DNA of 61,830 nucleotides from contig CP070627.1 of NCBI GenBank assembly GCA_020355945.1, positions 5,653,288 through 5,715,117 on the forward strand. The letters run 5' to 3'. The position numbers were made by a program, and so were the translations under genes. This DNA is from Candidatus Aminicenantota bacterium. GTDB taxonomy: Bacteria > Acidobacteriota > Aminicenantia > UBA2199. Position 1 is the stretch's first letter. Every line of letters starts with the position of its first letter. Shown here piece after piece: positions 1 through 61,830 of this stretch. Below the pieces are notes generated by a model, which was not told the origin of the DNA, ran no database searches, and was given only the letters and a program-made list of their open reading frames with translations.

Positions 1-3000
1 ATCGGTCTCTTAGGAATATTAAAAGCAGGTGGTACCTATTTCCCCATCGATCCCGATTACCCTCAAGAACGCATTCAATTCATGCTAGCAGATGCAAATG
101 TAAAATTTTTAGTAAATAATGATAATAATTTTGGGGATTCGACCTTTTCGGAGGTCCTCTCGGTGTCCTCGGTATCCTCGGTATCCTCTGTGGTAAAGAA
201 GAATCACCTGCACCTGCCACGCCGGTACGCACCTGCCACCTCTTTGGCTTACGTCATCTACACTTCCGGTTCTACGGGCAGACCCAAAGGAGTTATGATA
301 ATGCATCGGGGTGTGGTTAATGTGGTCACCTGGTTCGGTCGAAGATATGGACTGAAGCCTGGAGTCAATCTGCTGCAAATGTCAAATTACACCTTTGATG
401 CCAGTGTTAACCAGATTTTTGGGACACTGCTCTTCGGTGCAACGCTTCACATCATACCCAAAGACCTGCTGCTGAATATGGAATTATTGCGCCGCTTCAT
501 TGATGAGAATCAGATTCACATCATTAACTTTGTGCCGCCCCTGTTGAACCAGTTACTTTCCGAAGGTACCGGATTGAAGAGTTTGAAGGCCGTTATATCC
601 GGAGGCGAACGACTGGATGATGCAATCAAGAATAAAATAATTACCAGGGGGTATTGTTTATACAATCACTACGGTCCTACGGAAACTACTATCGATGCAC
701 TGTCGTCCTGCTGTACAAAGGAAATCCCTGTTCAACTGGGTCAACCCATTGCCAATACAAAGGTCTATATCCTTGATAAAGTTGGGAAACTATCACCGCT
801 CGGTGTGGTGGGAGAATTGGTTGTCTCCGGACCCGGAGTTGCTCGGGGTTATTTAAACCAACCGGAATTAACCGAAGATAAATTTATAGAATTAAAGGTT
901 AAGGTTGAGGAGGGAGAGCCTCCCCGGGAACAAATCCCCAACAAACATATGTCCTATATGTCCCATAAGTCCTATATTTACAAAACCGGTGACCTGGCTC
1001 GGTGGCTGCCGGATGGTAATGTCGAATTTCTCGGGAGAATAGATCACCAGGTCAAAATACGGGGTTTCAGGATCGAGCCAGGTGAAATAGAAAGTCAATT
1101 AATAATGCATAACAAAATAAAAGAAGCAGCAGTAATATTAAAAGAAGATAAACAAAAAAATCATCGTTATTTATGTGCTTATTTGGTAACAGAAGGGGAG
1201 TTATCAGTATCCAATCTACGGGATTATTTGTCAACTGTTTTGCCAGATTACATGATCCCTTCGTATTTTTTACAGATGGAGGAGCTTCCGTTAACCCCCA
1301 ATGGGAAAGTAGATAGGAGAGTGCTGCCTGAACCTGAAATAAAGACAGGCGAGAATATTGTGGCACCCCGGGATGAAATCGAAGAGAAATTGGTGAAAAT
1401 ATGGGGAGAGGTTTTAGGTGTGGACCACCCCAAAATAGGCATCGATGATAATTTTTTTGAATTGGGTGGGCATTCGTTAAAGGCAGCAATTGTCATGTCT
1501 ATGATTCACAAAGTCTTTAACATACGCATGACGTTATCCCAACTGTTTACACATCCCACTATCAGGGCCCTGTCTCAATCCATGAACGAGGCGGTAACGG
1601 ATCGATATATGTCGATTGAACCTGCTGAGAAGAAGGAGTATTATCCCCTTTCACCGGCCCAAAAGCAGTTGTTTATTTTGCTGAAAAGTGAAAAAGATAA
1701 CATGGTTTACAATATCCCCTGGGTAATGCTGCTGCAGGGCGAGCTGGAGAAGGAACGGTTGCAAGGGACCTTTCGCTGTTTAATCGAAAGACATGAGAGC
1801 TTCAGGACCTCTTTTAAAATGGTGCAAGGCGAACCCGTGCAGGTGATTCACCATAAAGTGGAATTTGAAATCCGGTATTATCATTTAGCCACAGAGAACA
1901 CAGAGGACACAGAGGGGACAAGGGGGCTTGACCCCTTGTTTATACCCACAACCCGCAACACCAATACGCAACTGGCAACAAGCACTATAAAGAACTTCAT
2001 TCGTCCCTTTGAGCTCTCAAAGGCACCGCTGCTGCGGGTGGGATTGATAAAAATACCAGGCTCTTTAACCAATGGCGGGGCCACCTCCACCCACCACCTG
2101 TTGATGATCGACATGAATCATATCATCTCTGATGGAACCTCTGCTGCGGTATTTACCAGGGATTTTATGACTATATATGCCGGAGAAGATGAGAGATTAT
2201 CTCCTCTCCGGGTGCAATATAAAGATTTTTCTATATGGCAAGCCAGTAAAATAGGAAGGAAAGCAATTAAGCACCAGGAGCAGTACTGGTTGAAATTATT
2301 TGAAGAAGAAATTCCACTGCTGAATCTACCCTGGGATCATCCCAGGCCGTTGAAACGGAGTTATGAAGGGGATAACCTGGAGTTTGAGATTGAAAAAGAG
2401 GTGACCGATGCTTTAAAACAGTTGGCCAATGATAAGGAAGCGACACTATTTATGGTTTTAATATCTATTTATTATGTATTATTATCGAAATTAAGTTGGT
2501 GTGAAGATATTGTGGTGGGCACTCCTATTGCCGGGCGCAGGCAGGTGCAACTCCATCGCATTATTGGCATGTTTGTCAATACCCTGGCCCTCAGGAACTA
2601 TCCCTCCGGGGAAAAAATCTTTAAGGCGTTTTTAGAAGAGGTAAAAAAACAGTTCCTGGAGGCCTTTGAAAACCAGGATTATCCCTTTGAAGACCTGGTA
2701 GAAAAAATCGCCTCACCCAGAGAGCCTTCCCGTAATCCTTTGTTCGATACCTTATTTACACTGCAAAACCTCGATATACCCGGAGCAGAAATTCCCGGGT
2801 TAACCTTAAAACCTTATGACTATAATCCCCCTGTTTCCAGGTTTGATATGACGTGGATTGGAAAGGAAAAGGAAGGGACCCTCTGCTTCACCATCGAATA
2901 CTGTACCAAACTATTTAAAGAAGAAACAATCAAACGGTTTGGCGATTATTTCAAAACGATTATCACTGCTGTATTAGAAGATAGAAATATACAATTAAAG

Positions 3001-3081
3001 GATATCGAAATCTCCCCCGGTTTAACAGACCAGGAAGAAACCACTTACGAGGAAGAGGCTGCCGGGGATTTTGGGTTTTAA
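1..3081 (+). CDS. NRPS-1, 5'-truncated: A (partial)-PCP-C with GDFGF tail
   Basis: The frame is open to base 1, so the N-terminus lies outside the window. The first residues are already A-domain motif A2 (ILKAGGTYFPID). A3 (YTSGSTGRPKG) is near residue 86, YGPTE near 227, YKTGD near 327. A repeat-derived loop sits before YKTGD. The PCP (DDNFFELGGHSLKAA) has its phosphopantetheine serine near 490. A full C domain spans about 540-1000, with MNHIISDG near 706; the first His of HHxxxDG is Asn but the catalytic second His is kept. My specificity code is DANNIGHIDK, which I cannot assign. The protein ends GDFGF, a tail shared with NRPS-6; both are followed by a synthetase with an N-terminal half-C domain. 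It activates one amino acid and condenses it with the next module, presumably NRPS-2 valine. The C loop holds tandem CACAGAG-type repeats and a 27-bp palindromic repeat in frame. Confidence 0.93.
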   Translation: MGLLGILKAGGTYFPIDPDYPQERIQFMLADANVKFLVNNDNNFGDSTFSEVLSVSSVSSVSSVVKKNHLHLPRRYAPATSLAYVIYTSGSTGRPKGVMIMHRGVVNVVTWFGRRYGLKPGVNLLQMSNYTFDASVNQIFGTLLFGATLHIIPKDLLLNMELLRRFIDENQIHIINFVPPLLNQLLSEGTGLKSLKAVISGGERLDDAIKNKIITRGYCLYNHYGPTETTIDALSSCCTKEIPVQLGQPIANTKVYILDKVGKLSPLGVVGELVVSGPGVARGYLNQPELTEDKFIELKVKVEEGEPPREQIPNKHMSYMSHKSYIYKTGDLARWLPDGNVEFLGRIDHQVKIRGFRIEPGEIESQLIMHNKIKEAAVILKEDKQKNHRYLCAYLVTEGELSVSNLRDYLSTVLPDYMIPSYFLQMEELPLTPNGKVDRRVLPEPEIKTGENIVAPRDEIEEKLVKIWGEVLGVDHPKIGIDDNFFELGGHSLKAAIVMSMIHKVFNIRMTLSQLFTHPTIRALSQSMNEAVTDRYMSIEPAEKKEYYPLSPAQKQLFILLKSEKDNMVYNIPWVMLLQGELEKERLQGTFRCLIERHESFRTSFKMVQGEPVQVIHHKVEFEIRYYHLATENTEDTEGTRGLDPLFIPTTRNTNTQLATSTIKNFIRPFELSKAPLLRVGLIKIPGSLTNGGATSTHHLLMIDMNHIISDGTSAAVFTRDFMTIYAGEDERLSPLRVQYKDFSIWQASKIGRKAIKHQEQYWLKLFEEEIPLLNLPWDHPRPLKRSYEGDNLEFEIEKEVTDALKQLANDKEATLFMVLISIYYVLLSKLSWCEDIVVGTPIAGRRQVQLHRIIGMFVNTLALRNYPSGEKIFKAFLEEVKKQFLEAFENQDYPFEDLVEKIASPREPSRNPLFDTLFTLQNLDIPGAEIPGLTLKPYDYNPPVSRFDMTWIGKEKEGTLCFTIEYCTKLFKEETIKRFGDYFKTIITAVLEDRNIQLKDIEISPGLTDQEETTYEEEAAGDFGF
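151..193 (+). repeat. Tandem TCCTCGGTA-type repeat in the A2-A3 loop of NRPS-1
   Basis: About four copies of a 9-bp unit (GGTGTCCTC, GGTATCCTC) encode a Ser-Val run just before A3. The loop occupies the same place where other A domains here carry whole enzyme inserts. Confidence 0.75.
945..980 (+). repeat. Tandem ATGTCCTAT repeat before YKTGD in NRPS-1
   Basis: Four near-copies of ATGTCCTAT/ATGTCCCAT encode a Met-Ser-Tyr-rich loop between A6 and A7. The same family occurs at 27282, 37701 and 52622. Confidence 0.75.
1888..1938 (+). repeat. CACAGAG tandem repeat plus 27-bp palindromic repeat in the NRPS-1 C loop
   Basis: A CACAGAG-type tandem (1888-1914) runs into one copy of a 27-bp repeat (1912-1938) whose core is AAGGGGGCTTG(A/C)CCCCTT. 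The latter encodes GTRGLDPL. Other copies are at 10588 and 54644; the CACAGAG family is also intergenic at 60350. Confidence 0.75.
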
Positions 3082-3090
3082 GGTCCAAAT

Positions 3091-3135
3091 AGCAATTAGC
3101 AATTAGCAGTTATTAATTGTCAATTGTCAATTATT
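3091..3135 (+). repeat. Intergenic AGCAATT/TGTCAAT tandem repeats
   Basis: The 78-bp gap between NRPS-1 and NRPS-2 consists largely of short tandem units (AGCAATT x2-3, TGTCAAT x2). No promoter or terminator is evident in it. Confidence 0.7.
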
Positions 3136-3159
3136 AGAATTTAAAAAAAGGATAAAACC

Positions 3160-3975
3160 ATGAGACTTCGAGAACATTCAAAATCTAATTTTGATCGGTT
3201 ATGGATTGCTGCTGGAAAAAAGGTAAAAGAAAGGGACTATTGGTTGGAAAAATTGTCGGGTGGACTGGTGAAAAGCAGCTTTCCTTATACTTATGAAAAG
3301 ACAAATCCAGAAGGAAAACCTGCACATTGGGCTGCACTGAATTTCCAGTTTGATAAAAGACGATTTGCAGGGTTAATGAACTTAAGCACTGGCTCTGATG
3401 TCCGGCTGCATATTGTGTTGACAGCCATTTTAACTCTATTGTTAGGGAAATATTCCGGTAATAATGATATCATCGTGGGGACACCGGTAATGAAAACCAC
3501 TGGTAATGTTGAACTTATCAATACAGTATTAGCATTAAGAAACCAATTGCGCGATGATATGACCTGCAAAGAATTATTGATGCAGGTGAGGCAGATCAGT
3601 ATCGAGGCCAATGAACACCGGAATTATCCCATTGAAATACTACTACACCAGTTAAATTTGCCTGTCCCGGGTGAGGGGAAGGATTTCCCTCTTTTTGATG
3701 TGGCATTATTGCTGGAAAATATCCACGATAAAAAAAGTATCCGGGAAACCTGTCCCAATATTCTTTTTTCTTTTTTAAGAACCCCTGACAGGATTGAAGG
3801 GGTGGTGGAATACAATGAACTGCTCTATAGCAGGAATACTGTTGAACAAATCGCAGCACATTTGGAGCGACTGGTGGATATCGTTATCTTTAATGTAGAT
3901 CTGCCGATATCCCGGATCGATATATTGTCAGGAAAAGAGAAAAAACTATTGCTGCTGGATTTTAACAACACCCGG
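3160..3975 (+). other. N-terminal half condensation domain (c'), type I
   Basis: Encodes only the C-terminal lobe of a C domain at the start of NRPS-2. Visible landmarks are ERDYWLEKLSG, YSGNNDIIVGTPV, INTVLALRNQ and NYPIEIL; there is no HHxxxDG. It closely resembles the N-terminus of NRPS-7 and differs from that of NRPS-6. The upstream protein already has a complete C domain, so this lobe is extra. A docking role with the GDFGF tail of NRPS-1 is inference. Confidence 0.75.
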
Positions 3976-6900
3976 ACAGTATATCCTGTGGAAAAGACTA
4001 TTGATGAATGTTTTGAAGAGCAGGCTGCCAGGGTACCCCATCGTACCGCCGTTAACTATGAAGGGGAACCCATGAACTATCACCAGTTGAATAAAAAAGC
4101 AGATGCCCTGGCTGCTTATCTTCATTACAGGGGAGTCAAAACCGAGGAAGCAGTAGCCTTAATGGCAGAGAATTCCCTGGAGGTGATTGTGGCAATATTG
4201 GCAATTCTAAAGGCCGGAGGCGCTTATTTACCCATCAATTCCCAATATCCTGCCCAAAGAAAAAAATATATCCTTAACGATTGTAAGGCAAAACTGCTAT
4301 TAACCAATTGTACGGATGCCTGCCCTGGTGTACCCACTCCCGGAGTGGAAGTCATAGACCTGGATGATCGTGGTATTTACCAATACGAGAACAAAGGAAC
4401 AAAAGATTTTGATAAAATGCACTCCAGTGACAATTTAGCTTATATCATGTATACATCCGGCTCTACAGGAACGCCCAAAGGGGTGGTGGTGACGCATAGG
4501 AATGCGGTGCGGTTGGTGAAAAATTGCAACTTTATTCAATTTAAGGAAGATGACAGCATATTACTCACCGGCGCATTGGAATTTGATGCCTCCACATTTG
4601 AGATATGGGGAGCTCTTTTAAACGGTTTGGTCCTGTATTTGGTCAATAAAGATATCATACTGAAACATGACCGGTTAAAACAGGTCATTGCCGAAAAAGA
4701 GGTAACCACCATATGGATGACATCTCCTCTTTTTAATCGGATATCGGATGCAGATATTGAGATATTTGCCGGACTCAGGAATTTGCTGGTGGGTGGGGAT
4801 GTGTTATCTCCCACACATATCAATCGGCTAAGAGAACGATTCCCCGGATTAAACGTTATTAATGGCTATGGCCCCACGGAAAATACCACTTTTTCTACTA
4901 CCTTTCTTATAGATAAAGAGTATCATGAACGCATACCTATAGGAAAACCCATTAGCAATTCCACTGCTTATATCCTGGACAGCAACTTACAACTGGTTCC
5001 CATTGGAGTTATCGGGGAGCTTTTTGTTGGAGGAGATGGTCTGTCCAGGGGCTACCTTAACAACCCGGAGTTAACAAATTCTGAATTCCAAATCCCAAAC
5101 AAAAAGGAAACCACCTCCCCCCATTACCCCATTACCCCATTACCTTACTCCCCCATCTACAGGACCGGTGACCGGGCCCGGTGGTTGTGGGATGGGAATA
5201 TTGAATTTTTAGGGCGGGTGGATTTCCAGGTCAAAATCAGGGGATTTCGTGTCGAACCTGGAGAGATAGAGAATCGATTAATGAGACATAAAAATGTTAA
5301 AGAAGCGCTGGTGGTGTCCAGGATATATAAAAACGGGGAAAAATATCTCTGTGCCTATGTTGTAGCAGGGACCAGGGAACAGGGACCAGGGAGTACAAAA
5401 GAGTATGGCAGTACACCCACCAGTATGGAATTGCGGGAATATTTGTCCGGAGAATTACCCGATTACATGGTACCTGCTCATTTTGTGGTTTTGGAGAGAA
5501 TGCCCTTAAATCCTCACGGCAAGGTGGATCGGAAGTCGCTGCCTGAGCCGGAGGTAAGCAAAACCGGGGCAGTTTATACTCCACCCCGTGGTGAGGTGGA
5601 ACAGGAAATGGCAAAGATATGGTCCGGGGTATTGGACCTGGCCCGGGAACCTGGAATCGATGATAATTTTTTTGAGTTGGGCGGTCATTCCTTAAAAGCC
5701 ACCACCCTGGTGCATCGATTATATAAAGAATTTGGAGTCAATCTTGAAATCGAGGATGTGTTTACCCATCCCACCATCCGGGAACTGGCCCAGCGAATGA
5801 AAGAGCTGAACCAGCTGGAATACCTGGAAATAAAACCTGTAGAAGAAAAAGAGTATTACGAGATGTCCTATGCCCAACGGCGGTTATGGGTGTTATGCCA
5901 GTTCGAGGAGGATGCCACTGCTTACAACATGCCTGCGGCTCTTACCATTACCGGCCCTTTTCGGGTGGAGGTATTTACCCAGGCAGTGCAAGTACTGGTT
6001 CGTCGTCACGACAGCCTGAGAACGATTTTCATTCCAGTGGATGGGGAACCCCGACAGGAAATAGTTAAAGACCTTACATTTCATCTGGAAACAGTAGACC
6101 TTCGCACCCTGGATGAAGAAACAAAGGAAAAAAAAGCCAGAGAAATCTACCTGGCAGACGCCAATAGGGCCTTTGACCTGGAAAAGGGTCCCTTGTTCCG
6201 GTTTCAATTGCTGCAAATGGAAGATGAAAGGCACTTCCTCATCTATAATATGCATCATATTATCAATGACGGATGGTCACAGGGAATCATAACCAACGAA
6301 ATCATTAGTTTATATAACACTTTCCTGAAAGGTGGTGAGAATCCATTGGCTTCACTAAAAATACAATATAAAGATTATACCCGTTGGCACAACCGTCTAA
6401 TCGAAACCGACAGTTTCCGGGACGTCCAGGGGTATTGGTTGGAAAAATTCAAGGACAAACCCAATGGTATTGAATTGCCCTTTGACCATCCCAGGAAAGC
6501 CATCCAGACGTTTAACGGTGGACGCGTATCCTTTACCATTGACAAGGAAAAAACCTCGCTGCTGCATCAGTTGAGTTTTGAGGAAGATACCACTCTTTTC
6601 ATGATTCTCTTAACCCTGGTGAGTATATTCCTGTATAGATATAGCGGCCAAACAGATATCATTATCGGGGCACCCATTGCCAATCGCAGACGTATTGAAT
6701 TGAATCCCATTGTTGGCTTTTTAGTAAACACCCTGGTTTATCGAAATGAAATAAACCCGGGCCTATCCTTTAAGAAGCAGTTAAAAGCGGTAAAAGGGGA
6801 AGCCTTAACTTGTTACCAATACCAGGATTATCCCTTTGACCTGCTGGTGGAACAGTTGGAGTTGAGCAGGGATTTAAGCCAGTCGCCGCTATTTAATGTC

Positions 6901-9900
6901 ATGCTGGCACATAATAATGCTGAAACCGAGGACATAACGTTAGCCATGGAGGGTGCGGAAATTTCCCACTGTTCCTACACAGAGGATTTTAATATGAGCA
7001 AATTTGACCTGATCTTTTTCATGATAGAAATGGATGATCAAATTCACACCTCCATCGAATACAATAGTGATCTATTTGAGCGGGGTACCATTGAGCGGAT
7101 GAAAGAAAACTTATTAACCCTGGTGGAGGATGCCATTGCCAGGAAAAATGAACCGGTTTCTGCGTTAAAAGTCCTTTCACGCACCCAATACGAAACCGTG
7201 GTTCACCGGTTCAATCATACCGGTTATCCTTTTGAGACGTTAACCCTCCAGGAACTTTTTGAAAACCAGGTGGGAAAATGCAGAGATAAAATTGCTGTCA
7301 GCAGCCCGGAGAGAAGTGATTACATATCCATTACTTACAGCCAACTAAACAAAAAGATCAATCAACTGGCTTATTACCTGAAAGAAAAATGCCAGGTGAA
7401 ACCCAATGACATCATCGGTGTTTCAGTGGAACGGTCCATTGATATGATCGTTGTTTTGTGGGGAATCATTAAAGCCGGTGCCGCTTACCTGGCCGTAGAC
7501 CCCACCTATCCCAGGGACCGAATCTTGCATGTACTGGCCGACAGCCAATCCCATCTACTGATCATTGATAAAATGCGGCCGGAATTGTTTGAGGGCTATC
7601 CGGGAGAAATTCTGAATATTAATACCTTACAGGAGGAAATCCAACGGGAATCCAGGGAAAATCCCCCTGTGGTTAACCAATCCTCTGATATTTTATATGT
7701 GAATTACACCTCGGGTTCTACAGGTACTCCCAATGGAGCCATGTTGTCCCACGATTGTTTAACCAATTTGATACAATGGCAGAAGGAAAAAACCACCATT
7801 GATTGTTCTCTCAGTTGTTTGCAATTTACTTCCATCAATTTTTGTGTATCCTTCCAGGAGATCATGGGGACCCTGGTCTCAGGGGGGAAGCTGCATTTGA
7901 TTGGTGATATTGAGAGGCAGGATATTGGTTATTTGATGAATTATCTCAGTTTACATCAAATCGAGATATTGTTTTTACCTTTTTCTTATCTTAATTTTTT
8001 ATTCAATGAATCGGGTCGTTGGGACCGCGATTTTAGACACAATTTGAAACATATTATCACCGCTGGTGAGCAGTTGAAAGTGACCGCCGGTCTGAAGCGG
8101 TTTTTGAATTCGAATCCCCGGTTACAGCTTCACAACCATTACGGTTCCACTGAGATGCATGTGGTAACCTCTTACACGTTGGACGCCGCCACTGCCGCAG
8201 ATACACCTATCCCACCGGCAGGAAAACCCATCAACAATGTAAAGATATTTATACTGGACGAGCACTTTAATCCAGTGCCCATAGGCGTATATGGCGAGTT
8301 GTCTGTGGCTGGAAAGTCGGAAATATTGGGATACATCAATAATAAAGAATTAACAGGTAAAAAATTGTTAACGCAGCCGGAATTATCAAGGATCAAGCTC
8401 TACCGTTCCGGGGATATTGGTCGTTGGCTGCCGGACGGAAATATCGAGTTGAGGGGCAGGAAGGATTTCCTGGTAAAGGTTCGGGGATTCCGCGTCGAAC
8501 CCGGGGAGATAGAGAGTAGAATACTGGCAATCCAGGGGGTCCGGGAATGTGTGGTGGTGGTCAGGGAGGATGCCAGGGGGCAAAAAAATCTCGCTGCTTA
8601 TGTCTCTGTGGACCATATCGATGCTGCTGAAATTAAGAAAATCATCAGTAATGATTTGCCCCAGTATATGATTCCCCGGATCATCATTTTAGACAGTTTA
8701 CCTTTAATGCCCAACGGCAAAGTCGATCGAGAAGCCTTGCCTCAACCTGAATTCGTCGTCAGAAAAAAATATGAAGTACCAGGAGATGAAGTTGAAAGGA
8801 AATTAGTAGAAATATGGTCAGAAGTCTTAGGGGCGCACACATCAATAAGGATCGATGACAATTTCTTCGAGCTAGGGGGTCACTCCTTAAAAGCCACCCT
8901 TATGGTCTCCAGGATTCATAAAGAGTTCAATGTAAAGATATCCCTGGTAGAAATTTTTACAACTCCCTATATCAGGGGATTGGCAGAAAAGATAAGGGGA
9001 AAGGTAGGAGACCAGGACCGATTCGCTCCCCTAGAGCCGGGGGAAGAAAAAGAGTACTATATTTTATCTTCTGCCCAGGAAAGATTATATATTTTGCATA
9101 TACTGGGTAAGCGCACCACAGCTTATAACATGCCTTATGTTATGGAGTTGACGGGTGCTGTGGATGAAGAACGGCTGGAAAAAACCTTCCGGGAGATGAT
9201 AAACCGTCATGAAAGTTTACGAACCTCGTTCCGGTTGAAGGATGAGGAGCCGGTGCAGAGGATACATGATGAGGTGGAATTTGAAATCGAATATTATGAT
9301 GAGAACTTCAACACACCCCGACCGCTTCGCGGCCCCCCCTCTCAAGAGGGGAATAAAAGTGCTTCCCATGCTCCATGCTCCATGCTCCATGCAAGTACTA
9401 TAAAGAACTTCATTCGTCCTTTTGATCTCTCCCAGGCGCCTTTACTGCGGGTGGGCTTGATTAAACATGACCGAGAAAGGCATATATTGATAGTAGACAT
9501 GCATCACATCATATCAGATGGTATATCCCTGGAAATATTTGTAAAGGAATTTATGGCTGTGTATGGGTACGGCGAAAAGGAACTTCCCGGGTTGAAAGTT
9601 CAATACAAAGATTACGCCCAGTGGCAGAAAAGTGAGGAACAGCAGGAGGTCATAAAGAAGCAGGAAGCGTACTGGATAAAGGAATTTGGTATTGATGAAC
9701 AGATACCTGTCTTAAATTTACCTATTGATTATACCAGACCTGTGATTCAAAGTTTTGAAGGTGGGGTGTTGGGATTTGAGATTGACAGCCGGGATACCAG
9801 CGCATTAAAAAGGTTGGCCTTTGGTGAAGGGGTGACCCTATACATGGTCTTGCTGTCCATCTACACGATCCTTTTATCAAAACTAAGTAACCAGGAGGAT

Positions 9901-12333
9901 ATCGTTGTAGGTACCCCTGTGGCAGGGCGAAGGCATGTGGAATTAAGAAACATCATTGGCATGTTTGTCAACACCCTGGCGCTGCGGAATTTCCCCTGCG
10001 GAGAAATCACCTTTAAACAGTTCCTAAGGGAGGTCAAAAATCGGACATTAACCGCATTTGCCCACCAGGATTACCCTTATGAAGACCTGGTGGAAGTAGT
10101 GGCAAAGGAAAGGGATGCCAGCAGGAATCCCCTGTTCGATACCCTGTTTGCACTGGAAAACATGGATATACCGGAAGTCGAAATTCCCGGTTTAAAGGTA
10201 AATCCCTACGATTCCGAAAACATGATGCAAACATCGAAGTTTGATTTATCATTAATTGGTGTGGAATTGGAAGAGAACCTGTCGTTTGCATTTGAATACT
10301 GCACAAAACTGTTTGTGGAAGAAACAGTGGTGAAGTTCATCAAATATTTTAAGAAAATAGTGTCGGATGTTATTAATGATAATGATAGAGATATAAGGAT
10401 AGGGGAAATTGAAATAATATCCCAGGAGGAACGGAAACAGTTATTATACGATTTCAATGATACAGAAGCAGCATATCCGCATGATAAGATGATCCATGAA
10501 ATCTTTGCAGAGCAGGTGGAACAAAACCCGGCGAATATTGCTGTAATTGGCATGGACCATGGAGCATGGACCATGGAGAAGCACTTAGAGGGGACAAGGG
10601 GGCTTGCCCCCTTGTATATTACTTACAGGGAATTAAATAAAAAATCCAATCAACTGGCCCATATATTGATAGAAAAAGGCGTCAAGCCGGATACCATTGT
10701 GGGTATCATGATAGAGCGTTCCATCGAAATGATAATCGGAATATTGGGCATCTTAAAATCCGGGGGTGCGTATTTGCCTATCGATCCCGATTACCCGCAT
10801 GAACGTATCCACCACATGCTGGCGGATTCAAAAGTAAAAATATTGGTAGAAAAAGATAATAATTTTAGTGAAATAAGAAACGGGCAAGAGTTATTTGTTT
10901 TGAATTTTGAACATTTGAATTTCGAATTTCGTGCTTCGAATTTGGATTTAAGAACTTCAAATCTCGCCTACATCATGTATACTTCCGGTTCTACCGGGCG
11001 GCCCAAAGGTGTTTTGGTGACTCATGGTAATGTCCTTCGGCTGGTTAAAAATGCCAATTATATCCCATTGACAGAAGAGACCCGGATTCTTCAGACCGGT
11101 GCCCCTGTATTTGATGCCACCACTTTTGAAATATGGGGCAGTTTACTCAATGGGGGTCAACTGGTGTTAACGGATAAAGAAGTAATTTTGAATGCACATC
11201 GATTGGCCAAAACATTGAAAGAATTCGTAATTAACACCCTTTGGCTCAGTTCCCCCTTGTTCAACCAGTTAATGCAGCAAAACATTGAGCTCTTTTCACC
11301 GCTGCACTATTTGCTGGTGGGAGGAGATGTCCTGTCACCGGCCCATATCAACAGGGTGAGATATCGATTTCCGAAACTGAATATCATCAATGGTTACGGG
11401 CCCACTGAGAATACTACTTTTTCCACCACGTATTTAATAGAAAAGGAGTTTGAACAGAATATACCTATCGGCAGTCCCATTAACAATTCCTTCGCCTATA
11501 TCGTTGATAAGAACAATCATTTGCAGCCCATGGGGATATGGGGCGAATTATGTCTCGGGGGGGACGGCGTATCCCTGGGGTATATCAACAGCCCGGAACT
11601 GACGGCAGAAAGATATATAGAAAATCCTTTTGAAAAAGGAAGTCACTTGTATCGCACCGGTGACCTGGCCCGGTGGCTGCCGGATGGAAATATAGAGTTT
11701 TTGGGCAGGATGGATCAACAAATAAAGATCAGGGGTTTCAGGGTAGAGTTGGGAGAAATTGAGAACCGGTTATTTTCTCATGAAGCTGTAGAAGATGCAG
11801 TGGTTATGGCCAGGACCCATCCTGGCGGCGATAAATACCTTTACGCCTATATTGTGGCATCAAATGGGATTGAAAAAACACCTGGTATTTCGGAATTAAG
11901 GGAATACCTGGCTAAAACGCTTCCCGATTATATGATTCCCTCATTTTTCATCCCACTCCCAGGGATTCCTTTAACCCCCAACGGCAAAGTGGATCGAAAA
12001 GCCCTGCCTGAACCTGAAATAACAACAACAGAGAATTATGTGGCTCCCCAGGATGAAATTGAAGAAAAATTGCTGGAAATATGGTTAGAGGTTTTAGGCG
12101 CAAGCCACACCTTGATAGGTATCGATGACAATTTCTTCCAAATGGGAGGTCATTCGTTAAAGGCAGCCATTATGAAGGCAAAAGTATGTAAAAAATTTGA
12201 TGTTGATTTTTCATTGGCAGAGATCTTCAAAATACCTACCATCAGGGGAATATCTTCTCTAATCAAAGCCATTCATAAAGCAAGTAATCAAGAGATAAAC
12301 GAAAACCATGAATTCGAGGAAATGATAATATGA
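3160..12333 (+). CDS. NRPS-2: half-C-A(Val)-PCP-C-A(atypical)-PCP-C-A(Val)-PCP
   Basis: Three-module synthetase of 3057 aa. Start ATG follows AAAAGGATAAAACC. Residues 1-270 are only the C-terminal lobe of a C domain (YWLEKLSGG, DIIVGTPV, NYPIEIL) without HHxxxDG. A1 covers about 280-800; code DAFWLGGTFK matches the Val signature closely. PCP serine near 845, C with MHHIINDG near 1031. A2 (about 1361-1860) is odd: A3 reads GSTGTPNGA (Lys to Asn) and the Asp that normally contacts the substrate alpha-amine is Cys (NFCVSFQE), so it may use a non-alpha-amino substrate or be impaired. PCP near 1907, C with MHHIISDG near 2114, A3 (about 2443-2940) with the Val code again, PCP (MGGHSLKAA) near 2998. 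The C-terminus is a short acidic-hydrophobic tail (EFEEMII), suitable as ligand for the TubC-type docking domain opening NRPS-3. Its stop overlaps the next start (ATGA). Confidence 0.95.
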   Translation: MRLREHSKSNFDRLWIAAGKKVKERDYWLEKLSGGLVKSSFPYTYEKTNPEGKPAHWAALNFQFDKRRFAGLMNLSTGSDVRLHIVLTAILTLLLGKYSGNNDIIVGTPVMKTTGNVELINTVLALRNQLRDDMTCKELLMQVRQISIEANEHRNYPIEILLHQLNLPVPGEGKDFPLFDVALLLENIHDKKSIRETCPNILFSFLRTPDRIEGVVEYNELLYSRNTVEQIAAHLERLVDIVIFNVDLPISRIDILSGKEKKLLLLDFNNTRTVYPVEKTIDECFEEQAARVPHRTAVNYEGEPMNYHQLNKKADALAAYLHYRGVKTEEAVALMAENSLEVIVAILAILKAGGAYLPINSQYPAQRKKYILNDCKAKLLLTNCTDACPGVPTPGVEVIDLDDRGIYQYENKGTKDFDKMHSSDNLAYIMYTSGSTGTPKGVVVTHRNAVRLVKNCNFIQFKEDDSILLTGALEFDASTFEIWGALLNGLVLYLVNKDIILKHDRLKQVIAEKEVTTIWMTSPLFNRISDADIEIFAGLRNLLVGGDVLSPTHINRLRERFPGLNVINGYGPTENTTFSTTFLIDKEYHERIPIGKPISNSTAYILDSNLQLVPIGVIGELFVGGDGLSRGYLNNPELTNSEFQIPNKKETTSPHYPITPLPYSPIYRTGDRARWLWDGNIEFLGRVDFQVKIRGFRVEPGEIENRLMRHKNVKEALVVSRIYKNGEKYLCAYVVAGTREQGPGSTKEYGSTPTSMELREYLSGELPDYMVPAHFVVLERMPLNPHGKVDRKSLPEPEVSKTGAVYTPPRGEVEQEMAKIWSGVLDLAREPGIDDNFFELGGHSLKATTLVHRLYKEFGVNLEIEDVFTHPTIRELAQRMKELNQLEYLEIKPVEEKEYYEMSYAQRRLWVLCQFEEDATAYNMPAALTITGPFRVEVFTQAVQVLVRRHDSLRTIFIPVDGEPRQEIVKDLTFHLETVDLRTLDEETKEKKAREIYLADANRAFDLEKGPLFRFQLLQMEDERHFLIYNMHHIINDGWSQGIITNEIISLYNTFLKGGENPLASLKIQYKDYTRWHNRLIETDSFRDVQGYWLEKFKDKPNGIELPFDHPRKAIQTFNGGRVSFTIDKEKTSLLHQLSFEEDTTLFMILLTLVSIFLYRYSGQTDIIIGAPIANRRRIELNPIVGFLVNTLVYRNEINPGLSFKKQLKAVKGEALTCYQYQDYPFDLLVEQLELSRDLSQSPLFNVMLAHNNAETEDITLAMEGAEISHCSYTEDFNMSKFDLIFFMIEMDDQIHTSIEYNSDLFERGTIERMKENLLTLVEDAIARKNEPVSALKVLSRTQYETVVHRFNHTGYPFETLTLQELFENQVGKCRDKIAVSSPERSDYISITYSQLNKKINQLAYYLKEKCQVKPNDIIGVSVERSIDMIVVLWGIIKAGAAYLAVDPTYPRDRILHVLADSQSHLLIIDKMRPELFEGYPGEILNINTLQEEIQRESRENPPVVNQSSDILYVNYTSGSTGTPNGAMLSHDCLTNLIQWQKEKTTIDCSLSCLQFTSINFCVSFQEIMGTLVSGGKLHLIGDIERQDIGYLMNYLSLHQIEILFLPFSYLNFLFNESGRWDRDFRHNLKHIITAGEQLKVTAGLKRFLNSNPRLQLHNHYGSTEMHVVTSYTLDAATAADTPIPPAGKPINNVKIFILDEHFNPVPIGVYGELSVAGKSEILGYINNKELTGKKLLTQPELSRIKLYRSGDIGRWLPDGNIELRGRKDFLVKVRGFRVEPGEIESRILAIQGVRECVVVVREDARGQKNLAAYVSVDHIDAAEIKKIISNDLPQYMIPRIIILDSLPLMPNGKVDREALPQPEFVVRKKYEVPGDEVERKLVEIWSEVLGAHTSIRIDDNFFELGGHSLKATLMVSRIHKEFNVKISLVEIFTTPYIRGLAEKIRGKVGDQDRFAPLEPGEEKEYYILSSAQERLYILHILGKRTTAYNMPYVMELTGAVDEERLEKTFREMINRHESLRTSFRLKDEEPVQRIHDEVEFEIEYYDENFNTPRPLRGPPSQEGNKSASHAPCSMLHASTIKNFIRPFDLSQAPLLRVGLIKHDRERHILIVDMHHIISDGISLEIFVKEFMAVYGYGEKELPGLKVQYKDYAQWQKSEEQQEVIKKQEAYWIKEFGIDEQIPVLNLPIDYTRPVIQSFEGGVLGFEIDSRDTSALKRLAFGEGVTLYMVLLSIYTILLSKLSNQEDIVVGTPVAGRRHVELRNIIGMFVNTLALRNFPCGEITFKQFLREVKNRTLTAFAHQDYPYEDLVEVVAKERDASRNPLFDTLFALENMDIPEVEIPGLKVNPYDSENMMQTSKFDLSLIGVELEENLSFAFEYCTKLFVEETVVKFIKYFKKIVSDVINDNDRDIRIGEIEIISQEERKQLLYDFNDTEAAYPHDKMIHEIFAEQVEQNPANIAVIGMDHGAWTMEKHLEGTRGLAPLYITYRELNKKSNQLAHILIEKGVKPDTIVGIMIERSIEMIIGILGILKSGGAYLPIDPDYPHERIHHMLADSKVKILVEKDNNFSEIRNGQELFVLNFEHLNFEFRASNLDLRTSNLAYIMYTSGSTGRPKGVLVTHGNVLRLVKNANYIPLTEETRILQTGAPVFDATTFEIWGSLLNGGQLVLTDKEVILNAHRLAKTLKEFVINTLWLSSPLFNQLMQQNIELFSPLHYLLVGGDVLSPAHINRVRYRFPKLNIINGYGPTENTTFSTTYLIEKEFEQNIPIGSPINNSFAYIVDKNNHLQPMGIWGELCLGGDGVSLGYINSPELTAERYIENPFEKGSHLYRTGDLARWLPDGNIEFLGRMDQQIKIRGFRVELGEIENRLFSHEAVEDAVVMARTHPGGDKYLYAYIVASNGIEKTPGISELREYLAKTLPDYMIPSFFIPLPGIPLTPNGKVDRKALPEPEITTTENYVAPQDEIEEKLLEIWLEVLGASHTLIGIDDNFFQMGGHSLKAAIMKAKVCKKFDVDFSLAEIFKIPTIRGISSLIKAIHKASNQEINENHEFEEMII
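9256..9426 (+). repeat. 171-bp near-identical segment, copy 1 (NRPS-2 C2 loop)
   Basis: Nearly identical to 50279-50449 with about four mismatches counted by eye, while flanking C-domain DNA diverges at once. It includes ACCGCTTCGCGG, CCTCTCAAGAGGGG and a CCATGCT tandem. It encodes the loop before STIKNFIRPFDLS. Confidence 0.85.
10551..10614 (+). repeat. CATGGACCATGGAG tandem plus 27-bp repeat in A1 loop of NRPS-2 module 3
   Basis: Two copies of CATGGACCATGGAG (10551-10578) precede a 27-bp copy of GAGGGGACAAGGGGGCTTG... (10588-10614), encoding GTRGLAPL in the same frame as the copies at 1912 and 54644. Confidence 0.75.
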
Positions 12334-12485
12334 GTGTATTACATTTATTCTCCAGGCTTGAAGAATTGGGAATTATCCTCCGGTTGAAGGATAGTGATTT
12401 AAAGATCAAAGCGCCTAAAGGGAAGTTAACCCAGGCTTTAATAAATGAGTTAAAAGAAAAAAAAGCAGGAATTATTGAATTTTTG
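12330..12485 (+). other. TubC-type N-terminal docking domain
   Basis: The first ~50 residues of NRPS-3 fit the TubC docking family: a short helix, LGIxLxLKDxxL, APKGxL, then a lysine-rich helix ending EFLQK. Such domains bind the extreme C-terminus of the upstream synthetase, here NRPS-2, whose tail is acidic and hydrophobic. It is a different docking chemistry from the half-C/DFxF junctions in the same locus. Confidence 0.85.
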
Positions 12486-15400
12486 CAAAAACATGTTCAA
12501 AAGCAAAGAGAGTATGCATCCATAGAGTCGTCAGAAGAGAAAGAGTATTATGCATTATCTTCAGCGCAAAAACGATTATACATATTACAGCAGATGGAGG
12601 CGAGTAATACCGTGTACAATATACCGGTGGTGGTCAGGCTGGAGGGAGACCTGGATAAAAAGCGATTGGAAGAGGCCGTTGGGCAATTGATAGCCAGGCA
12701 TGAGAGTTTACGAACCTCCTTTGAAATGAAAGAAGGTGAGCCAGTGCAGCAGATACACGATGAGGTGGAATTTGAGATTGAATACCATGACGCAGGGCGC
12801 AAAGCGCAAAGCGCAAAGCGTAAAGAGGAACGCCATGCGCCATGCGCCTTGCGCTTCGCAAGTACTATAAAGAACTTTATACGTCCCTTTGATTTATCTA
12901 TAGCGCCGCTGCTGCGGGTGGGGTTGATACAAGAGGGGAATACAAAGCACAGGTATATCTTAATGGCAGACATGCATCACATTATATCAGACGGCACTTC
13001 TATGGAGATATTTTTTAAAGAATTGATGGCGTTATATGAAGGAGAAGAATTAGAACCATTACAACTCCGGTACAGGGATTACTCGGAATGGCAGAACAAA
13101 GAGAAGGAGAAAGAATGGATAAAACAGCGGGAAGGTTACTGGCTGGCCCGGTTTCCGGGAGAGACCCCGGTATTGGATTTAGCCACGGATTATGCCAGGC
13201 CGGCAATACAGAGTTTTGAAGGAAGTCGTGTCCTTTTTGAGATAAGAGAGGGATATACCCGCTCACTAAAAAATCTGGCACTGCAGGAAGATGCCACCCT
13301 TTATATGGTGCTGCTTTCGATTTATAATGTGTTACTTTCTAAACTCAGCGGCCAGGAAGACATCATCGTGGGCACACCGGTAGCTGGCCGGGGTGATGCC
13401 GATCTCCAGCCAGTCATTGGCATGTTTGTCAACACACTGGCACTGCGGAATTATCCCGGGGGAGAGAAGCCATTTCAAGCCTTCCTGGAAGAAGTAAGAG
13501 AACAGACCTTAACAGCCTTTGAGAACCAGGAATACCAATTTGAAGACCTGGTGGAGCAATTGGCAGTAAAGAGGGATGTTAGCCGTAATCCACTGTTTGA
13601 TGCGGCGTTTTCAATGCAGAACCTGGATATTTTAGAGCTAAAGATACCGGGCTTGAAGCTAATACCCTGTGAGTATGAAAGCAGGATGGCAAAATTTGAT
13701 CTTACGCTGCAGATGGGGGAGACAAAAACAAGACTGTCAGCATATTTTGAATACAGCACCAAATTGTTCAAAAGAGAAACCGTGGAAAGATTTGTAAACT
13801 ATTTTAAAGAGATAGTCACTTCTATTATAAATAATAGGAAGCAGATAATATCGGAAATAGAAATAATATCTCCGCAAGAGAAGGCACAACTATTAGTTGA
13901 TCTTAATAATACAGCAGCGGAATATCCACGAGAAAAGACCATACATGAGCTATTTGAAGTGCAGGTTAAGAAAAACCCGGACAGGGTGGCTATAATTGAC
14001 AAAGATGCAATGACATACGCGGAATTGAACCGGGAATCCAATCTCCTGGCCCGGGTATTAAGATCAAAAGGCGTAAAACCCGACAGTATCGTGGGGATTA
14101 TGATGGAGCCCTCAATAGAGATGATCATTGCCATCTTAGCAATATTAAAAGCTGGCGGGGCTTATTTGCCCATCGATCCCACCTATCCTGGTGAACGGGT
14201 TAGATTCATCCTGGAGGATTGTGAAATAAAGATTCTATTGACAGAAACCAGGACCATTGAAAACTATTCCTTTACCACACTCCTGGGACTTGGATTCAAT
14301 GAAGACAGCCATGCCTGGGAGTGTCAAGTCACTCCACCCTGTCCCCAAATCACCCACCTGGAGGCTTTGCACCCCGTGGACCGTACATCAGTCAATTATA
14401 AAAAATATAGTCGTTATATTGGGATGGCCATGGTAAAACACTCGATTTCCCTCCAGGGTACCCGGGGTTGTCCTTATCACTGCGCCTACTGCCATAAAAT
14501 ATGGCCGAAAAAACACGTGTACCGCGCAGCAGAGGATATTTTTAATGAAGTTCATTTGTATTACCGCCAGGGAGTCCGTCGATTCGTCTTTATCGATGAC
14601 ATCTTCAATATTAATATTGAAAACAGTCGGAGATTTTTTCAAATGATCATCGACAATGGCCTGGATATCCAAATCTTTTTTCCCAATGGCTTACGAGGGG
14701 ATGTCTTAACCAAAGACTTCATTGATCTGATGGTTAAAGCCGGAACCGTAAGCGCGGCCCTGGCCTTAGAAACTGCTTCTCCAAGGCTGCAAAAATTGGT
14801 GGGCAAAAATCTCAACCTGGAAAAACTAATGGAAAACCTGGAATACTTGTGTAAGTATTATCCCCATGTGATCCTGGAACTCTTTGTGATGCACGGATTC
14901 CCTACGGAAACCCAGGATGAGGCGGTCCAAACCCTGGACTTTATCAAAAGCCTTAAATGGCTCCATTTTCCCTATTTCCACATTTTAAAGATTTACCCTT
15001 CCACGGATATGGCTGTACTGGCACAAGAACAGGGCATTTCTGCTAAGACTATTGCCCGGTCGGCTAACCTCCCCTACCACGAACTGCCCGATACCCTTCC
15101 CTTTGACAGGGGGTTTACCCTTAAGTGTCAAGCCGATTTTTTCAACCAATATTTCATGTCAAAGGAACGCCTACTTCATGTACTGCCATATCAAATGAAA
15201 ATTTTGAATGAAGATGAGATGGTGCAAAAATATAACAGTTATTTACCTGTTGATATTAAGTCGTTTCCAGGTTTATTGGAATTTGCCGGTATTAAAGAAG
15301 GGGAACTGGAACTCACCGACTTATCCCATGAAGACCCTATGCAGGTGCCGGATTTGGACCTGCGGATGAAAGAGGTATTCCAGGAATTTTCCCAACCCCC

Positions 15401-18400
15401 TTCCCAGGATGCCATGAGAATATTGCTGCTGGACCTCTCGCAATTTCTTAGTAAAGATAAAAGCAATATACTTTATGATGTGGTGGAACCACCATTAGGA
15501 TTAATGTATTTAATGACGGCTTTGAAGCGGGAATTTGGGAGCAAAATCAATGGTAAAGTCGCCAAATCACGGATTGATTTTGACAATTACCAGGAGTTAA
15601 AACAACTGGTAGAAGAGTTCAAACCGGATTTAATCGGTCTCCGCACCTTAACCTACTACAAAGACTTTTTTCATCGAACCGCAGCTATGATTCGGAATTG
15701 GGGAATCAACATCCCGTTAATTGCCGGCGGACCCTATGCCACCAGCGATTACCCATCCCTGTTAAAAGACAAAAATATCGACCTGGTGGTACGGGGTGAA
15801 GGTGAGCACATCATATGTGATATCGTATCCCGGATGTTTGAAAATAACAGGAAATTACCCGGTGAAAATGTATTACAGCAAATACCAGGTATTGCCTATG
15901 CCCCATTTGTCCCATCTGCCCCATCTGCCCCGGGAAAGAATATTTCCACGAATATAAATACCTTTGGGCGGGAAATTATTATGATGGATATACTCATGCC
16001 GGAACTGGCAAAAAAAAGCGAAAATCAACCTGGAGAAAACTTGCCCTGTACCAATCAACCGGCAGACACGGCTTATGTGATTTACACTTCCGGGACCACC
16101 GGAAAACCCAAAGGAGTAATGATAGAACATGGAAATGTGGTAAGGCTGATGATTAACGACAGGTTTCAATTTGACTTCAATGAAGAAGATGCCTGGACAA
16201 TGTTTCATTCCTATTGTTTTGATTTTTCCGTTTGGGAAATGTATGGGGCGTTGACGTATGGGGGAAAGTTGATTTTAATACCCAAAATAGTGGCCAGGGA
16301 TACTGCCGGATACCTGGAGATTTTGAAAAAAGAACAGGTGACTGTCTTAAATCAAACCCCTTCGGCTTTTTACAATCTTGTAAATGAAGAATTACAATCT
16401 CCCTTCAAAGAGCTGCACTTAAGGTATATTATTTTCGGCGGCGAAGCGTTAAAACCCGCTAAATTAAAGGATTGGCGGGAAAAATACCCGGACGTAAAAT
16501 TAATCAATATGTATGGTATAACCGAGACCACTGTTCATGTGACCTTCAAAGAGATAGAAGATCGAGATATTCGGTTAAATACCGGTAATATCGGTCAACC
16601 AATACCCACATTGAGTGGCTTTATAATGGATAAGCATCTTAAACTGGTGCCAAAAGGGGTTACCGGGGAACTATATATTGGTGGGGAAGGGGTGGCCAGG
16701 GGATATTTAAACCGACCGGAATTAACCACGGAAAAATTTGACCACGATTTATGGGATTACCTGGATTACCATGATGAAAAGGCGTCCTTCGGGCAGGTTT
16801 TGAACGCCTGCGGCGGAGGAGAGGCCCACGAATTACACGAATTGGCACGAATTAATGAAAAGCTTTTGCGGGGGGTCCAGGGGGGCGGTTTTCTCGAAAA
16901 GAGCCCCCCTGGTCGCCGAAGGCAAAAAATATACCGAACCGGTGACCTGGTAAGATTATTGGATAATGGGGATATGGAATATGCAGGCAGAATCGATCAC
17001 CAGGTGAAGATAAGAGGGTTCAGGGTGGAGTTGGGGGAGATTGAAAGTCAATTGTTAACATTTGATAACATCAAAGAGGCAGTGGTCATTGCCCGACAAG
17101 ATAAAAATAAACACTGGTATCTTTGCGCTTATATTGCAGCGGAGCACAGGGCACAGGGCGCAGAGCGTGTAGTAATGCCTGATACCAGTAAATTAAGAGA
17201 ATATCTATCACATACACTACCGGATTACATGATCCCCTCCTATTTTGTCCGGTTAGAACGTATACCCTTAACCCCTAATGGGAAGCTGGACAGGAAATCC
17301 TTACCCGAGCCGGTAGTATCGGTGTCAGAAGCATATTCGGCACCAGTGGATGAAGTGGAAAGGGAGATAGCCAGGATATGGTCGCAAGTCCTGGGAATTG
17401 AAAAGGACATTATCGGAAGGGACAGCGATTTTTTTGAATTGGGAGGACATTCATTAAATGCCACCCAGGTGATATCCAAAATACATAAAGTACTAAATGT
17501 CAGGGTATTACTGGTGGAACTATTTAAAACACCCAGCATAAGAGGATTAGCAGAAGCTGTAAAGGGAGCGGAAAAGAATATATTCGCCTCGATTCCCCCT
17601 GTAGAAGAGCAGGAGTATTATCCCGTATCATCCGCACAAAAGAGGATGTTTTTGTTACACCGGTTGAAACAAGGGGATATCAGTGACAATACCCCGGAAG
17701 TAATGATAGTAGAAGGTAAATTGAAAGTGCAGCACTTTGAAAAGGCGATCCGGCAGCTTATAAGACGGCATGAAGCCCTCAGGACCTCATTTGAACTCCT
17801 GGATGGACAGCCTGTTCAAAGAATCCATAAAAATGTCGATTTTAAACTCCATTACCTGGAAGCAGAAGAAAGCGGAATAAAAGGAATAATTGCAGCATTT
17901 ATCCGGCCTTTTGAACTGGAAAACGCCCCCTTACTCAGGGTAAGCCTGGTAAAACTATATGAAAAAAAGCATATACTCATGCATGACATGCACCATATCA
18001 TCAGGGACGGTATATCTTCCGCTGTATTTATGAATGAGTTTGTCAACTTATACAATGGTAACCAATTACCGGGATTAAAGATTCAATATAGAGATTTTGC
18101 CGTATGGCAAAATCAACTGATGCAAACCCATATCATCAAGAAGCAGGAAGCCTATTGGTTGGATGTGTTTCCAGGTGAATTGCCGGTGCTTCAATTACCC
18201 ACAGACTATCCCAGGCCGGCCCACCAGAGTTTTGAGGGTCATTCCCTGGAAGTTAAACTAAGCACTACCCTTACCCGGGATATTAACAAAATGGCATCTG
18301 AAAACGGGGCAACCCTTTTCATGGTGCTGATGACAATTTATAATATCTTATTATTCAAATACTGCGGCCAGGAAGATATTATTGTGGGAACCGTAATCGC

Positions 18401-18980
18401 AGCTCGTACACATGCCGATCTTGAAAATACCGCCGGGTTTTTTGTCAATACATTGGCCATGCGTAATTTCCCTCAAGGAGAAAAAACCTTTATGGAATTT
18501 TTTAAAGAAGTAAAATTAAATGCATTGATGGCTTATGAAAATCAAAATTACCCATTTGATGTACTGGTGGATAAGTTGGGGATAAAACCCGAACCCAGCA
18601 GGCAAAAGTTGTTTGATACCGTATTCGTTGTCCAGAATGCTGCTGCGGCAAATTTTCCGAAAGAATCTTCCCAAATTAATGACCTGGCCTTTAAACCTTA
18701 TCTATTCCAAAAAAAGGCAACCCAATTTGATATTATTATTCATGCATTTGAAAGTGATTTTGAAATCGTTTTTAAACTGGAATATTGTACAAAACTGTTT
18801 AAAAAAGAAACCATTGAACGATTCTTTCAACATCTGGTAAATATCGCTGAAGAAGTGGTCAATGATCCCAACATAAAAATATCAAAAATAAAAATGTTTT
18901 CCCATTGGGAAGAAGAAGCATTTTTAGTGCATCCCCGTAATGAAAAACCAAACCAATTGGAAATTGATTTTGACCTGTAG
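12330..18980 (+). CDS. NRPS-3: TubC dock-C-A(Thr) with rSAM-B12 insert-PCP-C
   Basis: 2216 aa. The start overlaps the NRPS-2 stop as ATGA, with GAGGA 9 bp upstream. Residues 1-55 are a TubC-type docking domain (LGIILRLKDSDLKIKAPKGK). C1 has MHHIISDG near 215. The A domain starts near 536 and reaches A2 (ILKAGGAYLPID) near 605. It is then interrupted by about 600 residues: a radical-SAM domain with RGCPYHCAYCHKIWPK near 712 and a B12-binding-like domain at about 1029-1190. It resumes at A3 (YTSGTTGKPKG) near 1250. The code is DFWNIGMVHK, the classical Thr signature. PCP serine near 1706, C2 with MHHIIRDG near 1888, tail EIDFDL. I infer activation of threonine and modification, perhaps C-methylation, by the built-in radical enzyme. 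The A6-A7 loop contains a 52-bp hairpin repeat in frame. Confidence 0.95.
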   Translation: MSVLHLFSRLEELGIILRLKDSDLKIKAPKGKLTQALINELKEKKAGIIEFLQKHVQKQREYASIESSEEKEYYALSSAQKRLYILQQMEASNTVYNIPVVVRLEGDLDKKRLEEAVGQLIARHESLRTSFEMKEGEPVQQIHDEVEFEIEYHDAGRKAQSAKRKEERHAPCALRFASTIKNFIRPFDLSIAPLLRVGLIQEGNTKHRYILMADMHHIISDGTSMEIFFKELMALYEGEELEPLQLRYRDYSEWQNKEKEKEWIKQREGYWLARFPGETPVLDLATDYARPAIQSFEGSRVLFEIREGYTRSLKNLALQEDATLYMVLLSIYNVLLSKLSGQEDIIVGTPVAGRGDADLQPVIGMFVNTLALRNYPGGEKPFQAFLEEVREQTLTAFENQEYQFEDLVEQLAVKRDVSRNPLFDAAFSMQNLDILELKIPGLKLIPCEYESRMAKFDLTLQMGETKTRLSAYFEYSTKLFKRETVERFVNYFKEIVTSIINNRKQIISEIEIISPQEKAQLLVDLNNTAAEYPREKTIHELFEVQVKKNPDRVAIIDKDAMTYAELNRESNLLARVLRSKGVKPDSIVGIMMEPSIEMIIAILAILKAGGAYLPIDPTYPGERVRFILEDCEIKILLTETRTIENYSFTTLLGLGFNEDSHAWECQVTPPCPQITHLEALHPVDRTSVNYKKYSRYIGMAMVKHSISLQGTRGCPYHCAYCHKIWPKKHVYRAAEDIFNEVHLYYRQGVRRFVFIDDIFNINIENSRRFFQMIIDNGLDIQIFFPNGLRGDVLTKDFIDLMVKAGTVSAALALETASPRLQKLVGKNLNLEKLMENLEYLCKYYPHVILELFVMHGFPTETQDEAVQTLDFIKSLKWLHFPYFHILKIYPSTDMAVLAQEQGISAKTIARSANLPYHELPDTLPFDRGFTLKCQADFFNQYFMSKERLLHVLPYQMKILNEDEMVQKYNSYLPVDIKSFPGLLEFAGIKEGELELTDLSHEDPMQVPDLDLRMKEVFQEFSQPPSQDAMRILLLDLSQFLSKDKSNILYDVVEPPLGLMYLMTALKREFGSKINGKVAKSRIDFDNYQELKQLVEEFKPDLIGLRTLTYYKDFFHRTAAMIRNWGINIPLIAGGPYATSDYPSLLKDKNIDLVVRGEGEHIICDIVSRMFENNRKLPGENVLQQIPGIAYAPFVPSAPSAPGKNISTNINTFGREIIMMDILMPELAKKSENQPGENLPCTNQPADTAYVIYTSGTTGKPKGVMIEHGNVVRLMINDRFQFDFNEEDAWTMFHSYCFDFSVWEMYGALTYGGKLILIPKIVARDTAGYLEILKKEQVTVLNQTPSAFYNLVNEELQSPFKELHLRYIIFGGEALKPAKLKDWREKYPDVKLINMYGITETTVHVTFKEIEDRDIRLNTGNIGQPIPTLSGFIMDKHLKLVPKGVTGELYIGGEGVARGYLNRPELTTEKFDHDLWDYLDYHDEKASFGQVLNACGGGEAHELHELARINEKLLRGVQGGGFLEKSPPGRRRQKIYRTGDLVRLLDNGDMEYAGRIDHQVKIRGFRVELGEIESQLLTFDNIKEAVVIARQDKNKHWYLCAYIAAEHRAQGAERVVMPDTSKLREYLSHTLPDYMIPSYFVRLERIPLTPNGKLDRKSLPEPVVSVSEAYSAPVDEVEREIARIWSQVLGIEKDIIGRDSDFFELGGHSLNATQVISKIHKVLNVRVLLVELFKTPSIRGLAEAVKGAEKNIFASIPPVEEQEYYPVSSAQKRMFLLHRLKQGDISDNTPEVMIVEGKLKVQHFEKAIRQLIRRHEALRTSFELLDGQPVQRIHKNVDFKLHYLEAEESGIKGIIAAFIRPFELENAPLLRVSLVKLYEKKHILMHDMHHIIRDGISSAVFMNEFVNLYNGNQLPGLKIQYRDFAVWQNQLMQTHIIKKQEAYWLDVFPGELPVLQLPTDYPRPAHQSFEGHSLEVKLSTTLTRDINKMASENGATLFMVLMTIYNILLFKYCGQEDIIVGTVIAARTHADLENTAGFFVNTLAMRNFPQGEKTFMEFFKEVKLNALMAYENQNYPFDVLVDKLGIKPEPSRQKLFDTVFVVQNAAAANFPKESSQINDLAFKPYLFQKKATQFDIIIHAFESDFEIVFKLEYCTKLFKKETIERFFQHLVNIAEEVVNDPNIKISKIKMFSHWEEEAFLVHPRNEKPNQLEIDFDL
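12797..12856 (+). repeat. GCGCAAA and CATGCGC tandem repeats in the NRPS-3 C1 loop
   Basis: About three copies of GCGCAAA followed by CATGCGC/CTTGCGC units encode a basic loop immediately before STIKNFIRPFDLS, the same site as the 171-bp repeat. Confidence 0.7.
14230..16060 (+). other. Radical SAM-B12 cassette inserted between A2 and A3 (Thr module)
   Basis: The insert opens with a linker (HPVDRTSVNY) that in free-standing B12-rSAM enzymes precedes the rSAM barrel. Next come RGCPYHCAYCHK (CxxxCxxC, 4Fe-4S cluster), a barrel with DDIFN, NGLRGD and ALETASPRL, and a C-terminal extension (SKERLLHVLPYQ). A B12-binding-like domain follows (RILLLDLSQ, EPPLGLMYLM, IAGGPYATSDYP, GEGE), ending IPGIAYA just before A3. 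The order is reversed relative to canonical B12-rSAM proteins. No DxHxxG motif is present, which is usual for this class. Confidence 0.88.
15900..15933 (+). repeat. CCCATCTGC tandem repeat after the B12 domain of NRPS-3
   Basis: About three 9-bp units (CCCATTTGT, CCCATCTGC, CCCATCTGC) encode PSAPSAP directly after IPGIAYA, at the junction back into the A domain. Confidence 0.65.
16864..16915 (+). repeat. 52-bp hairpin (REP-like) element inside NRPS-3
   Basis: CCAGGGGGGC and GCCCCCCTGG form a 10-bp stem around a 16-nt centre containing TTTTCTCGAAAA. The same 52 bp, with one mismatch and inverted, lies in intergenic DNA at 61779-61830. Here it is translated, giving a Gly-rich loop before YRTGD. 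Confidence 0.85.
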
Positions 18981-19000
18981 ACCTGTAAAAGGATATCACC

Positions 19001-20716
19001 ATGAACAAGATAAAAACCATTGATTGTTTGTTAATTGGTCATAATGACGTAGATTTTCAAGAGTATGAAAAAAACCTGCGAAAAATGGGGATGAATTCCG
19101 GGGCTTACAGGGACCTGAACTTAAATTTTATCTGGTATGAAAACAAACCCTACTCTCTCTCTGAAATGTTTAACCTGTTGTTTCACCAGGAAAGTTCTTC
19201 ACAATCTTTGCACAATAAAATGAATTTTTGCGAAACCTTTAACGCTGCCATCGCCTATTTGGGAACTTACTTAAACAGGAGGCAGTTTACCTTTGATTAT
19301 GTAAATGATTTCCAGGAGGAGAAAGAGGAATTGGCAAAAAAACTGGAACAGGAAAATATTCGAACCATTGCTATCACGACTACACTGTACACCAGCCCTC
19401 TACCGATTGTTGAAATTATGGAATTTATAAAAAAACATAATCGGGGAGCCAAAATAATCATAGGAGGCCCCTTTGTTTCCACCCAGGTTCGTACGCTTGA
19501 ACCGGTACAATTGGAGTACCTATGGGAATCCCTGGGAGCAGACTATTATGTCAACAGCTCTCAGGGTGAAAAGGCCCTGGTAAACATATTAACAGCCTTA
19601 AAAGACCACTGTCCCCTTGGGGGCATTCCCAATATATATTATAAAACAGGAAATGGTTATGCAGCAGGCCCCCGTGTGACAGAGAACAACATCCTATCGG
19701 AAAATATGGTTAATTGGGATTTATTTTCCCCTGGGCCAGGGCGCTATGTCAATGTTAGGACGGCTATTTCCTGTCCCTTTTCCTGTGCTTTCTGCGGGTT
19801 TCCCGAGCATGCCGGGAAATACCAGGCCGTACCAGCAGCAGCCATCGAAAAGGAATTAAACCTGCTGGCTAAAATAAAAAGCGTGAAGAGTATCCATTTT
19901 ATCGACGATACCTTCAATGTCCCGCTGAAACGCTTTAAAGATATTCTTAAAATGTTGATCAAAAATAAGTATACCTTCAAGTGGCATTCCCATTTCAGAA
20001 GCCAATTTTCAGACAGGGAAACCGTGGAGTTAATGAAAAAAAGCGGCTGTGAAGGGGTTTTCCTGGGATTTGAATCGGGAAATAACCAGATGCTTAAAAA
20101 AATGAATAAAGCCGCTGCAGTAGAGAAATATCATGAAGGTATTGCCCTTTTAAAAGAGGCAGGAATAACCACCTTTGGGTCCTTTATCATTGGGTTCCCG
20201 GGCGAAACCCCCGGAACCGTGCAAGATACTGTCACATTTATTGAAGAAAGTGAAATCGATTTCTTTCGAGCCCAATCGTGGTTTTGTGAACACATCACCC
20301 CCATCTGGAGAGACAGGAAAAAGTATCACCTGGAAGGGAGAAGTTTCGAATGGAAACATGAAACCATGGATTCCTACACGGCCGCTGACCTGGTGGAAAA
20401 GATATTTCTCTCTGTTAAAAATTCGGTCTGGGTACCTCAATATAATTTTGATTTTGATAATATTTTTCACCTGACAGATAGGGGAATGACAGTGGACCGG
20501 GTAAAAAGCTTTCTAAATAGTTTTAACCGGGGGGTAAGGGAGAAAATGGATTTCTCGGATGTCCCAACTGACCCCAATGCCCCGAATGTTTCGCTGGAGG
20601 TTATCAAGGAATTAATGGTGGCATGCGGAAAGCCACCTCACTTTGATAAGGCTTTTGTTAAACCAAAAGAAGAGAAATCAGACCGCCTGGAAAAACAAAT
20701 CAGCTTCGAATTTTAA
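19001..20716 (+). CDS. Free-standing B12-binding radical SAM enzyme, PhpK-like
   Basis: 571 aa in the canonical order: N-terminal B12-binding-like domain (about 100-220; IIIGGPFVS, QGEKALVNIL) then radical SAM domain with SCPFSCAFCGFPEHAG (CxxxCxxC) near 257. The N-terminus (DCLLIGHND, SGAYRDLNLNF) is reminiscent of the PhpK-type radical SAM methyltransferases found beside NRPS genes; I recall this from family knowledge and could not align it. Start ATG follows AAAGGATATCACC; the gene lies 20 bp behind NRPS-3, so it is co-transcribed. The protein ends QISFEF, resembling the EIDFDL/EIDFDF tails of NRPS-3 and the next protein, though it carries no NRPS domain. That suggests recruitment in trans to the assembly line. 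Likely role: C-methylation or another radical modification of a carrier-bound residue. The substrate is unknown. Confidence 0.88.
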   Translation: MNKIKTIDCLLIGHNDVDFQEYEKNLRKMGMNSGAYRDLNLNFIWYENKPYSLSEMFNLLFHQESSSQSLHNKMNFCETFNAAIAYLGTYLNRRQFTFDYVNDFQEEKEELAKKLEQENIRTIAITTTLYTSPLPIVEIMEFIKKHNRGAKIIIGGPFVSTQVRTLEPVQLEYLWESLGADYYVNSSQGEKALVNILTALKDHCPLGGIPNIYYKTGNGYAAGPRVTENNILSENMVNWDLFSPGPGRYVNVRTAISCPFSCAFCGFPEHAGKYQAVPAAAIEKELNLLAKIKSVKSIHFIDDTFNVPLKRFKDILKMLIKNKYTFKWHSHFRSQFSDRETVELMKKSGCEGVFLGFESGNNQMLKKMNKAAAVEKYHEGIALLKEAGITTFGSFIIGFPGETPGTVQDTVTFIEESEIDFFRAQSWFCEHITPIWRDRKKYHLEGRSFEWKHETMDSYTAADLVEKIFLSVKNSVWVPQYNFDFDNIFHLTDRGMTVDRVKSFLNSFNRGVREKMDFSDVPTDPNAPNVSLEVIKELMVACGKPPHFDKAFVKPKEEKSDRLEKQISFEF

Positions 20717-20748
20717 AATAGACAGAAAAATTGAAATGATTGATCATT

Positions 20749-20752
20749 GGAG
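20749..20752 (+). promoter_or_regulatory. Ribosome binding site for GTG start of the decayed-A rSAM protein
   Basis: GGAG lies 9 bp before GTG 20762 and overlaps the alternative TTG codon at 20747. Confidence 0.5.
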
Positions 20753-20761
20753 AAATGTGAA

Positions 20762-23608
20762 GTGAAAAGAGAACAATTAAACCGGGAAAATAACAGTGAA
20801 CAACCAGGCTATTGGTTGGAGACCATCGCAGATGAATTGCAACTGACACGAACCGATTTATGGTCAGAGGTTCGGCAGATAAAAGAGGAGAGGCACAAGG
20901 AACGGACCATCATTGAGTGGTTTGAAAAACAAGTAGAGAAAACCCCGGATAATACAGCCGTTATTGGCCCGGGGAGATGTGCGTCCTTCAGCTTTCTCGG
21001 ATTAAACCAGGAATCCAATCGATTGGCCCATCTATTACGAGAAAAAGAAGTCCAATCCAACTCCATCGTAGGGATATTGCAGGAACCTTCAATTGAGATG
21101 ATCGTGGCAATACTGGCCGTATTAAAAGCGGGTGGGGCTTATTTACCCATTGATCCCGGCACGCCAAAAAATCAACTTCTCACCATATTGGATAATTACC
21201 AGGTCTCCCTCCTCTTGACCACCACTGATATTCTAAAGAACCACTCGATAACCCGGCTGCAAAATAGCGGGATAAACGTTAACATGGAACCGGTAATCAC
21301 CGATAATCGTCCGCAAATCAGGGATTTTGACCGATTACCCTTCCCGGACCGCTCACTGGTGGATTATGAAAAATATAACCGATTCATTGGTGAAGCCCTG
21401 GTAAAGCATTGTATTTCTTTGCAAGCCACCCGGGGGTGTCCGTACCACTGCGCCTATTGTCATAAAATCTGGCCCAAAACCCATGTGGTTCGTTCTGCTG
21501 AAAATCTTTTTAAAGAAGTGCAGATTTATTATGATATGGGGGTGCGAAGATTTGCCTTTATCGATGACATATTTAATTTAAACCAAAAAAACAGCGCACG
21601 GTTTTTTGAATTGGTGATAAAAAATAAACTGGATGTGCAGTTTATATTTCCCAACGGGCTGCGGGGGGACCGGTTGACCACCGAGTATATTGATTTGATG
21701 ATGGAAGCGGGAACCATGAGTGTGGCATTGGCCCTGGAAACCGCCTCACCGCGGCTGCAGCGGTTGATAGGAAAAAATTTACACCTTGGTAAACTCAAGG
21801 AAAATATTCACTACTTTATTGAAAAATATCCTCATATTATCCTGGAGCTCTACGTGATGTTAGGCTTTCCCGGCGAAACCGAGGAAGAAGCAATCACCAC
21901 CCTCAATTTTGTCAAAGGTTTGCAATGCCTCCATTTTGTTTATGTGGCATTCTTAAAAATTTACCCCAATACTGATATGGAGCAGTTGTGCCTGGAAAGC
22001 GGGATTTCCAGGGAGGTTATTGAGAATTCCCAGGACCTGGCTTTTCATGAAACACCAGGAACCCTACCCTTTGATAAAAACTTTGCCTTAAAATGGCAGG
22101 CAGATTTTCTATACCAATATTTCCTATCCAGGGAGCGATTACTACAGGTGCTGCCCCACCAAATGAGACTTTTAACCAGGGATGAAATCATCCAAAAATA
22201 CAGCAGCTATTTATCCGATGATATTAAAAATTTCCAGGATTTGCTGGATTTAGCCGGCATTCAAGAAGAGGAATTGGCTGAAAAGGACTTTTTGGATGAA
22301 AGTGCAGTTCATATCCCGGATTTCAATAAAAAATTAAAAAAACACTTCCAGGCAGCGAACCCCCCGGAAAATAACAATGCACTAAGGATTTTGCTGTTGG
22401 ACTTATCCCAATCCTTCAGCCAGGAGAAAGAGAAATTTAGCAATATGGTGGAACCACCGTTGGGATTGATGTACTTAATGACCTTTTTAAAACAGAAATT
22501 TGGCAAGCAAATCAATGGTAAAATTGCTAAATCCAGGATCGATTTTGACAGTTTTAGTGATCTGAAACAATGTTTGGATGAATTTAAGCCCCATGTAATC
22601 GGGATTCGCACCCTGTCCTTTTACAGGAATTTTTTCCATATCACCACCGCAGCCCTCCGGCAGTGGGGAGTCGATGTTCCGATTATTGCAGGTGGTCCTT
22701 ATGCCACCTGCGATTACCCGGTCATTTTGCAAACCAATGCGGCTGACCTGGTGGTGCTGGGAGAAGGGGAAATCACCTTCAGTGAAGTGATAGAGAAAAT
22801 CATGGAAAACCAGGGGAAATTACCCGGGGAAGCCGGATTAAAGGATATTCCAGGTATTGCCTTTATTTCAAAACAAACCGGACAAAAACAAAAAAACCAG
22901 CCGCAAATGCGTCAAATTCTCATGACAGACCTGTTGAAAGAGCAATTATCCCATCAGCCCACAGATAATCCGAAACCTATCCCTTGCCCACAAAATTTGG
23001 CTTATATCAACGTTTCTTTTGATTTAAAGGGAAAACCCAATAGCTCTTTAACTTCCCATGCAAATATAAGTGGAAGAGTAAAAAATATCGATTTATTCGC
23101 TTTTTCAGAAAATGATAAGATTTTACAATTGTCTCCTTATATAAGGGATGGTTTTATATTTGAAACCTTTACAGCCTTTGCCAACGGAGCCATGTTGGTG
23201 ATACCCGGGCAAGAAAAAGAGGTGGCTGAAATGATAAAGAAAAAGGGGATAACTGTCCTTTTCATCACAACTGCTCTCAGCAATACTGTAGTGGTTCTAC
23301 AAGTGGCAGGGGTGCATCAGGTCAGAGAAATATGGTTTGCAGGACAAGATATTCCCTTCATCCGCGGGAAACAGGAACTGCCCCTCAACGTCTATTGCAC
23401 AACGGCTTTTAAAAATGAAAAAATAAGGAGGTTCACCCGGGAATTAACAGGCATTGCCGAAAAAATAACGGGCCACCATCCCTGGCAAATTCGTGAAATA
23501 AAGTTGTACTCAGACATTAACAGGGATGAACTGGTGGTTCAACTTCCCGGGGATACAACGGATCACTCTGCAGCAAAACTAAAGACAGAAATAGATTTTG
23601 ATTTTTAA
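20762..23608 (+). CDS. rSAM-B12 protein embedded in a decayed, truncated A domain
   Basis: About 948 aa. I chose GTG at 20762 because GGAG lies 9 bp upstream; an in-frame TTG at 20747 overlaps that site. A short C-domain remnant (GYWLETIADEL) precedes an A-domain N-terminus through A2 (VLKAGGAYLPID). The rSAM insert with RGCPYHCAYCHKIWPK starts near 223, and the B12-binding-like domain (RILLLDLSQ to IPGIAFI) lies at about 541-705. Both keep every key motif. The A domain after the insert is wrecked: A3 reads SFDLKGKPNSS, YGPTE is missing, and the protein stops before A6, so there is no A-C subdomain and no PCP. It ends EIDFDF. Adenylation is therefore almost certainly lost while the radical enzyme looks intact. 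I read it as a trans-acting tailoring enzyme descended from an NRPS module; a decaying gene remnant is the alternative. Confidence 0.85.
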   Translation: MKREQLNRENNSEQPGYWLETIADELQLTRTDLWSEVRQIKEERHKERTIIEWFEKQVEKTPDNTAVIGPGRCASFSFLGLNQESNRLAHLLREKEVQSNSIVGILQEPSIEMIVAILAVLKAGGAYLPIDPGTPKNQLLTILDNYQVSLLLTTTDILKNHSITRLQNSGINVNMEPVITDNRPQIRDFDRLPFPDRSLVDYEKYNRFIGEALVKHCISLQATRGCPYHCAYCHKIWPKTHVVRSAENLFKEVQIYYDMGVRRFAFIDDIFNLNQKNSARFFELVIKNKLDVQFIFPNGLRGDRLTTEYIDLMMEAGTMSVALALETASPRLQRLIGKNLHLGKLKENIHYFIEKYPHIILELYVMLGFPGETEEEAITTLNFVKGLQCLHFVYVAFLKIYPNTDMEQLCLESGISREVIENSQDLAFHETPGTLPFDKNFALKWQADFLYQYFLSRERLLQVLPHQMRLLTRDEIIQKYSSYLSDDIKNFQDLLDLAGIQEEELAEKDFLDESAVHIPDFNKKLKKHFQAANPPENNNALRILLLDLSQSFSQEKEKFSNMVEPPLGLMYLMTFLKQKFGKQINGKIAKSRIDFDSFSDLKQCLDEFKPHVIGIRTLSFYRNFFHITTAALRQWGVDVPIIAGGPYATCDYPVILQTNAADLVVLGEGEITFSEVIEKIMENQGKLPGEAGLKDIPGIAFISKQTGQKQKNQPQMRQILMTDLLKEQLSHQPTDNPKPIPCPQNLAYINVSFDLKGKPNSSLTSHANISGRVKNIDLFAFSENDKILQLSPYIRDGFIFETFTAFANGAMLVIPGQEKEVAEMIKKKGITVLFITTALSNTVVVLQVAGVHQVREIWFAGQDIPFIRGKQELPLNVYCTTAFKNEKIRRFTRELTGIAEKITGHHPWQIREIKLYSDINRDELVVQLPGDTTDHSAAKLKTEIDFDF
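21220..22960 (+). other. Radical SAM-B12 cassette in the decayed A domain
   Basis: Same design as the other three inserts: FPDRSLVDYEKY linker, RGCPYHCAYCHK, DDIFN, NGLRGD, ALETASPRL, SRERLLQVLPHQ, then RILLLDLSQ, IIAGGPYAT, GEGE and IPGIAFI. All CxxxCxxC cysteines are present. It is closest by eye to the NRPS-3 insert. Retention of all motifs beside a ruined A domain suggests the cassette is what selection keeps. Confidence 0.85.
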
Positions 23609-23692
23609 GCCCTTTAGACTCAACAATCCGGGAAACACAAGACAGGGTTCAGGGTCCCGGGGCATAAAATTTGTCGTGGAAGGAGATGCACC

Positions 23693-24500
23693 ATGAGTAA
23701 AGATATTTATAAAGAAGTCATATTTAACCGGGAAGAGTACAGGGAACAGTTGGCCTACTGGTCAAAGATAATAACCGCTGACCTGACCGCCATTGATTTA
23801 CCAGTGGACTTTAAAAGCCCTGGTAGAGAGGAAAAAGCGGACACAAACAAGAAAAACGTCAACAACTTCCTGCCGGTGAACATCTCAAAAGAACAATCTT
23901 CCAGGCTGTTAAAATTCAGTAAAAACACAGACCTTACACTATATGTTGTTTTGTTGGCCGGGATTAAGATATTTTTAAATAAGTGCTGCCAAAGTGATGA
24001 AATAGTGATTGTTACGCCGCTGCTGGACCTGGATCAGAACCTGAAAAAGTATGTTAAATACAATAACCGAATCCTTTTCCGGGATTTTGTTGATAGGAAT
24101 TTGACCTTCAAGGAGGTATTAATACAAACCAAAAACCAGGTAATAGAGGTCTATGAAAATCAAAATTATCCCCTGGACCTGGTATTTAAAAAGAAAGGCT
24201 TAACGATTGATCATTTTTCTTTCCTTAACCGGGTTGCTTTTTTATTAAAAAATCTCCAGGATGAAGAAGAAATCATCAACTTAAACCATGATTTGCTATT
24301 TTATTTTGAAAGAGAAGGGAGTGATATCCATGGTAATATCCGATACAATCAACAGCTTTTCAAGAAAGAAACCATAAAAGGGTTGTCCGAGAAATTGCTG
24401 CGAATCTTTGACACCTGCATCAATGATGTCAACAGGAGATTAAAAGACCTGGAAATTTTGTCGGCACAGGAAAAGGAACGGTTATTGTTTCATTTTAACA
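23693..24500 (+). other. N-terminal half condensation domain (c'), type II
   Basis: C-lobe only, visibly divergent from the half-C domains of NRPS-2 and NRPS-7: the GTPV segment is IVTPLLD, and the region after it (KKYVKYNNRILFRD) is unlike INTVLALRNQ. No HHxxxDG. The three proteins encoded just upstream all end in I(D/S)F(D/E)(L/F) rather than GDFGF, which correlates with this different half-C type. Confidence 0.7.
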
Positions 24501-27500
24501 GTACAAAGGCGGATTATCCCAGAAATAAAACCATTCACCGCCTGGTGGAAGAGCAAGAAGAAAAAACTCCGGACCATGTGGCTGTGGTTTTTATAGATAG
24601 TGCCTTAACCTATAAGAAATTAAACCAGGAATCTAACCGGTTGGCAAAACTGCTGCAACAGAAAGGGGTAACGGCTGAAAGTATTATCGCCATCATGATG
24701 GACAACTCCCTGGAAATGATCATCAGCATCCTGGCAGTATTAAAAGCCGGACCTGCTTATCTGCCCATTGACCCTGCTTACCCCCAAGAGCGAATCCTAT
24801 TCATGCTTAAGGATAGTCATGCCAGTGTGCTTCTGACTAAAGAGAGATCAATCAATGATCTTTCCTTTATATCCCTCCGGGATTTCGAAGCCTCCGGTGT
24901 AACGCCCCTGGTTACTGCTTCACGCCCCCAAATCAAAGACCTTGATAGTATCCAGGTACCGGATCGATCATTGGTTGATTATGATAGGTATACCCCTTTT
25001 ATCGGGCAGTCAATGGTAAAAAACGCCATTACCCTCCAGTTTAGCAGGGGATGTGTTTTTAATTGTGCCTATTGTTTTAAAATATGGCCGAAAAATTACG
25101 TGACCCGCTCAGCAGAAAATTTATTTGCAGAGCTCCTGTTCTATTATAAATTAGGAATCCGGCGCTATGCCTTTGTGGATGATCTACCCAATTTAAATGT
25201 CAAAGAAAGCAGTAAATTTTATCAGTTAATTATTGATCACGGTTTGAAAGTCCACCTCCATTATCCCAACGGCATCAAAGGGGATATTCTCACCAGGGAA
25301 TACATTGATTTAATGGTGGAAGCCGGCACTGTAGATATGGATATGGCATTGGAAACCACTTCCCCCAGGCTGCAAAAACTCATCAGGAAAAATTTAAATA
25401 TTGAGAAATTACAAGAGAATATTCAATATATCATCGATAAGTATCCGCATGTCCTATTGGAACTCCAGATCCTGCACGGCATTCCCTCGGAAACCCGGGA
25501 AGAAGCAAAAAAATCACTGGAATTTATGAAAAATTTAAAATGGATTGATTTTCCTTACATCCATATACTAAAAATAGGGCTCAATTCGGATATGGCCAAA
25601 ATAGCCAGGGAACATGGCATTTCAAAAGAAGCCATTAAAAAATCAGCAGAAATGTTTGTCCATGAATTACCGGATACATTACCCTTTCCCAAAGAGTTTA
25701 CCCAGGATTATAAAGCGGAATTTGTCAATGAATATTTTATGGCAAAAGAGCGGTTGTTAAAACGGCTTCCTTACCAGATGAATGTTTTGACAGAAGATGA
25801 ATTGGTACAAAAATATAATAGTTATCTTCCAATTGATATAAAATGTTTTGCTGATCTCCTGGATTATGCGGGCATTGGTGAGGATGAAATCAAAGGCCAG
25901 TTTCTACCGGGAGATTATGGGGTGGTTCCCCTTTTTAACCGGAAATTGAAAGAGAATTTCCCCATAAAAAAAAGCCAAAAAAACGCTTTAAGAATTTTAC
26001 TATTGGACCTGTCCCATTTTTTTAGTACCTATCATCAATTGCTTTATGATGTCAGTGAGCCGCCCCTGGGTTTGATGTATTTGATGACCTATTTGAATAG
26101 ACGATTGGGAAGCAAGATCATTGGAAAGCTGGCAAAATCCCGGAGAGATTTTGACAGTTACGATGAGCTGGAAAAGATTATCCGGGATTTTAAACCGGAA
26201 GTAATTGGCATCCGCAGTTTAAATGTATACCGGGAGTTTTTTCATCAGACGGTTTCATTACTGGTACAATGGGAGCCGGGAGTACCTATTATTGCTGGCG
26301 GTCCTTATGCCACCAGCGATTATGAAGAAATGTTAAAGGATTCCAATGTGGATTTAGCCGTCCTTGGTGAAGGGGAAGTGACAATGGCTGAATTAATCGA
26401 AAAAATCATAGAAAACAACAAAAAACTCCCCGGGAAAGAGGTTTTAAAAACCATTCCTGGTATTGCTTTTATTGAAGATAAGGACAAATGGATGCAAAAG
26501 GCTGCTCATCGCGAAATAATATGCCTGGACAGGTTATCCGGGTCATTATTGCCGGAAACCCTTAGTAATCCCGGCAGCATCAATAAAACCTCAGACCTGG
26601 CCTATATTATTTACACATCCGGGTCCACCGGTAATCCCAAGGGTGTGATGATACAACACAACAGTCTCACCAATCAAATCATTGGTCTCAGGAAAAGATT
26701 TGCTCTTGATGCGTCACCGAATTACCTTTTACTGGCTGCTTTTACCTTTGATGTTTCGCTGATGCATATATTTTTAGCTTTAACAACAGGTGCGAAGCTA
26801 TTTTTAATCAAAGAAGAAACAAAAAAGGATTCCACCAGGCTGTGGGGATTTATCAATGAAAAAGGTATAGATATCTTAAACATTGTTCCTGCTTTTATGA
26901 CAACCCTCTTGAAAACCATTGAATTCAAAAAGCTCTATTTTAACTACCTGTTTGTTGGAGGAGATGTATTTACAAAGAATTTATACAGTGCGTTAACAGA
27001 GAGTTTTTCCGTTAAAAAGCTAATCAATATTTATGGTCCCACCGAGACAACCATAAATGCCACCCTGTATGAATGCAGTGATAAAAGCGGAGATGGTATC
27101 CCCGGGGAAACCGTCCCCATTGGAAAACCCTTAACCAATTACAGTGTATTTATCTTAGATCAAGATTTGAACCCTGTCCCTATTGGTGTAAAGGGAGAGT
27201 TGTGCATCTCCGGTCCAGGACAAGCCAGGGGCTATTTAAATCGACCGGAATTAACAGCAGAGAAATTTCTCACTGTCTCCTCCAGGTCTTATAGGTCCTC
27301 TAGGTCCTATATTTCTAAAAAAATCTACAAAACCGGGGATCTGGCAAGATGGCTTCCTGGTGGTAATATTGAATTTTTAGGCAGGATCGATTTCCAGGTA
27401 AAGGTCAGGGGTTATCGCATCGAATTAGGGGAGATAGAGAATCAATTGCTCCAAAAACAAGGAATAAAACAAGCAGTGGTCATAGACAGGAGTGACAGGA

Positions 27501-29380
27501 GTGGAGACAAATATATCTGTGCTTATATAGTCCCGGATATTCCAGGGGAAATGCCAGCAGAATTAGGAAAGTATTTATCTCAACGATTGCCCCGGTATAT
27601 GGTCCCGGCCTATTTTGAATGCATCAAAGAAATACCCTTAACTGCCAGTGGTAAAGTGGACAAGAAAGCGTTACCAGTGCCCGGGCTCAAAAGGGAAGAT
27701 GACTATGAGGCCCCCAGGGATGCACTGGAGGAGAAGTTGGCCGAGATATGGGCCGAAGTGGTAGGAATCGGAAAAGATAACATCGGCATAGATTTTAATT
27801 TTTTTGAGTTGGGGGGGCACTCGTTAAAGGCTACCATATTGGGAGCAAAGATACATAAAGAGTTAAACATAAAAATTCCTCTCCCGGAATTATTTCAAAC
27901 CCCCACTATCAGGGGATTGGCTGGGTATATCAGGAAAGCGGCAGAAGAAAAATTTTTACCCCTGGAACCGGCAGAAAAGAAAGATTATTACAATTTATCT
28001 TCGGTACAGCGCAGGTTGTATTTTTTGCAGCAGTTTGATGTCAAAAACTTGAGTTACAACCTGCCCATGGTGGTCCTGTTGCAAGGTGATATAGAGTTCG
28101 CACGCTTAGAAATGACATTTAAAAAATTGGTGGAACGGCATGAAAGTTTTCGTACCTTTTTTGAAATGATCGAAGGGGAACCAATACAGAGAATCCAAAG
28201 AGATGTGGACCTTAAAATTGAATATTATCATATTTCAAAGGTTGAATTAGGGGAGACACCCGGGGCACAAGTAAAACGGGAATTCCCCCCCACTCCTGGC
28301 CCCACCGGGGAAATTATCAAGAATTTTGTCAGGCCCTTTGATTTATCCCGGGCACCGCTGATGAGAATCGGGTTTAGAAGAATAGGTGAAACCCAACACG
28401 TTCTTATTATGGATATGCACCACATCATCATAGATGGAACATCTTTCGGGGTAGTATGCGGCGAATTTATGGCTGTATACGGGGAACAGGGACTGCCCGG
28501 ATTACGGCTCCAATATAAAGATTACTCGGAATGGCAGAACAGGGATAAAAGTCAGCAAAAAGAATTGTTCAAAAAACAAGGGGAATACTGGCAGCAGGTG
28601 TTCTCCGCGGAAGTCCCGGTTTTGAACTTACCCACTGATTATTCCAGGTTTTCAGTACAGAGTTTTGAAGGCTTTCACCGGTTTTTTGAAATCGCCAGTG
28701 AGCAAACCAGGGCCTTAAATGAACTGGCAGCACAAGAAGGAGCCACCTTATTTATGGTGCTGCTGGCCCTCTACAACATATTTCTCTCTAAATTGAGCGG
28801 CCAGGAAGATATTGTGGTGGGAACTTCTATCGCCGGCCGGAGACATGCTGATTTGAACCGGATTATCGGCATGTTTGTAAATGCACTGGCAATGAGAAAC
28901 TATCCTGCCAGTGACAAAACATTTAGAGAGTTTCTTTTGGAAGTAAAAGAACAGACATTAAAGGCGTACGAGAACCAGGAATACCCCTTTGAATATTTAG
29001 TGGAGAAAGCGGCATCTTCCAGGGATGCCAGTCGGAATCCCTTGTTCGATACCATGTTGGTGCTGAATAACGAAGATGTCCCGGAAGTCACCATCCCGGG
29101 CCTGAAACTAAAACCTTATACCTATGAAAATACAGCCGCCCAGTTTGACCTGAAATTAAGAGCAGTTGAAATAGAAGAAAAACTGCGGTTTCGTTTTGAA
29201 GTCCGGGCCAGGTTATTCCGGGAGGAAACCATAGATTTGTTTATAAAAAATTTTAAGAAAATCGTATCTATGGTGATTAAAGATACAGGTATTCATTTAA
29301 AGGACATTCATATCTTTCATGATTTAAAATCAACAAAGTCAACGATCCTTAAAGAGGATCAAGGGGATTTCGGATTTTAA
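23693..29380 (+). CDS. NRPS-6: half-C-A with rSAM-B12 insert-PCP-C, GDFGF tail
   Basis: 1895 aa, ATG preceded by GGAAGGAG. Residues 1-265 are a divergent half-C domain (YREQLAYWSKI, NYPLDLVF) lacking HHxxxDG. The A domain runs from about 279. After A2 (VLKAGPAYLPID) an rSAM-B12 insert of about 590 residues follows, with SRGCVFNCAYCFKIWPK near 452, a B12-binding-like domain from about 764, and IPGIAFI at its end. A3 (YTSGSTGNPKG) is near 971 and YGPTETTINA downstream. My code is DVMNFGIINK, unassigned; the INK ending loosely recalls hydroxyornithine-type codes. PCP serine near 1376, C with MHHIIIDG near 1575. It ends GDFGF like NRPS-1 and precedes NRPS-7, whose half-C resembles that of NRPS-2. 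One residue is added and presumably modified in cis by the radical enzyme. Confidence 0.94.
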   Translation: MSKDIYKEVIFNREEYREQLAYWSKIITADLTAIDLPVDFKSPGREEKADTNKKNVNNFLPVNISKEQSSRLLKFSKNTDLTLYVVLLAGIKIFLNKCCQSDEIVIVTPLLDLDQNLKKYVKYNNRILFRDFVDRNLTFKEVLIQTKNQVIEVYENQNYPLDLVFKKKGLTIDHFSFLNRVAFLLKNLQDEEEIINLNHDLLFYFEREGSDIHGNIRYNQQLFKKETIKGLSEKLLRIFDTCINDVNRRLKDLEILSAQEKERLLFHFNSTKADYPRNKTIHRLVEEQEEKTPDHVAVVFIDSALTYKKLNQESNRLAKLLQQKGVTAESIIAIMMDNSLEMIISILAVLKAGPAYLPIDPAYPQERILFMLKDSHASVLLTKERSINDLSFISLRDFEASGVTPLVTASRPQIKDLDSIQVPDRSLVDYDRYTPFIGQSMVKNAITLQFSRGCVFNCAYCFKIWPKNYVTRSAENLFAELLFYYKLGIRRYAFVDDLPNLNVKESSKFYQLIIDHGLKVHLHYPNGIKGDILTREYIDLMVEAGTVDMDMALETTSPRLQKLIRKNLNIEKLQENIQYIIDKYPHVLLELQILHGIPSETREEAKKSLEFMKNLKWIDFPYIHILKIGLNSDMAKIAREHGISKEAIKKSAEMFVHELPDTLPFPKEFTQDYKAEFVNEYFMAKERLLKRLPYQMNVLTEDELVQKYNSYLPIDIKCFADLLDYAGIGEDEIKGQFLPGDYGVVPLFNRKLKENFPIKKSQKNALRILLLDLSHFFSTYHQLLYDVSEPPLGLMYLMTYLNRRLGSKIIGKLAKSRRDFDSYDELEKIIRDFKPEVIGIRSLNVYREFFHQTVSLLVQWEPGVPIIAGGPYATSDYEEMLKDSNVDLAVLGEGEVTMAELIEKIIENNKKLPGKEVLKTIPGIAFIEDKDKWMQKAAHREIICLDRLSGSLLPETLSNPGSINKTSDLAYIIYTSGSTGNPKGVMIQHNSLTNQIIGLRKRFALDASPNYLLLAAFTFDVSLMHIFLALTTGAKLFLIKEETKKDSTRLWGFINEKGIDILNIVPAFMTTLLKTIEFKKLYFNYLFVGGDVFTKNLYSALTESFSVKKLINIYGPTETTINATLYECSDKSGDGIPGETVPIGKPLTNYSVFILDQDLNPVPIGVKGELCISGPGQARGYLNRPELTAEKFLTVSSRSYRSSRSYISKKIYKTGDLARWLPGGNIEFLGRIDFQVKVRGYRIELGEIENQLLQKQGIKQAVVIDRSDRSGDKYICAYIVPDIPGEMPAELGKYLSQRLPRYMVPAYFECIKEIPLTASGKVDKKALPVPGLKREDDYEAPRDALEEKLAEIWAEVVGIGKDNIGIDFNFFELGGHSLKATILGAKIHKELNIKIPLPELFQTPTIRGLAGYIRKAAEEKFLPLEPAEKKDYYNLSSVQRRLYFLQQFDVKNLSYNLPMVVLLQGDIEFARLEMTFKKLVERHESFRTFFEMIEGEPIQRIQRDVDLKIEYYHISKVELGETPGAQVKREFPPTPGPTGEIIKNFVRPFDLSRAPLMRIGFRRIGETQHVLIMDMHHIIIDGTSFGVVCGEFMAVYGEQGLPGLRLQYKDYSEWQNRDKSQQKELFKKQGEYWQQVFSAEVPVLNLPTDYSRFSVQSFEGFHRFFEIASEQTRALNELAAQEGATLFMVLLALYNIFLSKLSGQEDIVVGTSIAGRRHADLNRIIGMFVNALAMRNYPASDKTFREFLLEVKEQTLKAYENQEYPFEYLVEKAASSRDASRNPLFDTMLVLNNEDVPEVTIPGLKLKPYTYENTAAQFDLKLRAVEIEEKLRFRFEVRARLFREETIDLFIKNFKKIVSMVIKDTGIHLKDIHIFHDLKSTKSTILKEDQGDFGF
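24830..26590 (+). other. Radical SAM-B12 cassette inserted between A2 and A3 of NRPS-6
   Basis: Linker VPDRSLVDYDRY, then RGCVFNCAYCFKIWPK (CxxxCxxC), a barrel with ALETTSPRL and NGIKGD, extension AKERLLKRLPYQ, and B12-binding-like part RILLLDLSH, SEPPLGLMYLM, IAGGPYATSDY, GEGE, IPGIAFI. It is the most divergent around the cluster loop (VFNCAYCFK instead of PYHCAYCHK). Confidence 0.87.
27282..27312 (+). repeat. AGGTCCTAT tandem repeat before YKTGD in NRPS-6
   Basis: Three near-copies of a 9-10-bp unit (AGGTCTTAT, AGGTCCTCT, AGGTCCTAT) encode a Ser-Arg-rich loop between A6 and A7. Confidence 0.7.
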
Positions 29381-29422
29381 GTCACGCTTAAAATCATTGG
29401 TAATCCTGAGGAGAAGAGTCAA

Positions 29423-30230
29423 ATGCGAAGTGAAAATATTTCCGGAAAAGCTGCAATGGCTGCCAATCAAAATATCAAAGAAAGAGATTATTGGTTGAAA
29501 AAATTATCCGGGGAATTGACAAAAACTTGCTTTCCTTATGACTTTAAAAATAAAAGAAATCTAGAATACGGCAGACCTGGGGAGACCGGGAAAAGTAACG
29601 CAGTGACATTCAAATGGACCGGTGACTTTTTTTCCTATCTCATGCGGGTAAGCAGTGGATCGGATCCAAGGCTCCATATGATTTTGGTGGCAGGAACCAT
29701 GGCACTGCTCTACAAATATACCGGCAGCAGCGATATTATCGTGGGAACCCCGGTTTACAAACAGGCCATCGATGCTGAATTTATCAATACGGTATTGGCA
29801 TTAAGAAATCAAGTGAAAGGCAATATGACCTTTAAAGATTTGCTCCTGCAAGTGAGGCAAACCATAGTAGAAGCAGATGAAAATCAAGATTATCCCATCG
29901 AAATATTAATCCGACAGTTAAAGTCAAATCCAGCGGTGACCCAGGAGGATTTCCCTTTATTTGATGTTGTCATTTTACTTGAGAACCTCCAGGATAAAAA
30001 ATACCTTCGGCAGGTGAACCCCAATTCGGTTTTTTCCTTTCTCAGGACAGATGGCCATGTGCAAGGGGTATTGGAGTATAACTCCCGGTTGTACAATATA
30101 ACCACCGTAAAAAGACTGATTGACCATTTCAAACAGCTTTTACAGGAGGCACTCCGGGATGTAAATTTAAAAATAAGCAATATAGAAATTCTCTCTAAGG
30201 AAGAGAAGAAACAGGTTTTATTTGAGTTTA
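29423..30230 (+). other. N-terminal half condensation domain (c'), type I
   Basis: C-lobe only, with ERDYWLKKLSGEL, SSDIIVGTPV, INTVLALRNQ and DYPIEIL. It is very similar to the start of NRPS-2 and lacks HHxxxDG. The upstream protein, NRPS-6, ends in GDFGF just as NRPS-1 does before NRPS-2. Confidence 0.75.
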
Positions 30231-33200
30231 ACAACACCGATGCGGATTACCCGAAAGATAAGACGATTCATGAACTATTTGAGCGGCAAGTAACCGAAAC
30301 CCCTGATAATATTGCAGTTTTAGGGGGCAATGGCTGGGGTTCCGTAACCTATGGAGAATTGAATGAAAAGGCCGACCGGTGGGCACGGGTATTACGAAGA
30401 AATGGCGTCATCTTCGAATCTATCGTGGGGATTATGATGGAACCTTCACCGGGGATGATAATTGCCCTGGCCGCCATTTTAAAAGCCGGTGCGGCTTATC
30501 TGCCCATTCCCATTGATTCGGGTTTACCAGGGGAAAGGCTAAACTATATGCTCGAGGATTCCAATGTAAAAGTGCTAATTGCGGATGAGCAGACAATAAA
30601 GGGAATATCCTTCACATCCCTGGTTAAATTTGAAGCCAATAGGGATATCCGTATTGTAAAAACAGCACCCAGGAAACATATAAAAGAATTTGACCGCTTA
30701 CCCATACCTGACAGATCGCTGATTGACCCGGGAAACTATAAAGACAAAATCGGTATGGCAAGTGTCTTCAATTGTATCTCGATACAAGCCACCAGGGGCT
30801 GTCCTTATGAATGTTTGTTTTGCCATAAAGTCTGGTCTAAAAACCATGCATACCGGAGTGCTGAAAATATATACCATGAAATTGAGTATTATCACCGGAA
30901 GGGTGTAAGGAATTTTGCCATTATTGATGATTGTTTCAATCTCAGTAGGGCAAACAGCAGTCGGTTCTATAAACTGCTTATTCAAAATAAATTAGACCTG
31001 CAACTGTTTTTTCCCAATGGTTTGCGGGGAGATATACTGAGCCCCGAGGATATTGACCTGATGGTGGAAGCCGGGTGCCGGGGGATCAATCTATCCCTGG
31101 AAACCGCCTCACCCAGGCTGCAGAAACTGGTTAAAAAGAATCTGGACATCGATAAATTAAAGGCCATTATGGATTATATTGCCGGAAAACACCCGGACAT
31201 CATCCTGGAAATTGCAACCATGCACGGCTTTCCCACAGAAACAGAAGAGGAAGCCTTGATGACACTGGATTTTGTAAAAAGTATCAAATGGCTTCATTTT
31301 CCTTATATCCATATTTTGAAGATATACCCTAATACAGAGATGGAAAGATTTGCCCTGGACCAGGGAATTTCCCAACAGGACATCCTGGCATCCAGAAACC
31401 TGGCTTATCATGAATTACCTGAAACCCTGCCCTTCCCCAAGAGTTTTACCCGGAAATACCAGGCCGATTTTATGAATGATTACTTTTTATCCAAAGAACG
31501 GCTGAAACAGGTACTGCCGGTACAGATGAAAATCATGGCAGAGAAGGCCATTGTAGATAAATACAATGCCTATTTACCAGTGGAAATCACCAATATCGAA
31601 GATATTCTCCGCTTCGTCCGCATCGATGATATGGAGATACCAGCCAGGAGACCCGTTGAAAACATAAGTTCTCCAACCCTCTTTGCCGGGCAGCCGCCCC
31701 GGCAAAAAAAGATACCCCCGGGAGCGAAAAAGATACTCTTCCTTGATTTGGGTCAGCACTTTAGTTCCCATAGTATGTTGTACAATGTTTCCGAACAACC
31801 CCTGGGACTCATTTCGCTGTTGACCTACTTAAAGCAGGAATTTGCCGATAAAATTGACGGTAGAATCTATAAATCCGGGATTGATTTCGATAGTTACAAG
31901 GAGTTAAAGCTTCTCCTGGATGATTATAAACCCCACCTGGTGGGAATTCGCACCTTGACCTTTTACAGGGAGTTTTTCCATCAGACCGTATCTTTACTAA
32001 GGAATTGGGGGGTTGATGCACCGATTATTGCCGGGGGCCCTTACGCCACCAGTGACTATAACACCATATTAAAAGATAAAAATGTTGATTTGATTGTATT
32101 GGGTGAAGGGGAGTATACACTGGCCCAATTAATCGAAAAGATGCTGGAAAATGATTTTAAACTGCCTTCCCGGGATATTTTGAGACAGATCAATGGTATT
32201 GCCTTTGTAGAAAACCATGATTTATCCCGATCTTCTCGAAACCTGTTGGTCCGGGAATACCTGTTTGAAACCCCGGGACTTGAGGAGTCGGGGAATATTG
32301 ACCCCATATACCCGGGAAAAGGAAACAACCTGGCATATGTAATGTATACCTCGGGTTCAACAGGCAAACCCAAAGGAGTCATGGTGGAACACCGGCAGGT
32401 GAACAATTGTATCTCCTGGATGCAGGATAAATTTAACCTGGGTGAAAGAGATGTAATTGTACAAAGAACCAACCTGACTTTTGATCCGTCGGTATGGGAG
32501 ATCTTTTGGCCGTTGTATATCGGGGCAGGTATTAAGGTTCTTACCACTTATCAAAGCAAGGATGCTGAATTTTTAATACAATTGCTGGCTGAAAATGGGA
32601 ATTTAACCATGATGTATTGTCCTTCAACTTTAATTAAAGCAATGACCGATCTGGTGAATTCAAAACCTGTCAAACCGGTCCTGGAATTACCGTGGCTCCT
32701 TATTGGTGCGGAACCCATCGCCAGTGAAACCATTCAATCTTTCTATTCCTTTTTTAAAGGCAGGATTGTCAACACGTACGGTCCCACCGAATGTACCATA
32801 AATAATACCTATTATGAACTTGAACCCTGTGATGAACGAACCGTTGTCCCTATTGGCAAACCCATCGCCAATAACCGGGTCTATATATTGTCCGGGGATT
32901 TACAGCCCATGCCCATAGGGACACCCGGGGAAATTTACATTGCCGGTGACAGTGTCGCCCGGGGATATATTAACAAACCGGGGTTAACAGGAGAGAAATT
33001 TGACCACGATTTATGGGATTACCAGGATGACCAGGATAAAAGAAAAAAGTTGCCAGGCAAAAGAATTTACGTTTCTAAAAAAATCTACAAAACCGGGGAT
33101 AGGGGGCAATGGCTTGAGGATGGCACCATAGAAATTATGGGGCGATCGGATGAGCAGGTAAAGGTAAGAGGTTACCGGGTGGAGTTGGGAGAAATAGAAG

Positions 33201-36172
33201 CTGCACTTTTAGAACACGGTTCCATAAAGGAGTGCGTCGCAGTTGCCAAAAAAATTAACCAATGGAAGGAGGAAATCAAGGTATGCAAAAGATGTGGAAT
33301 CGGCACCAACTATCCAGGTGTAACCATTAATGATGACGGTAATTGTGAAATTTGTGAGAATCTTATCCAGTATAAAAAACCCATTGAAGAATATTTCAAA
33401 TCATTGCAGGACCTGGAAGATCTTATAAAAAAAGAAAACAAAAACAAAAAGGGAAAATATGACTGCCTGTTACTGTACAGTGGAGGAAGAGGCTCTGCCT
33501 ATGCACTGTACCAATTGAAGGACATGGGTTTTAATGTTTTAGCGGTTACTTACGATAATGGATACTTCAGTAAATCAGACCTGGAAAATATAAGAAAAAT
33601 AACCTCATCCGTGCACGTTGATCATATTGTTTTAAAACACAAAAATTCAGATAAAATATTGAAAGAGAGTATAAAGACTGCCCATACTGTATGTCGAGGG
33701 TGTTTTCATACTTCTGCTTCCCTTGCTGCCCAACACGCCTATAAAAATGGGATTAACGTCGTAGTGGGGGCTACTTTATCCCGGGGACAAATTATTGAAA
33801 ATAAATTGTTCATGTTTATCAGGCAAGGGATTACAGGATTAAAGGAACTTGAGAAAGAAGTGGCAAACCTCCGGAAAGTTGCTCACGATATAGATAAAAC
33901 CATATTCGATTATATTGATATTGACCTGGTCAAAGAAGATTCATTGGATCAGAGGGTTAAATTTGTCGATTTCTATCGGTATTGCGATATTTCCAATAAA
34001 GGGATGATCGCATACCTTAATAACAGGGATCCCTATTGGAGAACCCGCAAAAATTATGCCATTTATTCCACCAATTGTCCCATCAAGCAGGTTGGGGATT
34101 ACGGGCATTTAAAGAGGCAAGGATATCACTATTACGGAAGTGCCACCAGTTGGGAGAAACGTTTGGGACATATAACTTTGAAGAACCTGGAAGAAGATTT
34201 GCAGTGCAGGGTTAAAGAGACAGGATATGAAAATTTTTTAAAGCGGTTGGGAATCCCCGATGAGGCATCACCGGACCCCACCAATGATGATTCTCTCATT
34301 GTTTATTTTGTTTCCCATCAGGAATTGGAAGTACATGATTTAAGGGAGTACTTATTGAAAAAACTGCCCGCCTATATGATACCTAATTATTTCGAACCTA
34401 TTGAAAAAATTCCCCTAACCCCAAACGGCAAAGTAGATAAAGGGGCGCTGCCAAAGCCTGTTGGTAAAAGCAAGCCCAGTGCGGAATACCAGGAACCGGA
34501 AAATGAAGTGGAAGAGAAATTGGTGGAGGTGTGGCATGAAGTACTGGCCCGGGGCAGGGGAAAAATCGGCACCAATGATAATTTTTTTGAACTGGGAGGC
34601 GATTCAATAAAAGCGATCCAGATCAGCGCCAAATTGCAAAAATACGGATTAAAAATGGAAATCAAAGACCTCTTTTTAAATCCCACCATAAAAGCATTGG
34701 CCAAAAGTGTCAGCACATTAGACCGGGTAATCCCCCAGGGCATCGTAGAAGGGGAAGTGGAACTAACCCCCATACAACACTGGTTTTTTGAAAATCATTT
34801 CACCCAACGCCATCACTTTAATCAAGCCCTCATACTCAGCAGGGAAAAGGGATTTGATGAGGAAAAGGTAAAAAAACTATTTACCAGAATAGTGGAGCAC
34901 CATGATGCATTAAGAATGGTGTTCAAAAAAGAACCAGGTAATGTAAAGCAAATAAACAGGGGGTTAACCGGGAATTTAATCGATTTAAGCGTTTATGATT
35001 TAAGGGAGGAAGAGAGATATGCAGAAATAATCGAAGAGAAATGTAATCAACTCCAGCGCAGTATGGATTTAAAAGGAGAAGGTGCCCTGCTCAGGTTGGG
35101 GTTATTTAAAACCGGGACAATCAACGGTGATTATTTATTAATCGCCATTCATCACCTGGTGGTGGATGGTGTATCCTGGAGGATACTGCTGGAAGACCTG
35201 AGCATCGGGTACAGCCAGTTGGAAAATGGGGAAGAAGTAAGATTCCAGGATAAAACCCACTCTTTTCAATACTGGGCCCATAAGTTAAAGGAATACTCTT
35301 ACAGCGATAAAGCATTGCAGGAATTGGAATACTGGAAAGGGATAGAAGCAGCAGTAACAGAGCCTTTACCCAAAGACCTTGAGCCAGGAAAAGAAAAGAA
35401 AAAAAACAGGTACTGCGAAACCATAAACATGAACCTGGGAAAAGAAGAAACAAGGAAATTGTTAAAGGAAGTAAACCAGGCATTTAATACCGAGATCAAT
35501 GATATTTTACTCACTGCCCTGGGCCTTGCCCTAAACCAGTGGGCAGGATTGGAAAAAGTACTCGTAAACCTGGAAGGACACGGGAGGGAACCCATTGTTG
35601 AAGAAGTGAATATCAGCCGCACCATTGGATGGTATACCACCCAATTCCCGGTCATATTGGATATAACCACCGGGGAAAACCTGGCCCACCAGATAAAATC
35701 CATTAAAGAAACCCTGAGGCAGATACCCAATAAAGGAATCGGATACGGGATATTAAGATATTTAACTCCCCAGGACAAAAAGCAAGGGATATGCTTTGAA
35801 ATTGAACCGGGAATCCGTTTTAATTACCTGGGGCAATTGGGAGGGGAAATCAATCGCGGCCCGGAGGTCTTTAAAATATCCGCTATGAAAAGGGGAGATG
35901 ATATCAGCCCCCAGGCCGAGAGCCCGTATACGCTGGATATTAACGGGGCCATCCTGGGGGAGCAACTGGGTTTATCTATTACTTATAACAAGGAAGCGTA
36001 TCACAACCATCGTGTCGAAAAATTACTGGATTACTACAAAGCCAACCTGGTAAAAATCATTGAATATTGTACAGCAGCAGAAGAAACGGAAAAGACAGTC
36101 AGCGATTTTGATGCAGTAGACCTTGATGCGGAAGAAGTTGGCATTATTTACCAGGAATTGGGCCTGGACTAG
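29423..36172 (+). CDS. NRPS-7: half-C-A with rSAM-B12 and PP-loop inserts-PCP-E
   Basis: 2249 aa, ATG 9 bp after GAGGAG. Half-C at 1-265 (ERDYWLKKLSGEL), then an A domain from about 280. Between A2 and A3 lies an rSAM-B12 insert (RGCPYECLFCHKVWSK near 457; B12-binding part from about 769). A3 is YTSGSTGKPKG near 976. Between A8 (VKVRGYRVELGEIE, near 1247) and A9 (LPAYMIP, near 1647) a second insert of about 345 residues carries two cysteine pairs (CKRC, CEIC), the PP-loop LLYSGGRGS and a later CRGC. My code DPWYLGTINK is unassigned. The PCP is LGGDSIKAI, the form that usually precedes epimerization domains. The E domain at about 1770-2220 shows IHHLVVDGVSWRIL, EGHGRE, RTIGWYTTQFPV and NYLGQ. 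The incorporated residue should thus be D-configured, radically modified and perhaps thio- or amide-modified. Confidence 0.94.
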   Translation: MRSENISGKAAMAANQNIKERDYWLKKLSGELTKTCFPYDFKNKRNLEYGRPGETGKSNAVTFKWTGDFFSYLMRVSSGSDPRLHMILVAGTMALLYKYTGSSDIIVGTPVYKQAIDAEFINTVLALRNQVKGNMTFKDLLLQVRQTIVEADENQDYPIEILIRQLKSNPAVTQEDFPLFDVVILLENLQDKKYLRQVNPNSVFSFLRTDGHVQGVLEYNSRLYNITTVKRLIDHFKQLLQEALRDVNLKISNIEILSKEEKKQVLFEFNNTDADYPKDKTIHELFERQVTETPDNIAVLGGNGWGSVTYGELNEKADRWARVLRRNGVIFESIVGIMMEPSPGMIIALAAILKAGAAYLPIPIDSGLPGERLNYMLEDSNVKVLIADEQTIKGISFTSLVKFEANRDIRIVKTAPRKHIKEFDRLPIPDRSLIDPGNYKDKIGMASVFNCISIQATRGCPYECLFCHKVWSKNHAYRSAENIYHEIEYYHRKGVRNFAIIDDCFNLSRANSSRFYKLLIQNKLDLQLFFPNGLRGDILSPEDIDLMVEAGCRGINLSLETASPRLQKLVKKNLDIDKLKAIMDYIAGKHPDIILEIATMHGFPTETEEEALMTLDFVKSIKWLHFPYIHILKIYPNTEMERFALDQGISQQDILASRNLAYHELPETLPFPKSFTRKYQADFMNDYFLSKERLKQVLPVQMKIMAEKAIVDKYNAYLPVEITNIEDILRFVRIDDMEIPARRPVENISSPTLFAGQPPRQKKIPPGAKKILFLDLGQHFSSHSMLYNVSEQPLGLISLLTYLKQEFADKIDGRIYKSGIDFDSYKELKLLLDDYKPHLVGIRTLTFYREFFHQTVSLLRNWGVDAPIIAGGPYATSDYNTILKDKNVDLIVLGEGEYTLAQLIEKMLENDFKLPSRDILRQINGIAFVENHDLSRSSRNLLVREYLFETPGLEESGNIDPIYPGKGNNLAYVMYTSGSTGKPKGVMVEHRQVNNCISWMQDKFNLGERDVIVQRTNLTFDPSVWEIFWPLYIGAGIKVLTTYQSKDAEFLIQLLAENGNLTMMYCPSTLIKAMTDLVNSKPVKPVLELPWLLIGAEPIASETIQSFYSFFKGRIVNTYGPTECTINNTYYELEPCDERTVVPIGKPIANNRVYILSGDLQPMPIGTPGEIYIAGDSVARGYINKPGLTGEKFDHDLWDYQDDQDKRKKLPGKRIYVSKKIYKTGDRGQWLEDGTIEIMGRSDEQVKVRGYRVELGEIEAALLEHGSIKECVAVAKKINQWKEEIKVCKRCGIGTNYPGVTINDDGNCEICENLIQYKKPIEEYFKSLQDLEDLIKKENKNKKGKYDCLLLYSGGRGSAYALYQLKDMGFNVLAVTYDNGYFSKSDLENIRKITSSVHVDHIVLKHKNSDKILKESIKTAHTVCRGCFHTSASLAAQHAYKNGINVVVGATLSRGQIIENKLFMFIRQGITGLKELEKEVANLRKVAHDIDKTIFDYIDIDLVKEDSLDQRVKFVDFYRYCDISNKGMIAYLNNRDPYWRTRKNYAIYSTNCPIKQVGDYGHLKRQGYHYYGSATSWEKRLGHITLKNLEEDLQCRVKETGYENFLKRLGIPDEASPDPTNDDSLIVYFVSHQELEVHDLREYLLKKLPAYMIPNYFEPIEKIPLTPNGKVDKGALPKPVGKSKPSAEYQEPENEVEEKLVEVWHEVLARGRGKIGTNDNFFELGGDSIKAIQISAKLQKYGLKMEIKDLFLNPTIKALAKSVSTLDRVIPQGIVEGEVELTPIQHWFFENHFTQRHHFNQALILSREKGFDEEKVKKLFTRIVEHHDALRMVFKKEPGNVKQINRGLTGNLIDLSVYDLREEERYAEIIEEKCNQLQRSMDLKGEGALLRLGLFKTGTINGDYLLIAIHHLVVDGVSWRILLEDLSIGYSQLENGEEVRFQDKTHSFQYWAHKLKEYSYSDKALQELEYWKGIEAAVTEPLPKDLEPGKEKKKNRYCETINMNLGKEETRKLLKEVNQAFNTEINDILLTALGLALNQWAGLEKVLVNLEGHGREPIVEEVNISRTIGWYTTQFPVILDITTGENLAHQIKSIKETLRQIPNKGIGYGILRYLTPQDKKQGICFEIEPGIRFNYLGQLGGEINRGPEVFKISAMKRGDDISPQAESPYTLDINGAILGEQLGLSITYNKEAYHNHRVEKLLDYYKANLVKIIEYCTAAEETEKTVSDFDAVDLDAEEVGIIYQELGLD
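30580..32320 (+). other. Radical SAM-B12 cassette inserted between A2 and A3 of NRPS-7
   Basis: Linker IPDRSLIDPGNY, RGCPYECLFCHKVWSK (CxxxCxxC), barrel motifs DDCFN, NGLRGD and LETASPRL, extension SKERLKQVLPVQ, and B12-binding-like part KILFLDLGQ, SEQPLGLISLL, IAGGPYATSDY, GEGE, INGIAFV. The order is rSAM then B12, as in the other inserts. Confidence 0.87.
33255..34290 (+). other. PP-loop ATPase domain inserted between A8 and A9 of NRPS-7
   Basis: The insert starts with a zinc- or cluster-binding region (CKRCGIGTNYPGV, GNCEIC) like the N-terminus of N-acetyl-sugar amidotransferase (WbpG/PseA-type) proteins. Then comes a PP-loop, YSGGRGSAYAL; the usual SGGxDS Asp is Gly. AVTYDNGY and VCRGCFHTS follow. 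PP-loop enzymes activate a carbonyl oxygen with ATP and replace it with sulfur or nitrogen. The extra CxxC suits sulfur delivery. The A-domain A8-A9 site is a known insertion point for methyltransferases; a PP-loop domain there is unusual to my knowledge. Function is inference. Confidence 0.8.
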
Positions 36173-36185
36173 ATTAAAATCTTTT

Positions 36186-36189
36186 GAGG
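36186..36189 (+). promoter_or_regulatory. Ribosome binding site deciding the NRPS-8 start
   Basis: GAGG lies 6 bp before ATG 36196 and overlaps the upstream in-frame TTG at 36184, which therefore cannot use it. Confidence 0.65.
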
Positions 36190-36195
36190 CTTCTC

Positions 36196-39100
36196 ATGTC
36201 AAAAAAAAGTAATGTAGAAAACATTTATGCACTCTCACCCATGCAAGAAGGCATGTTGTTTCATGCGGTCATGGATGAACAATCAACGGTTTACGTGGAG
36301 CAAACCAGGTTCACTGCCCGGGGTACCATTGATCCTGATCTGTTTGAAAAAACTTTTAATCATTTGATTAAAACCTATGATATTCTCAGGACAGTGTTTG
36401 CCTACAAGAAAACCAAACGCCCGCGCCAGGTGGTGTTTAAAGATGGGGAAGTTGATGTTTATTTTGAAGATATTTCTCATCTAAAACGGGGAGAGGCAGA
36501 CACGTACCTGGAAACCTTCAGCCAGGAAGACAGGGAAAGGGGATTCGATTTGACAAAAGGTCCTTTGATGAGGGTTTCCCTTTTTAAAGTTTCCAGCGAT
36601 ACCTGGCACCTGGTATGGAGTTTCCATCACATATTAATGGACGGATGGTGCCTGGGGATTTTATTCAATGATTTCCTTAACATCTACCGGGCGCTGAAAA
36701 AAAATGAACCCCTAGAACCAGGGCAAGTCATCCCTTACAAGAATTATATCCAATGGTTGGAAAACCTGGAAAAGCAAAAGGGCCTGGACTATTGGAAAAA
36801 TTACCTGGAGGGATATGAACCCCAAACCTTCCAGCCAAATTTAAGACAGTCCTCAAAAGAGGTTCCCTACAAATTAGAAAAATACCGGTTTCGCATTATT
36901 GGGTCCTTAACGGGAAAATTAGTGAAAGCAGCCGCAGAGAACCAGGTGACTCTCAATATGTTGATACAAACATTGTGGGGAATCCTGGTGCAAAGATATA
37001 CCAATACCCCTGACATTGTATTCGGAACAGTGGTATCCGGGCGCCCCCCGGAAATCCATGGTATCGAACGAATGGTGGGATTGTTCATCAATACGGTGCC
37101 GGTACGGATTAAAATCCTGCCCAAGCAGCGGTTTTCTCAACTGCTTGCAGACATCCGGCAGCAATCTGTGTTGTCCAAAACCTTTGAATATCTACCCTTA
37201 GCCGAAATCCAGGCCAATTGGCGGCCCAATATTCAACTCTTCGATCATATCATGGGTTTTGAAAATTTTCCCCTTCAAGAAAGCATTAAAACTTCCACAG
37301 CCAGTAAAAATGACCCTGGATTTGTAGTAGAAGATATGGAAGAGTATGAACAGACCAATTATGACTTAAATATCGTTGTGGTACCCGGGAAAGAAATTTT
37401 CGTGAAATTTCTTTTTAATACCTCTCTCTATGAACCTGGTTTCATCCGACGAATGGCCGACCATTTTAATGAGATAATTATTCAGAGCATGGTTAATCCC
37501 GGCATCGAGGTAGAAACAATCGAAATGCTGACCCAGGAAGAGAAGCAAAAGATATTGGTTGAATTTAACAGTACCACATCCGCTTATCCCAGGGATAAAA
37601 CCATCCATCAACTGTTTGAAGAACAGGCAAAAAGAACCCCGCACCAAATAGCCCTGGTGGGGGTCCACGAAACACCCGAAAAACACAAAAATAATTATAA
37701 TATGTCCTCTTTGTCCTCTTTGTCCTATATGTCCTATATATCCTATATATCTTACAAAGAATTAAATCAAAAATCCCATCAATTGGCATGGCTGTTAATA
37801 AAAAAAGGCCTTCAACCGGACAGCATTGTTGGGATAATGGCGGAGCGTTCCATAGAGATGATAATTGGGATCATTGGCATATTAAAAAGCAGCGGCGCCT
37901 ATATGCCCATCAACCCCGATTATCCGGCTGAACGTACCCGTTATTTGCTGGCAGAGAGCAAGACCAAAGCCCTGGTCACTACCAGGACTTTGGACAAAGA
38001 ACATGAGAAGGTAAGAAAGTGGGAAGGTAAGAAAATCTTTTTAGAAGATCTCTCTGCGTTCTCTGTGTCCTTTGCGGCACAAAAACACCACCTGCACCTA
38101 TCACCGTGGGTTAACGCACCTATCACCTCTTTGGCTTACGTCATCTACACCTCCGGTTCTACAGGCAGACCCAAAGGCGTGATGGTAGAACACAGGAATG
38201 TCATGCGGCTGGTGAAGAATACCAACTACATCGAATTCAAGAAAGGTGATAGAATATTGCAGACCGGAGCATTGGATTTTGATGCCTCCACCTTTGAAAT
38301 ATGGGGCTCATTATTAAATAGCTTAACCCTCTATCTTACCGCTAAAGAGAATATATTAACCCCTGAAAAGTTGAAGGAGATGATACGAAAATATGATATT
38401 GGTACAATGTGGCTGACCTCTCCTCTTTTTAACCGGTTATCCGGGGTAGACCCGGGCATATTCGAAGGATTAAGGAATCTCCTGGTGGGAGGCGATGTGC
38501 TCTCCCCGTTTCATATCAACCGGGTGAGAGGGAGATTCCCGGATTTGAATATCATCAATGGTTATGGTCCTACGGAAAACACGACCTTTTCGGCCACATT
38601 TTTGATTGACAAAGAATACATTGAGAATATACCCATAGGAAAACCAATCGCCAACTCCACAGCATATATTATCGATAAATATATTAATCTTCAACCCCCA
38701 GGGGTAGTGGGAGAATTGTGTGTTGGTGGAGATGGGATTTCAAGGGGCTACTTAAGTGACCCGGAACTTACAGCAGAGAAGTTTATCGAGAATCCTTTTG
38801 TTCACGGGGATAGGATGTATAAAACAGGAGACCTGTCCAGATGGCTCCCGGACGGTAATATAGAGTTTTTAGGCAGAATTGACAGCCAGGTGAAGATAAG
38901 AGGTTTCAGGATCGAATTGAGCGAGATAGAAAGTCAATTGCTAAAGCATAATGAAATTAAAGAAGCGGTAGTAATAGACAGGAGTGATACCACCGGGGAT
39001 AAGTACCTGTGTGCTTATGTCATCCCTGACCGGATGCACGGACCATGGGGCATGGACCATGGAGAAGGGGCTAACCCGCTGCGGGAATATCTATCTCAAT

Positions 39101-42100
39101 CATTGCCCGATTACATGATCCCCTCGTATTTTATACAGATCCATAAAATACCTTTAACACCAAATGGCAAGCTAAACCGAAAGGCACTGCCTGAGCCTGA
39201 ACTTAAGGCAGGAGAAGATTATGCAGCACCAGGGAATGAAATCCAAAAGAAACTGGTAGAGATATGGTCAGACATATTAAATATCGATAAAGACCTGATT
39301 GGAATCAATGGAAACTTTTTCGAGCTAGGGGGACATTCGTTAAAAGCAACAATACTGGTATCGAGAATTCATAAAGAATTGGATATGAAAGTGCCATTGA
39401 AAGAAGTGTTTAGTCGGCAGACCGTAAAGGAGTTAGCAGGATATATAGAGCATGGGGGAGAAGACCGGTATGTGGGTATAGAGCAAGTGGAAAAAAAAGA
39501 GTATTATGCCCTTTCTTCAGCTCAAAAGCGGCTCTATTTTCTCCAGCAGATGGATTTGAACAGCAGCGCTTACAATATGCCCCTGGTTTTATCTCTTGGC
39601 AAAGATATCCAAAAAGATAGACTTGAAAGCGCATTAATGAAACTCATTGGCCGGCATGAAAGCTTAAGGACATCTTTTGAACGGGTGAATGACATGCCAG
39701 TTCAAATAGTCCGTAACCATGTGGTATTTTCAATTGAATATTATGATTTAGCCACAGAGAACATAGATGGGAAGATAGGAAGCCAGGAAGCCAGGAAGCC
39801 AGGAAAAAGTGCTATAAAGAACTTCATTCGTCCCTTTGATTTATCGCAAGCCCCTTTAATGCGGTCCGGGTTAATCAGGCTCCCTGATAATCATTATACC
39901 TGGATGGTGGATGTGCATCATATTGTGTCGGACGGGACATCTCATATGATTCTTACAGAAGAATTTATGTCTTTGTATAACGGGGAAGAATTAGAACCCC
40001 AGAGACTTCGAATCCAGTATAAAGATTTTTCGGAATGGCAGAATCGTTTAATTGAGAGCGGCAGGCAAAAAATCCAGGAAAATTATTGGCTTGAATTGTA
40101 CTCGGATGCAGGAGAAATCCCGACGCTGAATTTACCTGGCGACTATAAACGTCCGGAAGTTTTTAGCTTTGATGGAAATCTGTATTTCTTTAGGGTTGAA
40201 GGGGAAGAGGCCGTAAAATTCAGGGCCATTGCTCTTGCCAATAACGGAACACTTTATATGAATATTCTTGCGGTCCTGAATACCCTTTTTTATAAATATA
40301 CCGGTGAGACAGATATTGTAATCGGCAGTGGTATAGCTGGAAGGCCGCATGTCGATCTTCAGCGAATCATTGGCATGTTTGTCAATACCCTGGCCATGAG
40401 GAACTATCCCACAGGAGAGAAGAGCTATGAATCATTCTTGAAAGAGGTTATCGCTCGTAGTGTCAAAGCCTTTGAAAACCAGGATGTCCAGTTTGAGGAA
40501 CTGGTGCAAAAACTGAACCTTGAAAGAGATCCGTCCCGTAATCCCTTGTTTGATACTACCATAGTGGTTCAGAATTTCAGGGACTTAGGGCAGGTGGGAG
40601 AAGGTGTTTCAAAGGGAGCAGCGGGTGAAAATTTAAGCCAGGTAGAAGTACTGCCATTGGCGGATGAAAATCTCCCTTACGGAAAATATGAGAACCTTAC
40701 CTCTAAATTTGATATGACATTTTTTACTTATGAACAGGGAGAAGATTTTTTTGTAAAAATCGAGTACTATACCAGCATATTTAAAGAAGAGACAGTCAAG
40801 CGCCTGGTATCACATTTTAAGAATATCCTTCGAGCAGTTATCAAGGACCCCGCCGTCAAGTTGAAAGATATCGATATCATTTCCGAAGAAGAAAAGAAAC
40901 AGGTGGTTTTCCAGTTGAACAACACCGCTAAAGCGTATCCAAAAGATAAGACCATCCACGAATTATTTGAAGAACAGGTGGAACAAAGGCCGGATAACAT
41001 TGCCGTTATTAACCACGAAACATACGAAAAACACGAACGACAATCTAATATATCTTATAAAGAATTAAATGAAAGATCAAATCATTTGGCCAATTACCTG
41101 GTTGTTGAAAAGCATCTCCATTGGGAAGAAGCAGTGGGGGTATTGATGGAGCGTTCTCCCCTCCTGGTGGTGGCGCTCCTGGGGATTCTTAAAGCCGGCG
41201 GCGTCTATGTGCCCTTAGACCCTGATTACCCCGAGGAGCGGCTGAAAGATATAATCAATGATGCTGCCGTCAAGATAGTCATTTCCCAGAAAAAAAAGAT
41301 CAAAACCCTGAACCGTTTGCAGTGGGAATGCCCCTTGTTCCGTACCTTTTTGTGTTTAGACAGTACCAATGTATACATCGAAGAGGAAGTTGAGAAATCC
41401 GGTTTGATGGATGAAAAGCTCTGGGAATATATTGGTGAATCCGCCAGCGATGATATTACCGGTGGTGGGTGGCTGACCGGTACCACCGGCCAACCCTTCT
41501 CCCGACAGGAAATGGACGAATACGGCGACAACATATTGAAAAAATTGAAACCCCTCCTGCATCAAAACATGCGAGTACTGGAAATCGGGTGCGCTTCCGG
41601 TATCACCATGTACCGCATCGCACCACTGGTGGGTCTCTATTACGGCACTGACCTGTCCCATGTGACTATTGAAAAAAATAGAAAACAAGTCCAACAGGAA
41701 AACCATTCCAATATTCAACTGGCCTGCCTTCCGGCACATCAAATCCATAAACTCCGGGAGAAAAACTTTGACCTTGTCATTATCAACAGCGTGATCCAGT
41801 CCTTTCACGGCCACAACTACCTCCGGTCCGTTATTCGAAAAGCGCTGGACCTAATGGCAAACAAAGGATTCCTGTTTATCGGCGACGTCATGGACCAGGA
41901 TTTGAAAGAGTCACTCATCCGGTACATGAAAGAGTTCAAGCGGGCCAACCCGGACAAAAATTACACCACCAAAACCGATTGGTGCGAAGAACTCTTTATC
42001 TCCCGTTCATTTTTTGAAGACTTAACTGTAGAGTTTCCAGGAATCCATGATGTCGAATTTTCCGATAAGATCCATACCATTGAGAATGAGTTAACCCTGT

Positions 42101-45100
42101 TCCGATACGATGCCCTGCTGAAAGTAGATAAAAAGCCAGGAGAGAGAAAACAGGTTGAACAGTTGAGGATAAAGCCCAAACATAAGTACCAGGAAGATGC
42201 TGCCATGTTACAAAAGTACGCTGTAGGTAGTATTGGTACGCATATGCAGAAACCCTGCCGGGGTATAAGGGCCCAGCAGTTGGCATATGTGATTTATACC
42301 TCTGGTTCCAGCGGCAAGCCCAAAGGTGTGATGATCGAGCACGGCAGTGTGGTACGGCTGGTAAAGAATACCAATTTTATAGAGTGGAAACAAGGAGACA
42401 GTCTCCTGCCCACCGGTGCCCTTGCTTTTGATATTACCACTTTTGAAATATGGGGTCCCCTGTTGAACGGCGTCCCCCTGGTCCTGGTGGATAAATCGGT
42501 GATTTTAAACAGTAAAGAGTTTGAAAAGGTACTTCATGTACACCAGGTAACGCATTTGCATTTAATCCCGCAGTTATTCGATCAACTGGCAGTAGAGCGT
42601 CCCGGGATATTCGAAAGGCTTGATTATTTCCTGGTAGGGGGTGACCTGGTCAGACCCAGGTATGTCAATGAAATACGAAAAAAATACAGGGATTTAAGAA
42701 TCCTTCATATGTACGGTCCCACCGAAAACACCACCTTTTCTACCTTTTTTCCCGTTGACAGGGAATATGAAGGCGCACTTCCCATTGGCAGACCCATTGC
42801 CAATTCCTTTGTTTACATCCTGGATAAATGTCATAAATTACAGCCGGTTGGCGTGTTTGGGGAGTTGTGTACCGGCGGCAGGGGGGTGGTCAGGGGTTAT
42901 TTGAACAACCCGGAATTAACTGCTGAAAAATTTGTCTCTGTGCCCTCTGTGGCCTCTGTGGCAAAAAATAAGATATACAAAACCGGTGATATGGCTCGTT
43001 GGAACGCTGATCTGCAAATTGAATTTTCAGGGAGGATCGACCAACAGGTAAAGATTCGGGGGTTCCGTATCGAAACCGGCGAAATTGAAAACCAGTTGTT
43101 GGGTTACGACGATATAAAAGAAGCCCTGGTAACAGAACGCACCAATGAAAATGAAGATCTCTACCTTTGTGCCTATCTGGTGCCTACTGATGAAAGAGAT
43201 AATAAAATTGACCTCTCTGATCTGAGACTCTACCTGGCCGGTAAATTACCCGATTATATGATACCCACTGCGTTTGTAACGCTGGGAAAAATGCCTCGAA
43301 CCGGCAGCGGTAAAGTGGATAAAAAAGCCTTACCTCCCCCGGGGTACACGGTTGGAGAAAAATATAAACCACCCGGGGATGAACTGGAAAAAAAATTAGT
43401 AGAGATATGGTCAGGGGTATTAGGGATTGGGTATACTTCCATAGGGATCGATGATAATTTCTTTGAACTTGGCGGTCATTCTCTAAAAGCCACCACTTTA
43501 AGTGCTAAAATTCATAAAGAATTAGGCATTGAAGTGCCCCTGGCAGAAATATTCAGACATCCCTTTGTCAGAGAGTTATCAGGATATATTAAAGGTGTTA
43601 AAGGTGAAAAGCATGAATATGCTTCCATAGAACCCATAGAAAAGAAAGATTACCATACCCTTTCAGCAGCCCAGAAACGGTTATATATCCTCCACCAGGT
43701 GGAGACCGATAATCTCGGTTATAATTCACCGATATTGGTTTTACTGGAAGGAAAGCTTGACAGGAGGATGTTTGAAGAGACTTTCCAGCAGTTGATATCT
43801 CGTCATGAAAGTTTGCGGACATGGTTTCTGTTGGTGCAAGAGGAACCGGTGCAAGTCATTGCTGCTGAAGTAGATTTTGAGATAGAATATTATGATTTGG
43901 CCACAGAGGACACAGAGAACACAGAGGAGCAGGAAAACATTCATCATTTTGTTCGTCCCTTTGATCTCTCTGCTGCCCCCCTGCTGCGCGTGGGATTAAT
44001 AAAAATTGATCAAGCAGAGCACATATTAATGGTAGACATGCACCATATCATCACAGATGGTACCTCCCAGGGGATATTAATAAAAGAGTTTATGGACCTG
44101 TACGCAGGAGAAAAATTACTGCCATTAAAGCTCCAATATAAAGATTATTCGGAGTGGCAAAACAGCGATAAACAGAAGAACGCTGTAAAGGCAAAGGAAG
44201 AGTATTGGCTGAGCCAGTTTGGTACTCAAGGAGATATCCCTATATTAAGTCTGCCCTATGATTACCCCCGGCCCCTGGTACAGAGCTTTGAAGGAAATAC
44301 AATAAATTTTGAAATAGGAAAGGCTGATACAGAGGCATTAAATGCATTGGCATTAAAGGAAGAAACAACGCTGTATATGCTGCTTTTATCTATTTACTAT
44401 GTTTTCTTAGCAAAAGTCAGTGGCCAGGAAGACATCATTGTGGGCATGCCCACAGCCGGACGCAGGCATGATGATCTCCGGGAAATAATCGGTATGTTTA
44501 TCAATACATTAGCCCTGCGCAATTTCCCTGGAGGTGAGAAACCCTTTAAAAAATTCCTGCAAGAAATAAAACAAAATACATTAGAGGTCTTTGAGAACCA
44601 GGAATACCAGTTTGAAGAACTGGTAGAAAAACTGGCAGTAGAAAGGGATGCCAGCAGGAATCCATTGTTCGATACCTTATTTGCACTTCAAAATGTGGAC
44701 ATACCTGAACTAGAGATTCACGGGTTGAAAGTAAAGCCCTACGATTACGAAACCAGGACAGCGAGATTCGATTTAACATTACAATGCTATGAAATTAAAG
44801 AGGGCCTGTGGTTTCATTTTGAATACTGTACGGTATTATTTCGAGAAGAGACTATACAACGATTTATTGGGTATTTTAAGCGTATCATAACTGCTGTTTT
44901 AGAGGACAGCCAGGTAAAATTATCGCAAATAGAAATCCTCCCGGAACATGAGAAAAAACAGGTATTGGTTGATTTTAATGGCACCAAAGCAGGTTATCCC
45001 CATGATAAAACAATTCACCAATTATTCCAAGAGCAGGCAGAAAGGACGCCGGACCAGGCAGCAATAGTTGGCAGTGGGCAATTGGCAGTTGGCAAGGAGG

Positions 45101-48100
45101 TAAATATACACTTAACCTACAGGGAATTGAACCGGCAATCCAACCAATTGGCCCAAATATTGCAGCAAAAAGGTGTCCAACCTGAGACTATTGCGGGAAT
45201 CATGGTGGAACGGTCCATTGAGATGATTATCGGAATATTGGGAATCTTGAAATCCGGCGGCGCCTATTTACCCATCAATCCCAAAGACCCGGGAGAAAGA
45301 ATAAAATACTTGCTTACAGACAGTGGAGCAAAAATACTGGTTACCATCAGCACTTTTGCTGACCCAGGAAGGGCCGGGGTGTGTTCAAACTGGCAACCCG
45401 CAACTGGCAACTGGCAACTCGCATATATCATCTACACTTCCGGTTCTACAGGGAATCCAAAGGGTGTTCCTATCACCCATTCCAATTTTTCGCCGTTGGT
45501 GCATTGGGGATATCGGCATTTGGCCATAGGTCCCGAAGATCGCACCATTCAAAATTTATCTTATTTTTTTGACTGGTCTGTCTGGGAAATATTTATCACC
45601 CTCACCACAGGTGCGGTCCTGTACATGATTGCAGACGAGGTTTTGCTAAACCCTGAATCAGAAGTGGATTTTATTCAAGAAAAGGCCATTACTGTACTGC
45701 ACATCACACCTACGCTGTACCAGTACCTGGTAAATGTGGGGAAGAAGTTGGAAACGTTGAGATATTTATTTATTGGTGCAGAAAAATTAACTGTAGACCT
45801 AGTGAAGCGCAGCATTAAATCAGTTTCGGAGCACTGCCGCATATTTAACATGTATGGTCCCACAGAAGCCACGATTATTTCAACTGTATTGGAAATCCAT
45901 CGGTCAAGGGTTGGTGAATATGAAAAATTATCCAGTGTTCCTATAGGGAGACCTGTAGGTAATACAGCGCTGCTGGTATTGGACAACCATATGAAGATGT
46001 GCCCCATTGGTGTTACCGGGGAGTTGTATATCGCCGGGGATGGGCTGGCACCAGGGTATTTAAACAACCCTGAGCTGACTGCGCAGAAATTCCAAATTCC
46101 AAATCCTGAATTCCAAACAAATAATGAAAAAAAAGGGACAGGCAAAAAAATTTACAAAACAGGTGATTCGGCCCGGTGGCTGACGGATGGTAACATCGAA
46201 TTTTTAGGCCGGCTGGACCACCAGGTAAAAATCAGGGGATTCAGGATTGAGATCGAGGAAATCGAAACTCGATTGTTGAATCATGATGAAATAAAAGAGG
46301 CCGTGGTAGTGGATAGGGTGATGGCAGATGGGGATCGATACCTGTGCGCCTATATTGTTGGTGTGGGAAATATTGAAACACCTGACATCAAAGAATTAAG
46401 AGAATACCTTTCCCGAACGCTCCCGGATTACATGATCCCTTCCTATTTTGTCCGATTGGATAGAATCCCCGGGACCGCCAGTGGGAAAATCGACAGGAAA
46501 GCGCTGCCCACCCCTGATCCCGGAGTCGGTGTAGATGAGTATAGAGCACCCCGTAACACACTGGAGAAGAAACTGATGGAAATGTGGGCCTCGGTACTGG
46601 GAATCGAAAAAGAATCCATCAGTATCGATGCCAATTTTTTCCAGTTGGGCGGTCATTCGTTAAAAGCCACCATTTTAACTGCGAAGATCCATAAAAAATT
46701 TGGGGTTAAAGTGCCTTTGGCAGAAATATTTAAACATCCCACCATCAGGGGATTGGCTCTCATCATGAAGGCTGCGGAAAAAGAAAAGTACGCTCCCATT
46801 GAACCGGCAGAAGAAAAGCACTTTTATGAGCTTTCCTACAATCAAAAAAGACTCTGGATTATTCATCAACTCGCCCCTGAAAGTTCCTCTTATAATATGA
46901 GGGTGGAGATTTCCCTTCATCACCAGGTCAATAGTAATTTTGTCAGAAAGACGCTTAAACGTATGGTAATGCGGCATGAGAGTCTACGGACTGTTTTCAA
47001 AGAAATTGATGACCAACCCCGTCAGTTTATTTTGAAAAACGAAAATGTTGATGTTCCTTTTAAAATCGTCGATATATCGTATTTAGATGAAAAAGACATA
47101 CAAGAGAAGAAAAATAGCCTGGTCCGTGAAGCAGCAGAAACTCCCTTTAATCTTTCTAATGCACCACTTTTCAGGGCAGTGCTTATCAAATTGGAAGAGG
47201 CCCGGTATGATTTTGTATTCACGATGCATCATATTATCTCAGATGGGTGGTCGTTAACGATTCTGAAACATGAATTTTTCCTGTTGTATAATGGGTATCA
47301 AGCTGGAAAAAACGTGGAATTGGAATCGTTGAAACTGCAATATAAAGATTTCTCTGAATGGAGCAATCAACAGTTGAGTGATCCGTTTATAAGAGTAGAA
47401 TCCCACCGTTCCTGGAGAAAGAAACTGAAGCAAGGAATTCCTATACTTAAATTGCGAAGGGATTTCAACCAAAATGGTGATGTAGATGACCATAAGGGAG
47501 CCGGGTATCGTTGGCTGATAGGTAAAGAGATAAACGATCAACTGAGACAGAGGGCTCAAGCTCATAAGACCAGTTTGTTTATAATAATGTTTACAGTCTA
47601 TATCCTGATGCTGTACCGTTTTTCGAACCAGGAGGAAATTGCCTGCTCAATTATTGCCTCAGGCAGGGAGCATTTGTCGCTGAATAAGATTATCGGCTTT
47701 TTCGTCAATTCCGTTGTATTTAAGGTGCATGTAGATCATGAGGAGAGTTTTGAAGATTTCCTTCAACGGGTGCACGAGGAGGTGCTGGAAATTTTTCAAC
47801 ATCAAACCTATCCCCTTGAATTGGTATGCGATGACCTGAAAATGCAATACCCTGACGTTCCTGTTTCCTTTAATATGCTCAATATCCAGGACGAAACCAT
47901 GAACCTGGATATGGAACCTTTTGAGCCCATTCACATGGCGGATGTAGGTGATGTGAAATTCGATATGGAATCCTATATTATGGAATATAAAAACGGTATC
48001 GAAATATATTGCTCCTATAAAAAGAATATGTTTACACCAAATACCATTGAGTTTATGATGAAGGAATACATGAAGCTTCTCGAGTTTTTTGCCAGTCATC

Positions 48101-48162
48101 CCTCGGAGAGTTATAGAACCCACAAACTCGCCAGGCCAAAAGAAACCATATGGGATAATTAG
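36196..48162 (+). CDS. NRPS-8: C-A(Val)-PCP-C-A(with methyltransferase)-PCP-C-A-PCP-C
   Basis: About 3988 aa. I chose ATG 36196, 6 bp after GAGG; a TTG at 36184 precedes that site. The N-terminus (NIYALSPMQEGMLFHAV, FHHILMDGW near 143) is the C type that follows an epimerase, fitting the E domain ending NRPS-7. A1 (about 468-1000) has the Val code DAFWLGGTFK; PCP near 1045. C2 has VHHIVSDG near 1240. A2 begins near 1585 and is interrupted between A2 and A3 by a methyltransferase (VLEIGCASG near 1796); its code DIFHLGMTFK is unassigned. PCP near 2427, C3 with MHHIITDG near 2615. A3 (about 2937-3440) has code DWWHFGMIIK, unassigned; PCP near 3486. The terminal C4 has MHHIISDGW near 3677. The protein ends in a C domain without the DFxF tail, so the junction to NRPS/PKS-9 uses something else. 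Several loops contain tandem repeats in frame. Confidence 0.95.
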   Translation: MSKKSNVENIYALSPMQEGMLFHAVMDEQSTVYVEQTRFTARGTIDPDLFEKTFNHLIKTYDILRTVFAYKKTKRPRQVVFKDGEVDVYFEDISHLKRGEADTYLETFSQEDRERGFDLTKGPLMRVSLFKVSSDTWHLVWSFHHILMDGWCLGILFNDFLNIYRALKKNEPLEPGQVIPYKNYIQWLENLEKQKGLDYWKNYLEGYEPQTFQPNLRQSSKEVPYKLEKYRFRIIGSLTGKLVKAAAENQVTLNMLIQTLWGILVQRYTNTPDIVFGTVVSGRPPEIHGIERMVGLFINTVPVRIKILPKQRFSQLLADIRQQSVLSKTFEYLPLAEIQANWRPNIQLFDHIMGFENFPLQESIKTSTASKNDPGFVVEDMEEYEQTNYDLNIVVVPGKEIFVKFLFNTSLYEPGFIRRMADHFNEIIIQSMVNPGIEVETIEMLTQEEKQKILVEFNSTTSAYPRDKTIHQLFEEQAKRTPHQIALVGVHETPEKHKNNYNMSSLSSLSYMSYISYISYKELNQKSHQLAWLLIKKGLQPDSIVGIMAERSIEMIIGIIGILKSSGAYMPINPDYPAERTRYLLAESKTKALVTTRTLDKEHEKVRKWEGKKIFLEDLSAFSVSFAAQKHHLHLSPWVNAPITSLAYVIYTSGSTGRPKGVMVEHRNVMRLVKNTNYIEFKKGDRILQTGALDFDASTFEIWGSLLNSLTLYLTAKENILTPEKLKEMIRKYDIGTMWLTSPLFNRLSGVDPGIFEGLRNLLVGGDVLSPFHINRVRGRFPDLNIINGYGPTENTTFSATFLIDKEYIENIPIGKPIANSTAYIIDKYINLQPPGVVGELCVGGDGISRGYLSDPELTAEKFIENPFVHGDRMYKTGDLSRWLPDGNIEFLGRIDSQVKIRGFRIELSEIESQLLKHNEIKEAVVIDRSDTTGDKYLCAYVIPDRMHGPWGMDHGEGANPLREYLSQSLPDYMIPSYFIQIHKIPLTPNGKLNRKALPEPELKAGEDYAAPGNEIQKKLVEIWSDILNIDKDLIGINGNFFELGGHSLKATILVSRIHKELDMKVPLKEVFSRQTVKELAGYIEHGGEDRYVGIEQVEKKEYYALSSAQKRLYFLQQMDLNSSAYNMPLVLSLGKDIQKDRLESALMKLIGRHESLRTSFERVNDMPVQIVRNHVVFSIEYYDLATENIDGKIGSQEARKPGKSAIKNFIRPFDLSQAPLMRSGLIRLPDNHYTWMVDVHHIVSDGTSHMILTEEFMSLYNGEELEPQRLRIQYKDFSEWQNRLIESGRQKIQENYWLELYSDAGEIPTLNLPGDYKRPEVFSFDGNLYFFRVEGEEAVKFRAIALANNGTLYMNILAVLNTLFYKYTGETDIVIGSGIAGRPHVDLQRIIGMFVNTLAMRNYPTGEKSYESFLKEVIARSVKAFENQDVQFEELVQKLNLERDPSRNPLFDTTIVVQNFRDLGQVGEGVSKGAAGENLSQVEVLPLADENLPYGKYENLTSKFDMTFFTYEQGEDFFVKIEYYTSIFKEETVKRLVSHFKNILRAVIKDPAVKLKDIDIISEEEKKQVVFQLNNTAKAYPKDKTIHELFEEQVEQRPDNIAVINHETYEKHERQSNISYKELNERSNHLANYLVVEKHLHWEEAVGVLMERSPLLVVALLGILKAGGVYVPLDPDYPEERLKDIINDAAVKIVISQKKKIKTLNRLQWECPLFRTFLCLDSTNVYIEEEVEKSGLMDEKLWEYIGESASDDITGGGWLTGTTGQPFSRQEMDEYGDNILKKLKPLLHQNMRVLEIGCASGITMYRIAPLVGLYYGTDLSHVTIEKNRKQVQQENHSNIQLACLPAHQIHKLREKNFDLVIINSVIQSFHGHNYLRSVIRKALDLMANKGFLFIGDVMDQDLKESLIRYMKEFKRANPDKNYTTKTDWCEELFISRSFFEDLTVEFPGIHDVEFSDKIHTIENELTLFRYDALLKVDKKPGERKQVEQLRIKPKHKYQEDAAMLQKYAVGSIGTHMQKPCRGIRAQQLAYVIYTSGSSGKPKGVMIEHGSVVRLVKNTNFIEWKQGDSLLPTGALAFDITTFEIWGPLLNGVPLVLVDKSVILNSKEFEKVLHVHQVTHLHLIPQLFDQLAVERPGIFERLDYFLVGGDLVRPRYVNEIRKKYRDLRILHMYGPTENTTFSTFFPVDREYEGALPIGRPIANSFVYILDKCHKLQPVGVFGELCTGGRGVVRGYLNNPELTAEKFVSVPSVASVAKNKIYKTGDMARWNADLQIEFSGRIDQQVKIRGFRIETGEIENQLLGYDDIKEALVTERTNENEDLYLCAYLVPTDERDNKIDLSDLRLYLAGKLPDYMIPTAFVTLGKMPRTGSGKVDKKALPPPGYTVGEKYKPPGDELEKKLVEIWSGVLGIGYTSIGIDDNFFELGGHSLKATTLSAKIHKELGIEVPLAEIFRHPFVRELSGYIKGVKGEKHEYASIEPIEKKDYHTLSAAQKRLYILHQVETDNLGYNSPILVLLEGKLDRRMFEETFQQLISRHESLRTWFLLVQEEPVQVIAAEVDFEIEYYDLATEDTENTEEQENIHHFVRPFDLSAAPLLRVGLIKIDQAEHILMVDMHHIITDGTSQGILIKEFMDLYAGEKLLPLKLQYKDYSEWQNSDKQKNAVKAKEEYWLSQFGTQGDIPILSLPYDYPRPLVQSFEGNTINFEIGKADTEALNALALKEETTLYMLLLSIYYVFLAKVSGQEDIIVGMPTAGRRHDDLREIIGMFINTLALRNFPGGEKPFKKFLQEIKQNTLEVFENQEYQFEELVEKLAVERDASRNPLFDTLFALQNVDIPELEIHGLKVKPYDYETRTARFDLTLQCYEIKEGLWFHFEYCTVLFREETIQRFIGYFKRIITAVLEDSQVKLSQIEILPEHEKKQVLVDFNGTKAGYPHDKTIHQLFQEQAERTPDQAAIVGSGQLAVGKEVNIHLTYRELNRQSNQLAQILQQKGVQPETIAGIMVERSIEMIIGILGILKSGGAYLPINPKDPGERIKYLLTDSGAKILVTISTFADPGRAGVCSNWQPATGNWQLAYIIYTSGSTGNPKGVPITHSNFSPLVHWGYRHLAIGPEDRTIQNLSYFFDWSVWEIFITLTTGAVLYMIADEVLLNPESEVDFIQEKAITVLHITPTLYQYLVNVGKKLETLRYLFIGAEKLTVDLVKRSIKSVSEHCRIFNMYGPTEATIISTVLEIHRSRVGEYEKLSSVPIGRPVGNTALLVLDNHMKMCPIGVTGELYIAGDGLAPGYLNNPELTAQKFQIPNPEFQTNNEKKGTGKKIYKTGDSARWLTDGNIEFLGRLDHQVKIRGFRIEIEEIETRLLNHDEIKEAVVVDRVMADGDRYLCAYIVGVGNIETPDIKELREYLSRTLPDYMIPSYFVRLDRIPGTASGKIDRKALPTPDPGVGVDEYRAPRNTLEKKLMEMWASVLGIEKESISIDANFFQLGGHSLKATILTAKIHKKFGVKVPLAEIFKHPTIRGLALIMKAAEKEKYAPIEPAEEKHFYELSYNQKRLWIIHQLAPESSSYNMRVEISLHHQVNSNFVRKTLKRMVMRHESLRTVFKEIDDQPRQFILKNENVDVPFKIVDISYLDEKDIQEKKNSLVREAAETPFNLSNAPLFRAVLIKLEEARYDFVFTMHHIISDGWSLTILKHEFFLLYNGYQAGKNVELESLKLQYKDFSEWSNQQLSDPFIRVESHRSWRKKLKQGIPILKLRRDFNQNGDVDDHKGAGYRWLIGKEINDQLRQRAQAHKTSLFIIMFTVYILMLYRFSNQEEIACSIIASGREHLSLNKIIGFFVNSVVFKVHVDHEESFEDFLQRVHEEVLEIFQHQTYPLELVCDDLKMQYPDVPVSFNMLNIQDETMNLDMEPFEPIHMADVGDVKFDMESYIMEYKNGIEIYCSYKKNMFTPNTIEFMMKEYMKLLEFFASHPSESYRTHKLARPKETIWDN
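37701..37753 (+). repeat. TGTCCTCTT/TGTCCTATA tandem repeat in NRPS-8 module 1
   Basis: About six 9-bp units encode a Ser-Leu/Ser-Tyr run (SSLSSLSYMSYISYISY) before KELNQ in the A1-A2 region, where other A domains have only a few residues. Confidence 0.8.
41300..42260 (+). other. SAM methyltransferase inserted between A2 and A3 of NRPS-8 module 2
   Basis: The insert contains LWEYIGESASDDITGGGW, QEMDEYGDNILKKL, the SAM-binding motif VLEIGCASGIT, an acidic strand end (YGTDLS) and FDLVIINSVIQSF. It joins A3 (YTSGSSGKPKG) near 42295. A2-A3 is the location of the methyltransferase in TioN-like interrupted A domains, rather than the commoner A8-A9 site. Whether it methylates N, O, S or C cannot be told from sequence. 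Confidence 0.82.
42934..42962 (+). repeat. CCTCTGTGG tandem repeat before YKTGD in NRPS-8 module 2
   Basis: About three 9-bp units encode VPSVASVA. This is the reverse-complement sense of the CCACAGAGG family. Confidence 0.7.
43899..43927 (+). repeat. CACAGAG tandem repeat in the NRPS-8 C3 loop
   Basis: Three near-copies encode ATEDTENTE, at the same C-domain loop and with the same wording as NRPS-1 (ATENTEDTE). Confidence 0.7.
45388..45421 (+). repeat. AACTGGC tandem repeat in the A2-A3 loop of NRPS-8 module 3
   Basis: Several AACTGGC units are in frame just before A3 (YIIYTSGS). Related CGCAACTGGCAAC words recur near 1966 (NRPS-1 C loop) and 55137 (AT domain of NRPS/PKS-9). Confidence 0.65.
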
Positions 48163-48223
48163 AAGCAGATAGTCCTACCCACATTGGCCCACCATGATCC
48201 CGGAACAAAATACAAAACTTTAT

Positions 48224-48229
48224 AAGGAG
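48224..48229 (+). promoter_or_regulatory. Ribosome binding site deciding the NRPS/PKS-9 start
   Basis: AAGGAG lies 9 bp before ATG 48239. The earlier ATG at 48194 is preceded by pyrimidine-rich sequence without a Shine-Dalgarno match. Confidence 0.6.
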
Positions 48230-48238
48230 AATCCAGGT

Positions 48239-51200
48239 ATGATTGCTAAGCGGTTTGAGGAGCAAGTAAAAAAGAACCCGGATAAAGTAGCGGTAAAAAC
48301 AGGTAAGGAATCAATTACCTACAATGAACTCAATCGCTATGCCGACAGGATCGCTCATAAAATAAAAGAAACACGGCCCAATCATTCAAGTCATCTACAA
48401 CATCAATTGGTGGGACTGTTCTTTAAAGATGCCGTGGATATGATCGCTGCTGTCATCGGGATTCTTAAAGCTGGAAAGGCATATGTGCCCTTATCTAGCG
48501 ATTACCCCCCGCAGAGGCTGTCGTATATGATTTCCCATTCGGAATTATCGCTCATATTAACGGATTCCCCCAGCATAAATTTGGCAAAAAAAATAGTGAC
48601 CGGTAACCCTGTGGTCATTTGTGATGTAGGGAAATTGGAAGTGGTAAAAACTTCCCCTTTCTGCCCTGACGGCAGTCATGGGTATACAGGAAAAGATGAA
48701 GAACTCATGTACATCCTGTATACATCCGGGTCCACAGGAAAGCCCAAAGGCGTGATGCAGAGTCAACGCAGTGTATTGTATTTTATCGACCGTTATGCGG
48801 AGAATCTATCCATTACCCATAACGACCGTATGACACTTTTTTCTTCCTTCAGTCACGACGCGGCGGTTATGGATTTATATGGGGCGTTACTGAAAGGAGC
48901 CACTCTTTTCCCGTTGAATATTATGGATTTGACGGATTTTTCATCGTTATCCCAATGGTTGATAAAGGAAGGAATTACAATATGGCATTCGGTTCCCACC
49001 GTATACCGGTACTTTGTCCGCTCATTAAATACAAATGTAAAAGAGACCTATCCCCAGCTTCGGTTTATCGTACTTGGCGGAGAAGCTGTAATACGGTACG
49101 ATATCGAGATGTTTTATAAATTATTCCCTTATGCAGTGCTTTACAACCTTTATGGCCAGACAGAATCGTCCTATAATTCCGGTATGATGATTACCCCTCA
49201 AAATACAGCCCATCAAACCACTATTACTCTTGGAGAGGTGGTGAAGGGAACCCGTATTTTTGTCCTGGACGGAGATGGGCGCCCGGTGGATGCGCTGGAA
49301 ACCGGGGAAATCATAGTGGCCAGTCCGTATGTATCACCTGGCTATTGGAAGGACGGGAAAGCCACCCGGGAATCGTTCCGGGAACACCCCAGGTTTGGGA
49401 GATTGTATCGCACCGGTGACCTGGGGTGCCTGCTATTGGATGGTAGGATCGAATTTGTAGGCAGAAAGGATTCCCAGGTAAAGATACGGGGCTTCAGGGT
49501 TGAATTGGGGGAAATTGAAACCTTTTTGCGAACTCATCCGGCCATCCATGACGCAGTGGTGGGTTCAAAGGTGGATGATGCTGATGATAAATATCTCTGT
49601 GCCTATATTGTATTGAATCCCACAGGAACGTTTGAAAAAATGTCCGTTACAGCGGATTTAAGAGAATACCTGTCCCTGCAATTACCGGATTATATGGTAC
49701 CTACCTATTTTGTCCAACTGGATCGTCTACCCTTGACCGCCACTGGCAAAGTGGACCGGAAGGCATTACCGGAGCCAAAAGCCGAAGTGGAAAGCCGCTG
49801 TGTCGCTCCCCGGGATGCCATCGAAGAAAAGATGATCCGGATATGGTCGAAGATATTGGGGATGCCTCCGGCCATAGGGATCGATGATAATTTCTTCCAA
49901 TTGGGTGGGCACTCGTTAAAGGCCACCCTATTGGCGGCGGCCATTCATAAAGAATTGAAGGTAAAACTCCCCCTGGCAGTTATATTTAAAACCCCCACTA
50001 TCCGGGAGTTGTCCGAATATACCCGGGGATCGGTGATAAAAAAATATACTGCCATCGAACCGGTGGAGAAGAAAGAATACTATCCTCTTTCTTCGGCACA
50101 GACCAGGTTTTATATTCTCCAGCGGGTGACACCGGAAAGTACTGCCTACAATATGACACAACTCCATCAGTTGGCGGGTAATGTTAAAAAGGAAAAATTT
50201 GAAGATGCACTTAAAGCATTGATAGAGAGGCATGAGACCTTACGAACCTGCTTTCAATTAATAGGCGGCCAACCAGTCCAGAGGATACATGATGAGGTGG
50301 AATTTGAAATCGAATATTATGATGAGAACTTAAACACACCCCGACCGCTTCGCGGCCACCCCTCTCAAGAGGGGAATAAAAGTGCTTCCCATGCCCCATG
50401 CCCCATGCTCCATGCAAGTACTATAAAGAACTTCATTCGTCCTTTTGATTTATCTCAAGCGCCCCTTTTGCGATTAGGGTTGATAAGAATCTCACAAAAC
50501 CGTCATATTTTAATGTTCACCATGCATCATATTATCACCGATGGTACATCCATGACGATTTTTTTAAGGGAATTTATGGCTCTTTATTCAGGCGGTGATT
50601 TGCCGCTACTGGCCCTGCAGTATAAAGATTTTGCACAATGGCAGTCTGACCGGCTGAAATCCGGCAAACTAAAGGAACAGGAGGCCTACTGGTTGGAGCG
50701 ATTTTCCGGTGAACTGCCGGTACTAAACATGCCCACGGATTTTCCCAGGCCGCCAGTGCAGAGTTTTGAAGGCGATCGATTCAATTTCATTCTGGAAAAA
50801 TCCTTAACCCCTCATCTCAATCGTTTAATAAGAGAAACGGGAACCACCTTAAATATGGTACTACTGGCCGTATATAATATTTTACTGGCCAGGTACACGG
50901 GCCAGGAGGATATCATTATCGGGACAACCATTGCAGGAAGGTCTCACACAGAGCTGGAGAATATCATCGGCCTTTTGATAGAAACCCTGGCACTGAGAAA
51001 TTATCCCTCAGGGGACAGGACTTTTGGCGAATTTTTGAACAACGTGAAACAGGGGACATTGGAAGCCTATGAAAACCAGGACTATCCCTTTAAAGAGTTG
51101 ATTAAGAGAGTTGGGGCTGAAAACGAGATCAGCCGCAATCCTGTATTTGATGGCATGTTGATAGTGCAAAATTTTGAAGTTACGGATTTTGAGCTGGAGG

Positions 51201-54200
51201 GTTTACGGTTTTTTTCATATGAATTCCCTGAAGATGAAGCCCAGCATATGTCAAAGGTGGATTTTACACTGTCAGCAGTGGAATCGGGAGAGGAGATTTA
51301 TTTCGACCTGGAGTATTGTACCCGTTTGTATAAACGGGAGACCATGGAATTGTTTGCTCAGCACTTTATAAATATCATAAAAGAAATAGTCAAAGATCCT
51401 GGGATCAGATTGTCAGCCGTCCAGATGATCAGCGAAAATGAAAAGAATCAATTGTTGGAAGAATTTAACAACACTGCCCTGGAATATACCCGCAGCAAAA
51501 TGGTCCATGAAAGTTTTGCCCGACAGGCTGATAGAACCCCGGATTATATAGCTTTGAGCGGTGCCCTTCGGGCGGATTTAAACGCCTTCGGCGAGGAAAA
51601 TTCATTCACTTACAGGGAATTGAATAAAAAGTCCGATCAATTGGCATATGTTCTGAAAGAAAAAGGTGTTCAACCCGACACCATAGTGGGTATCATGGTG
51701 GAACCGTCGGTGGAGATGGTCATTGGTCTGTTGGGCATATTGAAATCCGGCGGTGCGTATTTGCCAATTGATGCTGATTACCCGGAAGATCGTATCAAAT
51801 ATATGTTAGAAGACAGCAAAGTAAAGGTTTTGCTGGCTGCGCCGGAAACTGAGGTTAAGGTTGAGGTTGAGGAGAGGTGCGGGCAACCGCAAGAATTGAC
51901 CGTTGAGACATCCCTTTCAACCTTAACCTGCCAGGTGAGCCCTGCGAACCTGGCCTACGTCATCTACACTTCAGGTACTACGGGACGGCCCAAAGGTGTA
52001 TTGGTGGAGCATCAGAACCTCACCGCTTATATTAATGCGTTTGAAAAGGAATTCCATCTGCGGGAAGATGATACGGTGGTCCAGCAGGTTTCTTATGCCT
52101 TTGATGCGTTTGTTGAAGAACTTTACCCCATCTTGTTGAAGGGTGGTAAACTGGCCATTCCCGGCAGAGAGGTGATTAAAGATATCCAGGTGTTATGCAA
52201 TTTTATTGAAAAACACCGGGTGACCATGATTACCTGTTCCCCCCAGTTGTTGAATGAGTTGAACAACTTTTCTAACCGGTTGGATTCTCTTCGGATTTTA
52301 ATTAGCGGTGGTGACCGGTTAAAAGCCGAATATATTGGAAATTTCATGGGAGTAGGAGAGGTTTACAACACCTATGGTCCCACCGAGTCCGCGGTTTGTG
52401 CCACTTATTACAGGTGTCCCAGGGATTCTCAAATAGCCTCTAATGTTCCCATTGGCAAACCCATTACCAACTACCAGGTTTACATTTTAAACAAGTACGG
52501 GAACCTTCTGCCCGTTGGCGTGGGTGGAGAATTATGTGTTGCTGGTGGAGGGGTTACACGTGGGTACCTGAATAAGCCAGAGTTGACAAATTCCAAATTC
52601 CAAATCCCAAATTTTAGGCAAATGTCCTATATGTCCCATATGTCCCATATGTCCTATATTTACAAAACCGGTGATCTGGCGCGCTGGTTGAATGATGGGA
52701 ATATTGAATTTTTGGGGCGCATTGACCGGCAGGTGAAAATCAGGGGATATCGTATTGAGTTGGGTGAGATTGAGAACTGTTTAATGCGGCTGGACCATAT
52801 AGATGAAGCAGTGGTTGTGGAAGGTGTCAGAACCTCCGGGCAGAATTACCTGGCTGCTTATGTGGTTTGTAGGGAATCCCCGGACCTGGCAGAAGTGAAA
52901 AACCAACTGGCCCGGCAATTGCCTGATTACATGGTACCTCCTTATATCATGGAGATAGAAGAAATACCGCTAACTTCCCCTGGGAAAGTCGATCGCAGAC
53001 GGTTACCCCGGGCTGATGTCCGTCCAGACCAACCTTATGCAGCGCCTGAAAGCAATAAGGAAAAGATAGTGGCAGAAATTTGGAAAGAGGTGTTGGAAAA
53101 GGACCGTGTAGGGCTGGAGGATAATTTTTTCGATTTAGGCGGAACATCATTGGATATTTTTAAAATTAACACCAGGATAAACGAAAAATTTAACAGGCAA
53201 ATCCCGGTGGTGGCCATGTTCCAACACAGCACCGTACGTACGCTGGCTCGTTACCTGGGAGAAGAAGAAAATGAAAAGGGAATCTCTTGGGAAAAACAAA
53301 AGGAACTTTCCGAGGCCTTAGATAAGAGCAAAGCCACCCTGGCCGCCGGAGGCAAAAGCACCGGTCTTGAAATCGCAGTCATTGGAATGGCAGGTATATT
53401 CCCTGGCTCACATAACATCGCTGAGTTCTGGGAAAATTTGAAAAACGGGGTCGAAGGTATTGGCTTTTTCACGGATGAAGAACTGCAGGCAGAGGGTATA
53501 GCCGCTGAAACCCTTAAAAATCCCAATTATATAAAAGCCAGAGGAATTATCCAGGGAGCGGAATATTTTGACTCTTCCTTTTTTGGTTATACTCCTTTGG
53601 AAGCCCGGATCATGGACCCCCAGATGCGGATATTTACTCATTGTATCTGGCATGCGTTGGAAGATGCAGGATATGATCCTTTTTCTTTTGATAGGCGAAT
53701 CGGTCTGTATGCCGGTGCTTCCCCCAACCTCCAATGGGAGGGATTGATCTCCTTTTCCAGTATAGGTCAGGGTTTGGATGCATTCATGGTGGCCCAATTG
53801 GCAGACAAGGATTTCATGTGTACGCATATTTCTTACAAACTCAATTTGAAAGGCCCCAGCGTTTCTATCCAGACCGCTTGTTCCACCTCTCTTGTAGCGA
53901 TTCATTGGGCTGTCCAGGGACTTTTACATGGAGAATGTGAAATGGCATTGGCTGGCGGGGTTTCTGTAAACTCTCCTTCAAAAAGAGGATATTTCTACAA
54001 AGAGGGAATGATTTATTCAAACGATGGTCATAATAAAACCTTTGACAGTGAAGCCACGGGTTCTGTATTCGGAGATGGTGCCGGCGTAGTGGTGTTGAAA
54101 CGCCTGGAGGAAGCCACTGCGGATAGAGACAATATATATGCCGTTATCAAAGGTTCTGCCATAAATAATGATGGTTTTAGAAAAGTAGGTTACACCGCAC

Positions 54201-56407
54201 CCAGTATTGACGGCCAGGCAGAAGTCATCAAAGCTGCTCAACTCATGGCAGAAGTGGAACCTGGAAGTATCACTTATATAGAAGCCCACGGCACAGCTAC
54301 CCGCCTGGGAGATACTGTGGAAATCGAAGCCCTGAAACAGGCTTTTAATACAGGTAAAAAAGGATTCTGCGGCATTGGTACTGTAAAAAGCAATTTAGGT
54401 CATCTCTATTCCGCTGCCGGTGTGGCAGGTTTTATAAAAACCGTATTGAGTCTTAAACACCGCTTGATCCCTCCAAGTCTTCATTTCAAAACTCCTAACC
54501 CGGAGATTGATTTTGAAAACAGCCCCTTCTATGTCAATACAGAGTTAAAAGAATGGAAAAACAACGGTTACCCATTACGGGCTGGTGTCAGTTCGTTTGG
54601 CATCGGCGGTACCAATGCACATGTGATCCTCGAGGAGGCCCCAAAGGGGACAAGGGGGCTTGCCCCCTTGCCTGAATACCATTTAATCCTGTTATCCGCC
54701 AAAACCCCAACCGCCCTGGAACAGCAAACCAAAAATTTAATGGAGTATCTAAATACAAATCCAGGCATTAACCTGGCAGACATGGCTTATACGCTGCAAG
54801 TAGGCAGGAAGCACTTCCCGTACAGGAGAATGTTTGTATGCCCGACACTTGCTGGAAACATCGATAAGCTGTTCCTTTATATCAAAAAGATTCCAACTGG
54901 TTGGTCAAGAGAAGAAAATCGGCCCATAGTGTTTATGTTTTGCGGCCAGGGCTCGCAATATGTGAATATGGGAATTGATCTTTATCGGACAGAATCCATC
55001 TTTCGCAAAGAAATGGACCGTTGTTTCGAAATTATAAAACCCTTGACGGGTTTTGATCTAAAAGAAATCCTTTATCCTGGCGAGGCCACCAGGACACCAG
55101 GACACCAAGAAATCACTACCCTCGCAGTCCGCAGCACGCAACTGGCAACAAATTCTAAAAAGATTTACCAGACCGAAATCACCCAACCGGTGCTTTTTGC
55201 CTTTGAGTATGCGTTGGCAAAATTATTAATGCGCTGGGGAATCAAACCGCGAGCCATGATCGGGTACAGCTTTGGAGAATATATTGCCGCCTGCATCTCC
55301 GGGGTTATCTCCTTAGAAGATGCATTAAAACTGGTCATCATGAGGGGGCGCTTAACTCAACAAACCCCTGCCGGTGCTATGACCAGTGTCCCCCTCCCGG
55401 AAAAAGAACTCAAACCCCTCTTGAATAAAAATTTATGGTTAGCTATTGTCAATGGTCCCACCTGCATTGTTTCCGGTGCAAAAGAGGCGGTGGAAGCCTT
55501 TGAAAAGGAAATGAAGAAAAAGAGAGTATTATGTGTGTCCCTTAATATGTCTCAGGCCATCCATTCCGGGTTGATGGAACCGATTCGAGAAGAATTTGAA
55601 AATAGGATAAGCGAATCCCGGTTTAATAATCCCCAAATCCCATATATATCGAATGTAACTGCTGGATGGATCACCGGGGAAGAAGCCACAAATCCCGGGT
55701 ATTGGGGAGACCATTTGTGTTCCACGGTCCGGTTTTCTGACGGTCTTAAAGAGTTATTGAAAGAGGATAATACCATTTTTATAGAAATCGGACCTGGCAG
55801 GATTTTAGGAATGATGGTAAAAACACACCCGGATAAAAAACCCGGGCATATGGTTCTAAATACTGTCAAACACCAGCAGGAGAAAGTCCGGGATGACTAT
55901 TTTCTATTGGATAAAGTGGGGCAGTTGTGGCTTTGTGGCCAACGCATCAATTGGTCCGAATTTTATGGAGAAGAGAAGAGGAATCGTATATCGCTGCCCA
56001 CATATCCCTTTGAAGGTAAGCGGTATTGGCTTGACAGAGATATCGGGTCTTTCAATATCGGAGCCGGGATCCAGGTGGTTTCGCAGTCATCCGAAACTGC
56101 ACCAGGGCTGGAGCCATCCCCGGGTGTGGAAGACTTAGAGAGTCTTGAGAGGCCAGATGAAAATGATGAAGCTCCCCGCAATGAATCGGAACAAATGATT
56201 GCGCGGATGTGGCAAGAGCTCCTGGGAATCGATCGAATCGGTATTCATGACGATTTCTTTTATTTGAATGGAAGCTCTTTGGTGGCCACGCAATTGATCG
56301 CACGATTAATAGAGGAATACCAGGTGGAAATCCCTATGAACAAATTTTATGAAAATCCCACTATTGCACATTTAGCCGAAGTGATCAAAGAATTATCGGA
56401 GGAATAA
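48239..56407 (+). CDS. Hybrid NRPS/PKS-9: A-PCP-C-A-PCP-KS-AT-ACP
   Basis: About 2722 aa. ATG 48239 has AAGGAG 9 bp upstream; an in-frame ATG at 48194 lacks a ribosome site. The protein starts directly with an A domain (YTSGSTGKPKG near 160; my code DAMHVGLYNK, unassigned), then PCP (near 556) and C (MHHIITDG near 762). A2 (about 1088-1600; code DAETIGTVCK, possibly like the Lys-type code DAESIGSVCK) and PCP (LGGTSLDIF near 1635) follow. The ketosynthase spans about 1710-2134 with TACSTSL, EAHGTAT and KSNLGH, so Cys-His-His is complete. The acyltransferase has GYSFGEY in place of GHSxGE, and QAIHS aligned with malonyl-type HAFHS. The ACP near 2676 reads LNGSSL instead of LGGxSL but keeps its serine. 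No ketoreductase and no thioesterase or reductase follows, so the extender would remain a beta-keto unit and release is unexplained. Confidence 0.94.
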   Translation: MIAKRFEEQVKKNPDKVAVKTGKESITYNELNRYADRIAHKIKETRPNHSSHLQHQLVGLFFKDAVDMIAAVIGILKAGKAYVPLSSDYPPQRLSYMISHSELSLILTDSPSINLAKKIVTGNPVVICDVGKLEVVKTSPFCPDGSHGYTGKDEELMYILYTSGSTGKPKGVMQSQRSVLYFIDRYAENLSITHNDRMTLFSSFSHDAAVMDLYGALLKGATLFPLNIMDLTDFSSLSQWLIKEGITIWHSVPTVYRYFVRSLNTNVKETYPQLRFIVLGGEAVIRYDIEMFYKLFPYAVLYNLYGQTESSYNSGMMITPQNTAHQTTITLGEVVKGTRIFVLDGDGRPVDALETGEIIVASPYVSPGYWKDGKATRESFREHPRFGRLYRTGDLGCLLLDGRIEFVGRKDSQVKIRGFRVELGEIETFLRTHPAIHDAVVGSKVDDADDKYLCAYIVLNPTGTFEKMSVTADLREYLSLQLPDYMVPTYFVQLDRLPLTATGKVDRKALPEPKAEVESRCVAPRDAIEEKMIRIWSKILGMPPAIGIDDNFFQLGGHSLKATLLAAAIHKELKVKLPLAVIFKTPTIRELSEYTRGSVIKKYTAIEPVEKKEYYPLSSAQTRFYILQRVTPESTAYNMTQLHQLAGNVKKEKFEDALKALIERHETLRTCFQLIGGQPVQRIHDEVEFEIEYYDENLNTPRPLRGHPSQEGNKSASHAPCPMLHASTIKNFIRPFDLSQAPLLRLGLIRISQNRHILMFTMHHIITDGTSMTIFLREFMALYSGGDLPLLALQYKDFAQWQSDRLKSGKLKEQEAYWLERFSGELPVLNMPTDFPRPPVQSFEGDRFNFILEKSLTPHLNRLIRETGTTLNMVLLAVYNILLARYTGQEDIIIGTTIAGRSHTELENIIGLLIETLALRNYPSGDRTFGEFLNNVKQGTLEAYENQDYPFKELIKRVGAENEISRNPVFDGMLIVQNFEVTDFELEGLRFFSYEFPEDEAQHMSKVDFTLSAVESGEEIYFDLEYCTRLYKRETMELFAQHFINIIKEIVKDPGIRLSAVQMISENEKNQLLEEFNNTALEYTRSKMVHESFARQADRTPDYIALSGALRADLNAFGEENSFTYRELNKKSDQLAYVLKEKGVQPDTIVGIMVEPSVEMVIGLLGILKSGGAYLPIDADYPEDRIKYMLEDSKVKVLLAAPETEVKVEVEERCGQPQELTVETSLSTLTCQVSPANLAYVIYTSGTTGRPKGVLVEHQNLTAYINAFEKEFHLREDDTVVQQVSYAFDAFVEELYPILLKGGKLAIPGREVIKDIQVLCNFIEKHRVTMITCSPQLLNELNNFSNRLDSLRILISGGDRLKAEYIGNFMGVGEVYNTYGPTESAVCATYYRCPRDSQIASNVPIGKPITNYQVYILNKYGNLLPVGVGGELCVAGGGVTRGYLNKPELTNSKFQIPNFRQMSYMSHMSHMSYIYKTGDLARWLNDGNIEFLGRIDRQVKIRGYRIELGEIENCLMRLDHIDEAVVVEGVRTSGQNYLAAYVVCRESPDLAEVKNQLARQLPDYMVPPYIMEIEEIPLTSPGKVDRRRLPRADVRPDQPYAAPESNKEKIVAEIWKEVLEKDRVGLEDNFFDLGGTSLDIFKINTRINEKFNRQIPVVAMFQHSTVRTLARYLGEEENEKGISWEKQKELSEALDKSKATLAAGGKSTGLEIAVIGMAGIFPGSHNIAEFWENLKNGVEGIGFFTDEELQAEGIAAETLKNPNYIKARGIIQGAEYFDSSFFGYTPLEARIMDPQMRIFTHCIWHALEDAGYDPFSFDRRIGLYAGASPNLQWEGLISFSSIGQGLDAFMVAQLADKDFMCTHISYKLNLKGPSVSIQTACSTSLVAIHWAVQGLLHGECEMALAGGVSVNSPSKRGYFYKEGMIYSNDGHNKTFDSEATGSVFGDGAGVVVLKRLEEATADRDNIYAVIKGSAINNDGFRKVGYTAPSIDGQAEVIKAAQLMAEVEPGSITYIEAHGTATRLGDTVEIEALKQAFNTGKKGFCGIGTVKSNLGHLYSAAGVAGFIKTVLSLKHRLIPPSLHFKTPNPEIDFENSPFYVNTELKEWKNNGYPLRAGVSSFGIGGTNAHVILEEAPKGTRGLAPLPEYHLILLSAKTPTALEQQTKNLMEYLNTNPGINLADMAYTLQVGRKHFPYRRMFVCPTLAGNIDKLFLYIKKIPTGWSREENRPIVFMFCGQGSQYVNMGIDLYRTESIFRKEMDRCFEIIKPLTGFDLKEILYPGEATRTPGHQEITTLAVRSTQLATNSKKIYQTEITQPVLFAFEYALAKLLMRWGIKPRAMIGYSFGEYIAACISGVISLEDALKLVIMRGRLTQQTPAGAMTSVPLPEKELKPLLNKNLWLAIVNGPTCIVSGAKEAVEAFEKEMKKKRVLCVSLNMSQAIHSGLMEPIREEFENRISESRFNNPQIPYISNVTAGWITGEEATNPGYWGDHLCSTVRFSDGLKELLKEDNTIFIEIGPGRILGMMVKTHPDKKPGHMVLNTVKHQQEKVRDDYFLLDKVGQLWLCGQRINWSEFYGEEKRNRISLPTYPFEGKRYWLDRDIGSFNIGAGIQVVSQSSETAPGLEPSPGVEDLESLERPDENDEAPRNESEQMIARMWQELLGIDRIGIHDDFFYLNGSSLVATQLIARLIEEYQVEIPMNKFYENPTIAHLAEVIKELSEE
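50279..50449 (+). repeat. 171-bp near-identical segment, copy 2 (NRPS/PKS-9 C loop)
   Basis: Partner of 9256-9426, same length and same position within a different C domain about 41 kb away. This suggests recent recombination or gene conversion. Confidence 0.85.
52586..52660 (+). repeat. AATTCCAAATTCC and ATGTCCCAT tandems before YKTGD in NRPS/PKS-9
   Basis: Two repeat families lie side by side in one A6-A7 loop, encoding KFQIPN and a Met-Ser-Tyr/His run. Similar words occur at 5088, 46087 (first family) and 945 (second). Confidence 0.75.
54644..54670 (+). repeat. 27-bp palindromic repeat in the KS-AT linker
   Basis: Third copy of the repeat seen at 1912 and 10588, again read in the frame giving GTRGLAPL, here directly after the ketosynthase. 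Confidence 0.75.
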
Positions 56408-56431
56408 AAAATTCGAAATAGGAGGTAACAC

Positions 56432-58678
56432 ATGTTTAAACGATTTTTGGTTGTCATTGGAATTAGTATAGTAATGATGGGGACCACCAGTTTGTTGTGG
56501 CCAGTGGAGTTATTGGAAGATGGTAAAGTCATCATCCCGGATAAAGTTTCCGGTTCCATAACCATTGACGGTGAATTGGATGAAGAGGTGTGGCAGCAGC
56601 CGCCGATCAACCGGGAATTCAAAACCTTTTTTCCCACTCCTGGTCAGTCAATGGGTGTGGATACAAAGATTTGGGCAGCTTATGATAAAGGAAACCTCTA
56701 TTTTGCTATCCGGTGTTGGGACCCGGAGCCGGACAAGATCAAGACCTCCGTTGCCCGGAGGGATACCATTTCCAGGGATGATTATGTGGCAATTTTACTT
56801 GATACGTTAGGAACACGCCAGGCCAGTCATGAATTTTTTGTCAATCCCAGCGGCATCCAGATGGACGCTGTCAACTCAGCGGTTAGCCGTATGGATATAA
56901 CCCCGGATTTTGTTTGGGACAGTGCGGGTAAGATTATTGCTGAAGGTTACCAGGTGGAAGTATGTATCCCGTTGGAGAGTATCCGGTACCAGGGGAGTAA
57001 AGGTAAGACCCGGGAGGTGAGAATGGGGGTTGTTTTTCTTCGCTCGGTTCCCCATATGGGAATTGGGGGCGCCTGGCCTGAGCGTCAACCTGGCCAGACA
57101 TTTTTTAACGTTATGGCAACCCTTATATATACGGGGCTCAAAAAGAGCGGCCTTAAATTGGAAATACTACCGAATTTTACCTACAGCAGGAACTCTGAAA
57201 GGATGGAAGCGGATACCTGGGATAAAAGTATGGATAACAATATTGGGATGGCCTTAAAGTACGGTATTACTTCCGCCATCACGGCGGAAGCCACGGTAAA
57301 CCCGGATTTCAGCCAGGTGGAGAGCGATGTGTTCCAGGTGGAAGTCAATCGTAGGTATCCCTTATTTTTCAGCGAGAAGCGGCCGTTTTTTATGGAAAGC
57401 CAGGAGGTATTGGATTTTACTATTGTCCACGATGACATGGCGTCGCTGCTGGAGTATGGAATGATGGTATCACCGATTCATACGCGGCGCATCCTGGACC
57501 CTGGTTGGGCGGTGAAATTCAGCGGTTCCTCCGGCAGGATGAACTTTGCATTTTTGGCAGCCAACGACCGTTCAGCCGGCCGTGCCTGGGATGTGGGAAT
57601 TAATCCTAATGAAGGAAAATCCGCACTCTTTGGCATTGTCAGGGCCAAATATAACCTTGGCTCGGATAACTCCCTGGGAATCCTTTACACCGGTCGTCAT
57701 TTTGAAGGGCAGCGCAATGATGTCGGGGGCATGGACCTCAAATACCGGTTCTCCAAACACCTCAGGGTGGGTTTGTCATATTTTCACAGCGCCACCCGAC
57801 AGAGGGAAGACACTCCCGTGAATGAAGGTGACGGATGGAATGCGATTGTGAAATATGTTAGCCCCCGGGTTATTTTTATGACCTCCTATGAGCGGTATGA
57901 TACTGATTTTTTTATGGCCACGGCATTCCAGAACCGGGTGGGTATCAGTCGGTTCTGGCTGGGAATCGGCCCGTATATTAATGTAAAAATAAAACAATTC
58001 CCCTGGCTCAAACGGATTGTACCCTATTTCCATTACGCCCACCTTCATGACCTGGGTACTAAAATGAACGATATCAGCCGTGTATATGGTTTGTACATGA
58101 ATTTTAGACCCCGAAGCGAACTCTATCTCGAATACCGCGTCGAAGATGAAGCATGGAAAGGCAGGCTTTTTGATAAAAATTACTTTATTGCCTTAGGATA
58201 TATTCAACTGTTCAAATGGTTATATTTAAATGGTACTCTATACATAGGCGGTCAAATTTACTATGATGCAGACGACCCATTTGTGGGTAATGACCGCACC
58301 ATCGACATCGGCCTTACCCTGGAACCCGGTATCAAGCTAAAGATGGGCCTTAATTATTTGCATTCCCACTTCAAAGATAGACAGACACACCAAAAGATTT
58401 ATTCCCTGGACATTTACAATTTGCACACCACCTATCAATTCAACAAGTATTTCTTCCTGCGTGGAATTATTCGATACGACAGTTTACAGGAAAAATTATT
58501 AACCGATTTTCTTGCCTCCTTTACCCTGATCCCCGGGACAGTGGTGCATTTGGGTTACGGCTCTCTTTATTTGAAAAACCAGTGGCAAAATAACATGTGG
58601 ATTCCCGGTCAGGGATACCTTTTGAAAATGAAGGAAGGGATATTTTTTAAAGCCAGTTACCTGTGGAGAATCAAGTAG
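56432..58678 (+). CDS. Outer-membrane DUF5916 protein with CBM9-like N-terminal domain
   Basis: 748 aa, 24 bp behind the last synthetase, with AGGAGG and a good spacing before ATG. An N-terminal hydrophobic stretch (FLVVIGISIVMMGTTSLLW) is a signal peptide. Residues about 35-230 resemble the CBM9-like sugar-binding fold that opens DUF5916 proteins (ITIDGELDEEVWQQ, RRDTISRDDYVAILLD, FFVNPSGIQMDA). The middle has PDFSQVESDVFQVEVN and FFSEKRPFFMES, typical of DUF5916. The C-terminal half is rich in alternating aromatic/polar strands, as in a beta barrel. Exact role is unknown. The tight spacing suggests transcription with the NRPS genes, so it could serve export or uptake of the product, but such genes are also common elsewhere in related genomes. 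Confidence 0.85.
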   Translation: MFKRFLVVIGISIVMMGTTSLLWPVELLEDGKVIIPDKVSGSITIDGELDEEVWQQPPINREFKTFFPTPGQSMGVDTKIWAAYDKGNLYFAIRCWDPEPDKIKTSVARRDTISRDDYVAILLDTLGTRQASHEFFVNPSGIQMDAVNSAVSRMDITPDFVWDSAGKIIAEGYQVEVCIPLESIRYQGSKGKTREVRMGVVFLRSVPHMGIGGAWPERQPGQTFFNVMATLIYTGLKKSGLKLEILPNFTYSRNSERMEADTWDKSMDNNIGMALKYGITSAITAEATVNPDFSQVESDVFQVEVNRRYPLFFSEKRPFFMESQEVLDFTIVHDDMASLLEYGMMVSPIHTRRILDPGWAVKFSGSSGRMNFAFLAANDRSAGRAWDVGINPNEGKSALFGIVRAKYNLGSDNSLGILYTGRHFEGQRNDVGGMDLKYRFSKHLRVGLSYFHSATRQREDTPVNEGDGWNAIVKYVSPRVIFMTSYERYDTDFFMATAFQNRVGISRFWLGIGPYINVKIKQFPWLKRIVPYFHYAHLHDLGTKMNDISRVYGLYMNFRPRSELYLEYRVEDEAWKGRLFDKNYFIALGYIQLFKWLYLNGTLYIGGQIYYDADDPFVGNDRTIDIGLTLEPGIKLKMGLNYLHSHFKDRQTHQKIYSLDIYNLHTTYQFNKYFFLRGIIRYDSLQEKLLTDFLASFTLIPGTVVHLGYGSLYLKNQWQNNMWIPGQGYLLKMKEGIFFKASYLWRIK

Positions 58679-58750
58679 TCCAGGAAACACACGAAAAACA
58701 CCATAAAAAAATTGGAATGATGGAATGTTGGAATAAGCAGAATAGTTGGT

Positions 58751-58777
58751 TTCGTGTAAATTCGTGAAATTCGTGGG
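58751..58777 (+). repeat. Intergenic AATTCGTG tandem repeat
   Basis: Three units (TTCGTGTAAA, TTCGTGAAA, TTCGTGGG) fill part of the 122-bp gap before the DUF1579-like gene. The opposite strand reads CACGAATT, also seen within NRPS-3 near 16828. Confidence 0.6.
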
Positions 58778-58800
58778 CTGAAAATTAAAGGAGAATGAAG

Positions 58801-59427
58801 ATGAAAATTATCAAACATGTAATCGTTAGCCTGTTTGCGTTGGTTTTATTTTTTGTGAATTCAGTACCAGGAGCGGCGGTCTTTGCTGAGGAACAAAACA
58901 AGGAATTATCCGAAGAACAACAAAAAGTGATGAAACTCTGGCAGAAATACACCACCCCTGGCGAGAACCACAAACACCTTGAATATTATATCGGTGACTG
59001 GGAAAGCATCCAAAAAATTTTCCCGGAACCTGGTGCCGAACCTGTAATTAGAAAACAGGAGATTAATGTTAAATCGATTTTTGGAGGCCGTTTCCTTAAA
59101 GCTCATATTAAGGGTAAGAATGAGATAATGGGAATCTCCCCTGAGACTATCGTTATTACCGGTTATGATAATTATAAGAAAGAATTTTTTGCCCTATCGT
59201 ATGGTAACATGGGTACCCGTTATCATATCACTTGCGGAACACTGGATAAAACCGGTAAGATCAGGACTGAAACAGGGGGCTTTGATGATCTCATCACAGG
59301 AAAGAAAATCAAAGTCAAAGCAGTCACCACGATTATCGACCGTGACAAATACGTTTACCTGTTGTATCAAATCGATCCCAGCGGGAATGAGAGCAGGTTA
59401 ATGGAGATTACCTACACCCGGAAGTAA
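58801..59427 (+). CDS. Exported DUF1579-like protein
   Basis: 208 aa from ATG 58801, chosen because GGAG lies 7 bp upstream; the ATG two codons earlier is too close to that site. A signal peptide is evident (VIVSLFALVLFFVNSVPGAAVFA). The mature part has YYIGDWESIQKIF, GGRFLKAHIKG, TGYDNYKKEFFALSYGNMG and a C-terminal YLLYQIDPSGNESRLMEITYTRK, the layout of DUF1579/lipocalin-like small secreted proteins. Function is unknown. It lies 122 bp after the barrel gene with repeats in between, so it may be a separate unit. Confidence 0.75.
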   Translation: MKIIKHVIVSLFALVLFFVNSVPGAAVFAEEQNKELSEEQQKVMKLWQKYTTPGENHKHLEYYIGDWESIQKIFPEPGAEPVIRKQEINVKSIFGGRFLKAHIKGKNEIMGISPETIVITGYDNYKKEFFALSYGNMGTRYHITCGTLDKTGKIRTETGGFDDLITGKKIKVKAVTTIIDRDKYVYLLYQIDPSGNESRLMEITYTRK

Positions 59428-59522
59428 TAGACAGTTCGCCCGAAAATAGCGTTCCAATGCGCGGAATCTTTTTAATATTGATTTATTCATCATGACTATA
59501 TTATAGCATATTCATTACAAAA

Positions 59523-59572
59523 TGCGAAATTTACTTCGCAAAATGTCAACAAAATGCGAAGTTTACTTCGCA
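59523..59572. repeat. Two tandem inverted repeats TGCGAA-N6-TTCGCA
   Basis: TGCGAA...TTCGCA occurs at 59523-59540 and 59555-59572, a 32-bp period, with similar AAAATG/AAAATGT flanks. It lies in the 215-bp gap between converging genes. It could be an operator for an absent neighbour, a dispersed repeat, or part of a terminator region; no T-run follows. Confidence 0.6.
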
Positions 59573-59642
59573 AAATGTAAGAACCAATTGGTTTGGAATT
59601 TGGTTATGGCCTGTCCGGGCTGTGTTCCCTGGGGCAGAAAAA

Positions 59643-60323
59643 TTATTTTCGAAAAGAGACCGTGTTTTTCTGATCCATCATTAAGATGGTCATGTCCAGG
59701 AACCTGGCAACATAGTAGAAGGTTTCCGGGCGGAAAAACGATATATGCGTGGGATCGCGGCGGTACCACCAATCTTTGAAGACAGTCTGGCAAGGCAGTT
59801 GGTCCGGGGTAGCGGAGAGTTCATACACCGGATGAAATAACGTCATCACAGCTAAAATTCCCCCCGCTTTTAAATGATCTTTTAGCATCCGCAGCGTCTC
59901 AAGGGGGTCTTTGAGATGCTCCAGGACTTCAGTACAGGTGATGAGGTCATAGGTTTTTTCCAGGTACACCTTTTCCGGGGCAAAATAGATGTCGTAGATG
60001 TCTGTTTCATACCCCATCTCCCTTAAAAGCCGTGATAAAACCGGCCCAGGTCCACTGCCAAAATCCAGGGTGGTTTTAATGTTTTGATGAAACGGAGTAA
60101 TGCTTTTATTGATAAATGTTTTAAGCATATTAACATAGCCGGTATCTTCTAAGGTATTGGTGTGGCGCAGGTAGCGTTGTTGTTCTTGTTCCGGGACCAG
60201 GATTTTCTCATCATCCATGAATATAAACCTGCAATTACTGCAATAATAATAATTGACGGCAAATTGTTCGTCATAGATAGTCCTAACGTCGTGAGAGCAA
60301 ATTTTACATAATCCTTCAATCAT
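59643..60323 (-). CDS. Class I SAM-dependent methyltransferase with N-terminal zinc ribbon
   Basis: 226 aa on the minus strand, converging on the DUF1579-like gene. Two cysteine pairs (CKIC near 6-9, CSNC near 28-31) form a small zinc ribbon. The SAM-binding motif is LDFGSGPGPVL, then CTEVLEHLKDP and AGGILAVMTLFHPV, typical of methyltransferase type 11/12 folds. The purine-rich AGGAACAGGAA precedes the start. The substrate is unknown. Opposite orientation and two intervening genes make a role in the peptide pathway uncertain. Confidence 0.85.
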   Translation of the reverse strand: MIEGLCKICSHDVRTIYDEQFAVNYYYCSNCRFIFMDDEKILVPEQEQQRYLRHTNTLEDTGYVNMLKTFINKSITPFHQNIKTTLDFGSGPGPVLSRLLREMGYETDIYDIYFAPEKVYLEKTYDLITCTEVLEHLKDPLETLRMLKDHLKAGGILAVMTLFHPVYELSATPDQLPCQTVFKDWWYRRDPTHISFFRPETFYYVARFLDMTILMMDQKNTVSFRK

Positions 60324-60349
60324 TTCCTGTTCCTGTTCCTATTTTTTTA

Positions 60350-60376
60350 GCCACAGAGGTCACAGAGGTCACAGAG
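60350..60376. repeat. Intergenic CCACAGAGGT tandem repeat
   Basis: About three units of CACAGAGGT fill the 54-bp gap between the methyltransferase and the hydrolase genes. The same family is translated inside NRPS-1 and NRPS-8. Confidence 0.75.
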
Positions 60377-60377
60377 T

Positions 60378-61712
60378 TCATTTCTCAAGCGCACCGGCGT
60401 CGATTTTGAGGATGGTGTGCAGCAGGACATTTACTCCATTAGCGATGTCGTTTTCCCGGGAAAATTCTTTAGGAGAGTGGCTGATACCTCCGATACTGGG
60501 GATAAATATCATTCCTACCCGGGTGATGCGGGCCATGCTTTGAGCATCGTGCCCGGCACCGCTGGGCATGACCAGGGAACTCAGTCCCAATCCTTTGGCA
60601 GCTCCTGAAATCACCTTGCGGATACCCGGGTCTGTAGGAGCAGGCAAAGCAGCTTCCACAGCTTTGAAGGTAATTTTTGTTTTGGTTTCCCGGGCAATTT
60701 CCCTGGATTTTTCCCGGACTTGATGAAAAATGGATTGGATTTTTTTCTCTGAAAGATCGCGAATTTCCAGGCTCGTAGAAACTGAGCCGGGGATCACATT
60801 GTAAGCCCCTGGCTGTACGCTGATTTTCCCTACGGTGGCCACCTGGGTTCCCGGGATACTCCTGGCCAGGCGATTGACTTCAACGATAAGATGACCGGCG
60901 GCCAGCAATGCATCCTGGCGCAGGTTCATCGGGGTGGTGCCGGCGTGGTTGGCTTTTCCCTCGATAAAAACATCCCACCAGTTGATGCCGACAATCCCCT
61001 CAACAATACCAACCTGGATATTTTTAGCAGCCAGGACAGCCCCTTGTTCAATATGGAGTTCCACGAATGCTTTAATATCTCCCTTTTTTTTCGCTGCGTT
61101 ATCCAGTTTATCCGGGTTTCCTCCTAATGCCTTGATGCCTTGTTTGACGGTTTTCCCGCTCTGGCTGACCACGTTAAGGGCATGATCGTCCAATTGGCCA
61201 ATTATGCCTCGACTGCCTGTAAGTCCTCCTTCTTCGTTGGTGAATACGATCACTTGCATGGGGTGATTGGGGATGATGTTGTTTTCTTTCAGTACTTCTA
61301 TACATTCGATGGCACCGAGAACACCCAGGGCACCGTCGTATTTTCCGCCGTTGGGTACAGTATCAATATGGGAACCGAATAGAATCGGGGGAAGGTTTGG
61401 GCTGCGTCCGTTAAGGGTGCCGATAATATTAGCGGCTTCATCAATGGTGACGGATAAACCGATTTTTTTCATTAAGGAGATGATGAAGTCGCGGCCCTGG
61501 ATATCTTCTTTAGTAAAAGCGATTCGGTTGACGCCTCCGTCCGGGGTTTCTCCTATTTTGGCTAATGTCATGATACGATTATGGAGTCGTTCCGGGTTAA
61601 TTCTTAAATTTTTATGCATATTGCCCCCTGGTTTGGCTATTAGCCAGTTAGTGAGTAAACAGAATATCAGGCTAAATTTAAGAAGCTTTTTCCACATGTT
61701 TTTACGATGCAT
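60378..61712 (-). CDS. Exported M20-family amidohydrolase (N-carbamoyl-amino acid hydrolase-like)
   Basis: About 444 aa. I chose the ATG at 61712 because GGAGG lies 6 bp upstream; the longer frame to 61736 has no ribosome site. A hydrophobic signal follows (LLKFSLIFCLLTNWLIA). Metal-binding landmarks are all present: GSHIDTVPNGGKYDG, TNEEGG, ELHIEQG and SGAGHDAQ. The dimerization region has NHAGTTPM. This is the hydantoinase/carbamoylase branch of M20 (N-carbamoyl-L-amino acid hydrolase, allantoate amidohydrolase, ureidoglycolate hydrolase). Those enzymes are normally cytoplasmic; the signal peptide points to a periplasmic function. It hydrolyses a ureido or amide bond using two metal ions; the substrate cannot be told. 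Not obviously linked to the NRPS. Confidence 0.87.
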   Translation of the reverse strand: MHRKNMWKKLLKFSLIFCLLTNWLIAKPGGNMHKNLRINPERLHNRIMTLAKIGETPDGGVNRIAFTKEDIQGRDFIISLMKKIGLSVTIDEAANIIGTLNGRSPNLPPILFGSHIDTVPNGGKYDGALGVLGAIECIEVLKENNIIPNHPMQVIVFTNEEGGLTGSRGIIGQLDDHALNVVSQSGKTVKQGIKALGGNPDKLDNAAKKKGDIKAFVELHIEQGAVLAAKNIQVGIVEGIVGINWWDVFIEGKANHAGTTPMNLRQDALLAAGHLIVEVNRLARSIPGTQVATVGKISVQPGAYNVIPGSVSTSLEIRDLSEKKIQSIFHQVREKSREIARETKTKITFKAVEAALPAPTDPGIRKVISGAAKGLGLSSLVMPSGAGHDAQSMARITRVGMIFIPSIGGISHSPKEFSRENDIANGVNVLLHTILKIDAGALEK

Positions 61713-61718
61713 CATTTG

Positions 61719-61723
61719 CCTCC
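61719..61723 (-). promoter_or_regulatory. Ribosome binding site deciding the M20 hydrolase start
   Basis: GGAGG on the minus strand is 6 bp before ATG 61712 and 3 bp before the adjacent ATG 61715; it lies inside the longer reading frame. Confidence 0.6.
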
Positions 61724-61778
61724 GATATTGTTTCATAATGAATTATGTTAGCGTATTTACCAAAATAATTCAACCCCT

Positions 61779-61830
61779 CGACCAGGGGGGCTCTTTTCGA
61801 GAAAACCGCCCCCCTGGACCCCCCACAAAA
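61779..61830 (-). repeat. 52-bp hairpin (REP-like) element, intergenic copy
   Basis: Reverse-complement partner of 16864-16915, cut by the window end. It lies upstream of the M20 hydrolase gene, so the coding copy in NRPS-3 probably comes from an intergenic repeat family. Confidence 0.85.

Follow-up and report, generated by a model that had tools for sequence, protein, structure and literature searches.

Radical SAM (rSAM) domains followed by cobalamin (B12)-binding domains interrupt the adenylation (A) domain matches of four proteins of an NRPS cluster, encoded in a 61,830-nucleotide stretch of DNA from a Candidatus Aminicenantota bacterium (the window). Judged by analogy with known systems, there is a probability of about 0.57 that these are circularly permuted rSAM-B12 cassettes in one A-domain loop and that, where the A domain is intact, the cassette of a module C-methylates the aminoacyl group on the carrier of that module. 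The reading builds on demonstrated features, namely the domain content, the intact CxxxCxxC motif, the seam position, the single insertion loop and the occurrence in many records. We see about even odds for the wider proposal of a previously undescribed assembly-line domain, in which permuted cobalamin rSAM C-methylation would be housed in one A loop across many specificities and act in cis on C-H bonds of carrier-bound amino acids, while a shared tail would tether additional forms (free, A-remnant and A-to-PCP) to the assembly line. If true, this would be a fused, apparently portable domain, making radical C-methylation readable from gene order and movable with its module. The cassette is also an instance of circular permutation in nature, here of an enzyme with two cofactors, and its copy number is high in some genomes (one has 29 strong matches).

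The cassette genes and the free-standing B12-rSAM gene are all on the + strand of the window, as follows.

12330-18980, + strand: NRPS-3 gene, layout C-A{cassette}-PCP-C
14316..15908, + strand: reversed rSAM-B12 cassette in the NRPS-3 A domain (Pfam and profile limits)
19001..20716, + strand: PhpK-family protein, free-standing, with B12 before rSAM, flanked by cassette genes (TIGR04479, 657.8 bits, cutoff 600)
20747-23608, + strand: decayed-A protein gene, N-terminal A piece retained, remainder degenerate, no PCP match
21281..22906, + strand: reversed rSAM-B12 cassette of the decayed-A protein (Pfam, sequence and structure model)
23693-29380, + strand: NRPS-6 gene, layout half-C-A{cassette}-PCP-C
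24908..26509, + strand: reversed rSAM-B12 cassette in the NRPS-6 A domain (Pfam and A-plus-cassette model)
29423-36172, + strand: NRPS-7 gene, layout half-C-A{cassette + second insert}-PCP-C/E-type domain
30644..32233, + strand: reversed rSAM-B12 cassette in the NRPS-7 A domain (Pfam)
33254..34282, + strand: second NRPS-7 A-domain insert, between A8 and A10, a WbuX/QueC-like ATP-pyrophosphatase (domain match, shared with locus L011)

The first NRPS frame of the window (1-3081) is open from base 1 and has an A2-like motif inside; its gene therefore appears to be truncated at the edge of the window, with a true start that is probably other than the ATG at 82.

A preliminary description, made from the letters alone, had placed an rSAM unit followed by a B12 unit after motif A2 in all four proteins, and Pfam matches above cutoff agree with it in 4/4. 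The AMP-binding matches are split around Radical_SAM (PF04055, with an intact CxxxCxxC motif in each) and then B12-binding (PF02310), at residues 711-872 and 1053-1164 in NRPS-3, 227-389 and 569-681 in the decayed-A protein, 449-611 and 789-901 in NRPS-6, and 455-618 and 824-903 in NRPS-7, respectively. The weakest of the four B12 matches, in NRPS-7, passes narrowly (33.7 bits vs a cutoff of 32.1). The unit was described as about 590 residues long, whereas the profile limits give about 530. Identity between window cassettes is 50-58% (five pairs reported), and they are therefore not recent duplicates. Behind the insert, motifs A3 to A10 continue in NRPS-3, NRPS-6 and NRPS-7, which thus have A-domain motifs on both sides, as interrupted A domains do; the sequence after the insert of the decayed-A protein is degenerate.

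Structure models were obtained for the decayed-A cassette (pLDDT 91, pTM 0.91) and for the NRPS-6 A domain plus cassette (pLDDT 86, pTM 0.85). An alternating strand-helix pattern in the former and the Pfam match together bear out the B12-like fold expected in the C-terminal half of the insert; the predicted placement of that half on the rSAM barrel has pTM as its sole basis. In the NRPS-6 model the predicted A fold runs continuously through the insert (473 residues, 1.7 Å), and the 50 structural matches listed include 5wmm, in which a methylation domain interrupts an A domain.

B12-binding domains are expected N-terminal to the rSAM domain in cobalamin-dependent rSAM enzymes, but the order is reversed in all four window proteins and in 17 further loci (L001-L017). 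The cut had been proposed to lie in the B12/rSAM linker, as in a circular permutation, and the seams fall there in 8/8 ordinary relatives. In a comparison of these eight canonical-order relatives (L018-L025) with a 62-cassette profile, the B12 half of the profile matched the protein start and its rSAM half came next, in all eight. Profile positions 3-18 marked the beginning of the rSAM match, and the B12 match stopped at 510-514 of 564; the cassette ends therefore correspond to the former linker. Permuting the profile columns leaves the scores of the eight about the same, because two domain matches are reported either way, and the case for permutation lies in the seam position, not in profile score. 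On this sequence comparison the cassettes are a clean circular permutation of B12-first relatives. Under the cassette profile, the free protein at 19001-20716 gives B12 then rSAM, with a weak B12 match (6.0 bits). One relative, P0001, is a natural tandem of the order rSAM-B12-rSAM-B12, the form expected of permutation by duplication, and we infer that it may be an intermediate.

A search for relatives with the decayed-A cassette as query scored 7995 candidates, of which at least 845 reach E<=1e-3. CxxxCxxC precedes the B12 GGP motif in 120/120 of the best 120 of these matches (one being the window's own protein), and the reversed architecture is, with these numbers, more than chance. The best 120, the four window proteins and the 17 loci were sorted as a set of 141, in which P0002 repeats the decayed-A protein. 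The cassette is embedded in an A domain in 58/141, where the C-terminal A match is long in 31 and partial or split in 27, many on short contigs. An N-terminal A piece alone accompanies it in 20/141 (19 distinct; some may be fragments), and a C-terminal A part alone in 2/141. Free-standing or tandem reversed proteins number 59/141, after subtracting from 61 scored as free the loci L004 and L006, which are A-linked by Pfam with the cassette between A and PCP. The reversed order had been tied to A-domain insertion; the inserts are real, but the free-standing, A-remnant, A-cassette-PCP and tandem forms are reversed as well, and 'permuted by insertion' is therefore one possibility. Trees gave no decision between the embedded and the free cassette as the first form.

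Of 365 relatives, 80 were retained after scanning genome contigs, among which the 17 loci are full-length reversed cassettes (42-60% identity), 13 in NRPS genes and 4 free-standing. Hosts of the NRPS-borne cassettes span several phyla and include Aminicenantes, Acidobacteriota, Bacteroidales, Elusimicrobia, Halothermothrix and Desulfosediminicola flagellatus IMCC35005 (L008), a named strain with a complete chromosome. Six NRPS-bearing genomes hold 57 matches above 600 bits (29, 14, 8, 4, 1 and 1), all in open frames of at least 798 aa, and four other genomes hold one each, in frames of 545-611 aa. The free copies L012, L013 and L015 lie near AMP-ligase genes (in L013 the match is partial) in loci that by eye resemble surface-sugar loci. 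Near L013 there are also a thioesterase and a small protein that by eye looks like a carrier but has no Pfam match. These neighbourhoods and the placement in L004 and L006 fit a domain acting on carrier-bound acids. The records of L012, L013 and L015 are from Kordiimonadales and Pelagibacterales; LuxC-type reductase and FabA-like genes neighbour L015, and thioesterase and N-acetyltransferase genes neighbour L013.

Both flanks mark one loop in 58/58 embedded proteins, three of them from the window. Embedded A cores mix with ordinary A cores, and their nine-residue codes are diverse (25 distinct among 45, some being near-variants). The commonest are what we take to be threonine (7) and leucine (6) codes, with presumed valine, isoleucine, asparagine and proline codes also present; the NRPS-3 code, DFWNIGMVH, is presumably a threonine code. 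Cassette sequence tracks the A code weakly (Mantel r 0.23, p 0.0004), compared with 0.16 for the N-terminal A piece and 0.78 for the A core (44/45 rows). Cassettes that were each adapted to a single side chain would be expected to give a higher cassette value, which counts against C-methylation.

The preliminary description had proposed in-cis A domains that are radical C-methylating or otherwise modifying. In-cis radical modification holds up as the best reading, and the methylation part is drawn from relatives. In the proposed mechanism, the A domain would load an amino acid onto the neighbouring PCP, whose phosphopantetheine arm would carry the residue into the rSAM/B12 cleft. SAM would be cleaved by the 4Fe-4S cluster to a 5'-deoxyadenosyl radical, which would take a hydrogen from an unactivated carbon, and methylcobalamin would supply the methyl group. 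The permutation places both cassette ends in one former linker, so that the cassette could loop out of the A domain with neither fold broken. The decayed-A protein, being without a PCP, would act in trans.

A working cobalamin rSAM domain might instead perform other chemistry on the carrier-bound residue (desaturation, rearrangement, dehydration, epimerisation or P-methylation), an alternative that we consider unlikely but one to be taken seriously. Both sequence and VIA-align point to AprD4 as the closest solved relative; it is a diol dehydratase, which counts against C-methylation, whereas the best Foldseek match of the cassette is MgmA, a C-methylase. Similar cassettes beside A cores of many codes would suit a target atom shared by the residues, C-alpha for example. 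By profile match, methyltransferase families appear at ranks one, two and four for the decayed-A protein among the rSAM-family matches listed (PhpK and ApyD as the top two, Sden_1168 fourth), all far below cutoff. No cassette reaches a methyltransferase family cutoff and the cassettes also match a lipid-ladder B12-rSAM family, BzaD and BchE, both of which likewise count against C-methylation. For the PhpK family TIGR04479 (cutoff 600 bits) the decayed-A protein scores 96.3 bits, and the family is not among the matches listed for NRPS-3 and NRPS-7; the free protein at 19001-20716 exceeds the cutoff and is a predicted P-methyltransferase. Pfam scans of 13 window proteins nevertheless gave no phosphonate pathway gene. 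A further protein, L017:14462-16159, resembles the free protein at its N-terminus. Epimerisation by the NRPS-7 cassette is argued against by a domain already present there that matches TIGR01720 (156.5 bits vs a cutoff of 74.2), which we take to be a mark of epimerisation domains.

Action in trans, on peptides or on the carriers of other modules, with the A domain as a mere tether to the assembly line, seems improbable. The free-standing, tandem and A-remnant forms, even with one A-remnant counted twice and fragments among the A-remnant and partial classes, indicate that the cassette is independent of a working A domain and count against in-cis action, as do the PCP-less decayed-A protein and a C-terminal tail common to free rSAM proteins and NRPS subunits. 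Yet all 57 strong matches in the six NRPS-bearing genomes lie in frames well above the length of free forms (about 540-600 aa), and the cassette stays beside the PCP in L004 and L006. Assembly chimerism and dead-passenger status, as explanations of the inserts, are already contradicted by these data. The hosts are mostly metagenome assemblies and G481, one of the matches listed, has a stop codon, but L008 lies on a complete chromosome, the loop is the same throughout, 38 columns are invariant across 62 cassette sequences (decayed-A copy included), and the 61 matches that score above 600 bits, from ten genomes, are all free of stops.

Tailoring domains inserted in A domains have been described (PMC8150014). 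Interrupted A domains such as 5wmm resemble the present ones in having a catalytic domain set into one loop while the rest of the A domain stays intact, but their guests are methyltransferases and others, whereas here the guest is an rSAM and B12 unit in permuted order. By this analogy the cassette-bearing A domains would work like interrupted A domains with a new guest. Searches of open-licence literature listed no A domain with a radical SAM insert. To our knowledge, radical C-methylation of unactivated carbons (e.g. to give tert-leucine-like residues) in peptide pathways is carried out by separate enzymes only. The cobalamin rSAM methylases TsrM, TokK, CysS, MgmA, ApyD and PhpK share with the cassettes a B12 domain and an rSAM barrel with CxxxCxxC, as well as profile or fold matches. 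They are separate proteins, and TsrM (PMC8992657) and the eight canonical relatives are B12-first, whereas the cassettes are rSAM-first inside an NRPS. ApyD methylates a tyrosine beta-carbon (PMC11002830), DscE of discodermin biosynthesis C-methylates residues of the finished nonribosomal peptide (PMC12858407), and CysS of cystobactamid biosynthesis methylates a PCP-bound substrate (PMC8992657, PMC7966384). On those accounts DscE is like the proposed cassette activity in C-methylating nonribosomal peptide residues but unlike it in being a separate protein acting on a finished peptide, and CysS shares the PCP-bound substrate but is a separate protein acting on an aminobenzoate, at an alkoxy group.

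NRPS-7 has two inserts in its A domain, the cassette and the WbuX/QueC-like domain (TIGR03573, 94.8 bits, below the cutoff of 203.2). The double insertion is repeated in L011 (12536-13543), where the second insert is 59% identical, and we infer that this insert could form an amidine or thioamide. In L007:872-7192, an rSAM-B12 cassette shares a single A domain with a classical methyltransferase insert that lies beyond it.

An acidic-aromatic C-terminal tail (DFGF, DFDF, SFEF) is common to NRPS subunits and free B12-rSAM proteins, and in the window it ends the genes that stop at 3081, 18980, 20716, 23608 and 29380. The proteins of genes starting at 3160, 23693 and 29423 have at their N-termini a C domain reduced to its second lobe. 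A repeated architecture in P0063, P0066, P0072, P0093 and P0112 (1024-1042 aa) consists of an N-terminal A piece, the cassette, a second C-domain lobe and a DFxF-like tail. A tailed protein directly precedes 12/13 second-lobe C-domain starters vs 11/36 others (Fisher p 1.8e-4, for a pattern chosen afterwards and pairs that are not independent), and the tail and the second-lobe N-terminus are perhaps a docking system.
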